Shown in pieces: positions 1 to 64,000 of a DNA stretch of 64,000 nt. Location: the NCBI RefSeq assembly GCF_009812055.1, contig NZ_WQNH01000010.1, forward strand, positions 1 through 64,000. The letters run 5' to 3'. Position 1 is the stretch's first letter; the number at the start of each line of letters is the position of its first letter. The position numbers and the translations under genes are program-made. The notes under the pieces are model-generated. The model did no database searches. It was not told the origin of the DNA and saw only the letters and a list, made by a program, of their open reading frames with translations. The DNA comes from Chelativorans xinjiangensis (GTDB lineage: Bacteria > Pseudomonadota > Alphaproteobacteria > Rhizobiales > Rhizobiaceae).

Positions 1-116
1 CCGGTGCATTCGACCGGCTCAAGCCAGGAGTGCGCGTGACCTTTGCCGAAGAGGAAGGCGAAAAGGGGTCGCAGGCGAGCACCGTCAGACTGATGGGAAA
101 GCACGGCCTCAGATGA
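1..116 (+). CDS. Cold-shock-domain protein, C-terminal end (5' end outside window)
   Basis: Reading from base 3, the frame gives GAFDRLKPGVRVTF followed by EEEGEKGSQASTV and a short tail ending LMGKHGLR before TGA at 114-116. The FDRLKPGxxVxF and GxQAxxV pattern is the second half of a cold-shock (OB-fold) nucleic-acid-binding domain. In related alphaproteobacteria such a domain is either a small Csp or the C-terminal part of a ribosome-associated HPF/RaiA-like protein; the window does not show which. The stop codon overlaps the archease start by four bases (ATGA), so the genes are translationally coupled. A role in RNA handling next to archease and RtcB is plausible but inferred. Confidence 0.75.
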   Translation, partial: GAFDRLKPGVRVTFAEEEGEKGSQASTVRLMGKHGLR

Positions 117-553
117 CGGCCTCAGGCAACCCCTCCCGCATGGCAGGGTGGGAGCACTTCCACCACGACGCGGATATCGGCGTGTGCGGATATGGCGGCT
201 CGGTCGCGGAAGCCTTCGAGCAAGCCGCATTGGCGTTGACTGGAGTCGTCACCGACCGGCCGGTGGCCGGAGATATCCGGGTGGATGTCGAATGCCGGCA
301 GGCCGACCTGGGGCTACTGCTCGTCGACTGGCTGGATGCCGTTATCTACGAAATGGCAACCCGCCGAATGCTGTTCGGCCGTTTCGCGGTCGATATCGAC
401 GAGTTGGTGCTGAAAGGCTCTCTCTGGGGCGAGGCCGTCGATGTCTCGCGGCATGCGCCTGCCTGCGAACCCAAGGGCGCCACCCTCACGGCACTGAGCG
501 TGGCCTGCGACGAGAACGGCCTCTGGTCGGCACGCTGCGTAATCGATGTATGA
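113..553 (+). CDS. Archease (RtcB ligase cofactor)
   Basis: The 146-residue product has the archease hallmark HHDADIGV near residues 17-24, with the acidic metal-binding residues, and the family's later LLVDWLDAVIYEM helix. Archeases are about 140 residues long, so the gene is full length. Archease promotes guanylylation and turnover of the RNA ligase RtcB. The rtcB gene starts 10 bases downstream, which fits that partnership. The start ATG overlaps the stop of the upstream cold-shock-domain gene, supporting a three-gene operon for RNA repair or tRNA/stress-RNA ligation. Confidence 0.9.
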   Translation: MTASGNPSRMAGWEHFHHDADIGVCGYGGSVAEAFEQAALALTGVVTDRPVAGDIRVDVECRQADLGLLLVDWLDAVIYEMATRRMLFGRFAVDIDELVLKGSLWGEAVDVSRHAPACEPKGATLTALSVACDENGLWSARCVIDV

Positions 554-562
554 GGTGCACTG

Positions 563-1992
563 ATGGATCCTGCCAGTTTTACCCAGATCGACCCTGTCAC
601 CTGGCGCATCGAGCCGACAGGAGCGATGCGCGTGCCGGTGGTCATCTATGCCGACGAGCAACTCATCCGCGCCATGGACGACAAGGTGGGCCAGCAGGCT
701 TGCAATGTCGCCACCCTGCCGGGGATCGTAGCCGGCTCCTACGCCATGCCCGATGCGCATTGGGGCTACGGCTTTCCGATTGGCGGTGTGGCCGCATTCG
801 ACGCGGTACAGGGAGGCGTCGTCTCAGCCGGCGGCGTAGGCTTTGATATCTCATGCGGCGTGCGGACGATGCTCACCGGGCTCAAGGTGGCGGACATTCT
901 TCCGGTTCAGAAGGAACTGGCGGACTCCCTCTCCCAGCAGATTCCCGCAGGCGTAGGCAGCAAAGGAAAGATCACGCTCGACGATGCCGAGATGGATGCG
1001 ATGCTGACGGGGGGCGCTGCCTGGGCAGCGGCGCGTGGCTGGGGCGAGGAGCGCGACCTTGAGCGGATCGAGGAGGGTGGCCGCGTGGAAGGCGCTAGGG
1101 CGGACTATGTCTCCGGCCGCGCCAAGGACCGGCAGCGGCGAGAGATGGGCACGCTCGGTTCCGGCAACCACTATCTCGAAGTGCAGGCGGTGGCCGAGAT
1201 CGTCGACAGGCAGGCGGCTGATACGTTCAGGCTTGAACAGGACGACGTGGTCGTAACGATCCATTGCGGCTCCCGCGGGCTTGGCCACCAGATCGGCAGC
1301 GAGTTCCTGAAGGAATGGCGAGCGCCGCGCCGGGCGCGGGCCTGGTGCTTCCGGATCGTGAACTTGCCTGCGCGCCGATCAGGTCGGAACTCGGCGAACG
1401 CTATCTCGCGGCGATGCGCGCCGGGATCAACTGCGCGCTGGCAAATCGCGAAATCCTTGGCCACTACAGCCGGCGAGTCTTCGGTCACTTCTTTCCGAAT
1501 GCCGACCTTGAGCTGCTCTTCGATGTTTCGCACAACACGTGCAAGCTCGAGACCCACATGGTCGACGGCAGACGCCGCGCGCTTTTCGTGCACCGCAAGG
1601 GGGCCACACGGTCGCTCGGTCCAGGTGATCCGGCCCTTCCGGAAGCGCTTCGCGCAACCGGGCAACCTGTCCTCATCGGAGGCAGCATGGGTACCGGCTC
1701 CTATGTACTGGCGGGCGAGCGGACAAGCGAGGAGAAGGCGTTCTCCTCTGCCTGCCATGGTGCTGGGCGGGCCATGTCGCGGCATGCCGCGCTCAAGCAG
1801 TGGAGCGGCCGCAAGATCGTGGACGATCTTGCGGCGAGCGGCATTCTGATCCGCAGTCCCTCCACCCGTGGTGTGGCCGAGGAGGCGCCGGGCGCCTACA
1901 AGGATGTCGAGGTCGTCGTGCTTGCGGCAGAGCGGGCGGGCCTCGCCCGTCGCGTAGCGCGCATGCGGCCCCTCATCTGCGTCAAAGGCTGA
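563..1992 (+). pseudogene. rtcB: RNA-splicing ligase RtcB, split by one frameshift
   Basis: The frame starting at 563 carries the RtcB N-terminal half: the MPDAHWGYGFPIGG segment, the metal-binding Cys and Asp in GVGFDISCGV, LGSGNHYLEV, and HCGSRGLGHQIGSEFLKE. Just after FLKE, near 1313-1318, similarity moves to the next frame, which continues with ASAAPGAGLVLPDREL, the DVSHNTCKLE metal site, GGSMGTGSYVL and CHGAGRAMSR, whose His is the guanylylated residue. Read together the product is about 476 residues, the normal RtcB length, and no catalytic motif is missing. One missing base, probably an A in the GGAATGG context (expected Lys-Glu-Met), explains everything. It is either a sequencing or assembly error or a recent inactivating mutation. 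RtcB joins 2',3'-cyclic phosphate or 3'-phosphate ends to 5'-OH RNA ends using GTP. Confidence 0.85.
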
Positions 1993-2136
1993 CCGCGTGG
2001 AGCGCCCTTGAAGCTGTTCACGATAGGCGGTGTCGTCACACAACGCAGTCGATGCAGGCCGTGGCGCTGCACCGTCGCCAGGTGTGGTCGGCATCGAGAT
2101 CGGCCGGCAACGAGGCCCGTTAGAGTTCTTTCATTC

Positions 2137-2150
2137 TTGATGGGGATCAA
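2137..2150. promoter_or_regulatory. FNR/FixK-type binding site
   Basis: TTGATGGGGATCAA is a perfect match to the Crp/FNR-family consensus TTGAT-N4-ATCAA used by FNR, Anr and FixK. It lies about 60-85 bases before the candidate starts of the glycosyltransferase gene, so a site centred near -41.5 would place transcription start around 2185. This suggests induction of the downstream gene under low oxygen. The binding protein is not encoded in the window. Confidence 0.7.
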
Positions 2151-2192
2151 GCCGCTGTCCGTTCTTGGTTGTAGCATCTCAAGCAGTTTCGC

Positions 2193-2240
2193 CATGAACT
2201 GCGGTTGCCGATGAATCATGAATTGCGGTTGCCGATGAAT
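2193..2240. repeat. Tandem 24-bp duplication at the glycosyltransferase start
   Basis: Bases 2193-2216 and 2217-2240 are two adjacent copies of a 24-bp unit that starts CATGAA and ends GCCGATGAAT. They differ only at 2199/2223 (C versus T). The unit is eight codons long, so it is in frame, and it duplicates the translation-start region of the downstream gene. This creates alternative ATG codons at 2211 and 2235. Confidence 0.9.
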
Positions 2241-3560
2241 ATTGTGATGTTCACCAACACGTTCAGCCCTCATGTCGGCGGCGTGGCGCATAGTGTTGCT
2301 TGGCTTGCCGAAGACCTGCGCAGCGATGGCCACCGCGTTCTCGTTATCGCGCCCGAATTTGCCGGCATGCCCGCGAATGAGCCCGACGTGGTCCGCGTGC
2401 CCGCGGTCCAGCGGTTCAGGGGAAGCGATTTTTCCGTGCCGATTCCCCTGAGCCGCTCGCTCGACGAGGCCCTTGACGATTTCGAACCGGAGATCGTTCA
2501 TTCCCATCACCCGTTTCTTCTCGGCGATACGGCTCTGCGGGTCTCGGCTTCGCGTAAGCTCCCGGTGCTCTATACGTATCACACGCGCTACGAGCTCTAC
2601 GGTCACTATCTGGCCCAAGACGCTCCCGCACTCCAGCGGCTCGTCCTCAGCCTGGCGCTTGGCTATAGCGATCTGTCCGACGCGGTCATCGCGCCCAGCC
2701 GGAGCATGGCCATATTCCTTGCCGACCATGGCGTAAGGACGCCCGTCACAGTGATCCCCACCGGGATCGAACTCGCTCGGTTCGGAAATGGGGACGGAAC
2801 TCGCGCGCGGTCGGTCGCCGGCATTCCGGAAGATGCCTTCATCGTAGGTCATGTTGGAAGGCTGGCCCCGGAAAAGAACCTTGAATATCTGACCGATGCG
2901 GTAAGACGCTTCCTCATCGCCAACGAGGCCGCACATTTCTTGGTGGCAGGCCGAGGCGAGATGATGCCGCTCGTGGAACAGACCTTCGCCGGCGCTGGCC
3001 TTGGCGCACGGCTCCATCTTGCAGGCGCAATCGAGGGCGTCCGATTGGCGGACACCTATGCCGCGATGGATGTCTTTGCCTTTTCCTCGCATTCCGAGAC
3101 GCAGGGACTGGTGCTTGCGGAAGCCATGGCCGCCGGTGTTCCAGTCGTGGCCCTGGACGCACCCGGGGCCCGCGAGATTGTGAGCGATGGCAGGAACGGC
3201 AGGCTTCTGCCGGCCGATGCGTCCGCCGATCGCGTCGCCAAGGCGCTGGCATGGGTGAGCGGCCGCGATCCGTCGGACCGGCAGAGGTTGCACAAGGCGG
3301 CGCGACAAACCGCGCGGCTGTATGCCCGACCCCGGACAACGCGCCAGACGCTCGCTCTCTATCGTTCTCTCCTGGCAGAGCGACCCGGGAAAAGGGACAT
3401 CGAAAAAAGCTCTTGGAAGGCCGCAATGCTGAGGCTGGGCGAGGAATGGAAAATCTTTCGAAATGTCGCCCATGCGGTCGGCGACGCGGTTTTCACGCCC
3501 GATCTCATGCAGCCGGCTCGAACCGCTTCTTCGCCCCCTCGCGGGCGCACTTGCGTTTGA
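2235..3560 (+). CDS. GT4-type glycosyltransferase
   Basis: The protein begins MNIVMFTNTFSPHVGG, the typical first strand and glycine loop of GT-B fold glycosyltransferases. Later come VIPTGIELARF, GHVGRLAPEKN (donor-binding region), FSSHSETQGLVLAEAMAAGVPVVA with the GT4 E-x7-E signature, and a C-terminal helix region. At about 441 residues it is complete. Such enzymes transfer a sugar from a nucleotide-sugar to a lipid or polysaccharide acceptor; the acceptor cannot be read from sequence. I chose ATG 2235 because it matches the family N-terminus; ATG 2211, in the other copy of the 24-bp duplication, would add eight residues. A perfect FNR-type box lies upstream. The last 60 or so residues resemble no conserved part of the family. 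Confidence 0.8.
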   Translation: MNIVMFTNTFSPHVGGVAHSVAWLAEDLRSDGHRVLVIAPEFAGMPANEPDVVRVPAVQRFRGSDFSVPIPLSRSLDEALDDFEPEIVHSHHPFLLGDTALRVSASRKLPVLYTYHTRYELYGHYLAQDAPALQRLVLSLALGYSDLSDAVIAPSRSMAIFLADHGVRTPVTVIPTGIELARFGNGDGTRARSVAGIPEDAFIVGHVGRLAPEKNLEYLTDAVRRFLIANEAAHFLVAGRGEMMPLVEQTFAGAGLGARLHLAGAIEGVRLADTYAAMDVFAFSSHSETQGLVLAEAMAAGVPVVALDAPGAREIVSDGRNGRLLPADASADRVAKALAWVSGRDPSDRQRLHKAARQTARLYARPRTTRQTLALYRSLLAERPGKRDIEKSSWKAAMLRLGEEWKIFRNVAHAVGDAVFTPDLMQPARTASSPPRGRTCV

Positions 3561-3812
3561 CGGGCGGCGGATCTCAGGTTGCGATCGTTCCCGTTTCGGC
3601 CGCCGGCAGGCCCAAGATCGTCTCGACCCGGCGCTGGGACGGGCGGGAGGTACCGCTTCCCTTTGCGCATGACAGGGAAGACGAGAAAGTCCCATCCTGC
3701 CGCAAGTATCTTGCGCGGTGTTGTCAGACCGTGCCTGACGAAGGCGTGGCAGGTCCTCTTGGCGATTGTCTCAGAAATTCTGCCGCCAAAGAGAATGCTG
3801 GCTAAAGTGCCC
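3561..3812. other. Interval without a recognisable gene
   Basis: About 250 bases lie between the glycosyltransferase stop and the IS630 copy. Open frames cross it on both strands, but none has a plausible start or a motif I recognise. It may hold the remains of a gene cut by the insertion sequence. Confidence 0.5.
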
Positions 3813-4806
3813 GCTGCTTTTATTTTGAATCATATCCAGCATTGCGGAGATAGTTTGCGCATTCGGTTGGGGTGAAGCGATCGATCAGCGTGCCGATGCG
3901 TTTCCATGTTGCCTCGATGGTGCGCTCGGCGGCCTTGTGCATGAGATGCTTGAGTTTGGCGAAGACCTGCTCGATGGGATTGGGATCGGGGCTGTAGGGC
4001 GGCAGAAAGAAGAGCCTGGCGCCGGCGGCGCGGATGGCACGGCGGACGGGTTCGCCCTTGTGGCTGCCGAGATTGTCGAGGACGACGATATCGCCTGGCC
4101 GCAGCGTCGGGACGAGAACCTGCTCGACATAGGCGGTGAAGCTTCTGCCGTTGATCGGGCCGTCGAAGACGCAGGGCGCTTCGACCCGGTCGCAGCGTAG
4201 CGCGGCGATGAAGGTCAGGTCCAATGGCCGTGCGGGACATGGGCGTGGAGCCTTCGGCCATGTAGCGCCCAGCCGCGGATCGGCGCCATGTTGGTCTTCG
4301 TCCAGGTTTCGTCGATGAAGACCAGGCGTGCGGGATCGATCCGGCCCTGGTACTTCTTCCATTGCGCGCGCCGGCGGGCGACATCAGAACGGTGCTGCTC
4401 GCTTGGCAGAACGCTTTTTTGAAGCTCAGGCCTTCGGCGTGCACGAAGTTCCAAACCGTCCGGTAGTCAACCTTGACCCCACGCGCGGCCAGCTCCGCCT
4501 GAAGCCCGCGCAACGTGAAGGGCTCGCCGCTTGCCATCCGTGCCGCAAGCCAGTCGCGATGCGGCAGCAATACGCGCGGCCGATATCCGCCCATGCGGCA
4601 AGGGGCGGCACTCCCCGTCGCACGATGGCGCTGCGACCACTTCACAACGCGGGACACGCTGACCTGGAGAACCGCAGCAACCGAACGCACGCTCTCGCCG
4701 GCCATCACACAAGCAACCGCACGCTCACGCAAATCTATGGGATAAGGCTTTGGCATCGGATGCTGGCCTCCCACCCAGCCTGCATCTTGAATCACAAAAC
4801 AGGAGC
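3813..4806 (-). mobile_element. IS630-family insertion sequence, decayed copy
   Basis: A single transposase region on the minus strand is flanked by imperfect inverted repeats. The left end begins GCTGCTTTTATTTTGAATCA near 3813. The right end, read inward from 4806 on the minus strand, begins GCTCCTGTTTTG and continues TGATTCA. About 18 of the first 26 bases agree when one gap is allowed. The TA target duplication typical of this family could not be assigned with certainty, so the ends are approximate. Confidence 0.5.
3820..4756 (-). pseudogene. IS630-family transposase in three reading frames
   Basis: The N-terminal segment starts at 4756 (MPKPYPIDLRERAV) and carries the helix-turn-helix region SVRSVAAVLQVSVSRVVKW. 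At a run of six A on the coding strand (AGCTTCAAAAAAGCG, near 4412) the family sequence moves to the next frame: [16 protein letters not shown], then [13 protein letters not shown] with the first catalytic Asp. That frame stops at a TGA near 4219, and similarity resumes in a third frame with [19 protein letters not shown] (second Asp) and [18 protein letters not shown] (Glu). The first break is of the kind many IS630 members use as a programmed -1 frameshift. The second, in the stretch HGHWT-LTF, needs one or four extra bases and is not expected, so this copy is probably inactive. Confidence 0.85.
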
Positions 4807-5171
4807 CATGAGAAATCTGGAGGCTTCTGTGAGGTCTGCGGGCACGACGGAGCGGCCGGGCTGGTTATCGGGCCTCATTGCAAGCCGGATTGAACGGAGC
4901 CGTGGGCCGGGCTAGCGCTATGGGGATTGTAGCGGGAGCGAAGCGATGAAGCGGTTCGAGAATGGCGGTTGCCAGCAACGCGCGATGCCGTGGCGGGCCT
5001 CCGGCGTTGCGGCGGCAGCGTCCTTGGGGCGATGATGTGGGCCAATCCGGCTGCCGTCGGCGACGCAACCCGGGCGAAGTCGCTGCGGCCCGCCGCACTG
5101 GGCGAGATCAGCCAGGCCGGCGCGCATTGCGTCGGATGGGGCCATTGGTGATGTGGACGCGCCCGGCATGA

Positions 5172-6362
5172 TCATGAGGTATCGTTCCAGAAGGGGCTCG
5201 GCGGCGCTTGTCCGCACCGCCAGATGGCGAGTGTGATCATCGGCTCTCCACAGCATGGGCAGCGATGCGTAGCCGCAAGGCGCGCGGCGGTGGGAGGGGC
5301 GCTTTCGGCCTCCGGTTCGATATCCTCTTTCTGCGGACTGGCCAGCAGCCTGCGGCACAGGTCGAGCCTGGCGGCGCGATGGCCGTTGGCGAGGAAGCCG
5401 TAATGGCGGATGCGATGGAAGCCGTCGGGCAGCGTGTGCAGGAGGAAGCGGCGGATGAACTCGTGCGCGTCGAGCGTCATGACCTTCGTCTTGCCGCCGT
5501 GGCGATAGTCTCGCCAGCGGAACGCGACCCGATCGCCGTCCATGCTGATGAGCCGGGAATTGGCGATGGCGACGCGATGGGTGTAGCGGCCGAGATAGGT
5601 CAGCACCTGTTCCGGCCCACCGAAGGGCGGCTTGGCATAGACCACCCAGTCGAGGCGACGCACCTTGGCCACCAAGCGGGTGAAGGCAGCTGGCTCGGCC
5701 AGGCCGGCGCGATCGCCGAAGAACGTGAGGATGCCCGCGTCGAAGCCCGCCCGCAACTTCTCCAGAAAGAGGCGGCGGAACAGGCGCGACAGCACGCGCA
5801 CGGGCAGGAAGAAGCCCGGCCGGCAGGCGACCCAGCGCCTTCCATCGAGGGAGATGCCGCCGCCCGGCACAATGCAATGGATGTGCGGATGGTAGTGCAG
5901 ATTCTGGCCCCAGCTGTGCAATACCGCGATGAGGCCGATCTCGGCGCCGAGGTGCCTGGGCTCCGCGGCAATCGTGCGCAACGCCTCGGCCGCAGCCTTG
6001 AACAGGATCGCGTAGACCGCCGCCTTGTTCTGGAAAGCGATCGCGGCGACGTCGGCCGGCAGCGTGAACACCACATGGAAGTAGGGAACCGGCAGAAGCT
6101 CGCCCTGCCGTGCGGCCAGCCAGTCCCGGCAGGCCTTTCCCTGACATTTGGGGCAGTGCCGGTTGCGGCAGGAGTTATAGGCCACGCGGATCGTCCCGCA
6201 GGATCGGCAGCCCTCGACATGGCCGCCGAGTTCGGCCGTCCGGCAGAGCTCGATGGCGCTCATCACACGCCGCTCGACACGTCCGAGATGGCCGTCATGA
6301 ACCTGCCGATACGCTTCGCCGTGGCGACGGAAGATGTCCGCCACCTCCAGTCTCGCCGACAT
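5172..6362 (-). CDS. IS91-family HUH transposase
   Basis: The 396-residue protein has an N-terminal zinc-binding region (CRSCGTIRVAYNSCRNRHCPKCQ, about residues 53-76). It then has the HUH nuclease motif HYHPHIHCIVPGGG (about residues 156-169) and the paired tyrosines in YLGRYTHRVAIAN, spaced four residues apart as in IS91. A second CPCCG pair lies near the C-terminus. These enzymes nick single-stranded DNA at the element's origin and drive rolling-circle transposition, which can carry neighbouring DNA past the terminus. All catalytic residues are present and the length is normal. The start ATG lies 12 bases after the recombinase stop, so the two are co-transcribed. Confidence 0.92.
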   Translation of the reverse strand: MSARLEVADIFRRHGEAYRQVHDGHLGRVERRVMSAIELCRTAELGGHVEGCRSCGTIRVAYNSCRNRHCPKCQGKACRDWLAARQGELLPVPYFHVVFTLPADVAAIAFQNKAAVYAILFKAAAEALRTIAAEPRHLGAEIGLIAVLHSWGQNLHYHPHIHCIVPGGGISLDGRRWVACRPGFFLPVRVLSRLFRRLFLEKLRAGFDAGILTFFGDRAGLAEPAAFTRLVAKVRRLDWVVYAKPPFGGPEQVLTYLGRYTHRVAIANSRLISMDGDRVAFRWRDYRHGGKTKVMTLDAHEFIRRFLLHTLPDGFHRIRHYGFLANGHRAARLDLCRRLLASPQKEDIEPEAESAPPTAARLAATHRCPCCGEPMITLAIWRCGQAPPSPFWNDTS

Positions 6363-6374
6363 GGCGAGGCCAGC

Positions 6375-7235
6375 TCAGCTTGGCGGCACCACCTCGATGT
6401 TGAGCCGGTCGAGCGGGCTTTGCGTGCGCCGGATGAGACCGTTCGAGACCTTGGTGTAGCGCGCTGTGCTCGACAGGTTGTTGTGGCCGAGCAGCACCTG
6501 GATGATGCGGATGTCGGTGCCATTCTCCAGCAGATGCGTGGCGAAGCTGTGCCTGAGCGTATGCACCGTCACGCGCTTGTCGATGCCGGCGGCTGCCCGC
6601 GCCGAGCGGCAGGCCGAATACAGAACCTGGACGTCGATGGGACGGCTTGCATCCCGGCCGGGAAACAGCCACTCCTTCGGTCTGGCCAGCCGCCAATAGA
6701 CGCGCAGAATGTGCAGCAGCTGCGCCGACAGCATCACCGTGCGGTCCTTGCCGCCCTTGCCATGCTCGACCCGGATCACGCCGCGTTGGCTGTCAATGTC
6801 GCCGACCTTCAGCCCGACGGTCTCCGAAGCACGAAGACCCGCGGCATAGGCCGTCGTCAGCGCCGTACGCGTCTTCAGGCTCGGCACCGCCTCGAGGAAC
6901 CGGACAACCTCGTCGGCGCTCAGCACCACCGGCAGCGTGCGTGGCGAGCGGGCATAGGCGATCCGTTCCGGGATCTCGGCATGGCCCAACGTCACGCCAT
7001 AGAAGAACCGCAGTGCGCACACCGTCTGGCTCAGCGCCGGCCACGAGATTCCGGTCGAGACCAGATGCACCTGGAAGGCGCGGACATCCTCAAGACCGAG
7101 CCGGTCCGGCGAACGGCCAAAGTAGCGCGAAAACTTCGCTACCGCGTGCACATAGGATCGTTGCGTGGCCGGCGACAGATTGCGGATCGTCATGTCCTCG
7201 ATCATACGCCGGCGAAGCGGGCTCATCGCGGCCAT
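6375..7235 (-). CDS. Tyrosine recombinase of the IS91-type element
   Basis: The protein of about 286 residues has a SAM-like N-terminal core-binding domain (MTIRNLSPATQRSYVHAV). Its catalytic domain has the first Arg in AAGLRASE, the HTLRHSFATHLLENG box (H-x-x-R) and the nucleophile region LLGHNNLSSTARYTKV with Tyr. I chose ATG 7235 because an AGGAG sequence lies seven bases before it on the minus strand. An upstream frame extension to 7277 lacks support. Its role in IS91-type transposition is not well understood; it could resolve or integrate circular intermediates. It is not a chromosomal XerC by context. Confidence 0.9.
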   Translation of the reverse strand: MAAMSPLRRRMIEDMTIRNLSPATQRSYVHAVAKFSRYFGRSPDRLGLEDVRAFQVHLVSTGISWPALSQTVCALRFFYGVTLGHAEIPERIAYARSPRTLPVVLSADEVVRFLEAVPSLKTRTALTTAYAAGLRASETVGLKVGDIDSQRGVIRVEHGKGGKDRTVMLSAQLLHILRVYWRLARPKEWLFPGRDASRPIDVQVLYSACRSARAAAGIDKRVTVHTLRHSFATHLLENGTDIRIIQVLLGHNNLSSTARYTKVSNGLIRRTQSPLDRLNIEVVPPS

Positions 7236-7465
7236 CTCATTGCTCCTGTTCCAAAGATTGCGCTTCAACAGCCGCAATCCTTCAAAACAGAAGCTTCACC
7301 CGCAAACCGTCCCACCATCTGCCGCGTCAGCGGCTTCGTTCAATCCCAAGAGTCCACACTGCCTAGAGCTCAAGGCAGGCATTCCTATGCGACGTTTCCA
7401 CCCGGATAGCCGACATTTCTCAGCAGAACCGCCCCAGTCTTTGTCGGCATGTCCATAAGCAGGTG

Positions 7466-8020
7466 CTAGTCCACCTGTCTGCCAGGGTCCAAAAATGTTT
7501 GAAGCACTGCTGGCGATACCGCAAACGGGTCAACTTTGACTTGCGAAAGCATAATTCCCAGCGCAGCAGTCGGCGTCTCGCCTTCGAGGAGCCCGATCCG
7601 TTCCTGTGTGAAGACCTCTGGTCCAGACATTAAGTTGGCGATGCCGATCACCTGACCGGCCACGACAACCGGTATGTTGGCCAGTGAGGATAAGCCTGCT
7701 CCTTTGAAGGCCACGAAATCCGGGAGCCAGCGGGCGATTTCGCTTTCGTTATTGGCGACGACCGGCATCCTTTCGGCAAACAAGCGCCGGAACCAGCGGT
7801 TGCTCTCGATGGTGTCGGCGTCGCCCAGTGGATATTGCGCCGTATCGTTCGAGTAAATCCGCACCAGGCACCCCCTGCGCCGATCGGGCGCGAGCACGGT
7901 TATCAGGCTTTCCCCGAGATGCGCGGTGATGCGCTTTGCAAAGACAGTAAACAGGGCTGTCTCACCCTTGCCTAACGCGTGCGCGATCTCGCGCGGTAGA
8001 GAAGGCACCGCCGGTGTCAT
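7466..8020 (-). CDS. Small stand-alone GAF-domain protein
   Basis: The 184-residue protein consists of one GAF domain with nothing fused to it. It contains the strand-helix pattern NESEIARWLPDFVAFKGAGLSSLANIPVVVAGQVIGIANLMSG, and lacks a kinase, GGDEF, HTH or transmembrane segment. It is homologous to the GAF protein at 48017-48514: compare NIPVVVAGQVIGIANL with NVPVVIGGEVAGTINC. It follows the M24 peptidase gene after three bases, so it belongs to the catabolic operon. GAF domains bind small ligands. A role as intracellular sensor or carrier of the substrate or product of the pathway is an inference. The redox Cys of the methionine-sulfoxide-reductase GAF family is absent. Confidence 0.8.
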   Translation of the reverse strand: MTPAVPSLPREIAHALGKGETALFTVFAKRITAHLGESLITVLAPDRRRGCLVRIYSNDTAQYPLGDADTIESNRWFRRLFAERMPVVANNESEIARWLPDFVAFKGAGLSSLANIPVVVAGQVIGIANLMSGPEVFTQERIGLLEGETPTAALGIMLSQVKVDPFAVSPAVLQTFLDPGRQVD

Positions 8021-8023
8021 TTT

Positions 8024-9139
8024 CTAACCACCAATCACGGTCAGTTGGCGTTCGAAACCGCTCAGCGAGCGGCAACCGTCCTCCGTTACGAGAACGTCGT
8101 CCTCGATCCGCACGCCGACCTCGCCCGGCTTGTAGAGCCCCGGTTCGATCGTGATCATCATGCCCGGCACCATTTCTTGGTGATTACCGATCATGACCTG
8201 CGGTGGCTCGTGCACGTCGAGGCCAAGCCCGTGTCCGGTCTTGTGCACGATCAACTCGGCGAACTCGGATTCGGCCAACCGGCCTGTTACAGCGTCATCG
8301 AGCGCATGCAGGCTCATGCCAGGCCGCACGGCGGCGCGCCCCACGGCATTGGCCTCGCGGACCGTTTCGTAGATCTCGCGATGCCGCTCGCTTACACGGC
8401 TGACGAAAAAAGTCCGCGTGATATCCGCGTTGTAGCCGCCCCACGCGGCGCCAAAATCGATGAGCAGCGAGTCGCCGGCGGCAAGCATCCGCTCCACGCT
8501 CGGCGTGCCGTGCGGATCGGCCGAGGCCGGCCCGCTCAGGACGATCGGATCGAAGGCCGCGCCATCGGCGCCGTTCTCCAGCATGGCCGCCAGCAGCTTG
8601 TTCTTGACGGCCACCTCGCTCATACCCGGCCGCACCCATTCGATCACCGCGGCGAGCGCGGCTTCGCTGATCTCGACAGCGCGCTGCATGACGGCGACTT
8701 CATCGTCGTCCTTGCACAGGCGCATTTGCGAGATTTCCGCTTGCGCGTCCACAACCATCACGTTGGCAAGGTTCCGGCGCAGCGCCTCGCTTTCGAAGAC
8801 ACGCATCCTTTGGCCTTCCACGCCCAGGCGCGCACCCCGGATCCTGTCGGCCATCCACACGAAGGCTTTCTCGTAACCGTCCGAGTCCTGCCAGTATTCG
8901 GTTTCGACGTCGGGTGCGAGCGCCTGCCAGCGTGCCCTTTCCAGTATCGGGATGATGGCGTGCTGTGCACCGTCGCGTGAAACGAAGAGAAGGGTCGGAC
9001 GCTCCATGAGATGGAAATGCGCACCAGTCAGATAATAGAGATTGGCGCCCGGGACCATCGCGACGCCGTCGAGCCCTGCCCTGTCCATCGAGTCGATAAG
9101 CCTGGCGAACCGGGCCGACCTGCGTTCCCCGTCAATCAT
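8024..9139 (-). CDS. M24-family metallopeptidase (aminopeptidase P-like)
   Basis: The 371-residue product has a creatinase-like N-terminal domain and a C-terminal pita-bread domain with all five metal ligands: Asp in LLIDFGAAW, Asp in YNADITRTF, His in TGHGLGLDVHEPP, Glu in ITIEPGLY and Glu in VRIEDDVLV. Family members hydrolyse Xaa-Pro peptides or related amide and N-acyl substrates (for example ectoine hydrolase DoeA). Lying between a GntR regulator and a GAF gene, and divergent from a hydantoinase operon, it probably opens or trims an amide intermediate of that pathway. The start ATG has AAGGA upstream. Confidence 0.85.
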   Translation of the reverse strand: MIDGERRSARFARLIDSMDRAGLDGVAMVPGANLYYLTGAHFHLMERPTLLFVSRDGAQHAIIPILERARWQALAPDVETEYWQDSDGYEKAFVWMADRIRGARLGVEGQRMRVFESEALRRNLANVMVVDAQAEISQMRLCKDDDEVAVMQRAVEISEAALAAVIEWVRPGMSEVAVKNKLLAAMLENGADGAAFDPIVLSGPASADPHGTPSVERMLAAGDSLLIDFGAAWGGYNADITRTFFVSRVSERHREIYETVREANAVGRAAVRPGMSLHALDDAVTGRLAESEFAELIVHKTGHGLGLDVHEPPQVMIGNHQEMVPGMMITIEPGLYKPGEVGVRIEDDVLVTEDGCRSLSGFERQLTVIGG

Positions 9140-9143
9140 GCGC

Positions 9144-9902
9144 TCATCCTTGTGAATCGCTTCCCAATGAAAATTTCGAGCCGACCTTCGGCTCCAGCGA
9201 GCGCTGCACTACGCGCAGTTCGGCCATCACGTGCTTGCTCGCCGAGCGTTCTGCAGCACCGGGATCGCCGGCCTCGATGGCATCGATCATCGCCTGATGC
9301 TGTTCGATGCAGTGTCGCTTCTCGGTGTCGTCAAACAGCGGATAGTAGTGCAGTAGATGCATCCGCCGGCCGTAATCCAGCGCAAGGCGGTAGAAATTGC
9401 CGAGGAACTCGTTGCGACCGGCATCCGACACCGCCCGGTGAAAGGCGAGGTCGGCCGCAACGATGGCGTGAACATCATCGCTCTCCAGCGCCGAGAGGTA
9501 ATCGCGCTGGCATTGGCGGATCGTCTCGAGCGTGTCTTCGTTGCGCATCTCGGCGGCCAGCCGGTGGGTCGCGCGCGAAAGAAGCATCACCGCATCCATA
9601 TATTCATGCGCATTGCTCATCGTGTGCGGGGTCACGATGGCGCTTCGATTGGGCAGGAAGGTTACGAGATCCTCGCGCGACAGCATGAGAAGCGCTTCTC
9701 GGATCGGCGTGCGCGACAGGCCAAACCGGTCCGCCAGCGCCACTTCGTCAAGCGCGGTGCCGGGTGCCATGCGCAGCTTCAGGATATCTTCCCGCAGTTC
9801 CTCGTAGACGGCGGTCGAACCGCGTCCGCGCCGCGGTGTCTTGCCGTTGGCATCCCGTTTCGGCTTGCCCCGCCCCTCGTCCGTCCGTGCTTCTGCAGCC
9901 AC
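9144..9902 (-). CDS. GntR-family regulator, FadR/FCD type
   Basis: An N-terminal winged helix (AVYEELREDILKLRMAPGTALDEVALADRFGLSRTPIREALLML) is followed by an FCD ligand-binding domain whose metal-binding pattern is seen in DLAFHRAV and later His residues. I chose the GTG at 9902 because GAGGAG lies seven bases upstream; a TTG at 9971 would add 23 residues with no support. The product is about 252 residues, with a basic N-terminal tail before the winged helix. FCD regulators usually repress catabolic operons and are released by an organic acid or amino-acid-like effector. The gene is divergent from the importer-hydantoinase operon, and a palindrome lies between them. Confidence 0.88.
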   Translation of the reverse strand: MAAEARTDEGRGKPKRDANGKTPRRGRGSTAVYEELREDILKLRMAPGTALDEVALADRFGLSRTPIREALLMLSREDLVTFLPNRSAIVTPHTMSNAHEYMDAVMLLSRATHRLAAEMRNEDTLETIRQCQRDYLSALESDDVHAIVAADLAFHRAVSDAGRNEFLGNFYRLALDYGRRMHLLHYYPLFDDTEKRHCIEQHQAMIDAIEAGDPGAAERSASKHVMAELRVVQRSLEPKVGSKFSLGSDSQG

Positions 9903-10001
9903 CCTCGTCTCCTCATAGCCGCTGATTGTGCATTCCCGATTCGGTCGGCAACCGTTCTGCACGGCTCGCAAACAATGTCAAAATTCTAATTGCATAAAGT
10001 T

Positions 10002-10012
10002 TGTATTATACA
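10002..10012. promoter_or_regulatory. Probable GntR operator in the divergent promoter region
   Basis: TGTATTATACA is a perfect palindrome around a central T in an AT-rich 95-bp spacer between the GntR gene and the importer operon. Short TTGTAT/ATACAA palindromes are typical FCD-type GntR operators. The same stretch could supply a -10 element (TATTAT), so binding would block transcription. Confidence 0.45.
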
Positions 10013-10067
10013 TACGATTAATCGTCCAGAGGGAAGTGACTGAGGTTCAGCTAAGAGGAGAACGCTG

Positions 10068-11072
10068 ATGCTGAAGAAGTTCCATATGTTGACGGCGGCC
10101 GCCGCGCTCGGACTTGCGGCCTTTACCAATACCGCCGCATCGCAGGATCAGGAGTGGAAGGTGGCCTTCTTCGCCTCTTCCGCCCAGAACGGTTTCAATC
10201 AGGCCGTCTACGAAGGAATCAAGAACAAGGCGCAGGAGCTCGGCAACGTCGAGACGGCGATCTATGACGGCCAGTTCGACGCCGCGCAGCAGTACAGCCA
10301 GATAGAAGACGTGCTCGCCAGCGGCGAGTTCGACGGCTTCATCGTCGTGCCAAACGATACGGTCGGTATTGCCGGTGTGGTCGAGATGGTTGCCGAGACG
10401 GGCAAGCCCCTCGCCACCGCTCTGTTCCCCATCGGGTCGGACCTGTCGCAGCTTGAGCCGCAGGTGCCGGGCGTGACGACCACCGTTGCCGGCCCGCCAG
10501 CCGACGGCGCGCGCAAGCAGGCCGAGGATGTGGTCGAATACTGTGCCGACAAGAACCCGTGCAACGTAGTCATCATCGTCGGCCAGCGCATCTTCCCCTT
10601 CGACAATCTGCGCTACGAAGCTTATCGCGAAGTGCTCGACCAGCACGACAACATTGAAGTGGTGGCGACCGGCGAAGGCAACTACGATCCCGACAAGTCG
10701 CTGACCGCGATGCAGGACATCCTGCAGGCCAACAGCAACGTCGACGTGGTCCTCACCAACGCCGACCAGCACCTCATCGGCGTGGAGATTGCGCTCGAGG
10801 CAGCCGGATACGACGTGCCGGAAGTCTACCTTTCCGGCGGCGGCGCGGCATCCGTGGCGGTCAATGCGATCCGAGAGGGTCGTTGGGACGTCACACTCGC
10901 CCATTTCCCCGTTTCCATGGGCGAGTATGCGCTTGACGCGGTTGTCCAGGCGCTGAAGGGCGAAACGCCCCCGAGCGTCATCAACATGGACGAGGTCGGC
11001 CCGGTTCCTCCGCTCGTCAATGCCAAGGTCCTCGAAGAGCACCCCGACTTCGAGGGCGAGTGGGCGCAGTAG
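10068..11072 (+). CDS. ABC transporter periplasmic binding protein, ribose/sugar type
   Basis: The 334-residue protein starts with a Sec signal peptide (MLKKFHMLTAAAALGLAAFTNTAAS) and has the type I periplasmic binding fold of the RbsB group: KVAFFASSAQNGFNQAVYEGI and later VDVVLTNADQHLIGV. It is preceded by a good ribosome site (AAGAGGAGAAC). It feeds the permease and double ATPase downstream. The hydantoinase A and B genes lie between binding protein and ATPase, so the ligand is likely their substrate, probably a cyclic amide or amino-acid derivative rather than a sugar. That assignment is inferred from context. Confidence 0.85.
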   Translation: MLKKFHMLTAAAALGLAAFTNTAASQDQEWKVAFFASSAQNGFNQAVYEGIKNKAQELGNVETAIYDGQFDAAQQYSQIEDVLASGEFDGFIVVPNDTVGIAGVVEMVAETGKPLATALFPIGSDLSQLEPQVPGVTTTVAGPPADGARKQAEDVVEYCADKNPCNVVIIVGQRIFPFDNLRYEAYREVLDQHDNIEVVATGEGNYDPDKSLTAMQDILQANSNVDVVLTNADQHLIGVEIALEAAGYDVPEVYLSGGGAASVAVNAIREGRWDVTLAHFPVSMGEYALDAVVQALKGETPPSVINMDEVGPVPPLVNAKVLEEHPDFEGEWAQ

Positions 11073-11084
11073 CATTCATGACCG

Positions 11085-11115
11085 GTTCCGGCCCGGCGCG
11101 CGCCGTGGCCGGAAC
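11085..11115 (+). promoter_or_regulatory. Strong intercistronic hairpin after the binding-protein gene
   Basis: GTTCCGGCC at 11085-11093 pairs perfectly with GGCCGGAAC at 11107-11115, and the loop contains a further CGGCG/GCCG pairing. No T-run follows. Its place between a binding protein and the next gene suggests mRNA protection or partial termination that keeps binding protein in excess. Confidence 0.75.
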
Positions 11116-11143
11116 AAACCAATTCCCATTGTGGAGGTAAGAT

Positions 11144-13165
11144 GTGGCGGGCAAGTCCTATCGCGTATCCGCGGACATTGGCGGAACATTCACCGATCTC
11201 GTATTTCAGGACGCCGAGACCGGCCTGTGCGAGGCGCACAAGGTCCTTTCCACGCCCGAAAACCCCGCTCTGGCGGTGATCGAGGGCCTTAAGGAGCACC
11301 TTCCCGAAGACGCCGAGACTGCCTTCTTCGTGCACGGCACGACCGTCGGGCTGAACGCGGTTCTCACCCGGCGAGGCGCCCGCGTCGCCCTCTTGACGAC
11401 ACGGAACTACCGCGACGTCTATACGATCCAGGGCAACGACCGCGGCGAAATCTTCTCCATCCACTGGCGCAAGCCGAAGCCGCTCGCCGAAATTCCCGAC
11501 ACCTTCACGGTCAACGAGCGCATCAACGCTAAGGGCGAAGTCGAAACGTCGCTCGACACCGGTGAGTTGGACGCGCTGGTCGAGGCGGTCGGGCGCAGAG
11601 GCTACGAAGCCATCGCCATCTGCCTCCTCTTTGCCTTCATGAATCCGGCCCATGAACTGGCCGCTGAAGCTTATCTGAGAGAGAGGCTTCCAGGTATTTC
11701 CATCACGCTTTCGCACAAGGTCTCGCCAGAGTGGCGAGAATATGCGCGCACATCGACCACGGTGATGGACGCCTATGCCGCGCCCGTGGTGAGGCGCTAT
11801 TTGGACACGCTGGTCGACAATCTCGCCTCAACGCTTCCTGATGGCGGTCAGCTCCACGTCATGAAGTCCAATGGCGGTGCCATGACGGCGGCGGCGGCCA
11901 CGGAGAACCCACTTCAGACGCTACTCTCCGGGCCGGTCGGCGGCACCATCGGCGGCCGCAAAATTGCAGAGACCGTCGGCAGGCCCAACCTCATCTGTGT
12001 CGACATGGGCGGCACGTCCTTCGATGCCAGCCTCATCATCGACGGCGAGCCGTCTTCTTCCAACGAGGCTGAACTGGAAGGATTACCGATCCAGATGTCG
12101 GTGGTCGACATCCACGTGATTGGCGCTGGCGGCGGCTCCATTGCCTGGCAGGAAGCCGGCGCCGTGCGGGTCGGACCTCAATCGGCAGGTTCGGTGCCAG
12201 GCCCCGCCTGCTATGGCCGCGGCGGCACCGAACCGACTGTGAGTGACGCCAACCTCGTTCTGGGACGCCTCGACTCGTCCAACTTCGCCGGCGGCTCCAT
12301 GAGCCTCGATCGCGACAAGGCAAAGGCGGCCGTAAGTGAGCTGGGGCGGGATTTCGGTTTGTCGACCGAAGAAATGGCGCAGGGGATAATCGACATCATC
12401 AACGCCAAGATGGCCGACGCGATCCGCACCATCACGATTCGGCGCGGCATCGATCCGCGCGATTTCGCACTGGTTGCCTATGGCGGCGCGAGCCCGGCCC
12501 AGGCGGCCGCGCTCGCCGCGCAGCTCGACATCACGGAAGTGATCGTCCCGGTCATGCCGGGCGCGTTCTCGGCCTGGGGCATGCTGCACACTGACGTGCG
12601 CCACGACTTCAAGATGACCTACTACGGTTTCTGGGACCAGATCGACAGCAAGGACCTAGCCGAGAAGTTCAGCCAGCTCGAGGTGGAAGGTCGCGACTAT
12701 CTGCACAAGGAGGGCTTCCACGACGCCGGCGTCTCCTTCGAGCGCTTCGCCGACTTCCGCTATCACGGCCAGGAATACGTGCTGACGATCCCGGTGCCGG
12801 GTGGCGATATCGACATGGCTGCCGTGCGCACGTCCTTCGATGAGGCCTACGACCGCCAATATGGCCATTCGAGCCCGGAGGCCGCAGTGGAGGTCGCCAA
12901 TTTGCGCGTCGCCGCGCTCGGCAAGCTCGAGCGCCCCGGCATTCCCGACCCCATGGTCGAGCCGCAATCAGTCCCGGGCAGCCGCAAGGTCTATTTCGGC
13001 GGCACCGAGCACGATACGGCCATATTGCAGCGTGCCGCCCTTCCCGTCGGGGAGATGGTTGAGGGACCGGCGATTATCGAGGAGCCGACGGCGACGACGC
13101 TCGTGCCGGTCGGCTGGCGAACCGAGGTGATCGCCGGTGGACACCTTCTGCTTTCGCGCGGCTGA
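11144..13165 (+). CDS. Hydantoinase/oxoprolinase family protein, subunit A type
   Basis: The 673-residue product begins with the ATP-binding motif SADIGGTFTDLVF and has FFVHGTTVGLNAVLTRRGARVALLTT. A second actin-like phosphate motif follows in VDMGGTSFDASL, then GAGGGSIAW. These are the signatures of HyuA, the ATP-using subunit of N-methylhydantoinase, 5-oxoprolinase and acetone/acetophenone carboxylases. GTG at 11144 is the start: GGAGG lies six bases upstream, and the overlapping ATG at 11142 is in another frame. It works with the B subunit encoded 14 bases downstream. The exact ring or carbonyl substrate cannot be read from sequence. Confidence 0.88.
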   Translation: MAGKSYRVSADIGGTFTDLVFQDAETGLCEAHKVLSTPENPALAVIEGLKEHLPEDAETAFFVHGTTVGLNAVLTRRGARVALLTTRNYRDVYTIQGNDRGEIFSIHWRKPKPLAEIPDTFTVNERINAKGEVETSLDTGELDALVEAVGRRGYEAIAICLLFAFMNPAHELAAEAYLRERLPGISITLSHKVSPEWREYARTSTTVMDAYAAPVVRRYLDTLVDNLASTLPDGGQLHVMKSNGGAMTAAAATENPLQTLLSGPVGGTIGGRKIAETVGRPNLICVDMGGTSFDASLIIDGEPSSSNEAELEGLPIQMSVVDIHVIGAGGGSIAWQEAGAVRVGPQSAGSVPGPACYGRGGTEPTVSDANLVLGRLDSSNFAGGSMSLDRDKAKAAVSELGRDFGLSTEEMAQGIIDIINAKMADAIRTITIRRGIDPRDFALVAYGGASPAQAAALAAQLDITEVIVPVMPGAFSAWGMLHTDVRHDFKMTYYGFWDQIDSKDLAEKFSQLEVEGRDYLHKEGFHDAGVSFERFADFRYHGQEYVLTIPVPGGDIDMAAVRTSFDEAYDRQYGHSSPEAAVEVANLRVAALGKLERPGIPDPMVEPQSVPGSRKVYFGGTEHDTAILQRAALPVGEMVEGPAIIEEPTATTLVPVGWRTEVIAGGHLLLSRG

Positions 13166-13179
13166 GAGGAGAGACGACC

Positions 13180-14904
13180 ATGACCAAGGTAAAGGCCGAT
13201 CCGATCACCACCGAGGTGGTGCGCAACTTCGTCATCTCCTGCGCGCAGGACATGAACGCCGCCCTTTGGCGCTCCGCCTTCTCGGCGATCATCTACGAGG
13301 GCCGCGACAGCGCCGTCGCACTGCTAGACGAGCACGGCAACATGCTCGGCCAGTCGACCGGCGTGCCGCTCTTCGTCGGCGCCATCGATGCCTGCGTCAA
13401 GCTCGTGCTGGAGCGCTACGGCGACGACATCCATCCCGGCGACATCTTCATCCTCAACGACTCCTATCTCCAGGGCACCCATCTCCACGACATCACCGCC
13501 ATCGGCCCCATGTTCTACAAGGGCGAGCTTGTGGGTTTCGGTGCCGCCCGGGCGCACTGGCAGGACATCGGCGCCATCGATCCGGGCTCCACAATGGGCT
13601 CCACCTCGATCTTTCACGAGGGCCTGCGTCTCGGACCGACGCGCATTGTCAGCCGCTTCAAACCCATCCCCGAATGGTACGATCTCTTGACCCGCAATAC
13701 GCGGCTGAAGGACATGACGATTGGCGATCTCAACGCGCAGATCACCTCGATCCGCACCGGCGAGCGGCGCCTTGGCCAGATACTCGACCGCATCGGCCCC
13801 GACGTCTACCGCGCCGCCTGCGCTGACATCTTCGAGCAGGCACGGCTGCTCGACCGCGAGGCGATCGGCGCACTGAAGAATGGCACCTACTACCGCGAGG
13901 GCTATCTCGATGACGACGGTGTCGGCACCGAGCCGGTGAAGGTGGCTTTGCGTCTGACCATCGAAGGCGAGAAGATGATCATCGACCTGGAAGGCTCGTC
14001 CGGCCCCGTCGAAGGCTCGATCAATTGCGGCGCGGTGCAGACACAGTCGCTGCTGCGCTTGGCCTACAAGACGATGATCAACCCCGACCGGGCGATCACC
14101 GGCGGCTCCTTTTCGACCATGGAAGTCCGCATCCCCGAAAAATGCATGTTCAACGCCAAGGAGCCGGCCGCCTGTGAATGGTACTTCACCGGCCTTGGCC
14201 TGCTCGCCGATCTCATGATTTCCTGTCTCAGCGAAGCCATGCCCGAAAAGGCCACGGCCGCGCACTACGGCGATTCCATGGTCGCGGCATTCTTCGACAT
14301 GGACCCTGACCGTGGCCAGTGGATCTCGGTCGAGCCGACGGCCGGCGGTTGGGGCGGCACCGTGGGAGGCGATGGCGAGAGCGCGTTGATCAACCTCGTC
14401 AATGGCGGCTTCAGGAACCTTCCCGCCGAGGTCTACGAGACCAAGTTCCCCGTGCGCGTCGAGGAATTCTCCTTGCGCACGGATTCGGGCGGTGCGGGGC
14501 GCTGGCGCGGCGGCTGCGGCGTCGTACGCAGCTATCGCCTTCTTGAGGATTGCTTTGCCGCATTGTGGTTCGAGCGCTCCAAGACGCCGGCTTGGGGCAT
14601 CATGGGCGGCGCCGAGGGCAAAGGGCCGGACAACGATATCCTGCTTCCCGACGGCACCGTCGAGAAGCCGCTCAAGATGCGTGCCCGGCATTTCCCGAAG
14701 GGAACGCTGGTCGTTACACGCACCGGCGGTGGTGGCGGATACGGCAATCCCCGGGCAAGGCCGGCGGAAGAAGTGCTGGCCGACGTGGCCAGCGGTCTCG
14801 TGTCGCGCGACGTGGCTTGGGAGGTCTACGGTGTGGCCGTCGGCGACGACTACACAATCGACCAGTCCCGTACCGAGCCCAGATCCAAGCAGGTCTACGC
14901 GTGA
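13180..14904 (+). CDS. Hydantoinase/oxoprolinase family protein, subunit B type
   Basis: The 574-residue product starts DPITTEVVRNFVIS and carries family landmarks: SAIIYEGRDSAVALLDEHGN, GDIFILNDSYLQGTHLHD (metal-site region), a conserved LEGSSGPVEGSINC segment, EPTAGGWGG, and the closing TRTGGGGGYGNP. HyuB forms the complex with HyuA that cleaves or carboxylates the phosphorylated substrate. An AGAGGAGAG ribosome site precedes the ATG. Length and motifs indicate an intact gene. In this operon it lies between HyuA and the importer ATPase, tying uptake and catabolism together. Confidence 0.88.
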   Translation: MTKVKADPITTEVVRNFVISCAQDMNAALWRSAFSAIIYEGRDSAVALLDEHGNMLGQSTGVPLFVGAIDACVKLVLERYGDDIHPGDIFILNDSYLQGTHLHDITAIGPMFYKGELVGFGAARAHWQDIGAIDPGSTMGSTSIFHEGLRLGPTRIVSRFKPIPEWYDLLTRNTRLKDMTIGDLNAQITSIRTGERRLGQILDRIGPDVYRAACADIFEQARLLDREAIGALKNGTYYREGYLDDDGVGTEPVKVALRLTIEGEKMIIDLEGSSGPVEGSINCGAVQTQSLLRLAYKTMINPDRAITGGSFSTMEVRIPEKCMFNAKEPAACEWYFTGLGLLADLMISCLSEAMPEKATAAHYGDSMVAAFFDMDPDRGQWISVEPTAGGWGGTVGGDGESALINLVNGGFRNLPAEVYETKFPVRVEEFSLRTDSGGAGRWRGGCGVVRSYRLLEDCFAALWFERSKTPAWGIMGGAEGKGPDNDILLPDGTVEKPLKMRARHFPKGTLVVTRTGGGGGYGNPRARPAEEVLADVASGLVSRDVAWEVYGVAVGDDYTIDQSRTEPRSKQVYA

Positions 14905-14926
14905 ATAAGGGGGCATACGCCATACC

Positions 14927-16573
14927 GTGTGCAGTAATGTTGGGCTAAGCTTGCAGGGTGTTCCTTCCGTGGAGACACGCGACGACCTCATGGCAATCGG
15001 CAAAATCGCAGCCACCGACACTGCAATAGCCGACGCGGGCCGACCGCCCGCGCATCCCTATGTGCGGCTCTCCGGCGTATCCAAATCCTTTTCCGGTGTC
15101 ACCGTGCTGCGCGACATCGATATCGACTTCATGCCGGGCGAAATCCACGGGCTCATCGGCGAGAACGGCGCCGGCAAGTCCACGGTCGGCAAGATCGTCG
15201 GCGGATACTATTCGCGCACCACAGGTGAGATCGAAGCCTTCGGCGAGAGGGTCGGCCACTGGGAGCCGCCGCTGGCGCTGGCCAGCGGCATCGCCATGAT
15301 GCATCAGGAACTGCAGCTCGTTCCCGAACTCTCGGTCGCGGAGAACGTATTCCTTGGTATCGAACACAGCCGCGCCGGGCTGCTTGCGCGCAACGAGGAG
15401 GACCGTCATCGGGCCGTCGCCGCCTTTGCCGGCTTCGATCTCGATCCGTCCGCGCCGGCCGGCTCGCTGAGCATCGCCGACCAGCAGAAGGTCGAGATCA
15501 TGCGCGCCCTGGCGCGTGAGGCGAAGGTGATCGTCATGGACGAGCCGACCTCCTCGCTCACCGCCGACGAAGCCGAACGCCTGCACGAGGTCATGCGCCG
15601 ACTGAAGGAACGCGGCTGCACCATCATCTACGTGTCGCATTTTCTCGATCATGTGCTCGACGTGTGCGACACGATCACAGTCATGCGCGACGGCGCCGTC
15701 ATCCGCACTGCGGCGGCTGCCGACGAAACGAAGGAGTCTCTCGTCGCCGCAATGATCGGCCGGGCCAATGCGGAGGTGACCTATCCAGATCGCCCGCCCA
15801 TGCCGGCGCGGACCGGAACGCCCAGGCTGAGGGTTCGCGGCCTGACGACCGAAACCGGACTGCACGACATCTCCTTCGATCTTTATCCTGGAGAGATTCT
15901 GGGTCTGGTAGGGCTGGTCGGCAGCGGACGGACCGAGATTGCACGCGCCATCTTCGGTGCCGACTCCGCGATTTCCGGAGAAGTGCTTCTCGACGGCGAT
16001 TCCTATGCACAGCGCTCCCCGCATGAATCGATCAGGCGCGGCCTTGCGATGGTACCGGAAGATCGCCGCAAGGAGGGGCTGGTCCTCACCCAGCCGGTGC
16101 GGCCCAACATGACGCTCCCCTACCTGGCGTCCTTTGCCAAGTACGGCCTTGTAGAAAGCGGCCGGGAAAGAAGCAGCGTGAGGCGCTCCATCGACTATCT
16201 CGGTGTGCTTCCGGCCAGGATCGACGGCGAAGTGGCGAATTTATCGGGCGGCAACCAGCAGAAGGTCGTGCTCGGCAAATGGATCATGCGTGATCCAAAG
16301 TTGGTGATCCTCGACGAGCCGAGCCGCGGCGTGGATATCGGCGCCCGGCGGCGCATCCACGAATTTGTTGGCGAGACGGCGCGGCGGGGCGCTGCGGTTC
16401 TCGTGATCTCATCCGAGATCGAGGAAGTCATGGGTCTCGCCCACCGCGCCTGCATGGTGTCCGAGGGCCGTATGATTGGCGAGTTCGATCCTGCCGAAAC
16501 GAATGTGGATGCGGTCCTGTGGCAGCTTTTTCAGGCGCAGGGAAAGCAGGACGAAGCCAAAAGGGAAATATGA
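14927..16573 (+). CDS. Sugar-type ABC transporter double ATPase (RbsA-like)
   Basis: Two ABC cassettes lie in one chain of about 548 residues. The first has Walker A GENGAGKST, a signature-like LSIADQQKVEIMRALA and Walker B VIVMDEPTSSL. The second has the degenerate Walker A GLVGSGRTE, the signature LSGGNQQKVVLGKW and Walker B LVILDEPSRGVD. This degenerate second site is normal for CUT2 ribose/xylose importers. It energises the permease encoded next. The start is uncertain: GTG 14927 is the longest frame, while ATG 14990 begins nearer the conserved VRLSGVSKSF. Confidence 0.9.
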   Translation: MCSNVGLSLQGVPSVETRDDLMAIGKIAATDTAIADAGRPPAHPYVRLSGVSKSFSGVTVLRDIDIDFMPGEIHGLIGENGAGKSTVGKIVGGYYSRTTGEIEAFGERVGHWEPPLALASGIAMMHQELQLVPELSVAENVFLGIEHSRAGLLARNEEDRHRAVAAFAGFDLDPSAPAGSLSIADQQKVEIMRALAREAKVIVMDEPTSSLTADEAERLHEVMRRLKERGCTIIYVSHFLDHVLDVCDTITVMRDGAVIRTAAAADETKESLVAAMIGRANAEVTYPDRPPMPARTGTPRLRVRGLTTETGLHDISFDLYPGEILGLVGLVGSGRTEIARAIFGADSAISGEVLLDGDSYAQRSPHESIRRGLAMVPEDRRKEGLVLTQPVRPNMTLPYLASFAKYGLVESGRERSSVRRSIDYLGVLPARIDGEVANLSGGNQQKVVLGKWIMRDPKLVILDEPSRGVDIGARRRIHEFVGETARRGAAVLVISSEIEEVMGLAHRACMVSEGRMIGEFDPAETNVDAVLWQLFQAQGKQDEAKREI

Positions 16574-17550
16574 GCATGAGCGGAAACGCTGCCGCGATGA
16601 AGGAAAGGTCCGGTCTCGGTGCAGCCTCGGTGGCCCGACTCTTCCAGAGCTACGCGGTCGCCATCATGATCCTGGTCCTGATCGTGCTCCTCAGCTTCCT
16701 AAGCGATTCCTTTCTGACGGTCAGAAACCTCGTCAATATTCTCAACCAGAACACGCCACTCGCCATCATGGCGGCGGCCATGACGTTGGTGATCATCAGC
16801 GGTGGATTCGACCTGTCGGTGGCGGCGATTTTTGCCGTCGGCAGTGTTGTGGCGGCCACGCTTGCCCTGCACGTCCATCCGTTGGCTGGCCTGCTGGCGG
16901 CTCCGCTTGTCGGCATGGCGCTGGGCTTCATCAACGGCATCACGATCACGGCGTTGAGAATCCATTCATTTCTGGCCACACTTGCCACAGGCCTCGTTTA
17001 TCGCGGCATCGCGATCCTGATTACGGGCGGCACGCTGGTGCCGGTGCGCATAGACGCATTCACCTGGCTCGGGCGCGAGCGGATTGGCCCGATTTACATT
17101 GCCGTCATCGTGCTGATCGTATTCGCCATCCTGCTGACGATTCTGCTCAACCGCTCCACGCTCGGGCGCAAAATCCTCGCTGTCGGTGGCAATGAGGAGG
17201 CGGCCATCTTGTCGGGCATCCGCACCCGCCGCATCAAGATCATTGCCTTTTCGATCAACGGGCTGGCTGCCGGGCTTGCCGCCGCGATCGCCACCTCGCG
17301 CATCTCGATGGGTCAGGCGACAGCCGGCATGGGCATGGAGCTGGAGGCGATTGCCGCCGTCATCATCGGCGGCACCAGCATCTATGGCGGCCAGGGCGCC
17401 ATATGGCGTTCGATTGCGGGCGTAATGATGCTTGCGCTTGTCAGCAACGGCTTCAACATCCTCAACGCCGATCCCTTCTACAAGGATCTGGCAACCGGGC
17501 TGATCATCGTGGCTGCGGTCGCCATAAGCGCCAGCGGGAGGAGGCGCTAG
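16570..17550 (+). CDS. Sugar-type ABC transporter permease (RbsC-like)
   Basis: About 326 residues with eight to ten hydrophobic segments and the CUT2 permease hallmarks NILNQNTPLAIMAAAMTLVII, SGGFDLSVAAIFAVGSVVAA, GGNEEAAILSGI (coupling loop) and IIGGTSIYGGQGAIWRSIAG. ATG 16570 overlaps the ATPase stop (ATGA) and follows a purine-rich AAAGGGAAAT. It forms the inner-membrane channel for the compound captured by the binding protein at 10068. It is the last gene of the operon; a hairpin follows at 17608. Confidence 0.9.
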   Translation: MSMSGNAAAMKERSGLGAASVARLFQSYAVAIMILVLIVLLSFLSDSFLTVRNLVNILNQNTPLAIMAAAMTLVIISGGFDLSVAAIFAVGSVVAATLALHVHPLAGLLAAPLVGMALGFINGITITALRIHSFLATLATGLVYRGIAILITGGTLVPVRIDAFTWLGRERIGPIYIAVIVLIVFAILLTILLNRSTLGRKILAVGGNEEAAILSGIRTRRIKIIAFSINGLAAGLAAAIATSRISMGQATAGMGMELEAIAAVIIGGTSIYGGQGAIWRSIAGVMMLALVSNGFNILNADPFYKDLATGLIIVAAVAISASGRRR

Positions 17551-17607
17551 CGGCTTGCACCGCCAACCAAACTTGCGTGGCCAGCGATATATCTCTTTGA
17601 CGCGGTC

Positions 17608-17648
17608 GGGCCGGCAGCGTGAATGTAACATCTGCATGCTGCCGGCCC
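17608..17648. terminator. Likely bidirectional terminator
   Basis: GGGCCGGCAGC at 17608-17618 and GCTGCCGGCCC at 17638-17648 form a perfect 11-bp stem with a 19-base loop. It lies after the permease gene on the plus strand and immediately after the TAA of the short minus-strand frame, so it can serve two convergent units. The T-run is poor (TTAT), so efficiency is uncertain. Confidence 0.6.
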
Positions 17649-17972
17649 TTATGACATAGCCTTACGGACCGTCTCGACGGTCGACCGGCCAGTCACGAAG
17701 GCGTCAGTGGATTCGGGCGTGACGTCGGTGTGATTCTCGATGATCGTGTAGTTCTTGCGCGGCCCCACCTCCAACCTCACGTTTGGCGAATAGCCGACCG
17801 TCTTCGGCGATGCCAAGATGATCACAGCGCTACTCGACTCACCCACCACTGTGGCATCGTCGAGACTGGCAACGACCGCTGGCGCCTCAAGAGGATCGTT
17901 CGCGATCCCCTGCTCGTGTAGCGGCCACCATGTCCGTCCTCCCCCGTTCAAAAAACCCGTTCTAACGTGCAA
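17649..17972 (-). CDS. Short uncharacterised frame, possibly a C-terminal gene relic
   Basis: This 107-residue frame ends exactly at the 11-bp hairpin, as a genuine gene end would. I do not recognise it with confidence. The closing part (NYTIIENHTDVTPESTDAF and STVETVRK) faintly resembles the C-terminal domain of DSD1/D-threonine-aldolase-like PLP enzymes, where NHADVT followed by a DAY-type segment is common. There is no convincing ribosome site and nothing upstream continues it, so it may be the remaining tail of a deleted gene. Confidence 0.3.
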   Translation of the reverse strand: MHVRTGFLNGGGRTWWPLHEQGIANDPLEAPAVVASLDDATVVGESSSAVIILASPKTVGYSPNVRLEVGPRKNYTIIENHTDVTPESTDAFVTGRSTVETVRKAMS

Positions 17973-18550
17973 ATGGTACGCGTCGCGATCAGCCTCCGTC
18001 GAATTTTTCTCTGCAGCGACACCAGAGTCAAAAACAACAGGACCGCCCTATGACAGACTAAGTAGTTGTTATATATCGCATTTCAGCGAGTTATGTGAGC
18101 GACCGGAGCAGGGGTAGCGAACGTCACCTTCAATAGCGGCCCGGCACCGGAATCTCCACGCCTGCACCTTCAATACGACGCCCAAGCGCTCCCCTTCCTG
18201 CAGACATTCCGCAAAGCCGCCGAAGGCCTCAATTTGTTCTGCATGGAACCGGCAACGCACGACCGGAAGCCCCGCCGCGAACTCCGCGAATCGGGCGCCC
18301 TCGCACATTCAGCAGATGAACACCGCTTCTCCCTGAAATTCAGCTGTGAGGCGGGCAGCCGCGCCGGGTTGTGAACTTGGGATTACGCATCTGAATTTCG
18401 ATACTGGCGTTCTTGCGTTCCGATATCGTTCGCATTTTCTGACGAGTTGGCGTCAATCTGCTGTCAGCACTTCCTTCGACACCTCTGCGGCAATCGCTCC
18501 CCTGGAGTGACCGAAAGCCCATTCTGGCGCACTTACTTCCTATCAAACAG
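17973..18550. other. Non-coding interval of about 580 bases
   Basis: Base composition is lower in GC than the flanks, and short frames on both strands lack motifs and ribosome sites. I see no RNA gene or repeat. Together with the short frame before it, this looks like eroded DNA between two catabolic loci. Confidence 0.5.
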
Positions 18551-18590
18551 TTGCATAAATTGCAGCAAAACTCCCGATCTTTGCAATTTT
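18551..18590. promoter_or_regulatory. AT-rich promoter region with repeated TTGCA boxes
   Basis: Three TTGCA elements occur in 40 bases. One is inside the perfect palindrome TTGCAGCAA at 18560-18568 and another is TTGCAA at 18581-18586. The stretch is 50-90 bases before the binding-protein start. It may hold the operator of the LysR protein encoded at the other end of this locus. Confidence 0.3.
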
Positions 18591-18641
18591 ATTCGTCGCT
18601 GCTTCCATCTCATACTAGCCGGACTCAGTAGGGAGGAAACC

Positions 18642-20168
18642 ATGCGCCAATTTCGTGTGCGCGATATTTGCACGGCGAGCGCCATTGTGCTGGCCACTGT
18701 GATCGGCCCGGCCCATGCCGGCAAGAACGACGACACTCTCCGGGTCGCCATGACCGAGGAAATCCTGAATCTCGATTACAATTACACGACCAAGCGCGAA
18801 TACATCATTCTCGCGCAACTGACCGATGCGACCCTGTTCAACATCAATCCGGACACGGCCGAGATCGAGCCCTCCGTCGCTACGGGTTACGAGTTCGTCG
18901 ATGACACCACGCTCGACGTGATGCTGCGCGACGACGTCGTCTTCCACGACGGCTCGACATTGACGGCAGAGGATGTCGCCTACAGCTACAACTGGATCAA
19001 CAATCCCGATAGCGAGTCGAACGCCTCGGGCGTCGTCGAACGCTGGCTGGATCGCGCCGAGGTCACCGGCCCGAACACGGTGCGCTTCCACCTGACGTCG
19101 GTCTACCCGCTGGTGCTGCGCGATATGGGCGCGCGCATCATGCTGCGCAAGGCCGGCACCTATGAAGCGGGCGGCACCGTCGACCGCGATGCCATGGCCA
19201 ATGAGTTGATCGGCACAGGCCCCTACAAGGTGGCCTCTTTCGAGCCGGGCACGGAACTCGTTCTTGAACGTTTCGACGGGTATTTCGGCGAGAAACCGGC
19301 GATCTCGAAGATCGTCGTCCGCAACATTCCGGATATCGGCACCCAGCAGGCCGAACTGATGTCCGGCGGTGTCGACTGGATGTTCAAGGTGCCCCTCGAT
19401 CTTGCCGAGAGCCTCGGCGCCACGCCAATGGCGGAGCATTTGAGTGGGCCTGACCTGCGCGTGGGATTCCTTGTGCTGGATGCTGCCGGCTACACCGACA
19501 AGGACGGGCCACTAACCAACGTCCTCGTGCGCCGCGCGATCAATCACGCGCTCAACACACCGGAGATGGCGAAGTTCCTCATCGGCGGCTCCGCCGAGGC
19601 GATCCACACCGCCTGCCACCCGGCCCAGTTCGGCTGCGACCAGTCTATCCCCGCCTATGACTACGATCCGGAAAAGGCGCGCGCGCTGCTTGCCGAGGCC
19701 GGATATGAGGAGGGCTTTCCGCTCGAACTCTGGGCCTATCGCGACAAGGCCGCGGCCGAGGCTGTCGCAGCTGACCTCGAAACCGTCGGGATCGATGTCA
19801 ACCTGCGTTACGTGAAGTTGGAGAGCCTGAACCAAGTGCGTGCCCAGCGCGATATTCCGGCTTATTTCGGCACCTGGGGCTCCGGCGGCACAGCGGACAC
19901 GGCTGCGATCGCCCGCATCCACTTCGCCGATACCGACCGCAACCTGTCAGGAGACGAGGGACTCGAGGAGATGGTCCTCGCAGCCGAGCAGACCAATGAT
20001 CCGGAAGAGCGCAAGATGCTCTACAGCAAGGCGCTTGGGCGCATCGCCGACCAGGCGTATTGGGCGCCGCTCTTTTCCTATTCGGCGAACTACCTCGTCT
20101 CGCCCGACCTGACCTTTCCGCTCGATCCGGACGGGCTGCCACGGCTTCAGAATTCAAGCTGGAAATGA
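18642..20168 (+). CDS. ABC transporter binding protein, peptide/family 5 type
   Basis: The 508-residue protein has a signal peptide (TASAIVLATVIGPAHA) and the SBP_bac_5 layout: LRVAMTEEILNLDYNYTTKREYI, VMLRDDVVFHDGSTLTAEDVAYSYNW (family signature), ELIGTGPYKVASFEPG and LVRRAINHALNTPEM. ATG 18642 has a strong GGGAGG site seven bases upstream; the frame extends further up but without support. It captures an oligopeptide-like or amino-acid-conjugate ligand for the Dpp-type permease and ATPase encoded downstream. The adjacent lyase suggests a C-N or C-O bonded dicarboxylate conjugate. Confidence 0.88.
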   Translation: MRQFRVRDICTASAIVLATVIGPAHAGKNDDTLRVAMTEEILNLDYNYTTKREYIILAQLTDATLFNINPDTAEIEPSVATGYEFVDDTTLDVMLRDDVVFHDGSTLTAEDVAYSYNWINNPDSESNASGVVERWLDRAEVTGPNTVRFHLTSVYPLVLRDMGARIMLRKAGTYEAGGTVDRDAMANELIGTGPYKVASFEPGTELVLERFDGYFGEKPAISKIVVRNIPDIGTQQAELMSGGVDWMFKVPLDLAESLGATPMAEHLSGPDLRVGFLVLDAAGYTDKDGPLTNVLVRRAINHALNTPEMAKFLIGGSAEAIHTACHPAQFGCDQSIPAYDYDPEKARALLAEAGYEEGFPLELWAYRDKAAAEAVAADLETVGIDVNLRYVKLESLNQVRAQRDIPAYFGTWGSGGTADTAAIARIHFADTDRNLSGDEGLEEMVLAAEQTNDPEERKMLYSKALGRIADQAYWAPLFSYSANYLVSPDLTFPLDPDGLPRLQNSSWK

Positions 20169-20219
20169 TCCGGCAAGGCGGCAGGAGACATTCCGCCGCT
20201 ACTCCGGCAGGATTGGACC

Positions 20220-21137
20220 ATGCTGAGATATATCGCAATGCGGGGGCTGCTCGCCGTTCTCGTTGCCTTCACCGTATCGCTCGCCACGTTCTTCCTGTTG
20301 AACGTCGCGACCGATCCGGCACAGGCCATCGCGGGCGAGGACGCGCCGCCCGAGGTCGTCGAATCCATCCGCACCCGCTATGGTCTCGACCGGCCTCTGC
20401 CCGTCCGCTACGCTGACTGGCTGGGCGGCGTCGTCACCGGTGATTTCGGTGAAAGCTACTACTGGCATAAACCCGTGGCTGCGCTGGTCGCCGATCGCGC
20501 CGACAAGACAATCACGCTCGCCCTTTCGGCGCTCGCGGTCACGATCCTGATCGCCATTCCGTTGGGTGCGCTCGCCGCGCTCAACCCGAACAGCTGGATC
20601 GACCGCTTCGCGCTCGGTGTCGCCGTGTCGGCACAGGCGGTACCGAACTTCTGGCTCGGGCTGATCGTGATCATCCTGTTTGCCGTCACCATCCCGATAT
20701 TCCCTGTCTCGGGCGACGACAGTTGGCGGCATTACGTCCTGCCGGCCTTCGTGCTGGGCGCATCCTCCGTCCCCGCCGTGATGCGGCTGACCCGCACCGG
20801 CCTGATAGAGGTGATGAGCGCCGACTATATCCGCACGGCCCGCGCAAAAGGCTTCCGCGGCTGGCAGCTCCTGCGCCGCCACGCGCTACGCAACGCGCTG
20901 TTGCCGGTCATCTCCGTTCTCGCCGTCCAGTTGGGTCAGAAATTCGGCGGCTCCGTCATCACCGAGAGCATCTTCGCCATCAACGGGCTCGGCCGACTGG
21001 CGCTGGAATCGATCCTCGGCGCCGACATCCCGACCGTGCAGATGCTGATCTTCGTCTTCGCGATCGTGTTCGTCGCCATGAACCTTCTTGCCGACATTCT
21101 GAATGCGGCGCTCGACCCGAGGATACGCATCGGATGA
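20220..21137 (+). CDS. Dpp-type ABC permease, B subunit
   Basis: The 305-residue permease has an N-terminal membrane anchor, the DppB-type LRTRYGLDRPLPVRY-like loop (here IRTRYGLDRPLPVRYADWL), about six membrane spans, and the coupling motif DYIRTARAKGFRGWQLLRRHALRNALLPV. It forms the membrane channel with the next gene product. It lies 51 bases after the binding-protein stop and overlaps the next start by four bases. Confidence 0.9.
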   Translation: MLRYIAMRGLLAVLVAFTVSLATFFLLNVATDPAQAIAGEDAPPEVVESIRTRYGLDRPLPVRYADWLGGVVTGDFGESYYWHKPVAALVADRADKTITLALSALAVTILIAIPLGALAALNPNSWIDRFALGVAVSAQAVPNFWLGLIVIILFAVTIPIFPVSGDDSWRHYVLPAFVLGASSVPAVMRLTRTGLIEVMSADYIRTARAKGFRGWQLLRRHALRNALLPVISVLAVQLGQKFGGSVITESIFAINGLGRLALESILGADIPTVQMLIFVFAIVFVAMNLLADILNAALDPRIRIG

Positions 21138-22051
21138 GCGACACCGAGATCACCTTCGCCATCGTCGAGGCGGATAGCGAACCCGAGGCGCTCACGCCCG
21201 GCCAGGTCTTTCGCCGGCGCATGGCCAGCCATACCGGCTTCCTGATCGGCGCCGGACTGATCGCGGTGATTGCACTCGTGGCGATTTTTGCCCCGCTGCT
21301 CGCGCCTCATGATCCTTTCCAGCAATCGCTCTCGACACGCATGCTGCCGCCCGTCTGGTCTGAAGGCGGCACCTGGGACCACCTGCTCGGTACCGATCAG
21401 AATGGACGCGACTATCTGAGCCGCCTGATCTACGGCACCCGCGTGTCGATCACGATCGGCCTCGGTGCCGCGACCATCGGCCTCCTGATCGGCGTCACCC
21501 TCGGCGTGCTCGCGGGCTATTTCGGCGGTTGGATCGACCATATGGTCAGCTTCCTGCTGACGGCCCAGCTCGCCCTGCCCGGTCTGTTGCTGGCGATGGC
21601 GCTGGTCTTCATCATCGGCCCATCGATCTGGGTGGTGATCGGCATTATCGGCGTTCTGCACTGGACCTATTATCTGGTCGTCACGCGATCCGCGACGCAG
21701 CGCATACGCAGCCTCGATTTCGTCGCGGCGGCGACCGCCTCCGGCGCCGGTCCCCGCCAGATCATCTGGCACGAGGTCCTGCCGAACCTGGCCTCGCAGA
21801 TCATCGTGATCTTCACCTTCGAGCTCGGCATCGCCATCCTCGCGGAAGCGAGCCTGTCCTTCCTCGGTGTAGGCATCCAGCCGCCGACCCCGTCCTGGGG
21901 GCTGATGATCGCCGAGGGCAAGCAGGCGATGTTCTACCGTCCCTGGCTCGTCGTCCTGCCCGGCATCTGCCTTTTCCTGCTGGTGATCGGAGCCAATCTG
22001 ATGGGCGACGGGCTACGCGATGTCACCACGCCAGAGGGTCGCAACGGATGA
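21134..22051 (+). CDS. Dpp-type ABC permease, C subunit
   Basis: The 305-residue DppC-type protein has an N-terminal cytoplasmic stretch, a first membrane span (GFLIGAGLIAVIALVAIFAPLLAPHDP) and the loop HLLGTDQNGRDYLSRLIYGTR. Then come further spans, the coupling motif DFVAAATASGAGPRQIIWHEVLPN and the C-terminal LSFLGVGIQPPTPSWGLMIAEG. The ATG at 21134 overlaps the previous stop. It partners the upstream permease. Confidence 0.9.
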   Translation: MSDTEITFAIVEADSEPEALTPGQVFRRRMASHTGFLIGAGLIAVIALVAIFAPLLAPHDPFQQSLSTRMLPPVWSEGGTWDHLLGTDQNGRDYLSRLIYGTRVSITIGLGAATIGLLIGVTLGVLAGYFGGWIDHMVSFLLTAQLALPGLLLAMALVFIIGPSIWVVIGIIGVLHWTYYLVVTRSATQRIRSLDFVAAATASGAGPRQIIWHEVLPNLASQIIVIFTFELGIAILAEASLSFLGVGIQPPTPSWGLMIAEGKQAMFYRPWLVVLPGICLFLLVIGANLMGDGLRDVTTPEGRNG

Positions 22052-23874
22052 TGAGCCTCCTTGAGATCCGCGGCCTCTCGGTCGCGCTGCCTCTGCCGTC
22101 GGGAGCCCTTCACGCAGTCCGCGACGTCGACCTCACGTTGGACCGCGGCCAGTCCATCGGCATTGTCGGAGAAAGCGGCTCCGGCAAGTCCATGACGGCC
22201 CTCGCCCTGATGCGGCTCCTGCCGCGCGGCGCCCGCTCCACGGCCAGCCGGCTCGAATTCGACGGCATCGACCTGGGGGCGCTTGAGGATTCCGCCTTCG
22301 CCCGGGAGATCGCCGGTCCGCGCATCGGCATGATCTTTCAGGAGCCGATGACCTCGCTCAATCCGGTCTACACGATCGGCCGGCAGATGACCGAAGCGGC
22401 CGTCTCCCGCGGGCTTCTCTCCACGTCGGTGGCGCGCAAGAAGGCGCTCCACCTGCTCGACCGCGTGGGCATTCCCGATCCGCAGATGCGCCTCGGTCAA
22501 TTCCCGCACCAGATGTCGGGTGGCCAGCGCCAGCGCGTAATGATCGCCATGACGCTGATGCTCGATCCCGAGCTCCTGATCGCCGATGAGCCGACGACGG
22601 CGCTCGACGTGACGGTGCAGGCGCAGATCCTGGATCTGCTCGACGATCTCCGGCGCGAACGCGACATGGCGCTGATCCTGATCTCGCACGATCTCGCTGT
22701 CGTCGCGGAGCGCACCGATACCGTCGCTGTCATGTATGGCGGCGAAATGATCGAATGGGGTATCGCTGATGACGTGCTGCACGCGCCGGCACATCCTTAC
22801 ACGCAGGCGCTGCTGCACGCGATTCCGCAGGTCGGCGCCACGCCTTCACGCCTCGCTGCCATTCCGGGAACCGTACCCTCGCTGATGCGCGCGCCGAAGG
22901 GCTGCGTCTTCGCGCCGCGCTGCGAGCACCGTCGCGAGGACTGCGTCGCGTCCCGGCCGCCTTTGCGCGCAGGCATGCGCGACCACGCCTGGCGCTGCAT
23001 GCTTAAGGCACCGCCGCAGACGAGCCGTGAAATGGAGCCGCTGCATGGACATGGCGCAGCGGAAGACGCTGACATCGTGCTCGCGGCAAGGGACATCACC
23101 CAGGTTTTCACCACCCGCAAGGCGCTGTTCGCGCCGAAGCGCGATATCACGGCGCTCAAGGGCGTGTCGCTGGAACTGCATCGCGGCGAGACGCTCGCCC
23201 TGATCGGCGAGAGCGGGTCGGGCAAGTCCACCCTTGCCCGCATTCTGCTCGGCCTCGCACAGCCGACTTCCGGTAAGGTCACGATGCTCGGTCGCCCAAT
23301 CGTCGAACTTTCGCCGATAGAGAGGGCAAGCTTCGTCCAGCCGGTTTTCCAGGACCCCTATTCCTCGCTCAACCCGCGCCGCCGCCTGTCGGAGATCATC
23401 GCCCGTCCGCTCTGGCTGCGCGGCGATCGGAACGCCGCCACGCGCGACGCGGCTGTTGCGGAAGCAATGGACCTTGTCCGCCTGCCGAAGCGGCTCCTCC
23501 ACGCCTTTCCCTCGCAGCTTTCCGGCGGCCAGCGTCAGCGTGTGGCGATCGCCCGCGCACTCGTCACCCGGCCCAGGGCGCTGGTCTGCGACGAGCCGAC
23601 GTCGGCACTCGACGTCTCCGTCCAGGCCCAGATCCTGAACCTGATCGACGACTTGCGCGCCGGGATGGGCCTGACGTGCCTGATCATCACCCATGACATG
23701 GCCGTCGTGCATCAGGTAGCCGACCGGGTCGCCGTCATGTTGGAAGGCCGCATCGTCGAGGAAGGGCCGGCGCGTCGCGTGCTCACTGCCCCCGAAAGCG
23801 ACTACACCCGGCGGCTTGTAGCCGCCGCGCCGCGCTTCGAGGCAAATTTCCTTCAGCCAGAGGTCGCGCAATGA
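22048..23874 (+). CDS. Fused Dpp-type ABC ATPase (D and F cassettes in one chain)
   Basis: The 608-residue chain holds two full ABC cassettes. The first (about 1-270) has [16 protein letters not shown]-type [29 protein letters not shown] and the DppD-type C-terminal Cys cluster region [15 protein letters not shown], which may bind an iron-sulfur cluster. The second (about 300-600) has [38 protein letters not shown] and [12 protein letters not shown]. Both Walker sites look active. Fusion of the D and F subunits is well known in Rhizobiales. The start overlaps the permease stop by four bases, and its stop overlaps the lyase start. Confidence 0.92.
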
Positions 23875-25211
23875 ATGTACCCGCCCAGGGACTGACGCCC
23901 CTGACGCTTTTCTCACGCGAGACGCTTTGGCAGTCCTGGCTCGACATAGAGGCAGCCCTTGCGGAAACGCAGGCCGAGCTTGGCATCATTCCCGAATGGG
24001 CGGCGAAAGACATTCGCGCCGCCGCCGTCCTCGAGCAGATCGGCGTCGAGGCCCTGGAAACCGACATCCGCCGCACCATGGCGCCCGTCCTGTCGCTGAC
24101 GCGTCTCCTCGGCAAGGCAGCCGGCGAGGCCGGCAACTACGTTCACTGGGGCGCGACAACGCAAAACGTGATGCAGACGGGGCGCATCCTGCTGATCCGC
24201 GAGGCCGACCGCGCCATAAGGAGGGTGCTGTCGGGCGCGCTCGACCGGCTCGCGGAACTCGCCTCAAAGAACGCGGACACGCTGACAGTCGGCCGGACCA
24301 ACCGGCAGCACGCGCTTCCCATCACCTTCGGCTTCAAGGTGGCGGGCTGGATCGAGGAAATGGCGCGTGCTGCCGAACGCCTTGACGGCGGCGGCAAACG
24401 GCTCTTCGCACTCCCTTTCGGAGGCGCCGTCGGCGCGATGCACGCCTTCGGTAACGAGGGCCGTGAAATCAATCGCAGGCTGGCCGCTCGCCTGAACTTG
24501 CGTGAATTGCTTGTGCCGGGCCGCGCCATTAATGACCTCTTCGCCGACTATGTGGTGCAGCTTTCCCTTCTGGCGATGACGCTCGAGCGGATCGCTTCCG
24601 AGCTTTATCTCCTGATGACGCAGGAGATCGGCGAAGTCTTCGAGACGCTCGACGCTGGGACGGTGGGCTCCTCGACCATGCCGCATAAGGTCAATCCGAA
24701 GTTCGTGGTGAAGGTCCTTGCCGAGTCCGCCGAGTTGCGCGGGCTTGCCGGCACGGCACTGGAAACCGGGCGGTCGAGCCACGAGGGCGATGCGGCGGCC
24801 AATCAGTTGCTGAGCTCCGTTCTCGACCGTGCGGTACCGCTCGCCTGGACGCTGGCGGAGAATTTCGACCGGCTTCTGTCCCGCGTCGCGGTCAATGCTG
24901 AACGTATGGCAAAAAACGCGCGGATGAGCGGAGGCGCCATCGCCACCGAAAAGCTCATGATGCTGCTCGCACCGAAGACCGGCCGCGCGGCCGCGCACGA
25001 CCTGATCCATCATGCGCTCGATGGCCACCGGCAGGACCCAGACGACGTCGCCGGGACGCTAGCTTCGGACGAGACGCTCCGCGCGCACATGGAGCCCGGC
25101 GGAATTTGCGCGGCGCTCGACCCGGCCGGCTATTGCGGGGACAGCGTGCGCATCGCACGTGAGGCGGTGGAGATGGCAAGGCGGCTCTCGCGCGAGTTCG
25201 CCTCGGCCTAA
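23871..25211 (+). CDS. Fumarase/aspartase-superfamily lyase (adenylosuccinate lyase or PcaB-like)
   Basis: The 446-residue enzyme has the superfamily signature GSSTMPHKVNPK (about residues 264-275) with the mobile catalytic Ser loop. It also has HWGATTQNVMQTG and the TNRQHALPITFGFK region that supplies catalytic His or Thr. Members eliminate fumarate from N-succinyl compounds or cyclise muconates. Being the last gene of a peptide-type importer operon, coupled by ATGA overlap, it probably cleaves the imported compound, for example an N-succinyl amine or amino acid. True purB or pcaB is less likely because no purine or protocatechuate genes are nearby. Its stop overlaps the convergent LysR gene. 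Confidence 0.85.
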   Translation: MNVPAQGLTPLTLFSRETLWQSWLDIEAALAETQAELGIIPEWAAKDIRAAAVLEQIGVEALETDIRRTMAPVLSLTRLLGKAAGEAGNYVHWGATTQNVMQTGRILLIREADRAIRRVLSGALDRLAELASKNADTLTVGRTNRQHALPITFGFKVAGWIEEMARAAERLDGGGKRLFALPFGGAVGAMHAFGNEGREINRRLAARLNLRELLVPGRAINDLFADYVVQLSLLAMTLERIASELYLLMTQEIGEVFETLDAGTVGSSTMPHKVNPKFVVKVLAESAELRGLAGTALETGRSSHEGDAAANQLLSSVLDRAVPLAWTLAENFDRLLSRVAVNAERMAKNARMSGGAIATEKLMMLLAPKTGRAAAHDLIHHALDGHRQDPDDVAGTLASDETLRAHMEPGGICAALDPAGYCGDSVRIAREAVEMARRLSREFASA

Positions 25212-26137
25212 ATCAAGTAGAGCGTTTCGGCGATCTCTGGATGCGCGTCGCGTTGGTCGTCCAGATGGGCAGTCAAAGCATCGAGGAAAACCTCCGACAG
25301 TTCTGCCCGCGGCCCTTTTGCATGAATGCTTGCATAGGTGGTCCAATGGTCGCTCTCGAGCGGCCGCATTACCAGCCCATCCATTGCCGCGAGAGGAAGG
25401 CAAACCGGATCGATCAGCGTCAGCCCCAGGCCTTGCCGGACCATCTCCACGGTCACGAGGGTCGAACCGGTCTCGAAGGCGATGCGTGGCTTGAGCCCCG
25501 CCCCGCCCATGATTTCGTCGAGTCGTGTGCGCCAGCGCTGGCCGAGCGCCAGCGTCACCAGTTCTTCCTCTGCAAGCTCCCAAAGGGCGATTTGCGGCTT
25601 GGCCGCCAGCCGATGCGCCTGCGGCATCAGCACGCAGAGCCGTGAGCGCAGAAGCGGCATGATGTCGAGCGGGATGATCTCGTTTTCGACCGGAAGCGAG
25701 ATGAAGCCGAGATTGTAGCCGCGCGCCGCCACCTTGCTCTCGATGTCGAACCGGCTCTCGACATGCAGGGTGCACTGGAAGTCGAGGCCCGATTGGCGCA
25801 GCCGCGCGATTGCCGGCACGACGAGCGCACTGGCGAGTGGCGCGGCCGTCACGACGGAGAGCCAGTCGCGCGCTCTGCGTTGAATGTCCTGTGCAATGAG
25901 CGGGATCTCGTCCAGCCCGTTCAGCGTGTTGAATATCTGCCGATAGAAGAGTGCGCCATCCTCGGTGAGCTTGAGGTTACGGCGTGAACGCGAGAACAGG
26001 GTGAGCGAAAGCTGTATTTCAAGCTGAGCAAGAAGCCTGCTCGCCGCAGAGGGCGAGAGATTCAGCCGGTTCGCCGCCTCGGAAAGCGATCCGGTCACGA
26101 CGATATGCCGGAACAAGATGAGGCTGCGAAGGTTCAT
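25208..26137 (-). CDS. LysR-family regulator
   Basis: The N-terminal winged helix MNLRSLILFRHIVVTGSLSEAANRLNLSPSAASRLLAQLE is followed by a periplasmic-binding-protein-like effector domain; total about 309 residues. I chose ATG 26137 as the family start. The gene converges on and overlaps the lyase gene by four bases, an unusual place for a LysR regulator, which is more often divergent. It probably controls the importer-lyase operon from a distance and its own promoter, which also has a TTTGCA element near 26182. Confidence 0.88.
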   Translation of the reverse strand: MNLRSLILFRHIVVTGSLSEAANRLNLSPSAASRLLAQLEIQLSLTLFSRSRRNLKLTEDGALFYRQIFNTLNGLDEIPLIAQDIQRRARDWLSVVTAAPLASALVVPAIARLRQSGLDFQCTLHVESRFDIESKVAARGYNLGFISLPVENEIIPLDIMPLLRSRLCVLMPQAHRLAAKPQIALWELAEEELVTLALGQRWRTRLDEIMGGAGLKPRIAFETGSTLVTVEMVRQGLGLTLIDPVCLPLAAMDGLVMRPLESDHWTTYASIHAKGPRAELSEVFLDALTAHLDDQRDAHPEIAETLYLI

Positions 26138-26280
26138 GGAGCTCGTGAATTGCGGAACAAACAACAGTCTGGGCTAAATTTGCACCCTCGTCAATTAACA
26201 CGCCCTGCGAACTCGAGGGGCTGAAGGCTCGGTGAACTACAGTGCGACCTCTTCTAAAATCGTCCGATCGAGATGAGCAA

Positions 26281-26748
26281 TCAAGTCTCGCCAAGCACGG
26301 CAACCAGCCAATCGGCGACGAGCGCGGTCTTCTCTTCGCGTTCGACCTCCACGGTACTATGAAGAAGGAGCCTCCATTGTCCTGCCTTTCGCTCGTCGCA
26401 CTCCTTAAGCGTGAAGCGGCCGCGGATGCGGTTGCCGGTGCGGATCGGCGACACGAAGCGAACGGATTCAAAGCCGTAGTTCATGGACATAGCTACACCC
26501 CGTATTTCGCCAACCGCTTCCTTGAACATCACGGACAGCAGGGACAGCAGCAAGAAACCATGCGCGATCGTGCCGCCGAACGGTGTTACGGCCGACCGAT
26601 CGGGGTCCACATGGATGAACTGAAAATCCTCCGTCACCGCCGCAAAGTCGGAAACCCTGCCCTGTTCGATCAGATGCCAGTCCGACACGCCCAGCTCGCG
26701 GCCCTTCATCGACTGCAGGTCGCCAAGATCGAACCGTCCGTTCCGCAT
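26281..26748 (-). CDS. MaoC-like hydratase
   Basis: The 155-residue hotdog-fold protein contains the hydratase motif DFAAVTEDFQFIHVDPDRSAVTPFGGTIAHGFLLLSLL, with the catalytic Asp and His of the R-specific enoyl-CoA hydratase family. It lacks a fused second hotdog. Start ATG 26748 overlaps the thiolase stop. With the SDR and thiolase it completes a three-step beta-oxidation-like cycle: hydration, dehydrogenation and thiolysis. Confidence 0.85.
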   Translation of the reverse strand: MRNGRFDLGDLQSMKGRELGVSDWHLIEQGRVSDFAAVTEDFQFIHVDPDRSAVTPFGGTIAHGFLLLSLLSVMFKEAVGEIRGVAMSMNYGFESVRFVSPIRTGNRIRGRFTLKECDERKAGQWRLLLHSTVEVEREEKTALVADWLVAVLGET

Positions 26749-27920
26749 CAGAAAACCTCGAACAGTCCCGCCGCACCCATGCCGCCGCCCACGCACATGG
26801 TAACGACGACATGCTTCACTCCGCGCCGCCGGCCCTCGATCAGCGCATGCCCCACCATCCGCGCACCCGACATGCCATAGGGATGTCCTATCGAGATGGC
26901 GCCACCGTCCACGTTCAAGAGTTCGTCGGGTATGCCGAGCCTGTCGCGGCAGTAGAGAACCTGAACGGCGAAGGCTTCGTTGAGCTCCCAGAGGCCGATT
27001 TCGTCCACTTCCAGCCCAAAACGCTCGAGCAGTTTCGGAACCGCGAAAACCGGCCCGATGCCCATCTCGTCGGGTTTCGTGCCAGCGACGGCCATGCCGA
27101 CATAGCGGCCAAGCGGCGTGAGGCCCCGGCGCTCCGCCAGGCCGGCCTCCATGACCACGCAGGCCGAAGCGCCGTCCGACAATTGGCTGGCATTGCCCGC
27201 CGTGACGACCCCGCCTTCGCGCACCGGCTTCAGTGCGGCAAGTCCGCCCAAAGTGGTTTCCGGGCGGTTGCCCTCATCGCGCGAGAGCGTCACCTCGCGT
27301 TCGGAGACTTCGCCGGTCGCCTTGTCGACCATTATCATGGTGGCGGTAACCGGCACGACCTCTTCCTGGTACCGCCCCGCCTTCTGCGCGTCCGCCGTCC
27401 GCCGCTGTGACTGTAGAGCGTAGGCGTCCTGCAGATCCCGGCCGATGCCGTAGCGCGCGGCCACGACTTCCGCGGTATCGATCATGGGCATGAACATGTC
27501 GTCCTGCATGGCGACGAGTTCCGGATCCATGTCGACGCGGAGTTCTTTCGTTTGCACCGTCGAGATGGACTCCACGCCGCCCACCAGCACGACATCCATC
27601 CGGTCGACCACCACCTGCTTGGCGGCGGTCGCGATGGCCATGAGACCCGAAGAGCATTGACGGTCGAGCGTCATTCCGGGGACCGTGTGCGGCAGCCCTG
27701 CCCTCATTGCCGCGGTCCTGCCGATCGTGTGCTGGAAGCCCTGCGGCAGCGCCGCACCCATGAGGCAGTCGTCGATCTCGCCGCCCTCGACGCCCGCACG
27801 CTCGACCGCGGCGCGAATGGCGTGCGCCGCCAGCGTCGGCGCCGGCGTCCTGTTGAAGGCGCCGCGATAGGCCTTGCCGATCGGCGTGCGCGCGGTGGAG
27901 ACGATGACGGCGTCGCGCAT
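26748..27920 (-). CDS. Acetyl-CoA acyltransferase (thiolase)
   Basis: The 390-residue thiolase has the acyl-accepting Cys in [12 protein letters not shown] (about residue 90), the [11 protein letters not shown] His motif and the C-terminal [14 protein letters not shown] with the second catalytic Cys. It matches the FadA-like degradative thiolases in length. It cleaves a 3-ketoacyl-CoA to release acetyl- or another acyl-CoA. It directly follows the SDR gene without a gap and overlaps the hydratase gene, so the enzymes are made together. An acid imported by the linked TRAP transporter is the likely starting compound. Confidence 0.92.
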
Positions 27921-28838
27921 CTACGCCCCCTTGCCCGGGACGAACCCGGCCAGGGCCAATTCGTGCCTGTACTGAACCGCACCCTCTTCCGGCAGCAGAT
28001 GCCCGGCCGTATCGGTCAATCGGTCCATGTGGGCGAGCACCTTCTCCGCCGCATCCTCGCCGGCGCCGAAATGCCCCCCTTTCGTCAGGACGATCCGGGA
28101 AGCCTCGAAGCTTCCGGCGCCCGCGCAGAGCACGGTCTTCGTCGGCGCGTCGTCGGCGACGAGCGCGAGAACCGCCGGGCTCACCAGCGCCGGATCGAGC
28201 GCTTCGAGCTGGTCCTGCGGCATCAGCCCTTCGAGCATGCGGGTTCCGGCCGTGGGGGCGAGGCAGTTCACCCTGATGTCATACTTGGCGCCCTCCAGCG
28301 CCAGGGTGTTCATCAGCCCGACAAGCGCCATCTTGGCGGCGGCGTAATTCGCCTGCCCGAAATTCCCGAACAGCCCGCTCGACGACGTCGTGAAGACGAT
28401 GCGCCCGAACGCGCGCTCGCGCATGCCGGTCCAGACGACCTTGGCGCAGTGGACCGAGCCCATGACATGGACGTCGAGCACCGCCCGGAAATCCTCGATC
28501 TCCATTTTCGCGAAGGTCTTGTCCCGCAGGATGCCCGCATTGGCGACCAGGATGTCGACGCGGCCCCAGGCCTCGGTCGCGTCCGCCACCATCGCCTCGA
28601 CCTGACCGAAGTCCGTCACCGACGCGCGGTTGGCCATCGCCTCCCCGCCCGCTTCCCGGATTTCCTGTACGACCCGATCCGCCGCGGCGAGCGACCCCCC
28701 GGTGCCGTCGACATTGCCGCCGAGATCGTTAACGACGACCCTGGCGCCGCGCCTGGCGAGAGCCAGGGCATGTTGCCGCCCGAGGCCTCCTCCGGCGCCC
28801 GTCACGATTGCGACCTTGTTCGTCAAGTCGATAGTCAA
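27921..28838 (-). CDS. SDR-family 3-hydroxyacyl-CoA dehydrogenase
   Basis: The 305-residue Rossmann protein has the cofactor motif VTGAGGGLGRQHAL, the VVNDLGGNVDG segment characteristic of the multifunctional-enzyme-type (17-beta-HSD4-like) SDRs, NAG (VANAGILRD), Ser in TTSSSGLFGNFGQ, and the YAAAK catalytic pair. The insertion VNDLGGNVDGTGGS is typical of enzymes acting on acyl-CoA thioesters. It would oxidise the 3-hydroxyacyl-CoA made by the MaoC hydratase before thiolysis. Confidence 0.88.
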   Translation of the reverse strand: MTIDLTNKVAIVTGAGGGLGRQHALALARRGARVVVNDLGGNVDGTGGSLAAADRVVQEIREAGGEAMANRASVTDFGQVEAMVADATEAWGRVDILVANAGILRDKTFAKMEIEDFRAVLDVHVMGSVHCAKVVWTGMRERAFGRIVFTTSSSGLFGNFGQANYAAAKMALVGLMNTLALEGAKYDIRVNCLAPTAGTRMLEGLMPQDQLEALDPALVSPAVLALVADDAPTKTVLCAGAGSFEASRIVLTKGGHFGAGEDAAEKVLAHMDRLTDTAGHLLPEEGAVQYRHELALAGFVPGKGA

Positions 28839-28895
28839 GTTGAAAGCTCCTGTGCAGGCCTTAGAAACGGCAGTGATTTTTCGAGGATTGCGCGG

Positions 28896-30842
28896 CTACA
28901 TAAGCGACGGCAGCCACAGGCTTATCTGCGGGAAGAGCACGATCAGCACGATCAGTATGACATAGGCGATCCAGAACGGCAGCACGCCCATGAATATGTC
29001 GTACATCGGCACGTCGCGGGCAATGGCCGCAATCGCGAAGACGTTGACGCCGATGGGCGGCGTGACCACGCCCAGTTCCACCATGATGACCACCAGCACG
29101 CCGAACCAGACCGGGTCGAAACCCGCGCTCATGGCGATGGGGAAGAAGATGGGCACGGTCAGGACCAGCGCCGGCAGGGCGTTCATGAACATGCCGATGA
29201 CCACGTAAAAAACCAGGATCGCCGCGATGATCTGGTATTTTCCCAGATCGAGCCCGATGACCAGTTCGGCAAGCTGCTGGGTCAGGCCGCTCAGCGCGAT
29301 GAACCGGCTGAAGGCGGCCGCGAACATGAAGATGACGATGATTGCGGCCGTGAGGCGAAGGGTGCTGGCGATCGAGTCCCACAATCTCGCAAGGGCGAGA
29401 CGCCGCGTCAGAAACGAAATCGTGAGCGCGCCGAAAACCCCCAGGCCCGCCGCCTCGTTGGGCGTGACCGCGCCGGAATATATACCACCCAAGACGAGCA
29501 GCATGAGTAGGAGTATGGGCCAGGTGCCGGTGCTCGACTTTAGCCGTTCGCCCCAGCTGCTTTTCTCGCCGCGTGGCGCAAGCTCGGGATTGAGTGCGGC
29601 GCGCACCGTGATCAGCGCGATCAGGATCACCGTGAAAAGGATGCCGGGCAGAATTCCCGCCATGAACAGCTTGCCGATGGAGACCTCGGTGACCATGCCG
29701 TAGACGATGAAGGCCAGGCTCGGCGGGATCATCACGCCGATGGTGGCCGCACAGGCGACGGAGGCCGTGGCGAGCTTCATGTCATAGCGGTAGGCCCGCA
29801 TCTCCGGCAGCGCGATCGAGCCCATGCTGTAGACGCCGGAAAGCGTGTCCCCGACGATGGAGGAAAGCCCGGCGCAGGCGACCGTGCTGGCCGAGGCAAG
29901 CCCGCCCGGCAGATGCCCGATCCAACGATAGGCCGACCGGTAGAGCTCGGCGGCGAAGCCGGAGGCGACGACGATCAGTCCCATCCAGGTGAAGAGCGGC
30001 ACGACGCTCCAGGTCTGGTCGCTCACCACGTCGATGGTGGTGGTCCCGAGGCTCGTCAGGCTGGCCGCGGGGGAGATCAGCATGCTGATGCCGACGAGGG
30101 CGGTGACCGCCATCGCCGCCGCCACGTGAACGCCCAGGAAGATGAGCAGGAAGCAAAGGCCGATGCTCATGAGGCCGCGGGCGCTTCGCGACAGCGGGAA
30201 CGGCAGCGCGTCGGGGTGGAAACTCAGATAGACGATCCCCGCAACCACGATCCCCCAGATCAGGAGGATGACCAGCGAGCGCATGTCGGCGGCCCTGGCG
30301 ACGGCGCCGAGTTCGGTCGCCAGGTTCGCCAGTAGCGCGAGCGCGAACAGGAAGACGAAGGCCGCGGCGGCGGCGACGAAGGGCCACTCCGGCAAGCCGA
30401 GCACACCGGTGACGATGCCGTTGCTCCTGAGATACGAAGTCTGCGCCAGGATCTGAAGCGCGGTGATCAGAATGGTGAGGAATGCCAGGAGCAGCCCGCC
30501 TGAAACGGTCGGCCCCCGCGCATATTCGGGCAGAGCCCGAAGGACGAGGTCGACCTGTACGTGGTTCCTCTCGATCTCGACCACGCTCAGCGTCGAGAGC
30601 ACGACGAGGACGGTCAAGAGCCCCGTCAGCTCCATCCCGCCCGGCACGACGATCGCGAACAGGTTCCGCAGCGCCACGTCGGCCACCATCAGCCCCATCA
30701 GCCCGACCAGTGCGATGCCGCCGAGATAGAGCGCCACGCGACCGGGCCACGAGATCGCGTTCTTTAGACCGGCTCCGAGCGAATCCAGGAGATCGGAAAT
30801 CCGCTCGTTGACCGCTGCGGACGGCGTAGCCTGCGTCACCAT
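28896..30842 (-). CDS. TRAP transporter permease, fused small and large subunits (DctQM)
   Basis: About 648 residues. Residues 30-190 have four membrane spans with the DctQ-like pattern GGMELTGLLTVLVVLSTLSVVEIERNHVQVD. Residues 215-640 are a DctM domain with GLSSIVGDTLSGVYSMGSIALPEM, IGVMIPPSLAFIVYG and GVVTPPIGVNVFAIAAI. Such Q-M fusions are a common TRAP variant. It imports an organic acid using the sodium gradient together with the binding protein encoded just upstream. I chose ATG 30842, with GAGGG before it. Its stop is 57 bases before the SDR gene. Confidence 0.92.
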   Translation of the reverse strand: MVTQATPSAAVNERISDLLDSLGAGLKNAISWPGRVALYLGGIALVGLMGLMVADVALRNLFAIVVPGGMELTGLLTVLVVLSTLSVVEIERNHVQVDLVLRALPEYARGPTVSGGLLLAFLTILITALQILAQTSYLRSNGIVTGVLGLPEWPFVAAAAAFVFLFALALLANLATELGAVARAADMRSLVILLIWGIVVAGIVYLSFHPDALPFPLSRSARGLMSIGLCFLLIFLGVHVAAAMAVTALVGISMLISPAASLTSLGTTTIDVVSDQTWSVVPLFTWMGLIVVASGFAAELYRSAYRWIGHLPGGLASASTVACAGLSSIVGDTLSGVYSMGSIALPEMRAYRYDMKLATASVACAATIGVMIPPSLAFIVYGMVTEVSIGKLFMAGILPGILFTVILIALITVRAALNPELAPRGEKSSWGERLKSSTGTWPILLLMLLVLGGIYSGAVTPNEAAGLGVFGALTISFLTRRLALARLWDSIASTLRLTAAIIVIFMFAAAFSRFIALSGLTQQLAELVIGLDLGKYQIIAAILVFYVVIGMFMNALPALVLTVPIFFPIAMSAGFDPVWFGVLVVIMVELGVVTPPIGVNVFAIAAIARDVPMYDIFMGVLPFWIAYVILIVLIVLFPQISLWLPSLM

Positions 30843-30867
30843 TTCCCTCTTGCGTCCGTTCCGCGGC

Positions 30868-30882
30868 GCGCCGTGCCGGCGC
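30868..30882 (-). promoter_or_regulatory. Intercistronic hairpin after the TRAP binding-protein gene
   Basis: GCGCCG and CGGCGC form a perfect 6-bp stem around a three-base loop in the 55-base gap between the binding-protein and permease genes. It may protect the upstream message. Confidence 0.5.
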
Positions 30883-30897
30883 AAATTCCAATCTCGA

Positions 30898-31914
30898 TCA
30901 GTTCCGGTCGTACAGCGTCATCAGGCGCACGGCCTCGTCGAGGATTTCCTGTCCGGGCAACCCCATCGCGTCCGCCTTCGTGACCCATTCGTCCCACTGA
31001 GGCCGCATCTTGGTCGCGAGTTCGGCCTGGTCCTCCGCGCTCAGGGTGAAGATGTTCTCCGGCGGGATATCGGCCGTCGCCGCCGCTGCGCTGTCGGTCG
31101 TGTTGTAGAAGAAATAGAGCGGCGTGATGTCGGCCAGATGCTTCTGTTCTTCCGGCGTCAGCCTGTCGTAGGTGTCCTTGTTCATCACCGAGGAATAGGT
31201 GCCGGGATTGAGGTTCAAGAGTGTGTGGTAGGTCGTGACCTCGTTGAGCTTGAAGTTGTTGACCCAGCCCCATGCCGAGAGAACACCGTCGATAGCGCCG
31301 CGCTGCAAGGCGAGATAGGCGTCCGAACCCACCATGACGGACGCGCTGGCGCGGAGTTCCTCGAGCACCTTGACGCCCGCCGAATCCTGCGCGCCGAAGA
31401 CCTTGCCCTTGAGATCGCCGAGCGTCCTGACCGGCTTTTGGGTGTGCAGGTGGGAGCCCATGGCGACGAAAGTCGCAAGCTCGACCACGTTGTCTTGTTC
31501 GCTGAAGAGATTGCCCATCTCCGGGTATTCGTCCCGCAGGCGCCAGTAGACCACGCTGGCGATGGTCTGGTTCTTCGACAGGCCCGGCAGACTGAAAAGC
31601 TCCATCTGCGGAAACTTGCCCGGCAGGATGGGATGCCAGACGAAGCCGAGGTCCAGAAGCCCGGCCCCGGTCGCCTGCAGCCAGTCCTTGAAGGGCGTGA
31701 CCGAGTTGGGTGGAAAGAACTGCACCTCCGCGCGTCCCCCCGTCACAGCCTCGATCTGCGCCGCGAACCGGCGGTCCATGTCGTTCCACGACGTCCCGTC
31801 CGGCGAGGCGAACTGCATCTTGAGCTCGATGCCATCCGCAGCGGCGGATTGGAGCGCCGGCGCGCCCACTGCGGCTCCGAGCGCGATGGCCCCCGCCAGT
31901 AGAATTTTCCGCAT
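30898..31914 (-). CDS. TRAP transporter substrate-binding protein (DctP type)
   Basis: The 338-residue protein has a signal peptide (MRKILLAGAIALGAAVGAPALQSAAA) and DctP landmarks: VTPFKDWLQATGAGLLDLGFVWHPILPGKFPQMELFSLPG, KPVRTLGDLKGKVFGAQDS with the conserved carboxylate-binding region, and DAYLALQRGAIDGVLSA. It captures a carboxylic acid and delivers it to the DctQM permease. It is the first gene of the operon; a GGGAGGAAAA ribosome site precedes the ATG. Confidence 0.92.
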   Translation of the reverse strand: MRKILLAGAIALGAAVGAPALQSAAADGIELKMQFASPDGTSWNDMDRRFAAQIEAVTGGRAEVQFFPPNSVTPFKDWLQATGAGLLDLGFVWHPILPGKFPQMELFSLPGLSKNQTIASVVYWRLRDEYPEMGNLFSEQDNVVELATFVAMGSHLHTQKPVRTLGDLKGKVFGAQDSAGVKVLEELRASASVMVGSDAYLALQRGAIDGVLSAWGWVNNFKLNEVTTYHTLLNLNPGTYSSVMNKDTYDRLTPEEQKHLADITPLYFFYNTTDSAAAATADIPPENIFTLSAEDQAELATKMRPQWDEWVTKADAMGLPGQEILDEAVRLMTLYDRN

Positions 31915-31929
31915 CTGCGTTTTCCTCCC

Positions 31930-31943
31930 GCTGATATATCAGC
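31930..31943. promoter_or_regulatory. 14-bp palindrome before the TRAP operon
   Basis: GCTGATATATCAGC is a perfect palindrome just upstream of the ribosome site of the TRAP binding-protein gene. Its position in the leader suggests an operator or start-proximal element, but no binding protein can be named. Confidence 0.45.
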
Positions 31944-32031
31944 CGGTGCTTTTCGCAACCGACAGAGGTTATGCGCCATCGATGCGCTCCTCCAATCCAA
32001 TTCGTAGACCTGATACGGCAAAAAGAAAAAA

Positions 32032-32054
32032 TCGAAACTTTCTTCAATGTGATA
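32032..32054 (-). promoter_or_regulatory. Shared 23-bp motif, copy A (TRAP operon)
   Basis: Read on the minus strand this 23-bp sequence starts TATCACATTG and ends AAGAAAGTTTCGA. It matches the plus-strand sequence at 33126-33148 in 21 of 23 positions, and weaker similarity continues downstream (TTTCTTTT). Each copy has the same orientation relative to the operon it precedes. It holds the short palindrome GAAAGTTTC. Likely the binding site of the LysR protein encoded between the copies. Confidence 0.65.
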
Positions 32055-32158
32055 GAAATTTCTGATGCTTTGTTCGAGGGCGCTGCCCGCATTTTGCAAA
32101 CCTGTGTTGATCGCTGCGTCTCGCCGAGCCGGGCCGTTTGCATCGGATCAACCGGCTT

Positions 32159-33115
32159 TCACGCTCCGGGCGCAGCATTGAGCTGCGCCGCCGCCTGTCC
32201 CAATGCCTGCCTCAGGCTTTGCAGCGCGGCCATGTTCTCGTGCTCGGCCAGCGTCACGAATCCCACCAGGATCGGGGGGAGGCTCAGCGACGGCAGGTCG
32301 AGCGCGCACAGCTCCCCGCCGGCGACATGCGTATCGAGCATGAGCCGCGGCATGCAGGTGAGCACGTTCATCTCCCGTGCCAGGATCATGAGCGCTCCCG
32401 GATCGGCGGCGATCTCCATGATCGGCGTGGGAACGGCCATGCCGTGGTTCCTCAGCCCGGCCTCCAGCGCGATGCGATTGTTGGAATCGGGGGGCGGGAG
32501 CACCCACGGCCAGTCGGCGAGTTCGCCGAGCGACAGATCCTTGCGGCCCACCAGCGGATGCCTGATCGAGCAGGCCAGAACGAGCTCCGTGCGGATCAGC
32601 GGATCGTGGCGCAGAACCGAGATCATCTTCTGCGGCATCTGATCCCAATCGACACGCCCGACATAACAATCCAGATCGCCATCCCAAAGCGCCTGCAGCA
32701 TGTCGCCGACAATGCCGGTGCGAAGCTTGAATCGCATGCGCGCGTTCTCGGCGCCGAGGATGCGCAGCGCAGCCGGCAGGAACTGGAACATCAAAGCCGG
32801 ATTGGTGCCGACGCGCAGTATCGGCGACTGGTCCGCATGCAGTTCCGCGATCAGATGCTCGAACGAGGCCAACCCGGAGCGCGCGCGCTGCAATGCCAAC
32901 TTTCCGGCCGCACTGAGCGCCACGCCGCGCGCGGACCGTTCGACCAGCGTGCCCCCCAGGGCGTATTCCAGGTCCTTCACCATCTGTGAGACGGCCGGCT
33001 GGGTGCGGTTGAGACAGGCACCCACCGCCCTCAGCGACCGGTGCTCGTCGATGAGTTCCAGCAGGCGGAGATGGCGCAGGCGCAGCCCGTCCAGCCGTTG
33101 CGGCGAATAGGTCAT
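32159..33115 (-). CDS. LysR-family regulator of the TRAP/Tct locus
   Basis: The 318-residue protein has the winged helix LRLRHLRLLELIDEHRSLRAVGACLNRTQPAVSQMVKDLE and a LysR effector domain. It belongs to the group that often controls aromatic and aliphatic acid catabolism. It is divergent from tctB, and its gene ends 245 bases upstream of the TRAP operon. The two copies of the 23-bp motif lie on either side of it, so one regulator probably serves both operons. Confidence 0.88.
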   Translation of the reverse strand: MTYSPQRLDGLRLRHLRLLELIDEHRSLRAVGACLNRTQPAVSQMVKDLEYALGGTLVERSARGVALSAAGKLALQRARSGLASFEHLIAELHADQSPILRVGTNPALMFQFLPAALRILGAENARMRFKLRTGIVGDMLQALWDGDLDCYVGRVDWDQMPQKMISVLRHDPLIRTELVLACSIRHPLVGRKDLSLGELADWPWVLPPPDSNNRIALEAGLRNHGMAVPTPIMEIAADPGALMILAREMNVLTCMPRLMLDTHVAGGELCALDLPSLSLPPILVGFVTLAEHENMAALQSLRQALGQAAAQLNAAPGA

Positions 33116-33125
33116 AAACCAAGCT

Positions 33126-33148
33126 TATCACGTTCAAGAAAGTTTCGA
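33126..33148 (+). promoter_or_regulatory. Shared 23-bp motif, copy B (LysR/tctB divergent promoter)
   Basis: This 23-bp sequence starts TATCACGTTC and ends AAGAAAGTTTCGA. It matches the minus-strand copy at 32032-32054 in 21 of 23 positions. It sits in the 97-base spacer between the LysR start and tctB, the usual place of a LysR operator that also autoregulates. Confidence 0.65.
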
Positions 33149-33212
33149 CTATTTCTTTTGACGGGTTCGGCGCTAGGGATGTGCCGGAGGGAGTGCATCG
33201 AGGGAGGAAATC

Positions 33213-33662
33213 ATGAGACGCGCCAACGTCACATCCGGCATCGTATTGGCCATCTTCGGCCTCGTCATGCTTTTCGCCGTCATTCCCGTGCATATCGCGC
33301 CGGGGCCGGAAGGCGTGATGTCGCCGCGTCTCGTGCCGGCGATGATGATGATCGTCGTGACGGGCCTGGCCGTGCTCCTGGTGATCACCAACTTGCGTGC
33401 GGAGAGGCGATCCGGGCCGGAAGCCGGCTCCCCCGTCTCGCGCTCGGCACTCATCGCCTTGCTCAAAATAGGCGCCGTCTTCGCGTTGGCGATTGTCCTC
33501 TACCTCTGGCTGTCGCCTTTGGCCGCGGGGGCGGCACTGATCATCGGTGCGCTCGTCGCGCTCGGCGAACGCCGGCCGTTCGTCATCGTCCTGATGCCTG
33601 TCGCCCTCCTCACCGCTCTCTGGCTCCTTTTCTACAAGCTGCTCGGGACCGCGATCGTATGA
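33213..33662 (+). CDS. tctB: Tripartite tricarboxylate transporter small subunit (TctB family)
   Basis: The 149-residue protein has four predicted membrane spans, beginning IVLAIFGLVMLFAVIPVHI, with the loop GPEGVMSPRLVPAMMMIVVTGLAVLL typical of TctB, and a poorly conserved C-terminal half, as is normal for this family. It precedes tctA with a four-base overlap. A GGGAGGAAA site precedes the ATG. TctB is needed for assembly or activity of the TctA channel. Confidence 0.85.
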   Translation: MRRANVTSGIVLAIFGLVMLFAVIPVHIAPGPEGVMSPRLVPAMMMIVVTGLAVLLVITNLRAERRSGPEAGSPVSRSALIALLKIGAVFALAIVLYLWLSPLAAGAALIIGALVALGERRPFVIVLMPVALLTALWLLFYKLLGTAIV

Positions 33663-35230
33663 GCGCCCTCGAATACCTGTTCGTCGGCTTTCAGGACGTC
33701 GTCGACCCGGGCATCCTGCCGTGGCTCACGGTCGGCGTGACGCTCGGCTATGTGGTCGGCGCTCTTCCCGGATTGGGCAAGGGAACTGGCGTCGCGGTCT
33801 CGATCCCCCTCACCTTCTACCTGGAACCCGTGGCAGCGCTCGGCATGCTGATAGGCATCGCCAAGGGCAGCGGCGCAGGAAGCGCGGTTTCGGCCATCCT
33901 CCTCAACACGCCCGGCGAGCCGTCATCGGCGCCGACAGCGCTCGACGGCTATCCGCTGGCGCGGCAAGGCAAGGCGCAGAAGGCGCTGAAGATGGGGCTC
34001 TACGCATCCGTCATCGGCGACTTCCTCTCCACTCTTATACTGATCGGCCTTGCCGCGCCGCTGGCAAGCTACGCGCTGATGATCGGCCCGGTCGAGCTAT
34101 GCGCGATCCTCCTCTTCTCGCTGACCTTCGTCGGCGGGCTTTCCGGGCGGTCGCTGACCAAAGGCTTGATCGCGGCCGCGTTGGGCGTGTTTTTCGCCAC
34201 CGTCGGCTTGGAGGTGGAGACCTTCGTTCCGCGTTTCACCTTCGGGCTTCTGGAACTGGAGGACGGCATCTCGCTCGTGCCGATGGCCATCGGCATGCTG
34301 GCGCTGGCCGAGATGATCGTGCAGGCCGGCGACTTGAGAACGCTGGACGCCGAGACGGCGAACATAAAGGACGGCACGGCGCGGGAGGATCGCGTGGTGC
34401 TGGCTTCGGAATGGCGGCGGTGCATTCCGGCGATCCTGCGGGGCACGGCGATCGGCTCCGCCGTGGGCATTCTGCCGGGGCTCGGCGCAAGCGTCGGCTC
34501 CTTCCTGTCCTATGGAGCGACACAGCGCCTGTCCCGGACACCGGAAAAGTTCGGCACCGGCATGATCGAAGGCGTCGCCGCGGCGGAAAGCGCCGACAAC
34601 GCCGTCGTCCCGTCCAGCCTCGTCCCGCTGTTCGCCCTGGGCATTCCGGGCAGCGTCATCGCCGCCATTCTCATCGCGGCCTTCATTCTGCACGGGCTGA
34701 CGCCGGGGCCGCTGATGTTCAAGGAACAGCCGCGCCTGGTGGCGGACGTCTACGCCGCGATGATCTGCGCCAGCCTGATCATGCTGATCGTCGGCTGTAC
34801 CGGCCAGCGTGTCTTCGCGCAGGTGATCAAGGTTCCCTTGCGGCTCATCATCCCCGGCGTGCTGCTTCTGTGCAGCGTCGGAGCCTATATGGAGACGGGC
34901 AGCATCTTTTCGATCTACGTGATGCTCTTCTTCGGCGTGCTCGGCTTCTTCGCGCGCAAGCTCGATTTCTCCTTCGTCACCTTTCTCATCGGCTTCGTCA
35001 TCGGGCCGAAGCTGGAACTGAGCTTCCGCCAGTCGATCCAGATTCTCGGCCACGACATGACCAACCTGGTGAAGCATCCGATCGCGGTCGCCTTCATCTT
35101 TTTGACGATCGCGGTCGTCTGGTGGATTGGACGGGGGAACCGGCCGGCCGCCGCCGCTCGACACCTGGAGCCGGACGTGGCGGCGGCACCCCACAATACC
35201 GGCACTACTCGCAACCAAAAGGGAGGATAA
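33659..35230 (+). CDS. tctA: Tripartite tricarboxylate transporter permease (TctA family)
   Basis: The 523-residue protein has about twelve membrane spans and the TctA signatures: GVTLGYVVGALPGLGKGTGVAVSIPLTF, SAILLNTPGEPSSAPTALDGYPLARQGKAQKAL (the conserved GxPxxxxTxxDGxPxxxxGxA region), and ESADNAVVPSSLVPLFALGIPGS. It imports a di- or tricarboxylate or aromatic acid with a Bug-type binding protein. The start ATG overlaps tctB, and the stop is three bases before the binding-protein gene. Confidence 0.93.
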   Translation: MSALEYLFVGFQDVVDPGILPWLTVGVTLGYVVGALPGLGKGTGVAVSIPLTFYLEPVAALGMLIGIAKGSGAGSAVSAILLNTPGEPSSAPTALDGYPLARQGKAQKALKMGLYASVIGDFLSTLILIGLAAPLASYALMIGPVELCAILLFSLTFVGGLSGRSLTKGLIAAALGVFFATVGLEVETFVPRFTFGLLELEDGISLVPMAIGMLALAEMIVQAGDLRTLDAETANIKDGTAREDRVVLASEWRRCIPAILRGTAIGSAVGILPGLGASVGSFLSYGATQRLSRTPEKFGTGMIEGVAAAESADNAVVPSSLVPLFALGIPGSVIAAILIAAFILHGLTPGPLMFKEQPRLVADVYAAMICASLIMLIVGCTGQRVFAQVIKVPLRLIIPGVLLLCSVGAYMETGSIFSIYVMLFFGVLGFFARKLDFSFVTFLIGFVIGPKLELSFRQSIQILGHDMTNLVKHPIAVAFIFLTIAVVWWIGRGNRPAAAARHLEPDVAAAPHNTGTTRNQKGG

Positions 35231-35233
35231 GCG

Positions 35234-36199
35234 ATGATCTGTTTTACAAGGCGAAGCCTGTTGAGGGCGGTGCTCGGCGCGGCGGTCGGCGTGGCCGGAT
35301 TTGCGTCTGCCGCTCCGGCGGACGAATTCCCCGCCGGCCCGATCAACATGCTGGTCGGCTACGGCGCGGGTGGCCAGACGGACCTCGTGGCGCGTGCGGC
35401 CGCCAAGGTGATATCCGACCAGCTCGGCGTTCCCGTCAACGTCGTCAACAAGCCCGGCGCCGGCGGCGCGGTTGCGGCACGCGACCTCATGCAGGCGAAG
35501 CCCGACGGCTACACCATGCTGTTCCACTCGAACACGGTGGTGAATTCGGCATCGTTCATCATGGAGCGGGTCGATTTCAAGCCGGATGATTTCGAATATG
35601 CCGGCATGATCACCGCCTATCAGGTCGGAATGGCGACCCAGAAGGATTCGCCATTCGACAACATCACGGAGTTCGTCGCTTGGGCGAAGGAGAACCCCGG
35701 CTTCAGCTATGGCGCGCTCAGCCCCGAGGCGCGGCTTTACATGGAGGAGATCGCGAAGAAGAACGATCTCGACGCCAACATCGTGCCCCTGCAGAGCGGC
35801 AGCGAGATGATCAACGCCCTGCTCGGCAAGCAGGTGGTGCTCGCCTTTTCCGGAGGCATCCACTACCGCTATCCCGACGAGTTGAAGACAATCTCTGCGC
35901 TCACGACCTTCCGCCATCCCTCCGCGCCCGACGTCCCGACCATCGAGGAGGAAGGCTATCCATTGGGGATGGATTCCCGCACGACCATCTTCCTGCCCAA
36001 GGGTACGCCGCAGCCGATCCTCGACCGGCTTGGCGAGGCGCTGAAGGCGGCCGAAAGCGACGCGAATTTCAAGAAGGTCACTGACGCCGCGGATATTCCC
36101 ATCATGTATCTGGGCGTCGACGAGGCCTACCAGGAGATGGAGAAAACCTACGCCAAGAACAAGGAGATCATCGAAGGCGCCGGACTTGCCGCGAACTGA
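35234..36199 (+). CDS. tctC: Tripartite tricarboxylate transporter binding protein (TctC/Bug family)
   Basis: The 321-residue protein has a signal peptide of Tat-like or Sec character (TRRSLLRAVLGAAVGVAGFASAAPA). The Bug fold landmarks are INMLVGYGAGGQTDLVARAAAKVISDQLGVPVNVVNKPGAGGAVAARDLMQAKPDGYTML and DVPTIEEEGYPLGM. Such proteins bind carboxylates through main-chain contacts and water. It completes the TctABC importer. A hairpin follows before the CoA-transferase gene. Confidence 0.92.
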   Translation: MICFTRRSLLRAVLGAAVGVAGFASAAPADEFPAGPINMLVGYGAGGQTDLVARAAAKVISDQLGVPVNVVNKPGAGGAVAARDLMQAKPDGYTMLFHSNTVVNSASFIMERVDFKPDDFEYAGMITAYQVGMATQKDSPFDNITEFVAWAKENPGFSYGALSPEARLYMEEIAKKNDLDANIVPLQSGSEMINALLGKQVVLAFSGGIHYRYPDELKTISALTTFRHPSAPDVPTIEEEGYPLGMDSRTTIFLPKGTPQPILDRLGEALKAAESDANFKKVTDAADIPIMYLGVDEAYQEMEKTYAKNKEIIEGAGLAAN

Positions 36200-36215
36200 T
36201 CGATCCGATCCTTCG

Positions 36216-36239
36216 CCGCGGGCGCGACTGCGTCCGCGG
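36216..36239 (+). promoter_or_regulatory. Intercistronic hairpin after tctC
   Basis: CCGCGGGCGC at 36216-36225 pairs with GCGTCCGCGG at 36230-36239 (nine Watson-Crick pairs and one G-U) around a GACT loop. No T-run follows. It probably protects the importer message or reduces read-through into the enzyme genes. Confidence 0.7.
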
Positions 36240-36270
36240 TAATCCTTCAAGCGAATACCGGGAAGCGGCG

Positions 36271-37473
36271 ATGTTCCAGCCCCTCAAAGGCGTGCGCGTG
36301 ATCGACCTGAGCCAGGTTCTGGCAGGTCCCTACGCCACCTACCAGATGGCCCTTATGGGCGCCGAGGTGATTAAGATAGAAAAGCCGGGTGAAGGCGATT
36401 GGACCCGCACCGGCGGCCCCCTGCCCGACCTCTCGGAGCGCCGCATGGGGTTGGGCTTCCTTACGCAGAACGCAGCCAAGAAATCCGTGACGATCAACCT
36501 GAAGACGCCGGACGGCCTCAAGCTTGCCAAGCAGCTCATATCGACCGCGGACGTGTTCGTCGAGAACTTCAAGCCGGGTGTGGCCGGGCGGCTCGGACTG
36601 GGCTTTGAGGCCGTCCGCGAACTCAGGAACGACATCGTCTACTGCTCGATTTCCGCCTATGGGCAGAACGGACCGCTGAGCCGGCGCCCCGCCTACGATC
36701 ACGTGATCCAGGGCATGTGCGGCATCATGCTGACCACGGGAAAGCCAGGCGGCGGGCCGACCAAGGTGGGCGCACCCTATATCGATTTCGCCACAGGCAT
36801 GAACGCGGCGATGGCAGTGATGGCGGGCCTGCTAGAGGTGAAGCGGATAGGAGAAGCTGTACAGGTCGACGTGGCGATGCTCGACACCGCGCTGATGCTG
36901 ATGGCCTCGCTGGTGACGCAGCACCTTTCGGCGGACTGGACGCCCGTCCAGAACGGCAACGAGGCCTGGAGCGCCAGCCCCTCGTCTGGCGCGTTCGAAA
37001 CGGCGGACGGCCTTCTGATGCTTGCGGCCAATAACGAACCCCAGTTCAGGAAGCTCTGCCGGGCCATCGGCCGAAAGGACATACTGGACGATCCGCGCTG
37101 GCTCACGCCGCAGGCGCGGCAAGAGAACGGCCAGAGCTTGCGCGAGACGCTCAACCGCACCTTCCTGACCGGGTACGCCGATCACTGGGAAAAGGTTCTG
37201 GAGCAGGTGGATGTGCCGGCGGCAAGGGTCCGCGGCTTGGACGAAGCCCTTGCAGAGCCTCATATCCGGGCCCGGGGGCTGACAAGTGAAGTCCGGATCG
37301 ACGGATACAACGCGGCTATCCACGTGCCTGCGATGAGTTTCAGGGCGAATGGCGCGAGCGTCGCCCCGCAAGCGCCGCCCTCGCCGCTTGGTGCGGACAC
37401 CGACTCGGTTCTGCTCGACCTGGGTATCGATCAGGAAGAGCTCAAGGCGCTACGAAGCGCGGGCGTGATCTGA
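36271..37473 (+). CDS. Family III CoA-transferase (CaiB/BaiF type)
   Basis: The 400-residue enzyme starts KGVRVIDLSQVLAGPYATYQMALMGAEVIKIEKPGEGDWTR, the family hallmark. The nucleophile Asp lies in GAPYIDFATGMNAAMAVMAGLLE, and the C-terminus has LGADTDSVLLDLG. It moves CoA from a donor thioester to an acid, probably the acid imported by TctABC or the TRAP system. The product could enter the hydratase-dehydrogenase-thiolase route encoded by the minus-strand operon of the same locus. That link is inferred from shared regulation. Confidence 0.9.
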   Translation: MFQPLKGVRVIDLSQVLAGPYATYQMALMGAEVIKIEKPGEGDWTRTGGPLPDLSERRMGLGFLTQNAAKKSVTINLKTPDGLKLAKQLISTADVFVENFKPGVAGRLGLGFEAVRELRNDIVYCSISAYGQNGPLSRRPAYDHVIQGMCGIMLTTGKPGGGPTKVGAPYIDFATGMNAAMAVMAGLLEVKRIGEAVQVDVAMLDTALMLMASLVTQHLSADWTPVQNGNEAWSASPSSGAFETADGLLMLAANNEPQFRKLCRAIGRKDILDDPRWLTPQARQENGQSLRETLNRTFLTGYADHWEKVLEQVDVPAARVRGLDEALAEPHIRARGLTSEVRIDGYNAAIHVPAMSFRANGASVAPQAPPSPLGADTDSVLLDLGIDQEELKALRSAGVI

Positions 37474-38444
37474 TGGGAAAGTCGGCCGCAACCGGGGACT
37501 ACCGACCTCCTTCAGAGGAGGGCGGGGCCCTCACTCAAACGATCACGATCGGCGACGGCGATGGCGCGCCGATGGCGTTGACCTGCCGCAGACCCGAGGA
37601 CGAGATGCCGAAGGCGTTCGTCATCTTTTGTCATGGACTAGGCGCGAGCGGGCGGGACTACGCTGAGCTTTCCAGGTTCTGGGCCTCACACGGCTATCTC
37701 GTCATACACCCGACCTTTCCGGACTGGGTCGGCGCCGTCGCGGCTGCGGAGCCGCAGTTGGGCTTCGATCCGAACACCGAGACGCTTGCCGAATGGGCAT
37801 CCATTCCCGAGCTCAGGGCGCGCATGTACGAAATCCTGCACACGCCTTCCTATTGGCTGGAGCGGGTCCGGATCGTGCGTCTGGTGATGGCCGAGATGGA
37901 CGCCGTTCTAGGATCTGCTTTGGGCACCCGCGCCCGGCCTATCCCCGGCGCAATCGCCGGGCATTCCTTCGGCGCCTACACCTCCCAGCTCTTCGCAGGG
38001 GCCGAAATCGACGTGCCCGGCCAGGGGACATGCCGGTTCAAGGATGATCGGTTCAGGGCCGCTATCCTGCTAAGCGCGCAGGGGCGCGACCAGCAGGGGT
38101 TGCGCAAGGGCTCATGGGACGGAATGACCGGCCCGGTCCTCAATGTGACGGGAACGCTCGACGAGGGTGCTAAGGGGCAGGACTTGCGCTGGAAGGTGGA
38201 ACCCTACAAGCTGGCTCCGGCCGGCTCAAAATATCTCGCCGTGCTCGAAGGGGCGGACCATTATCTGGGCGGCCTCACATTGACCGATCCCGCGTCCGGC
38301 CTCCCGCATCAGCGCAACGCCGTATCCCAACTCACACTGGCTTTTCTAGACGCCTACGTGACGGACTATAACAGCGCAAAATTGTGGCTGGCATCAATTC
38401 CCGACCACATCGGCACCTGTCCGCTGCTATTCAAGCAGAAATAG
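37473..38444 (+). CDS. Alpha/beta hydrolase
   Basis: The 323-residue protein has the oxyanion region FVIFCHGLGASGRDYAELSRFWASHGYLVIHP, the nucleophile elbow AGHSFGAYTSQL with Ser, an acidic candidate in VTGTLDEG and a His in GADHYLGG near the C-terminus. It resembles dienelactone-hydrolase-like and platelet-activating-factor-acetylhydrolase-like enzymes. No signal peptide is seen, so it is cytoplasmic. Its ATG shares one base with the CoA-transferase stop. It may hydrolyse an ester or lactone precursor of the acid being activated. Confidence 0.82.
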   Translation: MGKSAATGDYRPPSEEGGALTQTITIGDGDGAPMALTCRRPEDEMPKAFVIFCHGLGASGRDYAELSRFWASHGYLVIHPTFPDWVGAVAAAEPQLGFDPNTETLAEWASIPELRARMYEILHTPSYWLERVRIVRLVMAEMDAVLGSALGTRARPIPGAIAGHSFGAYTSQLFAGAEIDVPGQGTCRFKDDRFRAAILLSAQGRDQQGLRKGSWDGMTGPVLNVTGTLDEGAKGQDLRWKVEPYKLAPAGSKYLAVLEGADHYLGGLTLTDPASGLPHQRNAVSQLTLAFLDAYVTDYNSAKLWLASIPDHIGTCPLLFKQK

Positions 38445-38907
38445 AGCGCTGGTGGTCACGTGGACCCAATGTTGCGCGCAGATGACAAGCCGCTCGACGT
38501 CTCGCCTGCGGCGCCGAGTAACATCGTTCCCACGGTCGAAAAACGCGTGCGCTCCAACGAGGCGGAGAAGGAGGCAATTGGACGGCGGCGGCCGAACTCC
38601 TCGCGGACGACCGTGCAACTACTTCTCCGTTATAAGCACGTTCGACGATCTCGCCCGTTCGGGTAAGGTGCGCCAGTCGGCCTGTCGGCGGAGTCGATAT
38701 TGGTTGCGGGGTGATTTGAACCTGCACGCTAAGGCATTGATTCGTGGTGATGCAAACCAGCGGCGAAGTTGGCCAGAGTTGGCTAACTATTTGGCCAAAC
38801 TGGATTATCTTGGATTGAACTGGTTGCGGGGGTGCGCAACCAAATACGCTCACTTGCGCTGACGGCTTTTCCCGTACGCTCTCCTACACCATCGTACTCC
38901 GCGCGCA
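38445..38907. other. Non-coding scar region
   Basis: About 460 bases without a believable gene between the hydrolase and the next minus-strand gene. It contains the tRNA-like fragment at 38701 and a second copy of its first bases at 38821. Otherwise I see no gene, promoter or repeat. Confidence 0.6.
38701..38725 (-). repeat. tRNA 3'-end fragment, possible attachment-site relic
   Basis: TGGTTGCGGGG followed by TGATTTGAACCTGC is, on the complementary strand, the T-arm and CCA end of a tRNA resembling initiator tRNA-Met (GCAGGTTCAAATC ... CCCCGCAACCA), with one side of the T-stem eroded. No D-arm or anticodon arm is present. TGGTTGCGGGG recurs at 38821-38831, 120 bases away. Such duplicated tRNA ends are typical marks of integration and excision of islands. 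Confidence 0.45.
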
Positions 38908-40023
38908 TCACAGCCCCTGCAACCGTTTGATGAACTGGCCCTTGCGTGTGTGGCGCTCGCGGATGGCGGCGAGACGGCGGAGGAAATCGGCGATGGCACC
39001 CTGCTCGGCGGCAAGCTGTTTAAGGTCGGCAAGCAAGGCCGTGGCGCGGTCGTAGCCGGAAGCGTTGCGGCGCTCGATCTCGGTTTCGATCTCTGTCCAG
39101 ACGCTGTCGCCCCGGCGTCTCACGGCATCGAGACGGGCGCGGCGCGCCTTTTCCGCCTCTTGCGCCCTGCGGCGTTCCTCAGCCCGCCGCCGCTCTGCTT
39201 CGGCGCGTTCGCGGGCATTGCGTATTTCCCGCGCCTTCGCGCGCAGTTCACCGACTGTGCGGCGTGGGCGGCCACCGTCCAAGCTTTGCGCGCGGGCGCG
39301 CCGGCGCAGTAGCGTGCCGATATGGACGTCACCCTCCATCAGTCGCATGAGAAGGTCGGTCTTTTCCCCCTCAGCAAGCCCGGCGACGACGGCGCGCAAC
39401 TTCTCGGGAACCAGTTCCTGTTCATATCGAGAGGCGGCCGCCGCCTCCACCAAATCACGGTCGATGTCGAAGAACGCCGCCGCCGCTTCGAGCGCGCCGG
39501 TCAGTGGGCCGATGCCGGGCAAGGGCTCCGGCGTATCGTCCGTTAGCAGATCGTCTGCAACGGCCGAAAGCCAGAGAAGATAGAACAGCCGCAGATCGCC
39601 GGCGAGAATATCGGCGCGCAAAGACGAAAGCGCGGCAAGCCAGCCGGTGCCATCGTCCCATGCGTCATAATCCGGCTCGACCTTATCCCGGCAGATGTCA
39701 ATGATGGTGTGCTCGCCATTGCTCCATAGCGTCACCCAATCGACCTCGTCCTGGAATGCACCTAGCCCTTGTCGGTCGATGAGGCGTTTCGGCACACGCA
39801 TCATGAGCCGCCGCGTGCCCCAATTGGCGAAATAGAGATGCAGGTCGAAGCAGTTCTCCATCAGCCGCTTCGGGTCGCCTTTGAAATCGCCCCATTCATA
39901 ATGATTGGTGAAGCTTGTCGCCGTAATCCGCGCCCGCGTGGACAGGCCGCGCAGTGCCTCCTGGTCGGCCTTGGTCAGCGGCCGGTCAACGGCTTGAAAC
40001 TCGTAATATTGATATTCGCTCAT
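38908..40023 (-). CDS. Uncharacterised protein with Arg/Glu-rich coiled-coil region
   Basis: The 371-residue protein begins MSEYQYYEFQAVDRPLTKADQEALRGLSTRARIT and has a conserved-looking N-terminal domain (about residues 1-120) with HYEWGDFKGDP and LYFANWGTRRLMMRVP. A mainly helical middle follows, then a strongly charged stretch (about 255-320: REIRNARERAEAERRRAEERRR) predicted as a coiled coil. I recognise the N-terminal type as widespread in bacteria but without a function. No catalytic motif, signal or membrane span is seen. It lies 33 bases after the broken primase gene and near a tRNA relic, so it may belong to an acquired island. ATG 40023 was chosen over 40056 because the conserved part starts there. 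Confidence 0.65.
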   Translation of the reverse strand: MSEYQYYEFQAVDRPLTKADQEALRGLSTRARITATSFTNHYEWGDFKGDPKRLMENCFDLHLYFANWGTRRLMMRVPKRLIDRQGLGAFQDEVDWVTLWSNGEHTIIDICRDKVEPDYDAWDDGTGWLAALSSLRADILAGDLRLFYLLWLSAVADDLLTDDTPEPLPGIGPLTGALEAAAAFFDIDRDLVEAAAASRYEQELVPEKLRAVVAGLAEGEKTDLLMRLMEGDVHIGTLLRRRARAQSLDGGRPRRTVGELRAKAREIRNARERAEAERRRAEERRRAQEAEKARRARLDAVRRRGDSVWTEIETEIERRNASGYDRATALLADLKQLAAEQGAIADFLRRLAAIRERHTRKGQFIKRLQGL

Positions 40024-40056
40024 ACAATAGACCTTCGGGGAGAACACACCCTTCAA

Positions 40057-40598
40057 TCAGTCGCATATCGCAATGCCTCCAACAACGGGCGCAGTTTGTG
40101 TTTGCGGCGATGCGTTTCGATGAGCTAGCATAGGATAGACGCCGACAGTATGCCGGCCGCGCAAATGCCTCTCGATCACCGAGTCGGTCACGGGCAGAAA
40201 GGCGCGATGCGGGCAATCGGCGCATTTGATTTTCGGCTTGCCGCAAACGCCTCGCACCCATTCATTGGAACAGGCGGGCGCATATCCCGCCTTTCCGGTT
40301 CTGGCGCTCTCCCACCTTCTCGGAAACACATCTTCGCGGCCCCGAAACAGCGAGCGGATGAGGGCGATTTTCGCGACCGGCGGCGAAGCACTGGCTACGG
40401 CGCCTCAGCTACCGGCGGCGCCAGACGGTCCGAATTGCCGGGAACGGTTCTCTTCACCGCTTCCCGCGCCACTCGCAGGCTGGCAAGCCTTGCCTCCAAC
40501 TCCACCTTCTCGGCGTCGAGCTGAGCCAGCCGCTCACGAATGGCGGCGATTTCATCAGCCTCCATCGTGTCAAGCGGCGTGTTCTTGCGATCCTGCAC
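40057..40598 (-). pseudogene. TOTE-type archaeo-eukaryotic primase, N-terminal fragment with frameshift
   Basis: The upstream part (40598 to about 40395) is a charged helical N-terminus (IAAIRERLAQLDAEKVELEARLASLR). In a second frame there follow VAKIALIRSLFRGREDVFPRRWESARTGKAGYAPACSNEWVRGVC and KPKIKCADCPHRAFLPVTDSVIERHLRG, with the four-Cys zinc motif, and then GVYPM. This is the start of the large primase-helicase proteins called TOTE conflict system primases. Similarity stops exactly where the catalytic primase residues should begin, and the helicase is absent. Both a frameshift near 40390-40400 and a large 3' deletion are needed, so the gene is dead. Confidence 0.75.
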
Positions 40599-40708
40599 CG
40601 GCGCGGCTCATTCTCGGAGATTGCCGTGAATCCCCTTTTACCGTCTTTGCTCTGCAGCCGACCACCCTCAATCGTCGCGCGCAATGGCGATTAACGTGAT
40701 ATCGCCGA

Positions 40709-42283
40709 TCAACACAGATCTTCGGCCCAACCGCCGCCATTTGCAGTATGGATCAACACCTCATCGTTCGGCTCCAACGGCACGTCCGATGCGAATGCGT
40801 AGTCCTCGCGCTCGCCGTTGGACCTGATGACCGAGAGGCCATTGGTGCCGCCGTTCTCGCCGCCGGCCAGACCCCAGGCTGGCTGGCGGTTGCGGCTGTA
40901 ACCGGTCGAGAGCACTGCGGGAGCGCGAACGCGGTAGCTAAGTGACAGGCCTTTGCCGCCGCAATGCCGGCCACGACCTTCATCGGTTTCGTTGAGCCGC
41001 TTGAATCCGACATCGATGCCATAACGCGCTTCGCAGATCTCGACCGGGCAATTGAAGGTCTCGCCGTGGCTTGCCGAATACATGGCATCGAGCCCGTCGC
41101 GCTCGCAGGTGGCGCCCCAGCCGCCCATTTGCGGCTCGACCATGGTGTAGCGGCGGCCGGTATCGGGATGGTCGCCAGCGATCACCGTGCCGCAGATCGA
41201 GGCGAAATGGCCGGCCGGCAGCCGACCGGGCATGGCGCGTGCCATGCATTGCCACAGCATGTCGTAGAGCCTTATGCGGGTCTCGAAATAGTAGCCGTGC
41301 GGCGCGTTGCCGGTGGCATGGAAGACGGTGCCGGGTACGGTGATCACCTCCAGAAGACGGAAGGAGCCGCCATTGGCAAAGAGGGTGGGATCGGTGAGCG
41401 CCTTGAAGATCATCTGCGCCGAGATCACCGCGCCGTCGCGGCTGGTGTTATAGGGCGCGCACCGTTGCTTGGGATTGCCGGTCAGGTCCACCGTGAAGCG
41501 GTCGGCCGAAACGGTAATCGAGGCGCGCCACAGAGCGCCGTCGTCCTGCTCCTCCTCTATCTGGTAGCTACCGGCCGGAAGGGTGGCGAGGCCGGCAAGG
41601 GCGCGCCGCTCCCCTTCCTCGAAGAGTGATTCCAGAGCGTTGTTGTAGGAGGAAAGGCCGTAGGTTTCTACGATCTGCTTCACGCGCGACTCCGCCTTGC
41701 GGCCTGCCGCCACCTGTGCCCAGAGATCGCCTTCGACGAAATCGGGCAGGCGCGAATTGGCGGCGATGATCTCGAAGACGGAGCGGATTGGCTTGCCCGC
41801 TTGGAAGAGCCGTACGGCCGGCAGGCGCAAGCCCTCCTGGAAGATTTCAGTAACGTCGACGGCCATGGAACCCGCCGTCTTGCCGCCGACATCGTTCCAG
41901 TGGGCGATGGACGCCGTCCAGGCGACGAGCTCGCCCGCCGCGAAGACGGGCAGCGCGATCACCACGTCGTTGAGATGCGTCACACCGCCGAAATAGGGAT
42001 CGTTGGTGACGAAGACGTCGCCCGCGCAGATCGTCTCGAGGCCGTTCAGTTCGATGATGCGCTTGACCGCCTTGTCGAGCACGCCGACGAAGGTGGGGAT
42101 GCCGGCGCCGGAACTCACCAACTCACCATGCGCGTCGGTAATGCCCGTGCCGACATCGAGCACCTCGTAGATGATCGGGCTCATCGCCGTCTTCTTCAGG
42201 ACCGCGAACATCTCGTCGGCGGCCGCCACCATGCTTGCCTGGATGACGGTAGCGGTGATGGGATCGTCGGCGCGCGTGTCCAT
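40709..42283 (-). CDS. Hydantoinase/oxoprolinase subunit B type, second copy in the operon
   Basis: The 524-residue protein has the HyuB landmarks DPITATVIQASMVAAADEMFAVLKKTAMSPIIYEVLDVGTGITD, GDVFVTNDPYFGGVTHLNDVVI and EPQMGGWGATCERDG. The C-terminus is shorter and ends HTANGGGWAED rather than the usual GGGGxGDP. It is clearly paralogous to the B subunit at 44271 (shared ADEMFAxxKKxAMSxIIYEVLDxGTGI). No second A subunit is present, so it must either share the HyuA at 45945 or act on its own. It is the last gene of the operon, four bases after the M24 peptidase gene. Confidence 0.88.
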   Translation of the reverse strand: MDTRADDPITATVIQASMVAAADEMFAVLKKTAMSPIIYEVLDVGTGITDAHGELVSSGAGIPTFVGVLDKAVKRIIELNGLETICAGDVFVTNDPYFGGVTHLNDVVIALPVFAAGELVAWTASIAHWNDVGGKTAGSMAVDVTEIFQEGLRLPAVRLFQAGKPIRSVFEIIAANSRLPDFVEGDLWAQVAAGRKAESRVKQIVETYGLSSYNNALESLFEEGERRALAGLATLPAGSYQIEEEQDDGALWRASITVSADRFTVDLTGNPKQRCAPYNTSRDGAVISAQMIFKALTDPTLFANGGSFRLLEVITVPGTVFHATGNAPHGYYFETRIRLYDMLWQCMARAMPGRLPAGHFASICGTVIAGDHPDTGRRYTMVEPQMGGWGATCERDGLDAMYSASHGETFNCPVEICEARYGIDVGFKRLNETDEGRGRHCGGKGLSLSYRVRAPAVLSTGYSRNRQPAWGLAGGENGGTNGLSVIRSNGEREDYAFASDVPLEPNDEVLIHTANGGGWAEDLC

Positions 42284-42287
42284 GGCG

Positions 42288-43385
42288 CTAGGCCCCGCTC
42301 ACATGCAGATCGCGCGGCAGCGAGGAGAAGATTTCCGGCCCGTCGGCGCGCAGGATGACGATTTCTTCCAACCGGATGCCGAAGCGGCGGGGGATGTAGA
42401 TGCCGGGCTCTATGGAGAACACCATGCCCTCTTCCAGCACCGTCTCGGAGGTGGCGGTGATATAGGGCGGCTCGTGGCCGTCTATGCCCAGGCCATGGCC
42501 GGTGCGATGGACGAAATATTCGCCGTAGCCGGCGTCCGAAATCACCCTGCGGGCAGGAGCGTCGACCTCCTTCGCCTTCACGCCGGGGCGCGCGGCGGCA
42601 AGTGCCGCTTCCACGGCGCGCTCGACGATGGTGTGCACCTGGCCGTAGCCCTCGGGCGGGCGCCCGACGGCGGCCATGCGAGTGATGTCGCTCGGCAGGC
42701 CGCCCTTGCGGGCGCCGATGTCGATGACGACCGCGTCGCCCTCGGCCAGCTTGCGTTCCCCGGTCTGGTGGTGCGGAAAGGCGCCGTTGGGGCCGCTGCC
42801 GACGATGGTGAAAAGAGGAATGGCGCCTTCGGAGGCGAAATGGTCGCGGATGACCGTCGCCAGCTCCTTCTCGCTCATGCCGGGCTTGATGGCGGCGAAG
42901 GCTTTCTGCAGGGCCCTGTCAGCAACGGCGGCACTTGTCTTGAGCCGGGCGAATTCGCTCTCGCCCTTGCGCATGCGCAGCGCACCCACCGTCTCGCCGG
43001 TAAAGGTATGCTTCGCATCCGGCAGCGCGCCGAGCAGCCGCAGGGCGAAATCGGCGCGCATCGTCTCGTCAAGCACGACGGATTTCGCCTTGTCGGCGCC
43101 GATTGCTCCAAGCGCCGCAGCAAGAGCGGCATCCGGGCGCTCGTCGTCGCTCCAGGTATGGAAGGCGATATCCGTGTTCTCGCGCGAGCCTTCCGCATTG
43201 AGTGCGGGCATGAGGAAACATTCGCCGGCTTCCGAAACGAGCAGGAGGCACGGCCGCTCGTCGGCATGCGGGTGAAAGCCGACCAGCCATTGCATGTGCG
43301 AGCCGGGGCCCAGCGCCACCAGATCAGTCTCGGTCTGCCGCATCTTCTCGCGCAGCGCCGCCAGTCGGGTTGCAGTTTCAGTCAT
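42288..43385 (-). CDS. M24-family metallopeptidase (aminopeptidase P-like)
   Basis: The 365-residue enzyme has all metal ligands: Asp in VVIDIGARKGG, Asp in LPSDITRM, His in HRTGHGLGIDGHEPP, Glu in FSIEPGIY and Glu in IRLEEIVIL. GSGPNGAFPHHQTGERKL is the usual His-containing substrate loop. It is paralogous to the M24 enzyme of locus 1. ATG 43385 has GAGGA upstream; the longer frame to 43568 overlaps the racemase gene and is not coding. It probably hydrolyses an amide or dipeptide intermediate produced or fed by the hydantoinases. Confidence 0.88.
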   Translation of the reverse strand: MTETATRLAALREKMRQTETDLVALGPGSHMQWLVGFHPHADERPCLLLVSEAGECFLMPALNAEGSRENTDIAFHTWSDDERPDAALAAALGAIGADKAKSVVLDETMRADFALRLLGALPDAKHTFTGETVGALRMRKGESEFARLKTSAAVADRALQKAFAAIKPGMSEKELATVIRDHFASEGAIPLFTIVGSGPNGAFPHHQTGERKLAEGDAVVIDIGARKGGLPSDITRMAAVGRPPEGYGQVHTIVERAVEAALAAARPGVKAKEVDAPARRVISDAGYGEYFVHRTGHGLGIDGHEPPYITATSETVLEEGMVFSIEPGIYIPRRFGIRLEEIVILRADGPEIFSSLPRDLHVSGA

Positions 43386-43417
43386 GGGTGTTTCCTCGTG
43401 TTTTTTGCTCGATGGGG

Positions 43418-44254
43418 TCACGCCGCCTGCCGCGCGGGGCCCGGCGCCTCGGCCGGAACGACGATGCGGTTTCCGAAGATCTCGCCCTCGTCGAAGCCGC
43501 CGATGTGGGCGATCTCGTCCTCCGGCGGCGCCTCGCAGGACCATTTGCGGCTCGGCTTCCAGCCGCACTGGCGCTTCAGCACCGCGGCATATTCGGCGCG
43601 CTTGAGGGTGGCGATGGAAGGATCGATCACGGGAACGCCAAGGCGCGCCTCCACATCGCGGTAGAAGCCGACCTCCATGGTGCAGCCTAGAATGAGGGCT
43701 TCGGCGAAATCCTCCTCCACCGCCTTGCGGCCGGCCTCCAGAAGCCGGCGTTCGGTCTCTGCATGGTCGGCCTGGAATTCCGTCACGCCGAGCTCAACAT
43801 GGTAGAAGCCCGCCAGGCGATGCTCATGGCCGTGCTCGCGTACGGTCGCCGCCATCTGGTGCACCCATTTGCGCCGTCCGACGATGATGCCGAAGCGGTT
43901 GGAAAGGCTCGCCGCGATTTCGCAGGACGCCACGCAGGGCGCCGTCACGATCATGTCGCCGGAAATCTCGCGCGCGTCGTGCAGCGCCGTGTCGTAGAAG
44001 CAGCCGATGGCGAAGGCGTCGAAGTCTTCCTTCGCCGCCTGGCGTGCAGCGCGGATGATGCCGCGCGTGACCATCGCCTCATAGGAGCGGAACTCGATAT
44101 GGCCGAAGCGGCCGTTCGCCTCCGGCAGCGAGGTGACGTGCACCTCTGTGCCCGGCAGCTTGTGGTCGCGCGCCATGGCGGCGAAGACGTCGTCATGGGC
44201 GGCCGAGCCCGCGACGGGGCTGAAATACATGATTTTCAGGGGTTGTTCGGTCAT
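43418..44254 (-). CDS. Aspartate/glutamate/hydantoin racemase-family protein
   Basis: The 278-residue protein has the two-Cys arrangement of the superfamily: Cys in DAFAIGCFYDTALHDAR and Cys in ALILGCTMEVGFY, with the start MTEQPLKIMYFSPVAG typical of hydantoin-racemase-like members. These enzymes racemise or epimerise a carbon next to a carboxylate or carbonyl using the two Cys as acid and base. In an operon with hydantoinase subunits, it would let both enantiomers of the substrate be used. The C-terminus (CGWKPSRKWSCEAPPEDE) is longer than usual. ATG 44254 has GGGAGG upstream. Confidence 0.85.
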   Translation of the reverse strand: MTEQPLKIMYFSPVAGSAAHDDVFAAMARDHKLPGTEVHVTSLPEANGRFGHIEFRSYEAMVTRGIIRAARQAAKEDFDAFAIGCFYDTALHDAREISGDMIVTAPCVASCEIAASLSNRFGIIVGRRKWVHQMAATVREHGHEHRLAGFYHVELGVTEFQADHAETERRLLEAGRKAVEEDFAEALILGCTMEVGFYRDVEARLGVPVIDPSIATLKRAEYAAVLKRQCGWKPSRKWSCEAPPEDEIAHIGGFDEGEIFGNRIVVPAEAPGPARQAA

Positions 44255-44270
44255 CGTCCTGCCTCCCTTT

Positions 44271-45935
44271 CTAGCCGGCAAAGCCGTAGATCTCCTTTGC
44301 CCGTTCGGGCGTGATGAAGCCGTTGCGGACATCCTCCCTGACCTTCTCCGGATCGCGCGCCTTCGGGTCGCCGATGCCGCCGCCCGTGCCCGTGACGATG
44401 CGGATGACGTCGTCCTTGTTCACGGTCAGGCTGGAGACGAAGGAATAGCGCTCTGTGCCGCCCTCGCGGCGGATGACCTCGACATAGTTGGGCGAACCCT
44501 CGCGGCCGCCCTCGAGCGCCCAGGGCAGGACCTTGGAGCGCGTATAGCCCGCCGTCAGGAACGAGCCATCGACGCGGATGCGGTAGTCAAGGCGGATGCC
44601 GTGGCCGCCGGTCCATTGACCCTCCCCGCCGGGCGCCGGATTGAGCTCCATGCGGTCGACGAAGAGGCCATTGCGCGCTTCGGAGATCTCGGCCGGCGTG
44701 TTGAAGGTCTCGCCGTGGAAGCCGGAGAAGATGGCGCTGTTGCCGTCGCGGCCTTCGCTGGCGCCCCAGCCGCCGAGCTGCGGCTCGATGATGGTGTAGT
44801 GGCGGCCCGTATCGGGATGGGTGCCGCCGATGAAGGTGCCGCAGATGGAGGAGAAATGGCCGGCCGCCAGCCGCTCGGACGCATGGTTCGCAAGGCAGCG
44901 CCACATCAGGTCGTAGACCCTGACTTCCGTCTCGAAATAGAAGCCGATGGGCGCCGGTTCCCTGGCGTGGAAGACCGAGCCCTCGCGGGTCAGCAACCTG
45001 ATCGGCCGGAACGAGCCTTCGTTGCAGGGCGAATAGGGGTCGGTCAGCGACTTGAAGATCATCTGGGCGCAGACCATCACGCCGTCGCGGCTGGTGTTGG
45101 TGGGGCCTGAGTCCTGGTCGGGGTTGTCGCGAAGGTCGACGACGAACTCCGTGTCGGAAATCGTGATCTTCACATTGTAGATACGGCCGTCATCCTGTTC
45201 CTCCGAAAGTGCGAAGGTGCCGTGCGGCAGCCTGGAAAGCTCCGTCAGCGACACTTTCTCGCCGAAATCCATGAAGGAGGCCATGGCCCGCTCGAAGGTG
45301 TCGATGCCGTATTTCCCCGCCAGCTCGGCCAGCCTTTTGGCGCCGATACGCACCGAAGCGATGGCGGCCCAGACATCGCCTTCCAGGAAATCGGGCATGC
45401 GCGAATTGGCCTTCATGATCTCGAAGACGGGCTTTATGGGCTCGCCTTCGGAGATCAGCTTGATAGCCGGCAGGCGCAGGCCTTCCTGGAAGATCTCCGT
45501 CGCCTCGCCGGACAGCGAGCCCGGCGCGATGCCGCCGATGTCGGAATTGTGGGCGATGTTGGCCGTCCAGGCGATGATGCGGTCGCCGACGAAGACCGGC
45601 ATGGCGACGACGATGTCGTTCAGATGCGTCACGCCGCCTTGATAGGGATCGTTGGTGGTGAAGACGTCGCCCGGCTGGATGTCGCCCGGGTGATCGAACT
45701 TCTCCACGATCACCTTCACCGCCTTGTCGAGGACGCCGATGAAGGCGGGGATGCCGGCACCCGAGCTTGCCAGCCGGCCCTTCGCATCGAGGATACCGGT
45801 GCCCATGTCCAGCACCTCGTAGATGATGGAGCTCATGGCGGCCTTCTTCATCGCCGCGAACATCTCGTCGGCGGTCGCCTGCAGCGAGTTCTGGATAATC
45901 TCAAGCGTGATGGGATCGTTTGTCCTGTCGCTCAT
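44271..45935 (-). CDS. Hydantoinase/oxoprolinase subunit B type
   Basis: The 554-residue HyuB has DPITLEIIQNSLQATADEMFAAMKKAAMSSIIYEVLDMGTG, GDVFTTNDPYQGGVTHLNDIVVAMP, VDLRDNPDQDSGPTNTSRDG, EPQLGGWGASEGRDG and the full closing VTGTGGGIGDPKARDPEKVREDVRNGFIT. It lies nine bases after HyuA and is its natural partner. Compared with the B subunit of locus 1, the metal-site segment is of the GGVTHLND rather than QGTHLHD type, so the two loci may differ in substrate. Confidence 0.9.
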   Translation of the reverse strand: MSDRTNDPITLEIIQNSLQATADEMFAAMKKAAMSSIIYEVLDMGTGILDAKGRLASSGAGIPAFIGVLDKAVKVIVEKFDHPGDIQPGDVFTTNDPYQGGVTHLNDIVVAMPVFVGDRIIAWTANIAHNSDIGGIAPGSLSGEATEIFQEGLRLPAIKLISEGEPIKPVFEIMKANSRMPDFLEGDVWAAIASVRIGAKRLAELAGKYGIDTFERAMASFMDFGEKVSLTELSRLPHGTFALSEEQDDGRIYNVKITISDTEFVVDLRDNPDQDSGPTNTSRDGVMVCAQMIFKSLTDPYSPCNEGSFRPIRLLTREGSVFHAREPAPIGFYFETEVRVYDLMWRCLANHASERLAAGHFSSICGTFIGGTHPDTGRHYTIIEPQLGGWGASEGRDGNSAIFSGFHGETFNTPAEISEARNGLFVDRMELNPAPGGEGQWTGGHGIRLDYRIRVDGSFLTAGYTRSKVLPWALEGGREGSPNYVEVIRREGGTERYSFVSSLTVNKDDVIRIVTGTGGGIGDPKARDPEKVREDVRNGFITPERAKEIYGFAG

Positions 45936-45944
45936 CTCCGCCTC

Positions 45945-48020
45945 CTATTTGAGTTCGATGCGGATATTGCCGTAGCCGTCGACTTCCACCGCGTTGCCAG
46001 GATGGACGACGATCGTGCTGCCGGGATCTTCGACGATTGCCGGGCCTGTGAATTTCATGCCGGGCTCCAGCTTCTCGCCGTCATAGATCGCCGCCTCGTG
46101 GATGCCTTCCAGCGCGTAGTCCACCTTGCGGCGACCCTTGAGCACCGCGTCAGCCGCCGCGCCGGTTGGCTCTCGCCTGGTCATCGTCAGCTTGCCGACT
46201 TCGGCCGAAGCGACGAGATGGATGCCCACCATTTCTACCGGCGCGTCGAGCCGGTAGGTGTATTCGCGCTCGTAGGTCTCGTGGAAGGCGGCCTCGATTG
46301 CCGGCAGTCGGTCGTCGGTGATCTTGCCGCTGTCCAACAGCACTTCCGTCGTGTGCTCCTGGTTCTGGTAGCGGAACTTGCCGTAGCGCAGGAACTTCAC
46401 CTTCGAGGCGTCGATGCCCTCGGCTTCGAACTGCCTGATTGCCCGCGCCTCGGTTTCGGCGAAGACGCCTTCGATGCCTTCGGCCGCGCCCGGCTTCAGG
46501 TCGGCCAGGCGCGTGACGAAGTAGTCGCGCCTGAGGTCCGACATCATCATGCCCCAGGCGGAAAAGACGGAGGCCGCAGCCGGCACCACGACTTTCTTCA
46601 CGCCCAGTTCCTGCGCGAGCGCTACCGCATGCATCGCTCCGCCGCCGCCGAAGGCGACCAGCGTGAAGTCGCGCGGGTCGTGGCCCCGGTTGAGTGAGAC
46701 GAGCTTCAGCGCGTTGACCATGTTGTTGTTGGCGATGCGGATGATGCCGCGCGCGGCTTCGTCTGCATCCACGCCGAGCTTCTCGCCTACCGCCTTAATG
46801 GCCTTCTCCGCCGCCGCCATGTCGGCCTCGATCTCGCCGCCGCAGAAATAGTCGCGGTTGATGCGGCCGAGCCAGAGATTGGCGTCGGTGGTGGTGGCCT
46901 CCGTGCCGCCGCGACCGTAGGCGGCCGGTCCAGGCACCGCGCCGGCCGATTGCGGGCCGACATGCAGCTTGCCGAACGCGTCGACCCAGGCGATGGAGCC
47001 GCCGCCATTGCCGATCTCGACGAGATCGACCACGGGCACCATGATCGGATAGCCGGCGGTGGTGCGGTCGCGCTCGATCCAGTAGTCGGTCATGATCTTG
47101 ACCTGCCCGTCCTCGATCAGCGAGCACTTGGCGGTCGTGCCGCCGATGTCGAGCGCGAGCACATCGGGCTCGTCGATCAGCTTGCCGAGCTCGGCAGCAC
47201 CCCAGAATCCCGACGCCGGGCCCGATTCCACCATGGTGATGGGGATCTGCGAGACGGCCTCCAGCGAGTCGACGCCGCAGTTCGATTGCATGATGTAGGG
47301 GCTTTTCCCGAAGCCCTTTTCCTTGAGCCCGCCCGCAAGTCGCGAGAGGTAGCGCTCGGCGATGGGCTGGACATAGGCCGAAAGGACGGCCGTGTTGGTG
47401 CGCTCATATTCGCGCCATTCGCGGGTGATCTGGTGCGAGGCGACTACCGCCGCCTCCGGCCACAGCTCCCTGACCTCCGCAAGGGTGGCTTGCTCATGCG
47501 CCGGATTGGCGTAGGAATGGAGGAAGCTGACGGCGACAGCCTGAACGCCGTCGGCCTTGAAGTCCTCGAGGATCGCCGGCAGAGCGGAGAGATCGAGCGG
47601 CGTCATCTCCTCGCCGTGATAGTTTATGCGGCCCGGCAGCTCGCGGCGCAGATAGCGCGGCACGAAGGGCTTGGGCTTCTCGTAGTGCAGGTTGAAAAAG
47701 TCCGGTCGGTTGCCGCGCGCGATCTCCAGCGTGTCGCGGAAGCCCTCGGTGGTGATCAGCCCCACCTTGACGCCCTTTCGCTCGGTCAGCGCGTTGATGA
47801 CGACGGTCGTGCCATGCGCCAGGAAATCGACCGAGGCGGGATCGACGCCGCCCTTTTCCAGGACGTTAAGCACGCCCTCCTCGAAATTCGGCGGGGTGGT
47901 GTCGGATTTGGCGGTTACGATGCGGGCGATGCCCGAATCCGAGCCGGTCTCGAAGCAGACCAGATCGGTGAACGTCCCGCCGACGTCGGTTGCCACGCGG
48001 ATTGTCTTTTCGGCCATCAT
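45945..48020 (-). CDS. Hydantoinase/oxoprolinase subunit A type
   Basis: The 691-residue HyuA has the N-terminal ATP site VATDVGGTFTDLVCFE, DFLAHGTTVVINALTERKGVKVGLITT, the second ATP motif LALDIGGTTAKCSLIEDG and GNGGGSIAWVDAFGKLHVGPQSAGA. The C-terminal half holds VSLNRGHDPRDFTLVAFGGGGAMHA. The start ATGATG overlaps the GAF gene stop; 48020 gives the ATGA overlap and 48017 is the alternative. It should phosphorylate the carbonyl of a cyclic amide or ketone-like substrate for the B subunit. Confidence 0.9.
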   Translation of the reverse strand: MMAEKTIRVATDVGGTFTDLVCFETGSDSGIARIVTAKSDTTPPNFEEGVLNVLEKGGVDPASVDFLAHGTTVVINALTERKGVKVGLITTEGFRDTLEIARGNRPDFFNLHYEKPKPFVPRYLRRELPGRINYHGEEMTPLDLSALPAILEDFKADGVQAVAVSFLHSYANPAHEQATLAEVRELWPEAAVVASHQITREWREYERTNTAVLSAYVQPIAERYLSRLAGGLKEKGFGKSPYIMQSNCGVDSLEAVSQIPITMVESGPASGFWGAAELGKLIDEPDVLALDIGGTTAKCSLIEDGQVKIMTDYWIERDRTTAGYPIMVPVVDLVEIGNGGGSIAWVDAFGKLHVGPQSAGAVPGPAAYGRGGTEATTTDANLWLGRINRDYFCGGEIEADMAAAEKAIKAVGEKLGVDADEAARGIIRIANNNMVNALKLVSLNRGHDPRDFTLVAFGGGGAMHAVALAQELGVKKVVVPAAASVFSAWGMMMSDLRRDYFVTRLADLKPGAAEGIEGVFAETEARAIRQFEAEGIDASKVKFLRYGKFRYQNQEHTTEVLLDSGKITDDRLPAIEAAFHETYEREYTYRLDAPVEMVGIHLVASAEVGKLTMTRREPTGAAADAVLKGRRKVDYALEGIHEAAIYDGEKLEPGMKFTGPAIVEDPGSTIVVHPGNAVEVDGYGNIRIELK

Positions 48021-48514
48021 GCGGCTCCCATGTGCTGGTCCAGTTCCTTCAAGAGAAAGCAGGCGGCGCCGGGCAGTTTCAGCCTCTCGGCGGCCTCGAT
48101 CTTCTCTTGCGTGTAAAAGCCTTCCTCGTGCAGGCAGTTGATCGTGCCCGCCACTTCGCCTCCGATGACCACGGGGACGTTGATCACCGACGCGCAGCCC
48201 AGCGACTGGATGAGTTCGTGGTCGTAGAAGACTTCGGCGATGCCTGCGATGTCGTTGGCGACGAAGATCTGTTTCTCCTCAAGCACCTGCCGCGCCCAGT
48301 CAGTGGTGTTGACGGGCTTGGTGCCCGAGACGGGATAGGCGTTCGGCATGTTGGAGAAGAAACGTTCGGCGACGCCCGAAGCGGCATCGAAGCGCATCAG
48401 CGTGAAGAGCTTCACGCCGACGGTGTCCGCCGCGAGCTTCCACAGCGCCTCGTAGGTCGCCTGTGGCTGCCGGCACTTCGCCATCGCCTCGACGAACTGG
48501 GCGTAATCAGGCAT
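48017..48514 (-). CDS. Small stand-alone GAF-domain protein, second copy
   Basis: The 165-residue protein starts MPDYAQFVEAMAKCRQPQATYEALWKLAADTVGVKLFTLMRFD and is one GAF domain. Its core FVANDIAGIAEVFYDHELIQSLGCASVINVPVVIGGEVAGTINCLHEEGFYT parallels the GAF protein at 7466. It has two Cys in the core (GCAS and INCL) that the first copy lacks, so redox chemistry is not a shared property. It overlaps DppF by eight bases and HyuA by four, a very tight coupling that implies a constant ratio to HyuA. Effector sensing, or allosteric control of the hydantoinase, is possible but unproven. Confidence 0.82.
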   Translation of the reverse strand: MPDYAQFVEAMAKCRQPQATYEALWKLAADTVGVKLFTLMRFDAASGVAERFFSNMPNAYPVSGTKPVNTTDWARQVLEEKQIFVANDIAGIAEVFYDHELIQSLGCASVINVPVVIGGEVAGTINCLHEEGFYTQEKIEAAERLKLPGAACFLLKELDQHMGAA

Positions 48515-49325
48515 CTCCAACGCTTTCCTCCTTTTGCGTAAGGCTGTCGCGCAGCCTTTCTTCCTGGCGCGTGACAACGGGCACGGCGCCGATCAGCCCG
48601 CGCGTGTAGGGGTGTTTGGGGGCGGTGAAGATCGCCTCCACACCGCCCAGTTCGACCAGCCTGCCCTTTTCGAAGACGGCGACACGGTTAGCCACGTTGC
48701 GCACGACCGACAGGTCGTGGGTGATGAAGATGTAGGTGAGGCCGCGACGATCCTTGAGTTCGTTCAGGAGCTTCAGGATGCGCGCCTGGACGAGCACGTC
48801 GAGCGCGGAGGTCGGCTCGTCGAGCACGACCAGATCGGATTCGCAGGCAAGCGCGCGGGCGATCGCCACGCGCTGGCACTGGCCGCCGGATAGGGCCGCC
48901 GGCGAGCGCGAGCGGTAGTCGGCGGGCAGCCCGACTTCCTCCAGTAGTTGTCCGACCCGGTCCCACCGCCGCGCCTTCTCCCCGATCCCGTGCACATCGA
49001 GCGCGAGCCCCAACGAAGCGCCGACGGTGCGTCTGGGATTGAGCGAGGAAAGCGGGTTCTGCTGCACCAGCTGTATGGCGCGGCGGTGAGTCAGGTCGCG
49101 ACGAGCCGGAAGAATCTCGCCGCGGTAGGAAATGGTGCCCGCAGACGGCGGGTAGATACCGAGGATCATGTTGGCGATGGTGGACTTGCCCGAGCCGGAC
49201 TCGCCGACGATCGCCAGGCATTCGCCCTCCTCGACATCGAAGGAGACATCGTCGACGGCCACCACCTTGCGGCCGCCGGCGCTGAAGATCTTGGAGACGG
49301 ACTTGACCGACAGGAAGTGCGTCAT
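48507..49325 (-). CDS. Dpp-type ABC transporter ATPase, F subunit
   Basis: The 272-residue ATPase has Walker [12 protein letters not shown]-loop LVQQNPLSSLNPRRT, the signature [15 protein letters not shown] (Gln-Cys in place of the usual Gln-Arg), Walker [14 protein letters not shown] and the H-loop ITHDLSV. It pairs with the D subunit encoded upstream. ATG 49325 overlaps the D-subunit stop. The Cys in the signature is unusual but outside the nucleotide-contacting Ser-Gly-Gly. Confidence 0.9.
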   Translation of the reverse strand: MTHFLSVKSVSKIFSAGGRKVVAVDDVSFDVEEGECLAIVGESGSGKSTIANMILGIYPPSAGTISYRGEILPARRDLTHRRAIQLVQQNPLSSLNPRRTVGASLGLALDVHGIGEKARRWDRVGQLLEEVGLPADYRSRSPAALSGGQCQRVAIARALACESDLVVLDEPTSALDVLVQARILKLLNELKDRRGLTYIFITHDLSVVRNVANRVAVFEKGRLVELGGVEAIFTAPKHPYTRGLIGAVPVVTRQEERLRDSLTQKEESVGDA

Positions 49326-50227
49326 GCCGCCCCTCCCGGCTCGCCGCATCCTTCATGCACGACCATAGGCGCGAAATACTCCTCCGCAGCATCACGGATT
49401 TCGGGGATGCCGCCGCCGGTGATCCGCGGGATTGCATCGAGCAGCGCGCGCGTATAGGGATGGCGCGGATCGTCGAAGAGGCCGGCTGCCGTGCCGTGCT
49501 CGACGATGCGGCCCTTGTAGATGACGTAGACGCGGTCGGCGAATTCGCGCACCACGCCGAGATTGTGCGAGATGAAAAGCACGGCCGTGTGGTGCTTCAC
49601 CACCAGGTCGCGCATCAGATGCAGCGTCTGCGCCTGCACGGTGACGTCGAGCGCTGTGCCCGGCTCGTCGGCGATCAGAAGTGCGGGCTCGTTGGCGAGC
49701 GCCATGGCGATCATGACGCGCTGGTTCATGCCGCCGGAAAGCTGGAAGGGATAGGAATCGAGCACGCGCTGCGGATCAGGAATGAAGACTTCCGCCAGCA
49801 GGGCCGAAGCGCGCTCGCGCGCTACCTCCACGTTGATCGCCGGCTCACCGCGCTTCAGCACCTCGTGGAACTGCGTGATGACGGGATAGACCGGATTGAG
49901 CGACGAGGTCGGATCCTGGAAGATCATCGACATGCGCGTGCCGCGCAACCGGTGGCGCTCGGCGGCGGACAGTTTGCTTAAGTTCCGGCCCTCGAACTCC
50001 AGCAGTCCGTCGACACGCGCCGAACGCGTCATCTGCAGGAGTCCGAGGATGATGCGCGCCGTCACCGACTTGCCAGAGCCGGACTCACCCACCAGCGCCA
50101 CGCGCTCGCCCCTGCGGATGTGCAGCGATATACCGTGCAGCACCTCGATCAGCCCGGTGTAGGTCCTGAACGACAGATGCAGGTCGTCGATGCGCAGCGT
50201 CGGGATGGCGGCTTTCGGAAAGGTCAT
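49322..50227 (-). CDS. Dpp-type ABC transporter ATPase, D subunit
   Basis: The 301-residue ATPase has Walker [25 protein letters not shown], the variant signature LSGGMNQRVMIAMAL, Walker B LLIADEPGTALDV and SHNLGV with the H-loop His. The C-terminal region (EEYFAPMVVHEGCGEPGGAA) is short and lacks the complete Cys cluster often found in DppD. The start ATG 50227 overlaps the permease stop. It energises the importer with the F subunit. Confidence 0.9.
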   Translation of the reverse strand: MTFPKAAIPTLRIDDLHLSFRTYTGLIEVLHGISLHIRRGERVALVGESGSGKSVTARIILGLLQMTRSARVDGLLEFEGRNLSKLSAAERHRLRGTRMSMIFQDPTSSLNPVYPVITQFHEVLKRGEPAINVEVARERASALLAEVFIPDPQRVLDSYPFQLSGGMNQRVMIAMALANEPALLIADEPGTALDVTVQAQTLHLMRDLVVKHHTAVLFISHNLGVVREFADRVYVIYKGRIVEHGTAAGLFDDPRHPYTRALLDAIPRITGGGIPEIRDAAEEYFAPMVVHEGCGEPGGAA

Positions 50228-51057
50228 TGGTCGACCCCCAATATCTCGCGCAGCGCGTCGCCCAGCAGGTTGAAGCCGAAGACGGCGACCAGGATGGCAA
50301 GGCCTGGAAAGACCGTCAGCCACCAGGAATCGGGCAGGTACTTCGCCCCGTCCGCCACCATGGAACCGAGATCCGGCGTCGGCGGCTGCACGCCGAGCCC
50401 GAGAAAGGAGAGCGAGGAGGCGATCAGGATGACGAAGCCCAAATCCAGCGTCATCTTGGTGAGAATGGAGGGCACACAGTTCGGCAGGATCTCGCGGAAG
50501 ATCACGTGCAGCCTCGAGGCGCCGATGATCTCGGCGGCCAGCACATAGCCCTCTTCCTTTTCGCCGCGTGTCAGGTTGTAGACGAGCCGCGTGTACCAGG
50601 GCCACCACATGGCGGTGACGGCCAGCATGCCGTTGGTGAGCGTCGGCTCCAGAAGCCCCATCATCGACATGGCGAGCACCAGCGGCGGGATCGACAGGAA
50701 GACGTCGGTGATACGCATGAGCACATATTCGGCCCAGCCGCCCAGATAGCCGGCAAACAGACCGATAGTCACGCCGATGGGCACCGCGATTGCCAGCACC
50801 ACCACACCCAGCAACAACGAGATACGATAGGCGTAGAGGATACGGCTGAAGAGGTCGCGGCCCACCAGATCGGTGCCGAAGATATAGGGCCAGCCCGGCG
50901 CGCGGTTGAAATTGGCGAAGTCCACCACGGCGCCGCGATGCTCCGGGAAGGGGGCGATGAAGTCGGCAAAAACGGCGCCAAGGACGACGGCGGCAATCAG
51001 CAGAACGCCGAATGCCGACAGCGGATTGGCGATCAGTATGGCGGCCGTGCGCTTCAT
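50224..51057 (-). CDS. Dpp-type ABC transporter permease, C subunit
   Basis: The 277-residue protein has an N-terminal span (NPLSAFGVLLIAAVVLGAVFADFIAPFPEH), the loop YIFGTDLVGRDLFSRILYAYRISLLLG, four more spans, the coupling loop GYVLAAEIIGASRLHVIFREILPN and SLSFLGLGVQPPTPDLGSMVADG. All are DppC features. It overlaps both neighbours by four bases. Confidence 0.9.
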   Translation of the reverse strand: MKRTAAILIANPLSAFGVLLIAAVVLGAVFADFIAPFPEHRGAVVDFANFNRAPGWPYIFGTDLVGRDLFSRILYAYRISLLLGVVVLAIAVPIGVTIGLFAGYLGGWAEYVLMRITDVFLSIPPLVLAMSMMGLLEPTLTNGMLAVTAMWWPWYTRLVYNLTRGEKEEGYVLAAEIIGASRLHVIFREILPNCVPSILTKMTLDLGFVILIASSLSFLGLGVQPPTPDLGSMVADGAKYLPDSWWLTVFPGLAILVAVFGFNLLGDALREILGVDQ

Positions 51058-52082
51058 GCGGCTGCCCTCTGCGACAGGCGGATGCGCGGATTGATGAAGG
51101 CGATCACCAGGTCGACGATGATATTCACGATCAGGAACATCGCCGAGATGATGAGCACCGTGCCGACGATGGCGTTCAGGTCCTTGCGCAGGATGACGGC
51201 GACGCCGTAGCGCGACAGGCCGGGCCAGGCGAAAACGGCCTCGACCAGGAAGGCATTGCCCAGCATGGCCGCGAAATCCAGCCCTATGATGGTGAGCGAG
51301 GGGATCATGGACGGCCGAAAGGCATAGCGGTTGGCGATGCGGCGTTCCGGGAAGCCGTAAGACTGCGCCATCTCTATGAATGGGCGGTCGTAGGTCTCGA
51401 CCATATTGGAGCGCGTCAGCCGGGCTGCCTGTCCTATGCCCGAAAGCGCCAGCGCGAAGGCCGGCAGGACGATGTGCCAGGCGGCATTGCTGAAGGCTGC
51501 AAGATTGCCCGCCAGCAGCGTGTCTATGAACAGGAAGCCCGTCACATGGGGTATGGCGTAGCTGTCGGCGATACGGCCCGCGATCGGGAAGAGCGGCAGG
51601 AAAAAGGCGAAGAGCAGCATCAGGATCACCGCCCAGACGAAACTGGGTGCCGACACGCCGAGCAGCGAGGCGACGCGCACGGCATTGTCGACCCAGGTGC
51701 CGCGATAGCGCGCCGAGATGACGCCGAGCGGTAGGCCGATCAGGATCATCATGGCGCCGGCGACGAAGATGAGCTCCAGCGTGGCGGGCAGGAACTGGGC
51801 GATGTCGGCCGTCACCGGCCGGTTGGTGTAGAGCGAGATGCCAAGATCGCCCTGCGCGAGATCGCGGATGAAGTAGCCATATTGCACCGGCAGTGGTTCA
51901 TCGAGATGCAGGCGCTGGCGCAGCGCCTCCACCTGCTCGGCCGTCGCATTGGGGCCGAGCGCGATGCGCGCGGGATCGCCGGGGATGACCCGGGCGATGG
52001 TGAAGATCAGCATGGACACTCCGACCAGCACGATCAGAGACATGCCCAGCCGCTTCAATATGAGGCGGGTGACAGGTGACAT
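51054..52082 (-). CDS. Dpp-type ABC transporter permease, B subunit
   Basis: The 342-residue DppB-type permease has the N-terminal anchor LILKRLGMSLIVLVGVSMLIFTIARVIPGDPARIALG, the AEQVEALRQRLHLDEPLPVQYGYF loop and six spans. Its coupling motif is EMAQSYGFPERRIANRYAFRPSMIPSLTIIG. It lies 60 bases after the binding-protein gene, the largest gap in this operon, and this gap can form a weak GCCGG/CCGGC hairpin. Confidence 0.9.
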   Translation of the reverse strand: MSPVTRLILKRLGMSLIVLVGVSMLIFTIARVIPGDPARIALGPNATAEQVEALRQRLHLDEPLPVQYGYFIRDLAQGDLGISLYTNRPVTADIAQFLPATLELIFVAGAMMILIGLPLGVISARYRGTWVDNAVRVASLLGVSAPSFVWAVILMLLFAFFLPLFPIAGRIADSYAIPHVTGFLFIDTLLAGNLAAFSNAAWHIVLPAFALALSGIGQAARLTRSNMVETYDRPFIEMAQSYGFPERRIANRYAFRPSMIPSLTIIGLDFAAMLGNAFLVEAVFAWPGLSRYGVAVILRKDLNAIVGTVLIISAMFLIVNIIVDLVIAFINPRIRLSQRAAA

Positions 52083-52142
52083 CTGCAGTCCATTGCGGTT
52101 CCGCCCCGGCCGGCGCTGCGACCGGCAGGGATGCGGGTGTTC

Positions 52143-53738
52143 TTACTCGCCGGTCATTTCCATGAGCCGGAAGGAGAAGCCCATGCCGTCGAGGCCGAAG
52201 GCTTGTGCCGGATCGCCGCTCAGCGCCGGCGCGTTGACGCGGTTGGAGGCGGCGAAGATTGACTGGCGGTCATAGGCGTAGATCGAGGGCGCGATCTCCA
52301 TGAGCCGGTCGTTGAACTCGGCATAGGCGGCCTCGCGGCCCTCCGCCGTCGTCTCCGTGCGGCCCTTTTCAAGTGCGGCGTCGACCTGCTCGTCATCGAG
52401 ATATTCCGGTGACTGCCAGGTGCCCGATGCCGAGGAATGATACATCGGATAAAGCAGCGTGTCAGGGTCGCCGGTGACAGCATTGACGAAGATCTGCGAG
52501 ATGTTCGGCGTGTTCTCCGGCTTCGTCACCTGTTCGGTAAAGAGCGCCCACGGAACCTTCCGGATTTCCGACTTGATGCCGAGTTCGGCGAAATTGGCCT
52601 GCATCAGCAGCGCGAAGCGCTCCTCCAGCGGCACCTCGCCGATCCATGAGATCTCCAGCGTGAACTCCGACGGATCGTACTTGCAGTCGGCGAGATACTG
52701 CTTTGCCGCCTCCAGATTGCGCTCCAGGATGTCGGACGCCGGGTTGGCACCGTACATGCCGACTGGGATGGCGCCCGTCGACGGGCTGCCCTGCGCCACG
52801 TCCTCGGTGATCGCAACCATCTTGATGCCGGCCGCATAGTCATAGGCGTTGGCCAACGCCAGGCGGCAATTGGCGTCATCGAGCGGGGGCTTCGCCGTGT
52901 TCATCTTGATGTAGAAGGCGCCGCCGCCGGTCTCCTGAAGAAGCTGGGCGCCATCGGCGGCGAGCGACTTGATCACCTCCGGTGGGAGCCATTGCGAGGA
53001 AATGTCGTGCTCGCCCTGGGCGATCAGCGTGCGCACCGTGGCCGCCTCCAGCCCGTAGCGCAGGCGCACGGTGTCGGGGGCGGCATCAGGGACGCCGAGG
53101 AAATAGTCGGCGTTCCTTTCCATCACGGTTTCCTGTTGCGGATTGTGCGAAGTGACCTTGTAGGCACCGGTGCCGGCTGAGTTCGCCGACAGATAGGTCT
53201 GGCCCCAGTCGCCCATCTCGCCTTCGCCCTCGCCGAGGTTCTCCATCACCAGCTTCTTGTCGATGATGGGGAGCCGCACCAGCGAGGCGATGAAGGGCGA
53301 ATAGGGCTGGCTGAGCTTGAAGCGCACCGTGCGCTCATCGACGGCCTCCGCCGCGTCCACATTCTCGAACAGGAAGGAGAGGCCCTGGCCCAGCGCCTTC
53401 ATGCGGTCGAAGGAGAAGACGACATCTTCCGCCGTCATCGGATTGCCGCTCTGGAATGTGACGTCGTCGCGCAGGGCGAAGACGTAGTCGTTGCCGTCCG
53501 TCTCCCAGCTTTCGGCCAGATGCGGCACGTAGCCCGGCCCACCCTGCTTGGGGAGCACGAGCGTGTCGTAGACATTGAACATCAGGATGGAGTCGGCATA
53601 GTCCGAAGCCTTGCCGGGATCGAGCTCGCCGACGGCGACCTCGTCTAGGCGCAGGACGGTCTGGGCAACGGCGTTGGTGCCGGTGAGCACGGTAGCGGCA
53701 AGCAGTGCCGCTGCGAGTGGAAGCTTGTAGCGTTTCAT
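52143..53738 (-). CDS. ABC transporter binding protein, peptide/family 5 type
   Basis: The 531-residue protein has a signal peptide (LPLAAALLAATVLTGTNAVAQ) and family-5 landmarks: DSILMFNVYDTLVLPKQGGPGYVPHLAESWETDGNDYVFALRDDVTFQSGNPMTAEDVVFSFDRM and SAGTGAYKVTSHNPQQETVMERN. It captures the substrate for the Dpp-type importer of the hydantoinase operon. The ATG follows the regulator gene by only three bases, with GAGGTGTG as ribosome site inside the regulator's 3' end. Confidence 0.9.
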   Translation of the reverse strand: MKRYKLPLAAALLAATVLTGTNAVAQTVLRLDEVAVGELDPGKASDYADSILMFNVYDTLVLPKQGGPGYVPHLAESWETDGNDYVFALRDDVTFQSGNPMTAEDVVFSFDRMKALGQGLSFLFENVDAAEAVDERTVRFKLSQPYSPFIASLVRLPIIDKKLVMENLGEGEGEMGDWGQTYLSANSAGTGAYKVTSHNPQQETVMERNADYFLGVPDAAPDTVRLRYGLEAATVRTLIAQGEHDISSQWLPPEVIKSLAADGAQLLQETGGGAFYIKMNTAKPPLDDANCRLALANAYDYAAGIKMVAITEDVAQGSPSTGAIPVGMYGANPASDILERNLEAAKQYLADCKYDPSEFTLEISWIGEVPLEERFALLMQANFAELGIKSEIRKVPWALFTEQVTKPENTPNISQIFVNAVTGDPDTLLYPMYHSSASGTWQSPEYLDDEQVDAALEKGRTETTAEGREAAYAEFNDRLMEIAPSIYAYDRQSIFAASNRVNAPALSGDPAQAFGLDGMGFSFRLMEMTGE

Positions 53739-53741
53739 TGT

Positions 53742-54419
53742 TCACACCTCTGTCTGGTGGTTGTTGCGCTTGTTTTTGTTTCTGCTGCCGCCATGCACCG
53801 CACCGCTTTCCTTGTGGTGCTCCTCGTTCAGGTCATCGCCAAAGACGTCCATCGTGCCGACCCAAAGGATGGTTGCCGGCCGATCCGAATGGTTCCACGA
53901 CGAATGCGTTTTGGTGGAAGGGAAATGGAGCGAGTCGCCGGCCTCCAGCACGGTCCGCTCGCCGGCCACCTCGACGGTTACCGTTCCTTCCAGGAGGTAG
54001 AACATTTCTTCTCCCTCATGGGAGATCGGTTCGCTGCGATGGCCCGGCGGTTCGTGGATTATGACGCTACGCAGTACGTTTCCCGGAAAGGAAGAGGAGA
54101 CGCGTTCATAGGTCAGCGAGTGGGGACTGACAGCATAAACCGGGCGCTGGTCGTGCCGGGTTATCGGCACGTTGCCCTTGGGCTGGGACAGGAATTCGCC
54201 GACCTCGGTGCCCAGGACCCGGGCGACGGAAACCAGCGAGGAAAGGGACGGGGCGGCGATGCCACGCTCGATTTGGGAAATGAAGCCGACGGACAGCCCC
54301 GAACCGACTGCAACTTCCTTGAGCGTCAGGCCGAGTGTGCGACGCCGTTTGCGCAACCGCTCGCCCAGCGGATGATAGCCTTCGGCTCCCGCAATCTCCC
54401 TGACCGCAAAGTTCGCCAT
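53742..54419 (-). CDS. XRE-cupin transcription regulator
   Basis: About 225 residues: an HTH_XRE domain (LGERLRKRRRTLGLTLKEVAVGSGLSVGFISQIERGIAAPSLSSLVSVARVL) followed by a cupin domain (SEPISHEGEEMFYLLEGTVTVEVAGERTVLEAGDSLHFPSTKTHSSWN) that would bind the effector. The tail is rich in His, Lys and Asn. ATG 54419 is chosen because GGAG lies six bases upstream; ATG 54431 abuts the operator palindrome and is possible. It is the first gene of its own operon, so feedback control of all twelve genes is likely. Confidence 0.9.
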   Translation of the reverse strand: MANFAVREIAGAEGYHPLGERLRKRRRTLGLTLKEVAVGSGLSVGFISQIERGIAAPSLSSLVSVARVLGTEVGEFLSQPKGNVPITRHDQRPVYAVSPHSLTYERVSSSFPGNVLRSVIIHEPPGHRSEPISHEGEEMFYLLEGTVTVEVAGERTVLEAGDSLHFPSTKTHSSWNHSDRPATILWVGTMDVFGDDLNEEHHKESGAVHGGSRNKNKRNNHQTEV

Positions 54420-54430
54420 TCCGCTCTCCA

Positions 54431-54464
54431 TTTTAGTGGAACTAAAATTGAAGCAACACTAAAA
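54431..54464. promoter_or_regulatory. Probable operator of the XRE-cupin regulator
   Basis: TTTTAGTGGAACTAAAA (54431-54447) is a perfect inverted repeat with 7-bp arms. A third ACTAAAA half-site lies at 54458-54464, 17 bases after the previous one. The cluster sits directly before the regulator's start, the expected place for autoregulation by a dimeric XRE protein. Confidence 0.65.
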
Positions 54465-54582
54465 CCGCGCGTCAAGGGAGAATCCGGAACCAGCCACGGT
54501 GCCACTTCGAGAAATTCAAGGCCCAACTTGATCCAAGAGGTCACGCGCAGCGTGGATCTCCACACCTATGTTTTTGACGATT

Positions 54583-54813
54583 TCAGTGACGCATTCTGCC
54601 CAGGTTGTCTCCAAGTTCCGTTTGGTTGGTCGGCAGACCGCCAACACCCACGTCAATACGGAAAAGGCCGCCCTCCCAGGGACGGGAGGCCAAATGATCT
54701 TCGCCCATCGTGTAGCGTGCGGAGGTCACATAAAGCGTGTCCAAACGGTCTCCACCGAATGTGCAGCTTGTCGGCCACGAGCATGGCAATTCGACCACAC
54801 GATCGATCCTACC
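54583..54813 (-). pseudogene. SMP-30/gluconolactonase-family C-terminal fragment
   Basis: The segment RIDRVVELPCSWPTSCTFGGDRLDTLYVTSARYTMGEDHL and WEGGLFRIDVGVGGLPTNQ is the last third of an SMP-30/gluconolactonase beta-propeller, with the conserved Thr-Ser-Cys-Phe-Gly-Gly and Tyr-Val-Thr-Ser-Ala motifs. The N-terminal two thirds are missing: the frame is joined directly to a TRAP binding-protein fragment. It can no longer fold as a lactonase. Confidence 0.8.
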
Positions 54814-55141
54814 GGCCTCGACGATGCCGCGGCCCAGCGATTCATAGACCTCGGTCCAACCCAGTGTGCGTACCTCTGCGCCGAGATGGCGCCACGCAGG
54901 CGCGGCGAGTTCGTCCAGGTGCAGGTGCAGCCGCAATCCGCTGATGTCGGCGAGCGATTCCACCGGCTTCTTCGCCACCATCACGCGATACCATGGCCGT
55001 CGAATCGCCGATCACCGTGATGCCCGCTTCCGTCTCGATCCGCTCGTGCCAACCCTCGATGAGATCGGAGGCCATGAAGCGTGACCAGTGCTCGCGGTCG
55101 TCGAACAGGAAGGGCGCGCTCACGAACTGCATCTCGGGCAC
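54814..55141 (-). pseudogene. TRAP DctP binding-protein internal fragment with frameshift
   Basis: One frame gives [43 protein letters not shown], and after a one-base shift near 55000 the next gives WYRVMVAKKPVESLADISGLRLHL and LAAPAWRHLGAEVRTLGWTEVYESLGRGIVE. Together these match the middle of a DctP-type protein. Signal peptide and C-terminal half are missing. The 3' end is fused to the SMP-30 fragment. It is not similar enough to the intact DctP at 30898 to be a copy of it. Confidence 0.75.
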
Positions 55142-55262
55142 CCATGCAGGGCGCTACCATTTGATGCTCCTTCAGAAGGCACACGTGTCCTTTCGGGCCT
55201 TCGTGCTGCCTCTCTGGGGCGGCCGCACACTCCGGTGTGGACGTTGAGAGATCTCGAAGGAG

Positions 55263-55485
55263 GCGCAGTGCTGCCCTCCTCCAGCCTCACCGATTGGCCG
55301 ATCGCCTCATCGTCGGTGTATCCGAACTGCCGGACGGCCGCGCGATTGAAGGAGATTATCGTACCGTCCGTGTCGATCACAACCGTCGCGTCCGGCACCG
55401 TGTCCAGGATTGACCTGAGATGCGCTTCGCGTGCCAGAAGCTGTCGATCGGCAATCTCGGCGCGGTCGATATCCACCGCATCCAC
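55263..55485 (-). pseudogene. FixL-like PAS sensor fragment
   Basis: The stretch [51 protein letters not shown] is the first half of a PAS domain and is very similar to the haem-PAS start of FixL-type oxygen-sensing kinases. Similarity ends after SVR, before the haem-ligand His region, and the following sequence is unrelated. No kinase domain remains. It lies just upstream of the DctP fragment on the same strand. Confidence 0.7.
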
Positions 55486-55744
55486 AAATCTTGCAATCGC
55501 AGAATAGCTATAGAGATTGGAGGTTTAGCTTTGGCGCCCGAGCCCTCTACGATGCAACTGTCGGAGGGTATAGGAGCGCTGCGCTGACACCCTGTTTTCC
55601 GAGGTTGCGCGGGAAGCGGCGTGTTGATGACCGGCCGGTGCTGAGAGGCTCAGAGTACCTCCGAGCCCGGGCGGCAGATCGTTATCCGCACCCTGTGCAA
55701 GGTGTGGGTGTCATTTCTTCAAGCACGCCCTATATCCCACCTCA
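55486..55744. other. Non-coding interval before the Liv-type operon
   Basis: About 260 bases with no convincing gene on either strand. It should contain the promoter of the downstream importer operon, but I see no clear -35/-10 pair. Confidence 0.5.
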
Positions 55745-55779
55745 TCTTTTCGGGCAGACGCAAGTGCTGCCCGAGAAGA
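55745..55779 (+). promoter_or_regulatory. Leader hairpin of the Liv-type operon
   Basis: Bases 55745-55757 (ending TCGGGCAG) pair with 55767-55779 (starting CTGCCCGA) to give 13 pairs including one G-U, around the nine-base loop ACGCAAGTG. It lies 51 bases before the binding-protein start. There is no T-run, so it may be a leader stabiliser, an operator or an attenuator rather than a terminator. Confidence 0.6.
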
Positions 55780-55830
55780 GAGCCGACGCTGACAGGCCAA
55801 TACAAAAGAAAGCATCAGGGAGGAACTCGC

Positions 55831-57051
55831 ATGCTGCATCATAGTAAGCTTGCAATGACCGCCCTCGCAGCGGTCAGTCTCCCGGTCACAGTGGCATATG
55901 CCCAATCCGGTGATACGATCACCCTCGGCGCGGCAGTGTCCCTGACCGGCAAATACACCACAAATGGCGAACACACGCAGCGCGGCTACGATCTCGCCGT
56001 CGACAAGATCAATGGAGCCGGCGGCGTGACAGTGGGCGACAAGGCCTACACGCTCGAAATCAAATATTATGACGACGAGTCGACGCCCGCCCGCGGGGCG
56101 GAGCTGGCGGAGCGCCTGATCCAGCAGGACGGCATCGAGTTCATGCTCGGACCATATTCATCCGGCATGACCAAGGCAATCGCCCCGGTGACCGAGGAGC
56201 ACAAGGTGCCGATGGTCGAAGCCAACGGCGCATCCCGTTCGCTCTTTACCAATGGCTGGGAATACATCTTCGCCACGCTTTCGACGTCCGAGCAGTATCT
56301 GAGAGGCGCCATCACGCTGGTGGCCGAACATGCTGAGGAGCTTGGCAAGGAGCCCGGCGAGATCAAGGTGGCGATGGCGTTCGAGAACGATCCGTTCAGC
56401 CAGGACGTGCGCGCCGGCGTGCTCGATGACATGAAGGAATACGGCATGGAGGCGGTCATCGACGACCAGCTTCCGCGCGAGCTCAACGACATGACGGCGA
56501 CCCTGACCAAGGTGAAGGCGCTCGAGCCCGATCTGCTGATCGTGTCCGGCCACTCCAAGGGCGCGGCCACGGCCATCCGCCAGATCAGCGAGATGCAGGT
56601 CAATGTGTCGGTGCTCGCCATGACGCATTGCGATTCGGCAGACATCATCGGCAAGTTCGACGAGGCAGCCGAATACACTTTGTGTGCGACCCAATGGGCG
56701 CCGACGCTGAGCTATTCGGACGATCTGTTCGGTTCGGCGGCCGAGTTCGCCGCGCTGTTTGAGGAGACTTACGGCTATGCCCCGCCCTATCAGGCGGCCG
56801 AGTCCGCCGCCGCGGTGCAGGTCTATGCCGATGCGCTGGAGCGGGCCGGCGAACTGGATTCGCAAAAAGTCAGAGACGCGCTTTCGTCCACCGACATGAT
56901 GACGTTCTACGGGCCGATCGATTTTGACGAGACCGGCAAGAATGTCGCCAAACCGATGGCGCTCTATCAGGTGCTTGACGGCGAGTACAAGGTGGTGTCG
57001 CCGTCTGATTTTGCCGAGACCGATGCGGTCGTCCCGCGTCCGGCCATGTAG
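55831..57051 (+). CDS. Branched-chain-amino-acid-type ABC binding protein
   Basis: The 406-residue protein has a signal peptide (MTALAAVSLPVTVAYAQ) and the type I Liv-binding fold: ITLGAAVSLTGKYTTNGEHTQRGYDLAVDKINGAGGV, YYDDESTPARGAELAERLI and FMLGPYSSGMTKAIAPVTEEHKVPMVEANGAS. ATG 55831 follows AGGGAGGAACTC. Liv-type systems also carry urea, amides, short dipeptides and aromatic acids, so the ligand is open. It is the first gene of a complete five-gene importer. Confidence 0.9.
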   Translation: MLHHSKLAMTALAAVSLPVTVAYAQSGDTITLGAAVSLTGKYTTNGEHTQRGYDLAVDKINGAGGVTVGDKAYTLEIKYYDDESTPARGAELAERLIQQDGIEFMLGPYSSGMTKAIAPVTEEHKVPMVEANGASRSLFTNGWEYIFATLSTSEQYLRGAITLVAEHAEELGKEPGEIKVAMAFENDPFSQDVRAGVLDDMKEYGMEAVIDDQLPRELNDMTATLTKVKALEPDLLIVSGHSKGAATAIRQISEMQVNVSVLAMTHCDSADIIGKFDEAAEYTLCATQWAPTLSYSDDLFGSAAEFAALFEETYGYAPPYQAAESAAAVQVYADALERAGELDSQKVRDALSSTDMMTFYGPIDFDETGKNVAKPMALYQVLDGEYKVVSPSDFAETDAVVPRPAM

Positions 57052-57067
57052 CGGACAGGGTCAAGAC

Positions 57068-57095
57068 GGGCGGGCGGGGTCCGATCCGTCCGCCC
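57068..57095 (+). promoter_or_regulatory. Intercistronic hairpin after the Liv binding-protein gene
   Basis: GGGCGGGCGG at 57068-57077 pairs with CCGTCCGCCC at 57086-57095 (one G-U) around an eight-base loop. It separates binding protein and permease genes and has no T-run, like the hairpins after other binding-protein genes in the window. Confidence 0.7.
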
Positions 57096-57136
57096 TTGCG
57101 CCAAGACAATGAACGCTTGAACCGCGGTTTCCGCCC

Positions 57137-58039
57137 GTGCTGGACAATATCCAGATCCTCGTCCAGGCGCCCGTGATCACCCTGGACCTCGTGCTCAACG
57201 GGCTCCTCATCGGCGCCATATTCGCGCTGGCCGCCTATGGCATGGCGCTCGTTTGGGGGGTGATGAACATCATCAACATCACCCAGGGCGAGTTCGTCAT
57301 CCTCGGCGGATATGTCGCCGTCGTCATGGGCATGTACGGCCTGCCGCCACTTCTCGGCGTACCGGTCGCCGCCATCCTGCTCTTCGTTCTCGGCTGGGCG
57401 CTCTATCATACTGTGATATTCAGAATAGTCGATCGCGACCTCTTCACGTCGGTCCTGGCGACATTCGGCATTTCCATCGTGCTGCAGCAGCTCATGAACA
57501 CCGTCTTCGGGGGCGATGTGCAGATCGCCGATGCCGGGCTTGGAACCGTGTTGCTGATGGACGGGCTGGTGGCGCTCGCCGAGATCAAGCTCCTCGCATT
57601 CGCACTCGCTGCCGTGCTCGGCGCGACGCTGGTCGTGTTCTTGAAACGCTCCAGGTTGGGCCAGGCCATTCGGGCGACGGCACAGAATGCCCGCGCCGCA
57701 CGGGTGCTCGGCATCGACACCGACCGCGTCTATGCCGCCACCTATGGGCTCAACGCAGCGATCTGCGGCGCGTGCGGCGCCCTCGTCGCCATGGCTTACA
57801 CCATCCACCCCTATCTCGGACTGCCCTACACGATCCGTTCGTTCATGATCGTTGTCGTTGCCGGTCTCGGCAATCTGGCCGGCGTCATTATCGCCGGGCT
57901 CGGTCTCGGTGCGGCCGAGAATGTTGCGGGTTTCGTTCTCGGCACACAATTCCAGCTCGCATTCGTATTCCTGCTGCTGGTCGTCGTACTGGTATGGCGC
58001 AACTGGCGGCTGGCCAGGCGGCGAGAGTATCTGAAGTGA
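57137..58039 (+). CDS. livH: Liv-type ABC permease, H subunit
   Basis: The 300-residue permease has eight spans and LivH features: LNGLLIGAIFALAAYGMALVWGVMNIINITQGEFVILGGYVA, RSRLGQAIRATAQNARAARVLGID (coupling region) and GLGNLAGVIIAGLGLGAAE. The start is GTG 57137. It overlaps the M-subunit gene by four bases (GTGA). Confidence 0.9.
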   Translation: MLDNIQILVQAPVITLDLVLNGLLIGAIFALAAYGMALVWGVMNIINITQGEFVILGGYVAVVMGMYGLPPLLGVPVAAILLFVLGWALYHTVIFRIVDRDLFTSVLATFGISIVLQQLMNTVFGGDVQIADAGLGTVLLMDGLVALAEIKLLAFALAAVLGATLVVFLKRSRLGQAIRATAQNARAARVLGIDTDRVYAATYGLNAAICGACGALVAMAYTIHPYLGLPYTIRSFMIVVVAGLGNLAGVIIAGLGLGAAENVAGFVLGTQFQLAFVFLLLVVVLVWRNWRLARRREYLK

Positions 58040-59100
58040 GGGCTCCATATGCGAAATTTGCCGGCTATCTGGCGATCCTTCTGGTCGGCCTTGCGGCGCC
58101 GCTCCTCTTTTCAGCCTACCAGTCGCAAATGGCGGAGCTGTGGCTCTTCATCGTCTTCGCACTGACCTGGGATCTGGTCGGTGGCCAGATGGGCTACAAT
58201 TCCTTCGGCAACGTGGTTTTCCTGGGCATCGGCATGTATGCCTGCGCGGCGGTCCAGGTGGGCCTGTTCTACGAGGTCTCCACCTACAACAACGCACGCG
58301 GCGGCGGCGCCACGGTCTTCACATTCGATCTCGGCCAGTATCTCGAGGGTCTTGCTATCGGCCTTCCGGTCGGCGCCGTATTGGCCGCGATTGCCGCGGC
58401 CATTCTCGGCGGTCTGGTCCTCGGCATGCGCGGCCATTATTTCGCGATCTGCACATTGGGCCTTGGCATTGCCGCCGGCCAGATAGCGAATGGATGGGAA
58501 TGGATCGGGGCCGGCTCCGGCATGGTGCCGCCCACGCCGCCTGCCGCGCTGGGTGATCTGTCCCGCTTCTACTACTTCCTCGCCATGGCGCTCGCCATCG
58601 CCACCTTTCTCGTTCTGCGCTGGCTCTACACGACGCGCTTCCGGCTCGCCATCAACGCCATACGGGACAATGAGGACAAGGCTGAATCCATGGGCCTCAA
58701 GACCACGCGGATCAAGGTCATGGCGTGGGTTATCGCCGCATTCTTTCTCGGGATCGCCGGTGGTCTTCTGGGCAACCTCAAGCGCTTCATCGACCCCATC
58801 GATACCGCATTCGCCGGCGCCACCTTCGGCGTCTGGATGGTGCTCATGGCCATCCTGGGGGGCAAGGGCACCCTGTGGGGACCGGTTATCGGCGCCGCCG
58901 TCTTCCAGGTCGTCAAGGAGACGACATGGACCTATCTGCTCGGCTGGCAACGCGTGGCGCTCGGGCTTCTGATCGTGGTGATCGTCGTCTTCTTTCCCCA
59001 GGGTATCATGGGCTATTTCCGCGAGCGCTTTCCTGCCCGTTTCGGTCACCGCGTCGAAGAGGCGGCGAGGCCCGATCGGGCGGAGGAGACGACAGGATGA
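58036..59100 (+). CDS. livM: Liv-type ABC permease, M subunit
   Basis: The 354-residue permease starts with GTG 58036, overlapping the H-subunit stop. It carries FALTWDLVGGQMGYNSFGNVVFLGIGMYACA, LGMRGHYFAICTLGLG, the coupling segment FRLAINAIRDNEDKAESMGLKTTRIKVMAW, and ILGGKGTLWGPVIGAAVF. It completes the membrane channel. It contains an extra segment (YEVSTYNNARGGGATVFTFDLGQYLEG) between early spans that lengthens a periplasmic loop. Confidence 0.9.
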   Translation: MRAPYAKFAGYLAILLVGLAAPLLFSAYQSQMAELWLFIVFALTWDLVGGQMGYNSFGNVVFLGIGMYACAAVQVGLFYEVSTYNNARGGGATVFTFDLGQYLEGLAIGLPVGAVLAAIAAAILGGLVLGMRGHYFAICTLGLGIAAGQIANGWEWIGAGSGMVPPTPPAALGDLSRFYYFLAMALAIATFLVLRWLYTTRFRLAINAIRDNEDKAESMGLKTTRIKVMAWVIAAFFLGIAGGLLGNLKRFIDPIDTAFAGATFGVWMVLMAILGGKGTLWGPVIGAAVFQVVKETTWTYLLGWQRVALGLLIVVIVVFFPQGIMGYFRERFPARFGHRVEEAARPDRAEETTG

Positions 59101-59840
59101 GCACGATGCTGGAAGTCGAAAACGTTTCGAAATCCTTTGGTGGCGTCCGGGCCAACCGATCGATCAGCCTCAAGGTGGAAAAAGGCCGGATCGTTGGCCT
59201 GATCGGCCCCAACGGATCCGGCAAGACCACCCTGTTTTCCTCCATCGTCGGCACGCATCCGATTGACAAGGGCACCATCCGTTTCCAGGAGCAGGAAATC
59301 TCTCATCTTCGCGTGGCCGAGATTGCCCGCCTCGGCCTCATCCGCACCTTCCAGCAGACACGGATCTACGGTCGCATGACCTGCATAGAAAACATGCTCA
59401 TCTCCACGTCTCAGAGAGGCGGGAGTCTCGTAAACCTCTTCCAGGTGCACAACCCGGAACGCGAGAAGCAGGCCGAGGACCTCCTGGCCTTCGTCGGCCT
59501 CCACGCCAAACGCAAGCTGCAGGCTGGCTCGCTTTCCTTCGGCCAGCAGAAGCTTCTGGAGTTCGCCATGGCGCTCATGAACGAGCCGAAGATGCTGATG
59601 CTCGACGAGCCGACGGCGGGCATCAATCCGACACTGATCAATGGCGTGATCGACCGTCTGAAGCAGGCCAACAAGGAATTCGCCGTCACCCTGTTTGTCA
59701 TCGAGCACAATATGAACGTCATCATGAACATGGCCGAGCACATCTATTGCCTGGCGCATGGAGAGCTCCTGGCCGAGGGGCCGCCGGAACAGGTCAGAAA
59801 TGATCGCCGCGTCATCGACGCTTATCTGGGGGCGCATTGA
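59097..59840 (+). CDS. livG: Liv-type ABC ATPase, G subunit
   Basis: The 247-residue ATPase has Walker A LIGPNGSGKTTLFSSIVG, LIRTFQQTRIYGRMTCIENM, the signature LSFGQQKLLEFAMALM (Phe-Gly in place of Gly-Gly), Walker B LMLDEPTAGINP and the H-loop IEHNMNVIM. The LSFGQ signature is frequent in LivG proteins. It overlaps LivM by four bases and is followed without a gap by LivF. Confidence 0.92.
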   Translation: MSTMLEVENVSKSFGGVRANRSISLKVEKGRIVGLIGPNGSGKTTLFSSIVGTHPIDKGTIRFQEQEISHLRVAEIARLGLIRTFQQTRIYGRMTCIENMLISTSQRGGSLVNLFQVHNPEREKQAEDLLAFVGLHAKRKLQAGSLSFGQQKLLEFAMALMNEPKMLMLDEPTAGINPTLINGVIDRLKQANKEFAVTLFVIEHNMNVIMNMAEHIYCLAHGELLAEGPPEQVRNDRRVIDAYLGAH

Positions 59841-60725
59841 ATGGCGACGCGAGAGAGGCAAAGCAAGAACCATATGCACCAGCGCCGGCGAGGCACCGTT
59901 GCCGGCAATGCCGACCCGGTGCTGTCCATCACGGATGAGGAGCGGCAAGCCGGGCAGTTTGGCGCCGGCGCACCATCGCTCGGCACACTCGACGAACTTG
60001 CGGGCGACGACGTCCTTTTGACGCTCGACGGCCTGCGCGCCGGCTACGGGCCAATGGAAGTTCTGCACGATTTCTCGCTAAGGGTCGGGCGGGCACAGTC
60101 GCTCTGCCTGATCGGCCCTAACGGCGCAGGCAAGTCGACCGTGCTTCACACGATCTTCGGCTTTACCAATATCTATGCCGGATCGGTCCGGATCGGCGGC
60201 AGTGACGTGACGCGGTTGAAGCCCAACGATAAGCTCAAGCGTGCCGGCGTCGCCTACGTGCTCCAAGACAATTCCGCCTTCCCCGACCTGACGGTGGAGG
60301 AAAATCTATGGATGGGCGGCTATCTCATGGACTCGCCGAAAGAAGCGAAGTCCGCCGCCGGGCGCATCTTTGACAAATATCCGCAGCTGGCACAGCGACG
60401 AGCCCTGCCGGCCCGGGTCCTATCGGGAGGCGAACGCCGTCTCCTGGAGATTTCACGCGCCCTCGTCATGGACCCGCAAGTGCTGCTGATCGACGAGCCC
60501 TCGATCGGTCTCGAGCCGCGCTTTATCGAAATGATATTCGAGATCATGGATGGTCTGCAGCACCGCGACGGCAAGACCATCCTCATGGTCGAGCAGAATG
60601 CGAAGAAAGGGCTGGAGTTTGCCGATATCGGCTATGTCCTGGTTTCCGGCCAGCTCGCACGCGCCGGCAAAGGCGCCGACCTCATTGCCGACCCGGATGT
60701 GGGGCGCCTGTTCCTTGGTCAGTAG
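59841..60725 (+). CDS. livF: Liv-type ABC ATPase, F subunit, with N-terminal extension
   Basis: The 294-residue ATPase has Walker A IGPNGAGKSTVLHTIFG, YVLQDNSAFPDLTVEENLWMGGYL, the signature LSGGERRLLEISRAL and Walker B LLIDEPSIGLEP with Ser-Ile. The H-loop position is VEQNAKKG: Gln-Asn replaces the usual His, as is normal for LivF. Residues 1-58 before the cassette are hydrophilic, rich in Arg and Ala, and not part of the family. The alternative start inside this extension, ATG 59874, would shorten it only slightly. It is the last gene of the operon. Confidence 0.88.
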   Translation: MATRERQSKNHMHQRRRGTVAGNADPVLSITDEERQAGQFGAGAPSLGTLDELAGDDVLLTLDGLRAGYGPMEVLHDFSLRVGRAQSLCLIGPNGAGKSTVLHTIFGFTNIYAGSVRIGGSDVTRLKPNDKLKRAGVAYVLQDNSAFPDLTVEENLWMGGYLMDSPKEAKSAAGRIFDKYPQLAQRRALPARVLSGGERRLLEISRALVMDPQVLLIDEPSIGLEPRFIEMIFEIMDGLQHRDGKTILMVEQNAKKGLEFADIGYVLVSGQLARAGKGADLIADPDVGRLFLGQ

Positions 60726-60785
60726 CGAGGGAGCGCCGCCCGGCACCGCAATCGAGAAGGCGATACCGGGCGCGGTGGTATGGCA

Positions 60786-61976
60786 TCAGTTGGCCGGTGC
60801 GAAATCATAGGGCTCCAGCTTGGCGCGGGTGTAGACGCGGTACTCGTAATTCTCCTCGAACTGCATGCCGTCATCGTCGAATGTCTTGTCGCCGGTGACG
60901 CCGACATAGGTCTTCGAGACGTCCATCAATGCCTGGCGTACGGCATCAGGGTCTGTCGAGCCGGCCTCCTCGATGGCCAGCGCCGCCAGCATCGTTGCAT
61001 CATATGCGTAGGCGCCGAAGGCCGTCGCCGAAGCGCGGCCATATTTCTCCTCGAAGGGCGCGGCATATTCCTTGTCGTAGAATTCGCCCGATACGCCGAC
61101 CACCCATCCCTTGACGCCTTCAGCCGCCTCAGGAATCTCGCGCACCTCGTTCGACCACATTGTCATGTAGTCGGCATACCAGCCCTTTTCCGGCTTGAGG
61201 CCGAGTTCAAAGGCCTGCCGGAAGATCAGCCGGGCCTCGGTGCCGTAGGCGGTGTAGAAGACGGCTTCCGGATCGCCCTGGAACAGGCGGTTGAGTTCGG
61301 CCTTGTAATCGGTCTTTTCGAGATCGTAGCGCACCTTGTTGACGCATTCGCCGCCCATCTCTTCGACCGTCCGGCAGGCGGAAAGCTCCATGCCCACGCC
61401 GAACGGATTGTTCGGCACGATCGAGGCGAAGCGCGTGGCGCCGCTATCGCGCATGGCCAGGCGTGCGAGTTCGGCTCCACCGATGTTGTCGAGGCCGATG
61501 GCGTTGAAGAAATAGGGGCCGATCTCGCGAAGCTGCGGTGATGTCGAGCCGATGGAGATCTGGATCACCTTGTTCTCGTTGGTGAACTGCCCCGTCGGCA
61601 GCGATACGCCGCTCGAATATTCGCCGAGCACGAGCGGCACGTTGTCGACATTGACCAGCTTGCGCACGGCATCCATGGCGGCCTGCGGACGGGATTCGGT
61701 GTCTTCCACGATCACGCTCACCGTCCTGCCGAGAAGTCCGAGCCCGATCTGGCGCGTCTCGCCGCCCTTGAGCGGCACGGCGTAGCCCTCATTGATACGA
61801 TCGAGCGCCAGTTGCATGCCTTCGGCGATGTCCTTGCCCTGCACGGCATTGGTTCCGGTGAGCGACGTGATCATGCCGAGCTTCACGTCTTCCTGTGCCT
61901 GCACGGTCGAGGGGACCGTGCCAAGCAACATCGCGGCGCCGATAGCGAGGGCGCCGCAGAGCACTGTCCGTTTCAT
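60786..61976 (-). CDS. Branched-chain-amino-acid-type ABC binding protein
   Basis: The 396-residue protein has a signal peptide (RTVLCGALAIGAAMLLGTVPSTVQA) and the Liv-binding fold: VKLGMITSLTGTNAVQGKDIAEGMQLALDRIN, IVEDTESRPQAAMDAVRKLVNVDNVPLVLGEYSSGVSLPTGQF. It is a close paralogue of the next protein upstream (62047). ATG 61976 has GGGAG before it. It belongs to a minus-strand importer whose other genes extend beyond the window, and it converges on the plus-strand Liv operon. Confidence 0.9.
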   Translation of the reverse strand: MKRTVLCGALAIGAAMLLGTVPSTVQAQEDVKLGMITSLTGTNAVQGKDIAEGMQLALDRINEGYAVPLKGGETRQIGLGLLGRTVSVIVEDTESRPQAAMDAVRKLVNVDNVPLVLGEYSSGVSLPTGQFTNENKVIQISIGSTSPQLREIGPYFFNAIGLDNIGGAELARLAMRDSGATRFASIVPNNPFGVGMELSACRTVEEMGGECVNKVRYDLEKTDYKAELNRLFQGDPEAVFYTAYGTEARLIFRQAFELGLKPEKGWYADYMTMWSNEVREIPEAAEGVKGWVVGVSGEFYDKEYAAPFEEKYGRASATAFGAYAYDATMLAALAIEEAGSTDPDAVRQALMDVSKTYVGVTGDKTFDDDGMQFEENYEYRVYTRAKLEPYDFAPAN

Positions 61977-62014
61977 GGCTTGTCTCCCTTGCTTTTCATC
62001 TTCGCGATGAGCAA

Positions 62015-62037
62015 GCGGGCACAGGGGCTGCGCCCGC
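62015..62037 (-). promoter_or_regulatory. Hairpin between the tandem binding-protein genes
   Basis: GCGGGC at 62015-62020 and GCCCGC at 62032-62037 form a 6-bp stem with an 11-base loop in the 70-base spacer between the two paralogous genes. It may protect the 3' end of the upstream message. Confidence 0.45.
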
Positions 62038-62046
62038 CTGTCGCGG

Positions 62047-63231
62047 TCACGGCGTGTATGGCTGCAGCCCGCCGTCCTTGTAGATGAGGATCGCGTAGTC
62101 CTCGTTCGTCTGCATGCCTTCTTCATCGACCGCCTTGTCGCCGGTCACGCCTTTGTAGGTTTCTGCGGCCTTGTGCACGGCCTCGCGGATCTTGTCCGGC
62201 TCGGTGGAACCGGCCTCCTTGATCGCGAGCGCGGCGATCATGGCCGCGTCGTAGCCATAGCCCCCGAACACGGTGAGCGGCTTTTCGCCATAGGCCTCTT
62301 CATAGGGCCCTGCGTATTGCTCGTTGTAGAAGTCGCCGCCGACATCGTGCTCGATGCCGCGGACACCTTCGGCGATCTCGGGCGTGTCGGTGACCTCGTT
62401 CACCCAGTTGGAGACCTCGGTCCCGAACCATTTTTCACTAGCATTGAGGCCGAGCTCATAGGCCTGGCGCAGGACGAGTTGAGCCTCCGCCCCGTAGGCG
62501 AAGAATATCACCGCATCGGGGTTCGGCGCGTTCGCCTGCTGCAACTCGGCGCGATAGTCGGTCTTTTGCTCCTCGTAGCGCACGGTCGCCACGCATTCGG
62601 AGCCGCGCTCCTTGGCGGCCTCGCATACGGCGAGCTCAACGCCCACGCCATAGGGATTGTTGGGCATGAAGGTGGCGAAGGTCTTCGCACCGATTGCCTG
62701 CTCCGCGAGGTCCACCATCGCCGACCCCTGCAATGTGGCGAGGCCGATCATGTCGAAGAAGAAGGGACCGACATCCCTGAGCTTGGGCGAGTTGGCGCCG
62801 ATGGAGATCTGCACGACGCCATTCTCATTGATGAATTGCCCCGTCGGCAGGGTGAGGCCCGAGGAGTACTCTCCGAGCACGACGGACACATTGTCGACAT
62901 TGACCAGCTTTCGGACCGAATCCATGGCCGCTTGCGGACGGGATTCGGAATCCTCCACGATCAATCTGATCTGGCTGCCGTTGACACCGGGTCCGATCGC
63001 CCTGGTCGAGCCATCCTTCAGCGGCACTTCATAGCCTTCATTGACGCGGTTGATGGCGAGCTCCACGCCGCGCTGCATGTCCTTGCCGACGATGGCGCTC
63101 GGGCCGGTCAGCGAGGTGAACATTCCGATGTTTACCGTATCCTGCGCGTCAGCGGTCATGTGCGGCGACGCCGTAAGAAGCGTCGCTGCAAAGCCCGTGA
63201 CGATGGTCAGGGCGGTCTTGTGCATCCACAT
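62047..63231 (-). CDS. Branched-chain-amino-acid-type ABC binding protein, paralogue
   Basis: The 394-residue protein has a signal peptide (TALTIVTGFAATLLTASPHMTADA) and VNIGMFTSLTGPSAIVGKDMQRGVELAINRVNEGYEVPLKDG. The middle, SRPQAAMDSVRKLVNVDNVSVVLGEYSSGLTLPTGQFINEN, is nearly the same as in the protein at 60786, as are PNNPYGVGVELAVCE and the Cys-containing segment that follows. ATG 63231 (or 63225) follows GGGAGGAG. Two tandem paralogues imply two ligands for one importer or dosage of one ligand. Confidence 0.9.
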   Translation of the reverse strand: MWMHKTALTIVTGFAATLLTASPHMTADAQDTVNIGMFTSLTGPSAIVGKDMQRGVELAINRVNEGYEVPLKDGSTRAIGPGVNGSQIRLIVEDSESRPQAAMDSVRKLVNVDNVSVVLGEYSSGLTLPTGQFINENGVVQISIGANSPKLRDVGPFFFDMIGLATLQGSAMVDLAEQAIGAKTFATFMPNNPYGVGVELAVCEAAKERGSECVATVRYEEQKTDYRAELQQANAPNPDAVIFFAYGAEAQLVLRQAYELGLNASEKWFGTEVSNWVNEVTDTPEIAEGVRGIEHDVGGDFYNEQYAGPYEEAYGEKPLTVFGGYGYDAAMIAALAIKEAGSTEPDKIREAVHKAAETYKGVTGDKAVDEEGMQTNEDYAILIYKDGGLQPYTP

Positions 63232-63341
63232 GATGGTCTCCTCCCTTTCCATGTGTTCTCCACCCCTTTTTGCGGGGTGGCTGTTTCCTGAAATAGAGCG
63301 GCGAAGCGTTTCGTCCGCTGCCAAGACCCGAAAAATCGCGC

Positions 63342-64000
63342 TCAGCCTGCCCCTAGAAACGCCTCGCGTATCTTCTCGTTGGCCAGGATGTTGTGCGCCC
63401 GGTCCTCGAACGCGTTGCGTCCGTCGGCCAGCACATAGCCGCGGCTGGAGATTTCCAGCGAGCGCTGGGCCTCCTGCTCGACGATGACGATGGCGCGCCC
63501 TGCCGCGTTGATCTCCATCACCTTGTCGAAGACCTCACCCGCCATGCGCGGCGAGAGCGCCGCGGAGGGCTCGTCCAGCAGAAGCAGCATCGGGGCCGCC
63601 ATGAGCGCGCGGGCCATGGCCAGCATCTGCCGCTCGCCGCCCGAAAGTGCCTTGACGCGCAGCCGCTTGCGCTCGGCAAGCCGCGGGAAGGTCTCATACA
63701 TCTCTTCCGCGCGGCCACGCAGCGTCTCGCGGTCGAGAAGGTAGCCACCCATGCGCAGATTTTCCTCGACGGTGAGCGAGGGGAAGATGTTTTCGAGCTG
63801 CGGCACATAGGCGATGCCCTCGCGCACGCGCTGATCCGGCCTGAGGCCGGTGATGTCATCGCCGCGAAGGCGCACGCTGCCGCGGCTCGGCGTCAGGAAC
63901 CCCATGACCACCTTGAGCAGGGTCGACTTGCCGGCGCCGTTCGGGCCGATGATGGTGACGATCTCCTGTTCTTCGACGCTGATCGAGACGCCGTGCAGCA
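63342..64000 (-). CDS. livF: Liv-type ABC ATPase, F subunit (5' end outside window)
   Basis: The visible part of about 218 residues contains Walker A IGPNGAGKSTLLKVVMGF, the loop YVPQLENIFPSLTVEENLRMGGYL, the signature LSGGERQMLAMARALM, Walker B LLLLDEPSAALSP and the LivF-type VEQEAQRSLEISSRGYVLADG. It stops 111 bases before the binding-protein gene on the same strand. It belongs to a second Liv-type importer that continues to the right. It lacks the N-terminal extension question of the other LivF because its start is not visible. Confidence 0.92.
   Translation of the reverse strand, partial: LHGVSISVEEQEIVTIIGPNGAGKSTLLKVVMGFLTPSRGSVRLRGDDITGLRPDQRVREGIAYVPQLENIFPSLTVEENLRMGGYLLDRETLRGRAEEMYETFPRLAERKRLRVKALSGGERQMLAMARALMAAPMLLLLDEPSAALSPRMAGEVFDKVMEINAAGRAIVIVEQEAQRSLEISSRGYVLADGRNAFEDRAHNILANEKIREAFLGAG

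Follow-up and report, generated by a model that had tools for sequence, protein, structure and literature searches.

Stand-alone GAF proteins recur beside varied importers and amide- or peptide-bond hydrolases

Gene content of the two loci

The window, a 64,000-nucleotide stretch of the Chelativorans xinjiangensis contig NZ_WQNH01000010.1, contains two loci that each encode HyuA, HyuB, an M24 metallopeptidase and a small GAF protein (GAF_L1 in locus 1, GAF_L4 in locus 4; Table 1), a gene content proposed in the initial annotation and confirmed by Pfam. The same searches confirmed the different regulators (GntR-FCD and XRE-cupin) and importers (Rbs-type and Dpp-type) of loci 1 and 4, respectively. 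The two GAF proteins are homologous, as had been suggested, with 31% identity across 108 aa (E 9e-18). Neither locus is a recent copy of the other: their HyuA and M24 proteins share 37% and 32% identity, respectively, and their importers and regulators differ.

In locus 4, the GAF_L4 gene, with its start taken as the ATG at 48514 (the ORF list begins at a TTG further upstream), starts 8 nt within the DppF gene, and there is a 4-nt overlap between its TGA and the ATG of HyuA, in agreement with the overlaps first described. The GAF gene of locus 1 closes a minus-strand unit (GntR-M24-GAF) that diverges from a plus-strand unit (RbsB-HyuA-HyuB-RbsA-RbsC), and the GAF gene and HyuA are thus on separate transcripts.

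Pfam places the HyuA and HyuB proteins of the two loci among the hydantoinase/oxoprolinase systems that include the caprolactamase CapAB. Caprolactamase is the best NCBIfam match of the Hyu proteins scanned (both HyuA and locus 1 HyuB), with scores (506 and 546 bits for HyuA, 254 bits for HyuB) that fall far short of the cut-off of 1000 bits. To our knowledge, the described HyuA/HyuB and CapAB systems include no GAF protein.

Table 1. Features of loci 1 and 4 in the window
Feature	Position	Strand	Evidence
GAF_L1, stand-alone GAF protein, 184 aa	7466..8020	-	ORF; Pfam GAF_2 32.7 bits, GAF 24 bits
M24 metallopeptidase, locus 1, 371 aa	8024..9139	-	Pfam Peptidase_M24 220.5 bits + Creatinase_N; 3 nt upstream of GAF_L1
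GntR-FCD regulator, locus 1	9144..9971	-	Pfam GntR + FCD
Ribose-type substrate-binding protein (RbsB), locus 1	10068..11072	+	Pfam Peripla_BP_4 146 bits; divergent from GAF unit
HyuA, locus 1	11144..13165	+	Pfam Hydantoinase_A 317 bits
HyuB, locus 1	13180..14904	+	Pfam Hydantoinase_B 518 bits
Sugar-type ABC ATPase (RbsA-like), locus 1	14927..16573	+	Pfam ABC_tran, two stretches; listed GTG start may be upstream of real start
Sugar-type ABC permease (RbsC-like), locus 1	16519..17550	+	Pfam BPD_transp_2 131.7 bits; start uncertain
Second HyuB, locus 4	40709..42283	-	Pfam Hydantoinase_B 471 bits
M24 metallopeptidase, locus 4	42288..43388	-	Pfam Peptidase_M24 206 bits
Asp/Glu/hydantoin racemase, locus 4	43418..44254	-	Pfam Asp_Glu_race 97.5 bits
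HyuB, locus 4	44271..45935	-	Pfam Hydantoinase_B 498.8 bits
HyuA, locus 4	45945..48020	-	Pfam Hydantoinase_A 300 bits
GAF_L4, stand-alone GAF protein, 165 aa	48017..48514	-	Pfam GAF 34.4 bits
Peptide-type ABC ATPases DppF + DppD, locus 4	48507..50242	-	Pfam ABC_tran + oligo_HPY
Peptide-type ABC permeases DppC + DppB, locus 4	50224..52082	-	Pfam BPD_transp_1
DppA substrate-binding protein, locus 4	52143..53738	-	Pfam SBP_bac_5 228 bits
XRE-cupin regulator, locus 4	53742..54431	-	Pfam HTH_3 + Cupin_2

A GAF-only family

GAF_L1 and GAF_L4 (159.7 and 239.2 bits against the family profile) are members of one unnamed GAF-only family of its own. When 31 members (set A1) were compared with NCBIfam, no model matched better than E 0.049, and our paper searches found no description of such a family. 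Profile searches with a cut-off of E 1e-12 detected it in 89 of 397 genomes in the order sample, 24 of 385 in the class sample and 17 of 398 in the phylum sample. The window's own genome holds four matches, with no fifth at E 0.1. In two further loci (L218 and L219), the annotation shows no GAF gene and the profile finds a match, so annotation alone misses some of these genes.

For comparisons across genomes, 154 ORFs were clustered at 80% identity into 115 clusters (78 originating in the order search and 15 in the phylum search; matches from the class search lie outside the context counts), which remain related to one another, so that Fisher p-values for the comparison with controls exaggerate their independence. 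Clustering merged duplicates among the ORFs (L012 and L013 on one contig; L015 and L174, which are alike). Full flanks were available for 97 clusters, and the other 18 were dropped from the context counts.

Fold, conserved residues and domain architecture

Both window proteins pass the Pfam gathering cut-offs for GAF and GAF_2, whereas some more distant members fall below one or both. The initial claim that neither protein carries an output domain is upheld, as only GAF and GAF_2 were reported by Pfam at E 0.01; an IclR-type effector domain was likewise not matched at this threshold. AlphaFold2 models (pLDDT 91.4 and pTM 0.88 for GAF_L4; pLDDT 85.0 for GAF_L1) predict a GAF fold for both proteins, and their best Foldseek matches are GAF domains: a cAMP-bound domain (5w10) for GAF_L4 and a sigma-54 regulator domain (3k2n) for GAF_L1. 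Among the matches listed, the closest solved folds are GAF domains of histidine kinases, sigma-54 regulators, phosphodiesterases and Lcd1 (5w10, 3k2n, 3o5y), with TM scores mostly of 0.5–0.7 by query length and sequence identities of about 10–20%. GAF domains of this type usually serve as the input modules of larger proteins. A sequence search of solved structures returned nothing below E 0.28.

The family thus resembles GAF domains (PF01590, PF13185) in its fold and Pfam match, with a single GAF domain of the ligand-binding type, but differs in having its own conserved polar residues and a linkage to importers and amide hydrolases. Arg51 is invariant (115/115 clusters), and Asp98 (113/115), Tyr60 (112/115) and Trp73 (104/115) are conserved; Asn112 and Asn126 are each kept in 108 of 114 clusters but not in either of the two solved proteins that were aligned. 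From their position in the predicted fold, these six residues would line the GAF pocket, and they are expected to bind a related ligand in every context. Gly64 and Lys66 are lost in the locus-1-type proteins, and the ligand may therefore differ between clades. Small-molecule binding by a GAF-fold protein is described in passages of PMC3206869.

We also considered a GAF-fold sulfoxide reductase and a hidden output domain. Free methionine-R-sulfoxide reductase is a GAF-fold enzyme with conserved catalytic cysteines. The family differs from it in its importer and hydrolase context, in matching no NCBIfam model and in its lack of conserved cysteines (the best Cys column covers 72 of 115 clusters, and GAF_L1 has a single Cys), and this assignment was rejected. 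At most 34 residues follow the GAF domain among the 154 ORFs. An open frame of more than 60 residues precedes it in 41, of which 23 overlap a labelled neighbor gene; Pfam scans of the remaining 18 gave only GAF or nothing in 17. The exception, and the sole fusion among these 18, is a metallo-β-lactamase-fold protein fused in frame with a family GAF domain (L135, 4168–5580). This fusion apart, no kinase, cyclase, HTH or other output domain occurs in the ORFs examined, and a hidden output domain was rejected.

Genomic context

Neighbor genes were labelled with phmmer (E 1e-10), using as queries proteins of the window, of L021 and L022 and of the loci of five to six relatives; as the queries were drawn from GAF loci, the counts below favor these loci over controls and miss other importers and hydrolases. 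A neighbor count of the kind proposed in the initial annotation, here over 9 kb on either side of the GAF gene, finds HyuA or HyuB in 35 of the 97 full-flank clusters, compared with 0 of 20 control stretches and a chance expectation of about 1.8 HyuB genes per 100 search windows (205 HyuB in 205 Mb). The family is thus strongly enriched near Hyu genes beyond chance, and this part of the proposed dedicated partnership stands. Its exclusivity does not, with 62 of the 97 clusters lacking Hyu genes. Another hydrolase (M24, amidohydrolase, γ-glutamyltransferase, S58 or S15) is found in 41 of these 62, and the importers that accompany Hyu-free members are Dpp, Rbs, Liv or TRAP. HyuA/HyuB is one hydrolase option beside M24, amidohydrolase, γ-glutamyltransferase and S58.

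Overall, at least one of the two module parts, importer or hydrolase, lies within 9 kb in 92 of the 97 clusters; 64 have both and 5 have neither, and an importer is present in 80. The 20 control stretches contain an importer in 3 cases, a hydrolase in none and both in none. Upstream on the same strand, the closest labelled gene within 400 nt encodes an ABC ATPase in 34 of the 115 clusters, a Liv permease in another 9 and DctM in 7, and 36 clusters have no labelled gene there; downstream, the next labelled same-strand gene is HyuA in 21. In seven of nine γ-glutamyltransferase-linked clusters, no labelled importer lies within 9 kb. The DppF-GAF-HyuA slot is kept in different genera. One copy on a Rhizobium plasmid lies near transposase genes.

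Seen from the Hyu side, the 45 GAF-bearing genomes contain 205 HyuB genes, only 23 of which have a family member within 9 kb, and 7 of these genomes have no HyuB at all. The two remaining members in the window's genome belong to Dpp and Liv loci; neither has a HyuA or HyuB label within 9 kb or a HyuB gene elsewhere on its contig. Of the nine HyuB genes in this genome, six are on contigs that carry no member. Of seven Hyu loci picked by hand from hit lists, four (L217, L220, L221 and L222) contain HyuAB with no GAF match in the 6–7 kb on either side; in the Thermus and Ketogulonicigenium operons (L217, L221), which retain Dpp, M24 and racemase genes, none lies within 7 kb of HyuA. The existence of such related operons indicates that the GAF gene is accessory. 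In 6 of 10 locus-4-type operons, no other gene is as weakly conserved as the GAF gene (identities of 51–72%, versus 80–89% for HyuA); in the other four, only the second-HyuB query scored lower, probably because it matched the first HyuB.

On the GAF tree, importer labels change at least 31 times and hydrolase labels at least 30 times ("none" being counted as a state), on a quick tree in which 50 of 112 inner branches are weak and by counts that do not separate gain from loss. The Hyu-linked members do not form a single clade (p-AU 5e-63). This small sensor-like protein moves between operons with many importers and amide- or peptide-cutting enzymes, of which the hydantoinase type is one kind.

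Possible functions

We tentatively favor, at somewhat short of an even chance, a soluble ligand sensor that is accessory to modules of an importer and one or more amide- or peptide-bond hydrolases. Its pocket would bind a substrate or product that is small and charged and resembles an amide or amino acid, held by Arg51, Tyr60, Trp73, Asp98, Asn112 and Asn126. The ligand-bound protein might then tune the importer or hydrolase encoded by a neighboring gene through direct, allosteric contact, so that uptake is matched to hydrolysis. Of the three roles first proposed, sensing of the substrate survives, whereas activation of HyuA and carriage of an intermediate are both weakened by the GAF-less operons L217 and L221, which retain importer, M24 and racemase. 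Present in about a fifth of the order's sampled genomes, the family could represent a missing step or control in lactam, hydantoin and peptide breakdown. Against a sensor, the contexts do not all share any one protein partner, TRAP importers lack an ABC ATPase and most γ-glutamyltransferase-linked clusters (seven of nine) show no labelled importer, which is awkward for a regulator that needs contact; the invariant arginine and aspartate could equally be catalytic.

The main rival, which we consider rather unlikely, is a GAF-fold enzyme whose substrate is a small molecule that amide and peptide scavenging share, such as a side product of import or hydrolysis. Because an enzyme can work without a protein partner, it can be passed from one operon to another, as fits the absence of a common partner and the constancy of Arg51, Asp98, Tyr60, Asn112 and Asn126 while partner classes change. 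It is harder to reconcile with evolution faster than that of nearly all operon mates, with Hyu operons (L217, L221) that keep their other genes without it, and with the absence of a conserved cysteine like those of the known GAF-fold enzyme. A broader possibility, which we hold about as unlikely, is that a partner-independent GAF-fold protein, perhaps a new enzyme or else a general sensor of amides or amino acids, meets a single chemical requirement that amide-scavenging modules have in common and has therefore been repeatedly recruited beside at least five different families of hydrolase and four classes of importer.

A subunit that regulates the importer, mainly through its ABC ATPase, and mediates substrate-dependent inhibition of transport would account for the frequent importers and the genes directly upstream, but we regard it as improbable: TRAP importers and most γ-glutamyltransferase-linked clusters offer no ABC importer, the locus 1 GAF gene adjoins M24 instead, and one shared interface is unlikely given that the importer classes differ. 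A dedicated HyuA/HyuB partner, whether substrate sensor, HyuA activator or intermediate carrier, is very unlikely. The enrichment near Hyu genes and the position of HyuA downstream speak for it; as an exclusive role it is largely refuted and was rejected, given the 62 Hyu-free clusters, the GAF-bearing genomes without HyuB, the few HyuB genes near a member (23 of 205), the distribution over contigs in the window's genome and the four HyuAB loci without a GAF match. Least probable of all is a passenger or moonlighting protein whose place in catabolic islands reflects hitch-hiking and not a pathway function: the loci do sit in recombining islands, five clusters lack a labelled importer or hydrolase and the Rhizobium plasmid copy has transposase neighbors, but the same DppF-HyuA slot is occupied in different genera and the association has been renewed with changing partners many times on the tree.

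The GAF genes of the window

GAF_L1 (184 residues) and GAF_L4 (165 residues) are the stand-alone GAF proteins of locus 1, the GntR/Rbs-type importer locus, and locus 4, the XRE-cupin/Dpp-type importer locus. Their Pfam matches are of GAF type only, and they are homologous, as the initial annotation had claimed, with an identity of 31% over 108 residues (E 9e-18). The gene positions given there (see table) hold, as do the neighbours it named (HyuA, HyuB, an M24 peptidase and the two importers) and the overlaps of the locus 4 GAF gene with DppF (8 nt) and HyuA (4 nt). The locus 1 gene is the last of a GntR-M24-GAF unit, which is divergent from RbsB-HyuA-HyuB-RbsA-RbsC. Since HyuA and M24 are 37% and 32% identical between the two loci, these are old paralogues rather than the product of a recent copy.

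The window is a catabolic island, given its genes for a thiolase, an SDR, a TRAP transporter (DctQ-DctM in one frame), a TctA/TctC tricarboxylate transporter and a CoA-transferase. Another peptide importer locus, in which a Dpp/Opp D-F fusion joins two ABC ATPase domains in a single open frame and a fumarase/ADSL-type lyase comes next, contains no member of the GAF family.

Coordinates of the genes and loci discussed
Sequence	Positions	Strand	Feature
Window	7466-8020	-	GAF_L1 gene
Window	48017-48514	-	GAF_L4 gene
Window	21529-25211		D-F fusion importer locus
Window	26748-37473		Catabolic genes
L005	9001-18489		Adjoining GAF loci
L012	1-9474		Contig end
L135	4168-5580		Fused family member
L217	6408-7001		XRE-cupin-type gene
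L218	1486-2159		Split family member

Gene neighbourhoods of the family

The 154 family ORFs from the window and the fetched loci formed 115 clusters at 80% identity, 97 of which had full flanks and were kept. An importer lies within 9 kb in 80 of the 97 and a hydrolase in 76; 64 have both and 92 at least one of the two. Of 20 equal-sized control stretches, taken from the same contigs at a distance of 150 kb, three had an importer, none a hydrolase and none both.

HyuA or HyuB occurs within 9 kb in 35 of the 97 clusters, both in 33, and both together with M24 in 18; M24 is found without Hyu in 24. Across 45 GAF-bearing genomes, HyuB occurs 205 times in 205 Mb, which predicts ~1.8 per 100 windows of this kind. 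The proposed enrichment near HyuA and HyuB thus stands, but the idea of GAF as a dedicated partner of Hyu holds only in part, as 62 of the 97 clusters lack Hyu within this distance. Among these 62, 47 have an importer, 41 have M24, an amidohydrolase, gamma-glutamyltransferase (GGT), S58 or S15, and five have neither importer nor hydrolase. The cluster, control and density counts show a genuine association with Hyu, which stands beside several others. Viewed from HyuB the association is loose: 23 of the 205 genes have a family GAF gene within 9 kb, and HyuB is absent from 7 of the 45 genomes.

The GAF gene is accessory to Hyu operons, not part of their core. Among seven loci hand-picked from plasmid HyuA relatives and read with the family profile, three (L218, L219 and L223) contain it, while no match was found in the 6-7 kb covered on either side of HyuA in those of Ketogulonicigenium (L217), Mycetohabitans (L220), Thermus (L221) and Ensifer (L222). 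L217 and L221 combine a Dpp importer, M24, HyuAB and a racemase without a GAF match. An XRE-cupin-type gene fills the DppF-HyuA slot in L217, which is the GAF position in relatives. The Devosia neptuniae member (L218) is split across two frames, owing either to damage to the gene or to an error in sequencing. Across ten locus-4-type operons, which include near-identical pairs, GAF is 51-72% identical to the window's copy, versus 80-89% for HyuA. Six of these operons have GAF as their least conserved gene; in the remaining four, a lower score came only from the second-HyuB query, probably by cross-matching the first HyuB.

Annotated examples illustrate the range of contexts. A Liv-GAF-amidohydrolase arrangement occurs in Agrobacterium tumefaciens Ach5 pAt and Agrobacterium sp. 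S7/73, and the locus 4 gene order in Qingshengfaniella and in a record named Roseateles sp. XES5. GGT lies two genes upstream of the Paraburkholderia gene (555 nt, annotated 'histidine kinase'), a short GGT remnant adjoining a transposase precedes GAF in Sulfitobacter, and a TctC-type receptor, GGT and M20 are nearby in Pseudoroseomonas. An unannotated Antarctobacter member adjoins a Dpp importer with an XRE regulator. The context in Rhizobium sp. T1470 is less clear: transposase genes lie 2.4 kb upstream of GAF and an MFS transporter 1.1 kb downstream, a Xaa-Pro peptidase is ~5 kb off, and the gaps in between carry no annotation. In a Rhizobiaceae relative (L005), a locus-4-type operon abuts a locus-1-type GAF gene tail to tail, the latter preceded by the end of an M24 gene; in the window, unlike L005, GAF_L1 is ~33 kb from the corresponding end of locus 4. 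At the end of a Rhizobium MAG contig (L012 and L013), the Dpp-GAF-HyuA stretch is also present as an inverted copy, perhaps an assembly artefact.

In a quick tree built from the 115 clusters, members of like context group into clades, yet Hyu and non-Hyu members interleave, with at least 10 changes. A single clade of Hyu-linked GAFs was rejected (p-AU 5e-63). GAF_L1 sits on a long branch; joining it to the clade of the same gene order (L185, L106, L161, L162, L165 and L186) was not rejected (p-AU 0.21).

Fold and possible function

AlphaFold2 predicts a confident GAF fold for GAF_L4 (pLDDT 91.4) and GAF_L1 (85.0), closest, among the matches listed, to sensory GAF domains. The conserved residues are R51 (115/115 clusters), D98 (113/115), Y60 (112/115), W73 (104/115), and N112 and N126 (108/114 each). 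From their placement on strands 2, 5 and 6 and neighbouring loops of the fold, we infer that they line a candidate ligand face. By analogy with amino-acid sensors, an arginine and an aspartate together with aromatics would suit an amino-acid-like ligand. As the pocket is the constant part while the kinds of partner vary widely, a type of ligand common across contexts seems indicated. One member (L135) carries an MBL-fold (metallo-beta-lactamase) protein fused in frame ahead of the GAF domain and adjoins a GGT gene; MBL genes and GGT are near GAF in four other clusters.

That the family is itself an enzyme is a less probable alternative. The GAF fold of MsrC is argued to serve simply as an enzyme (PMC3206869), but the present family has no conserved cysteine. 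We favour a sensor, which would bind its ligand and then tune import or hydrolysis. The portions of the published literature consulted revealed no GAF partner of hydantoinase, oxoprolinase, GGT or importer-amidohydrolase systems, and the matches listed there included no stand-alone or single GAF protein of such a kind.

Distribution

The genome itself has four members, with no fifth at E 0.1. The contigs of the remaining two carry no HyuB: L021 comes after a Dpp importer and adjoins IclR, GcvT-like and TRAP genes (labelled by similarity and by eye), and L022 has a Liv permease on one side and an amidohydrolase on the other. The 31 members used to build the family profile have no NCBIfam match better than E 0.049. 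In searches with this profile (cut-off E 1e-12; weakest among the matches listed, 62.8 bits), members turned up in 89 of 397 genomes at the level of the order, in 24 of 385 for the class and in 17 of 398 for the phylum, each count including the window's own genome. GAF_L4 also matches 88 plasmid records, where annotated matches are mostly named 'GAF domain-containing protein' among those listed.
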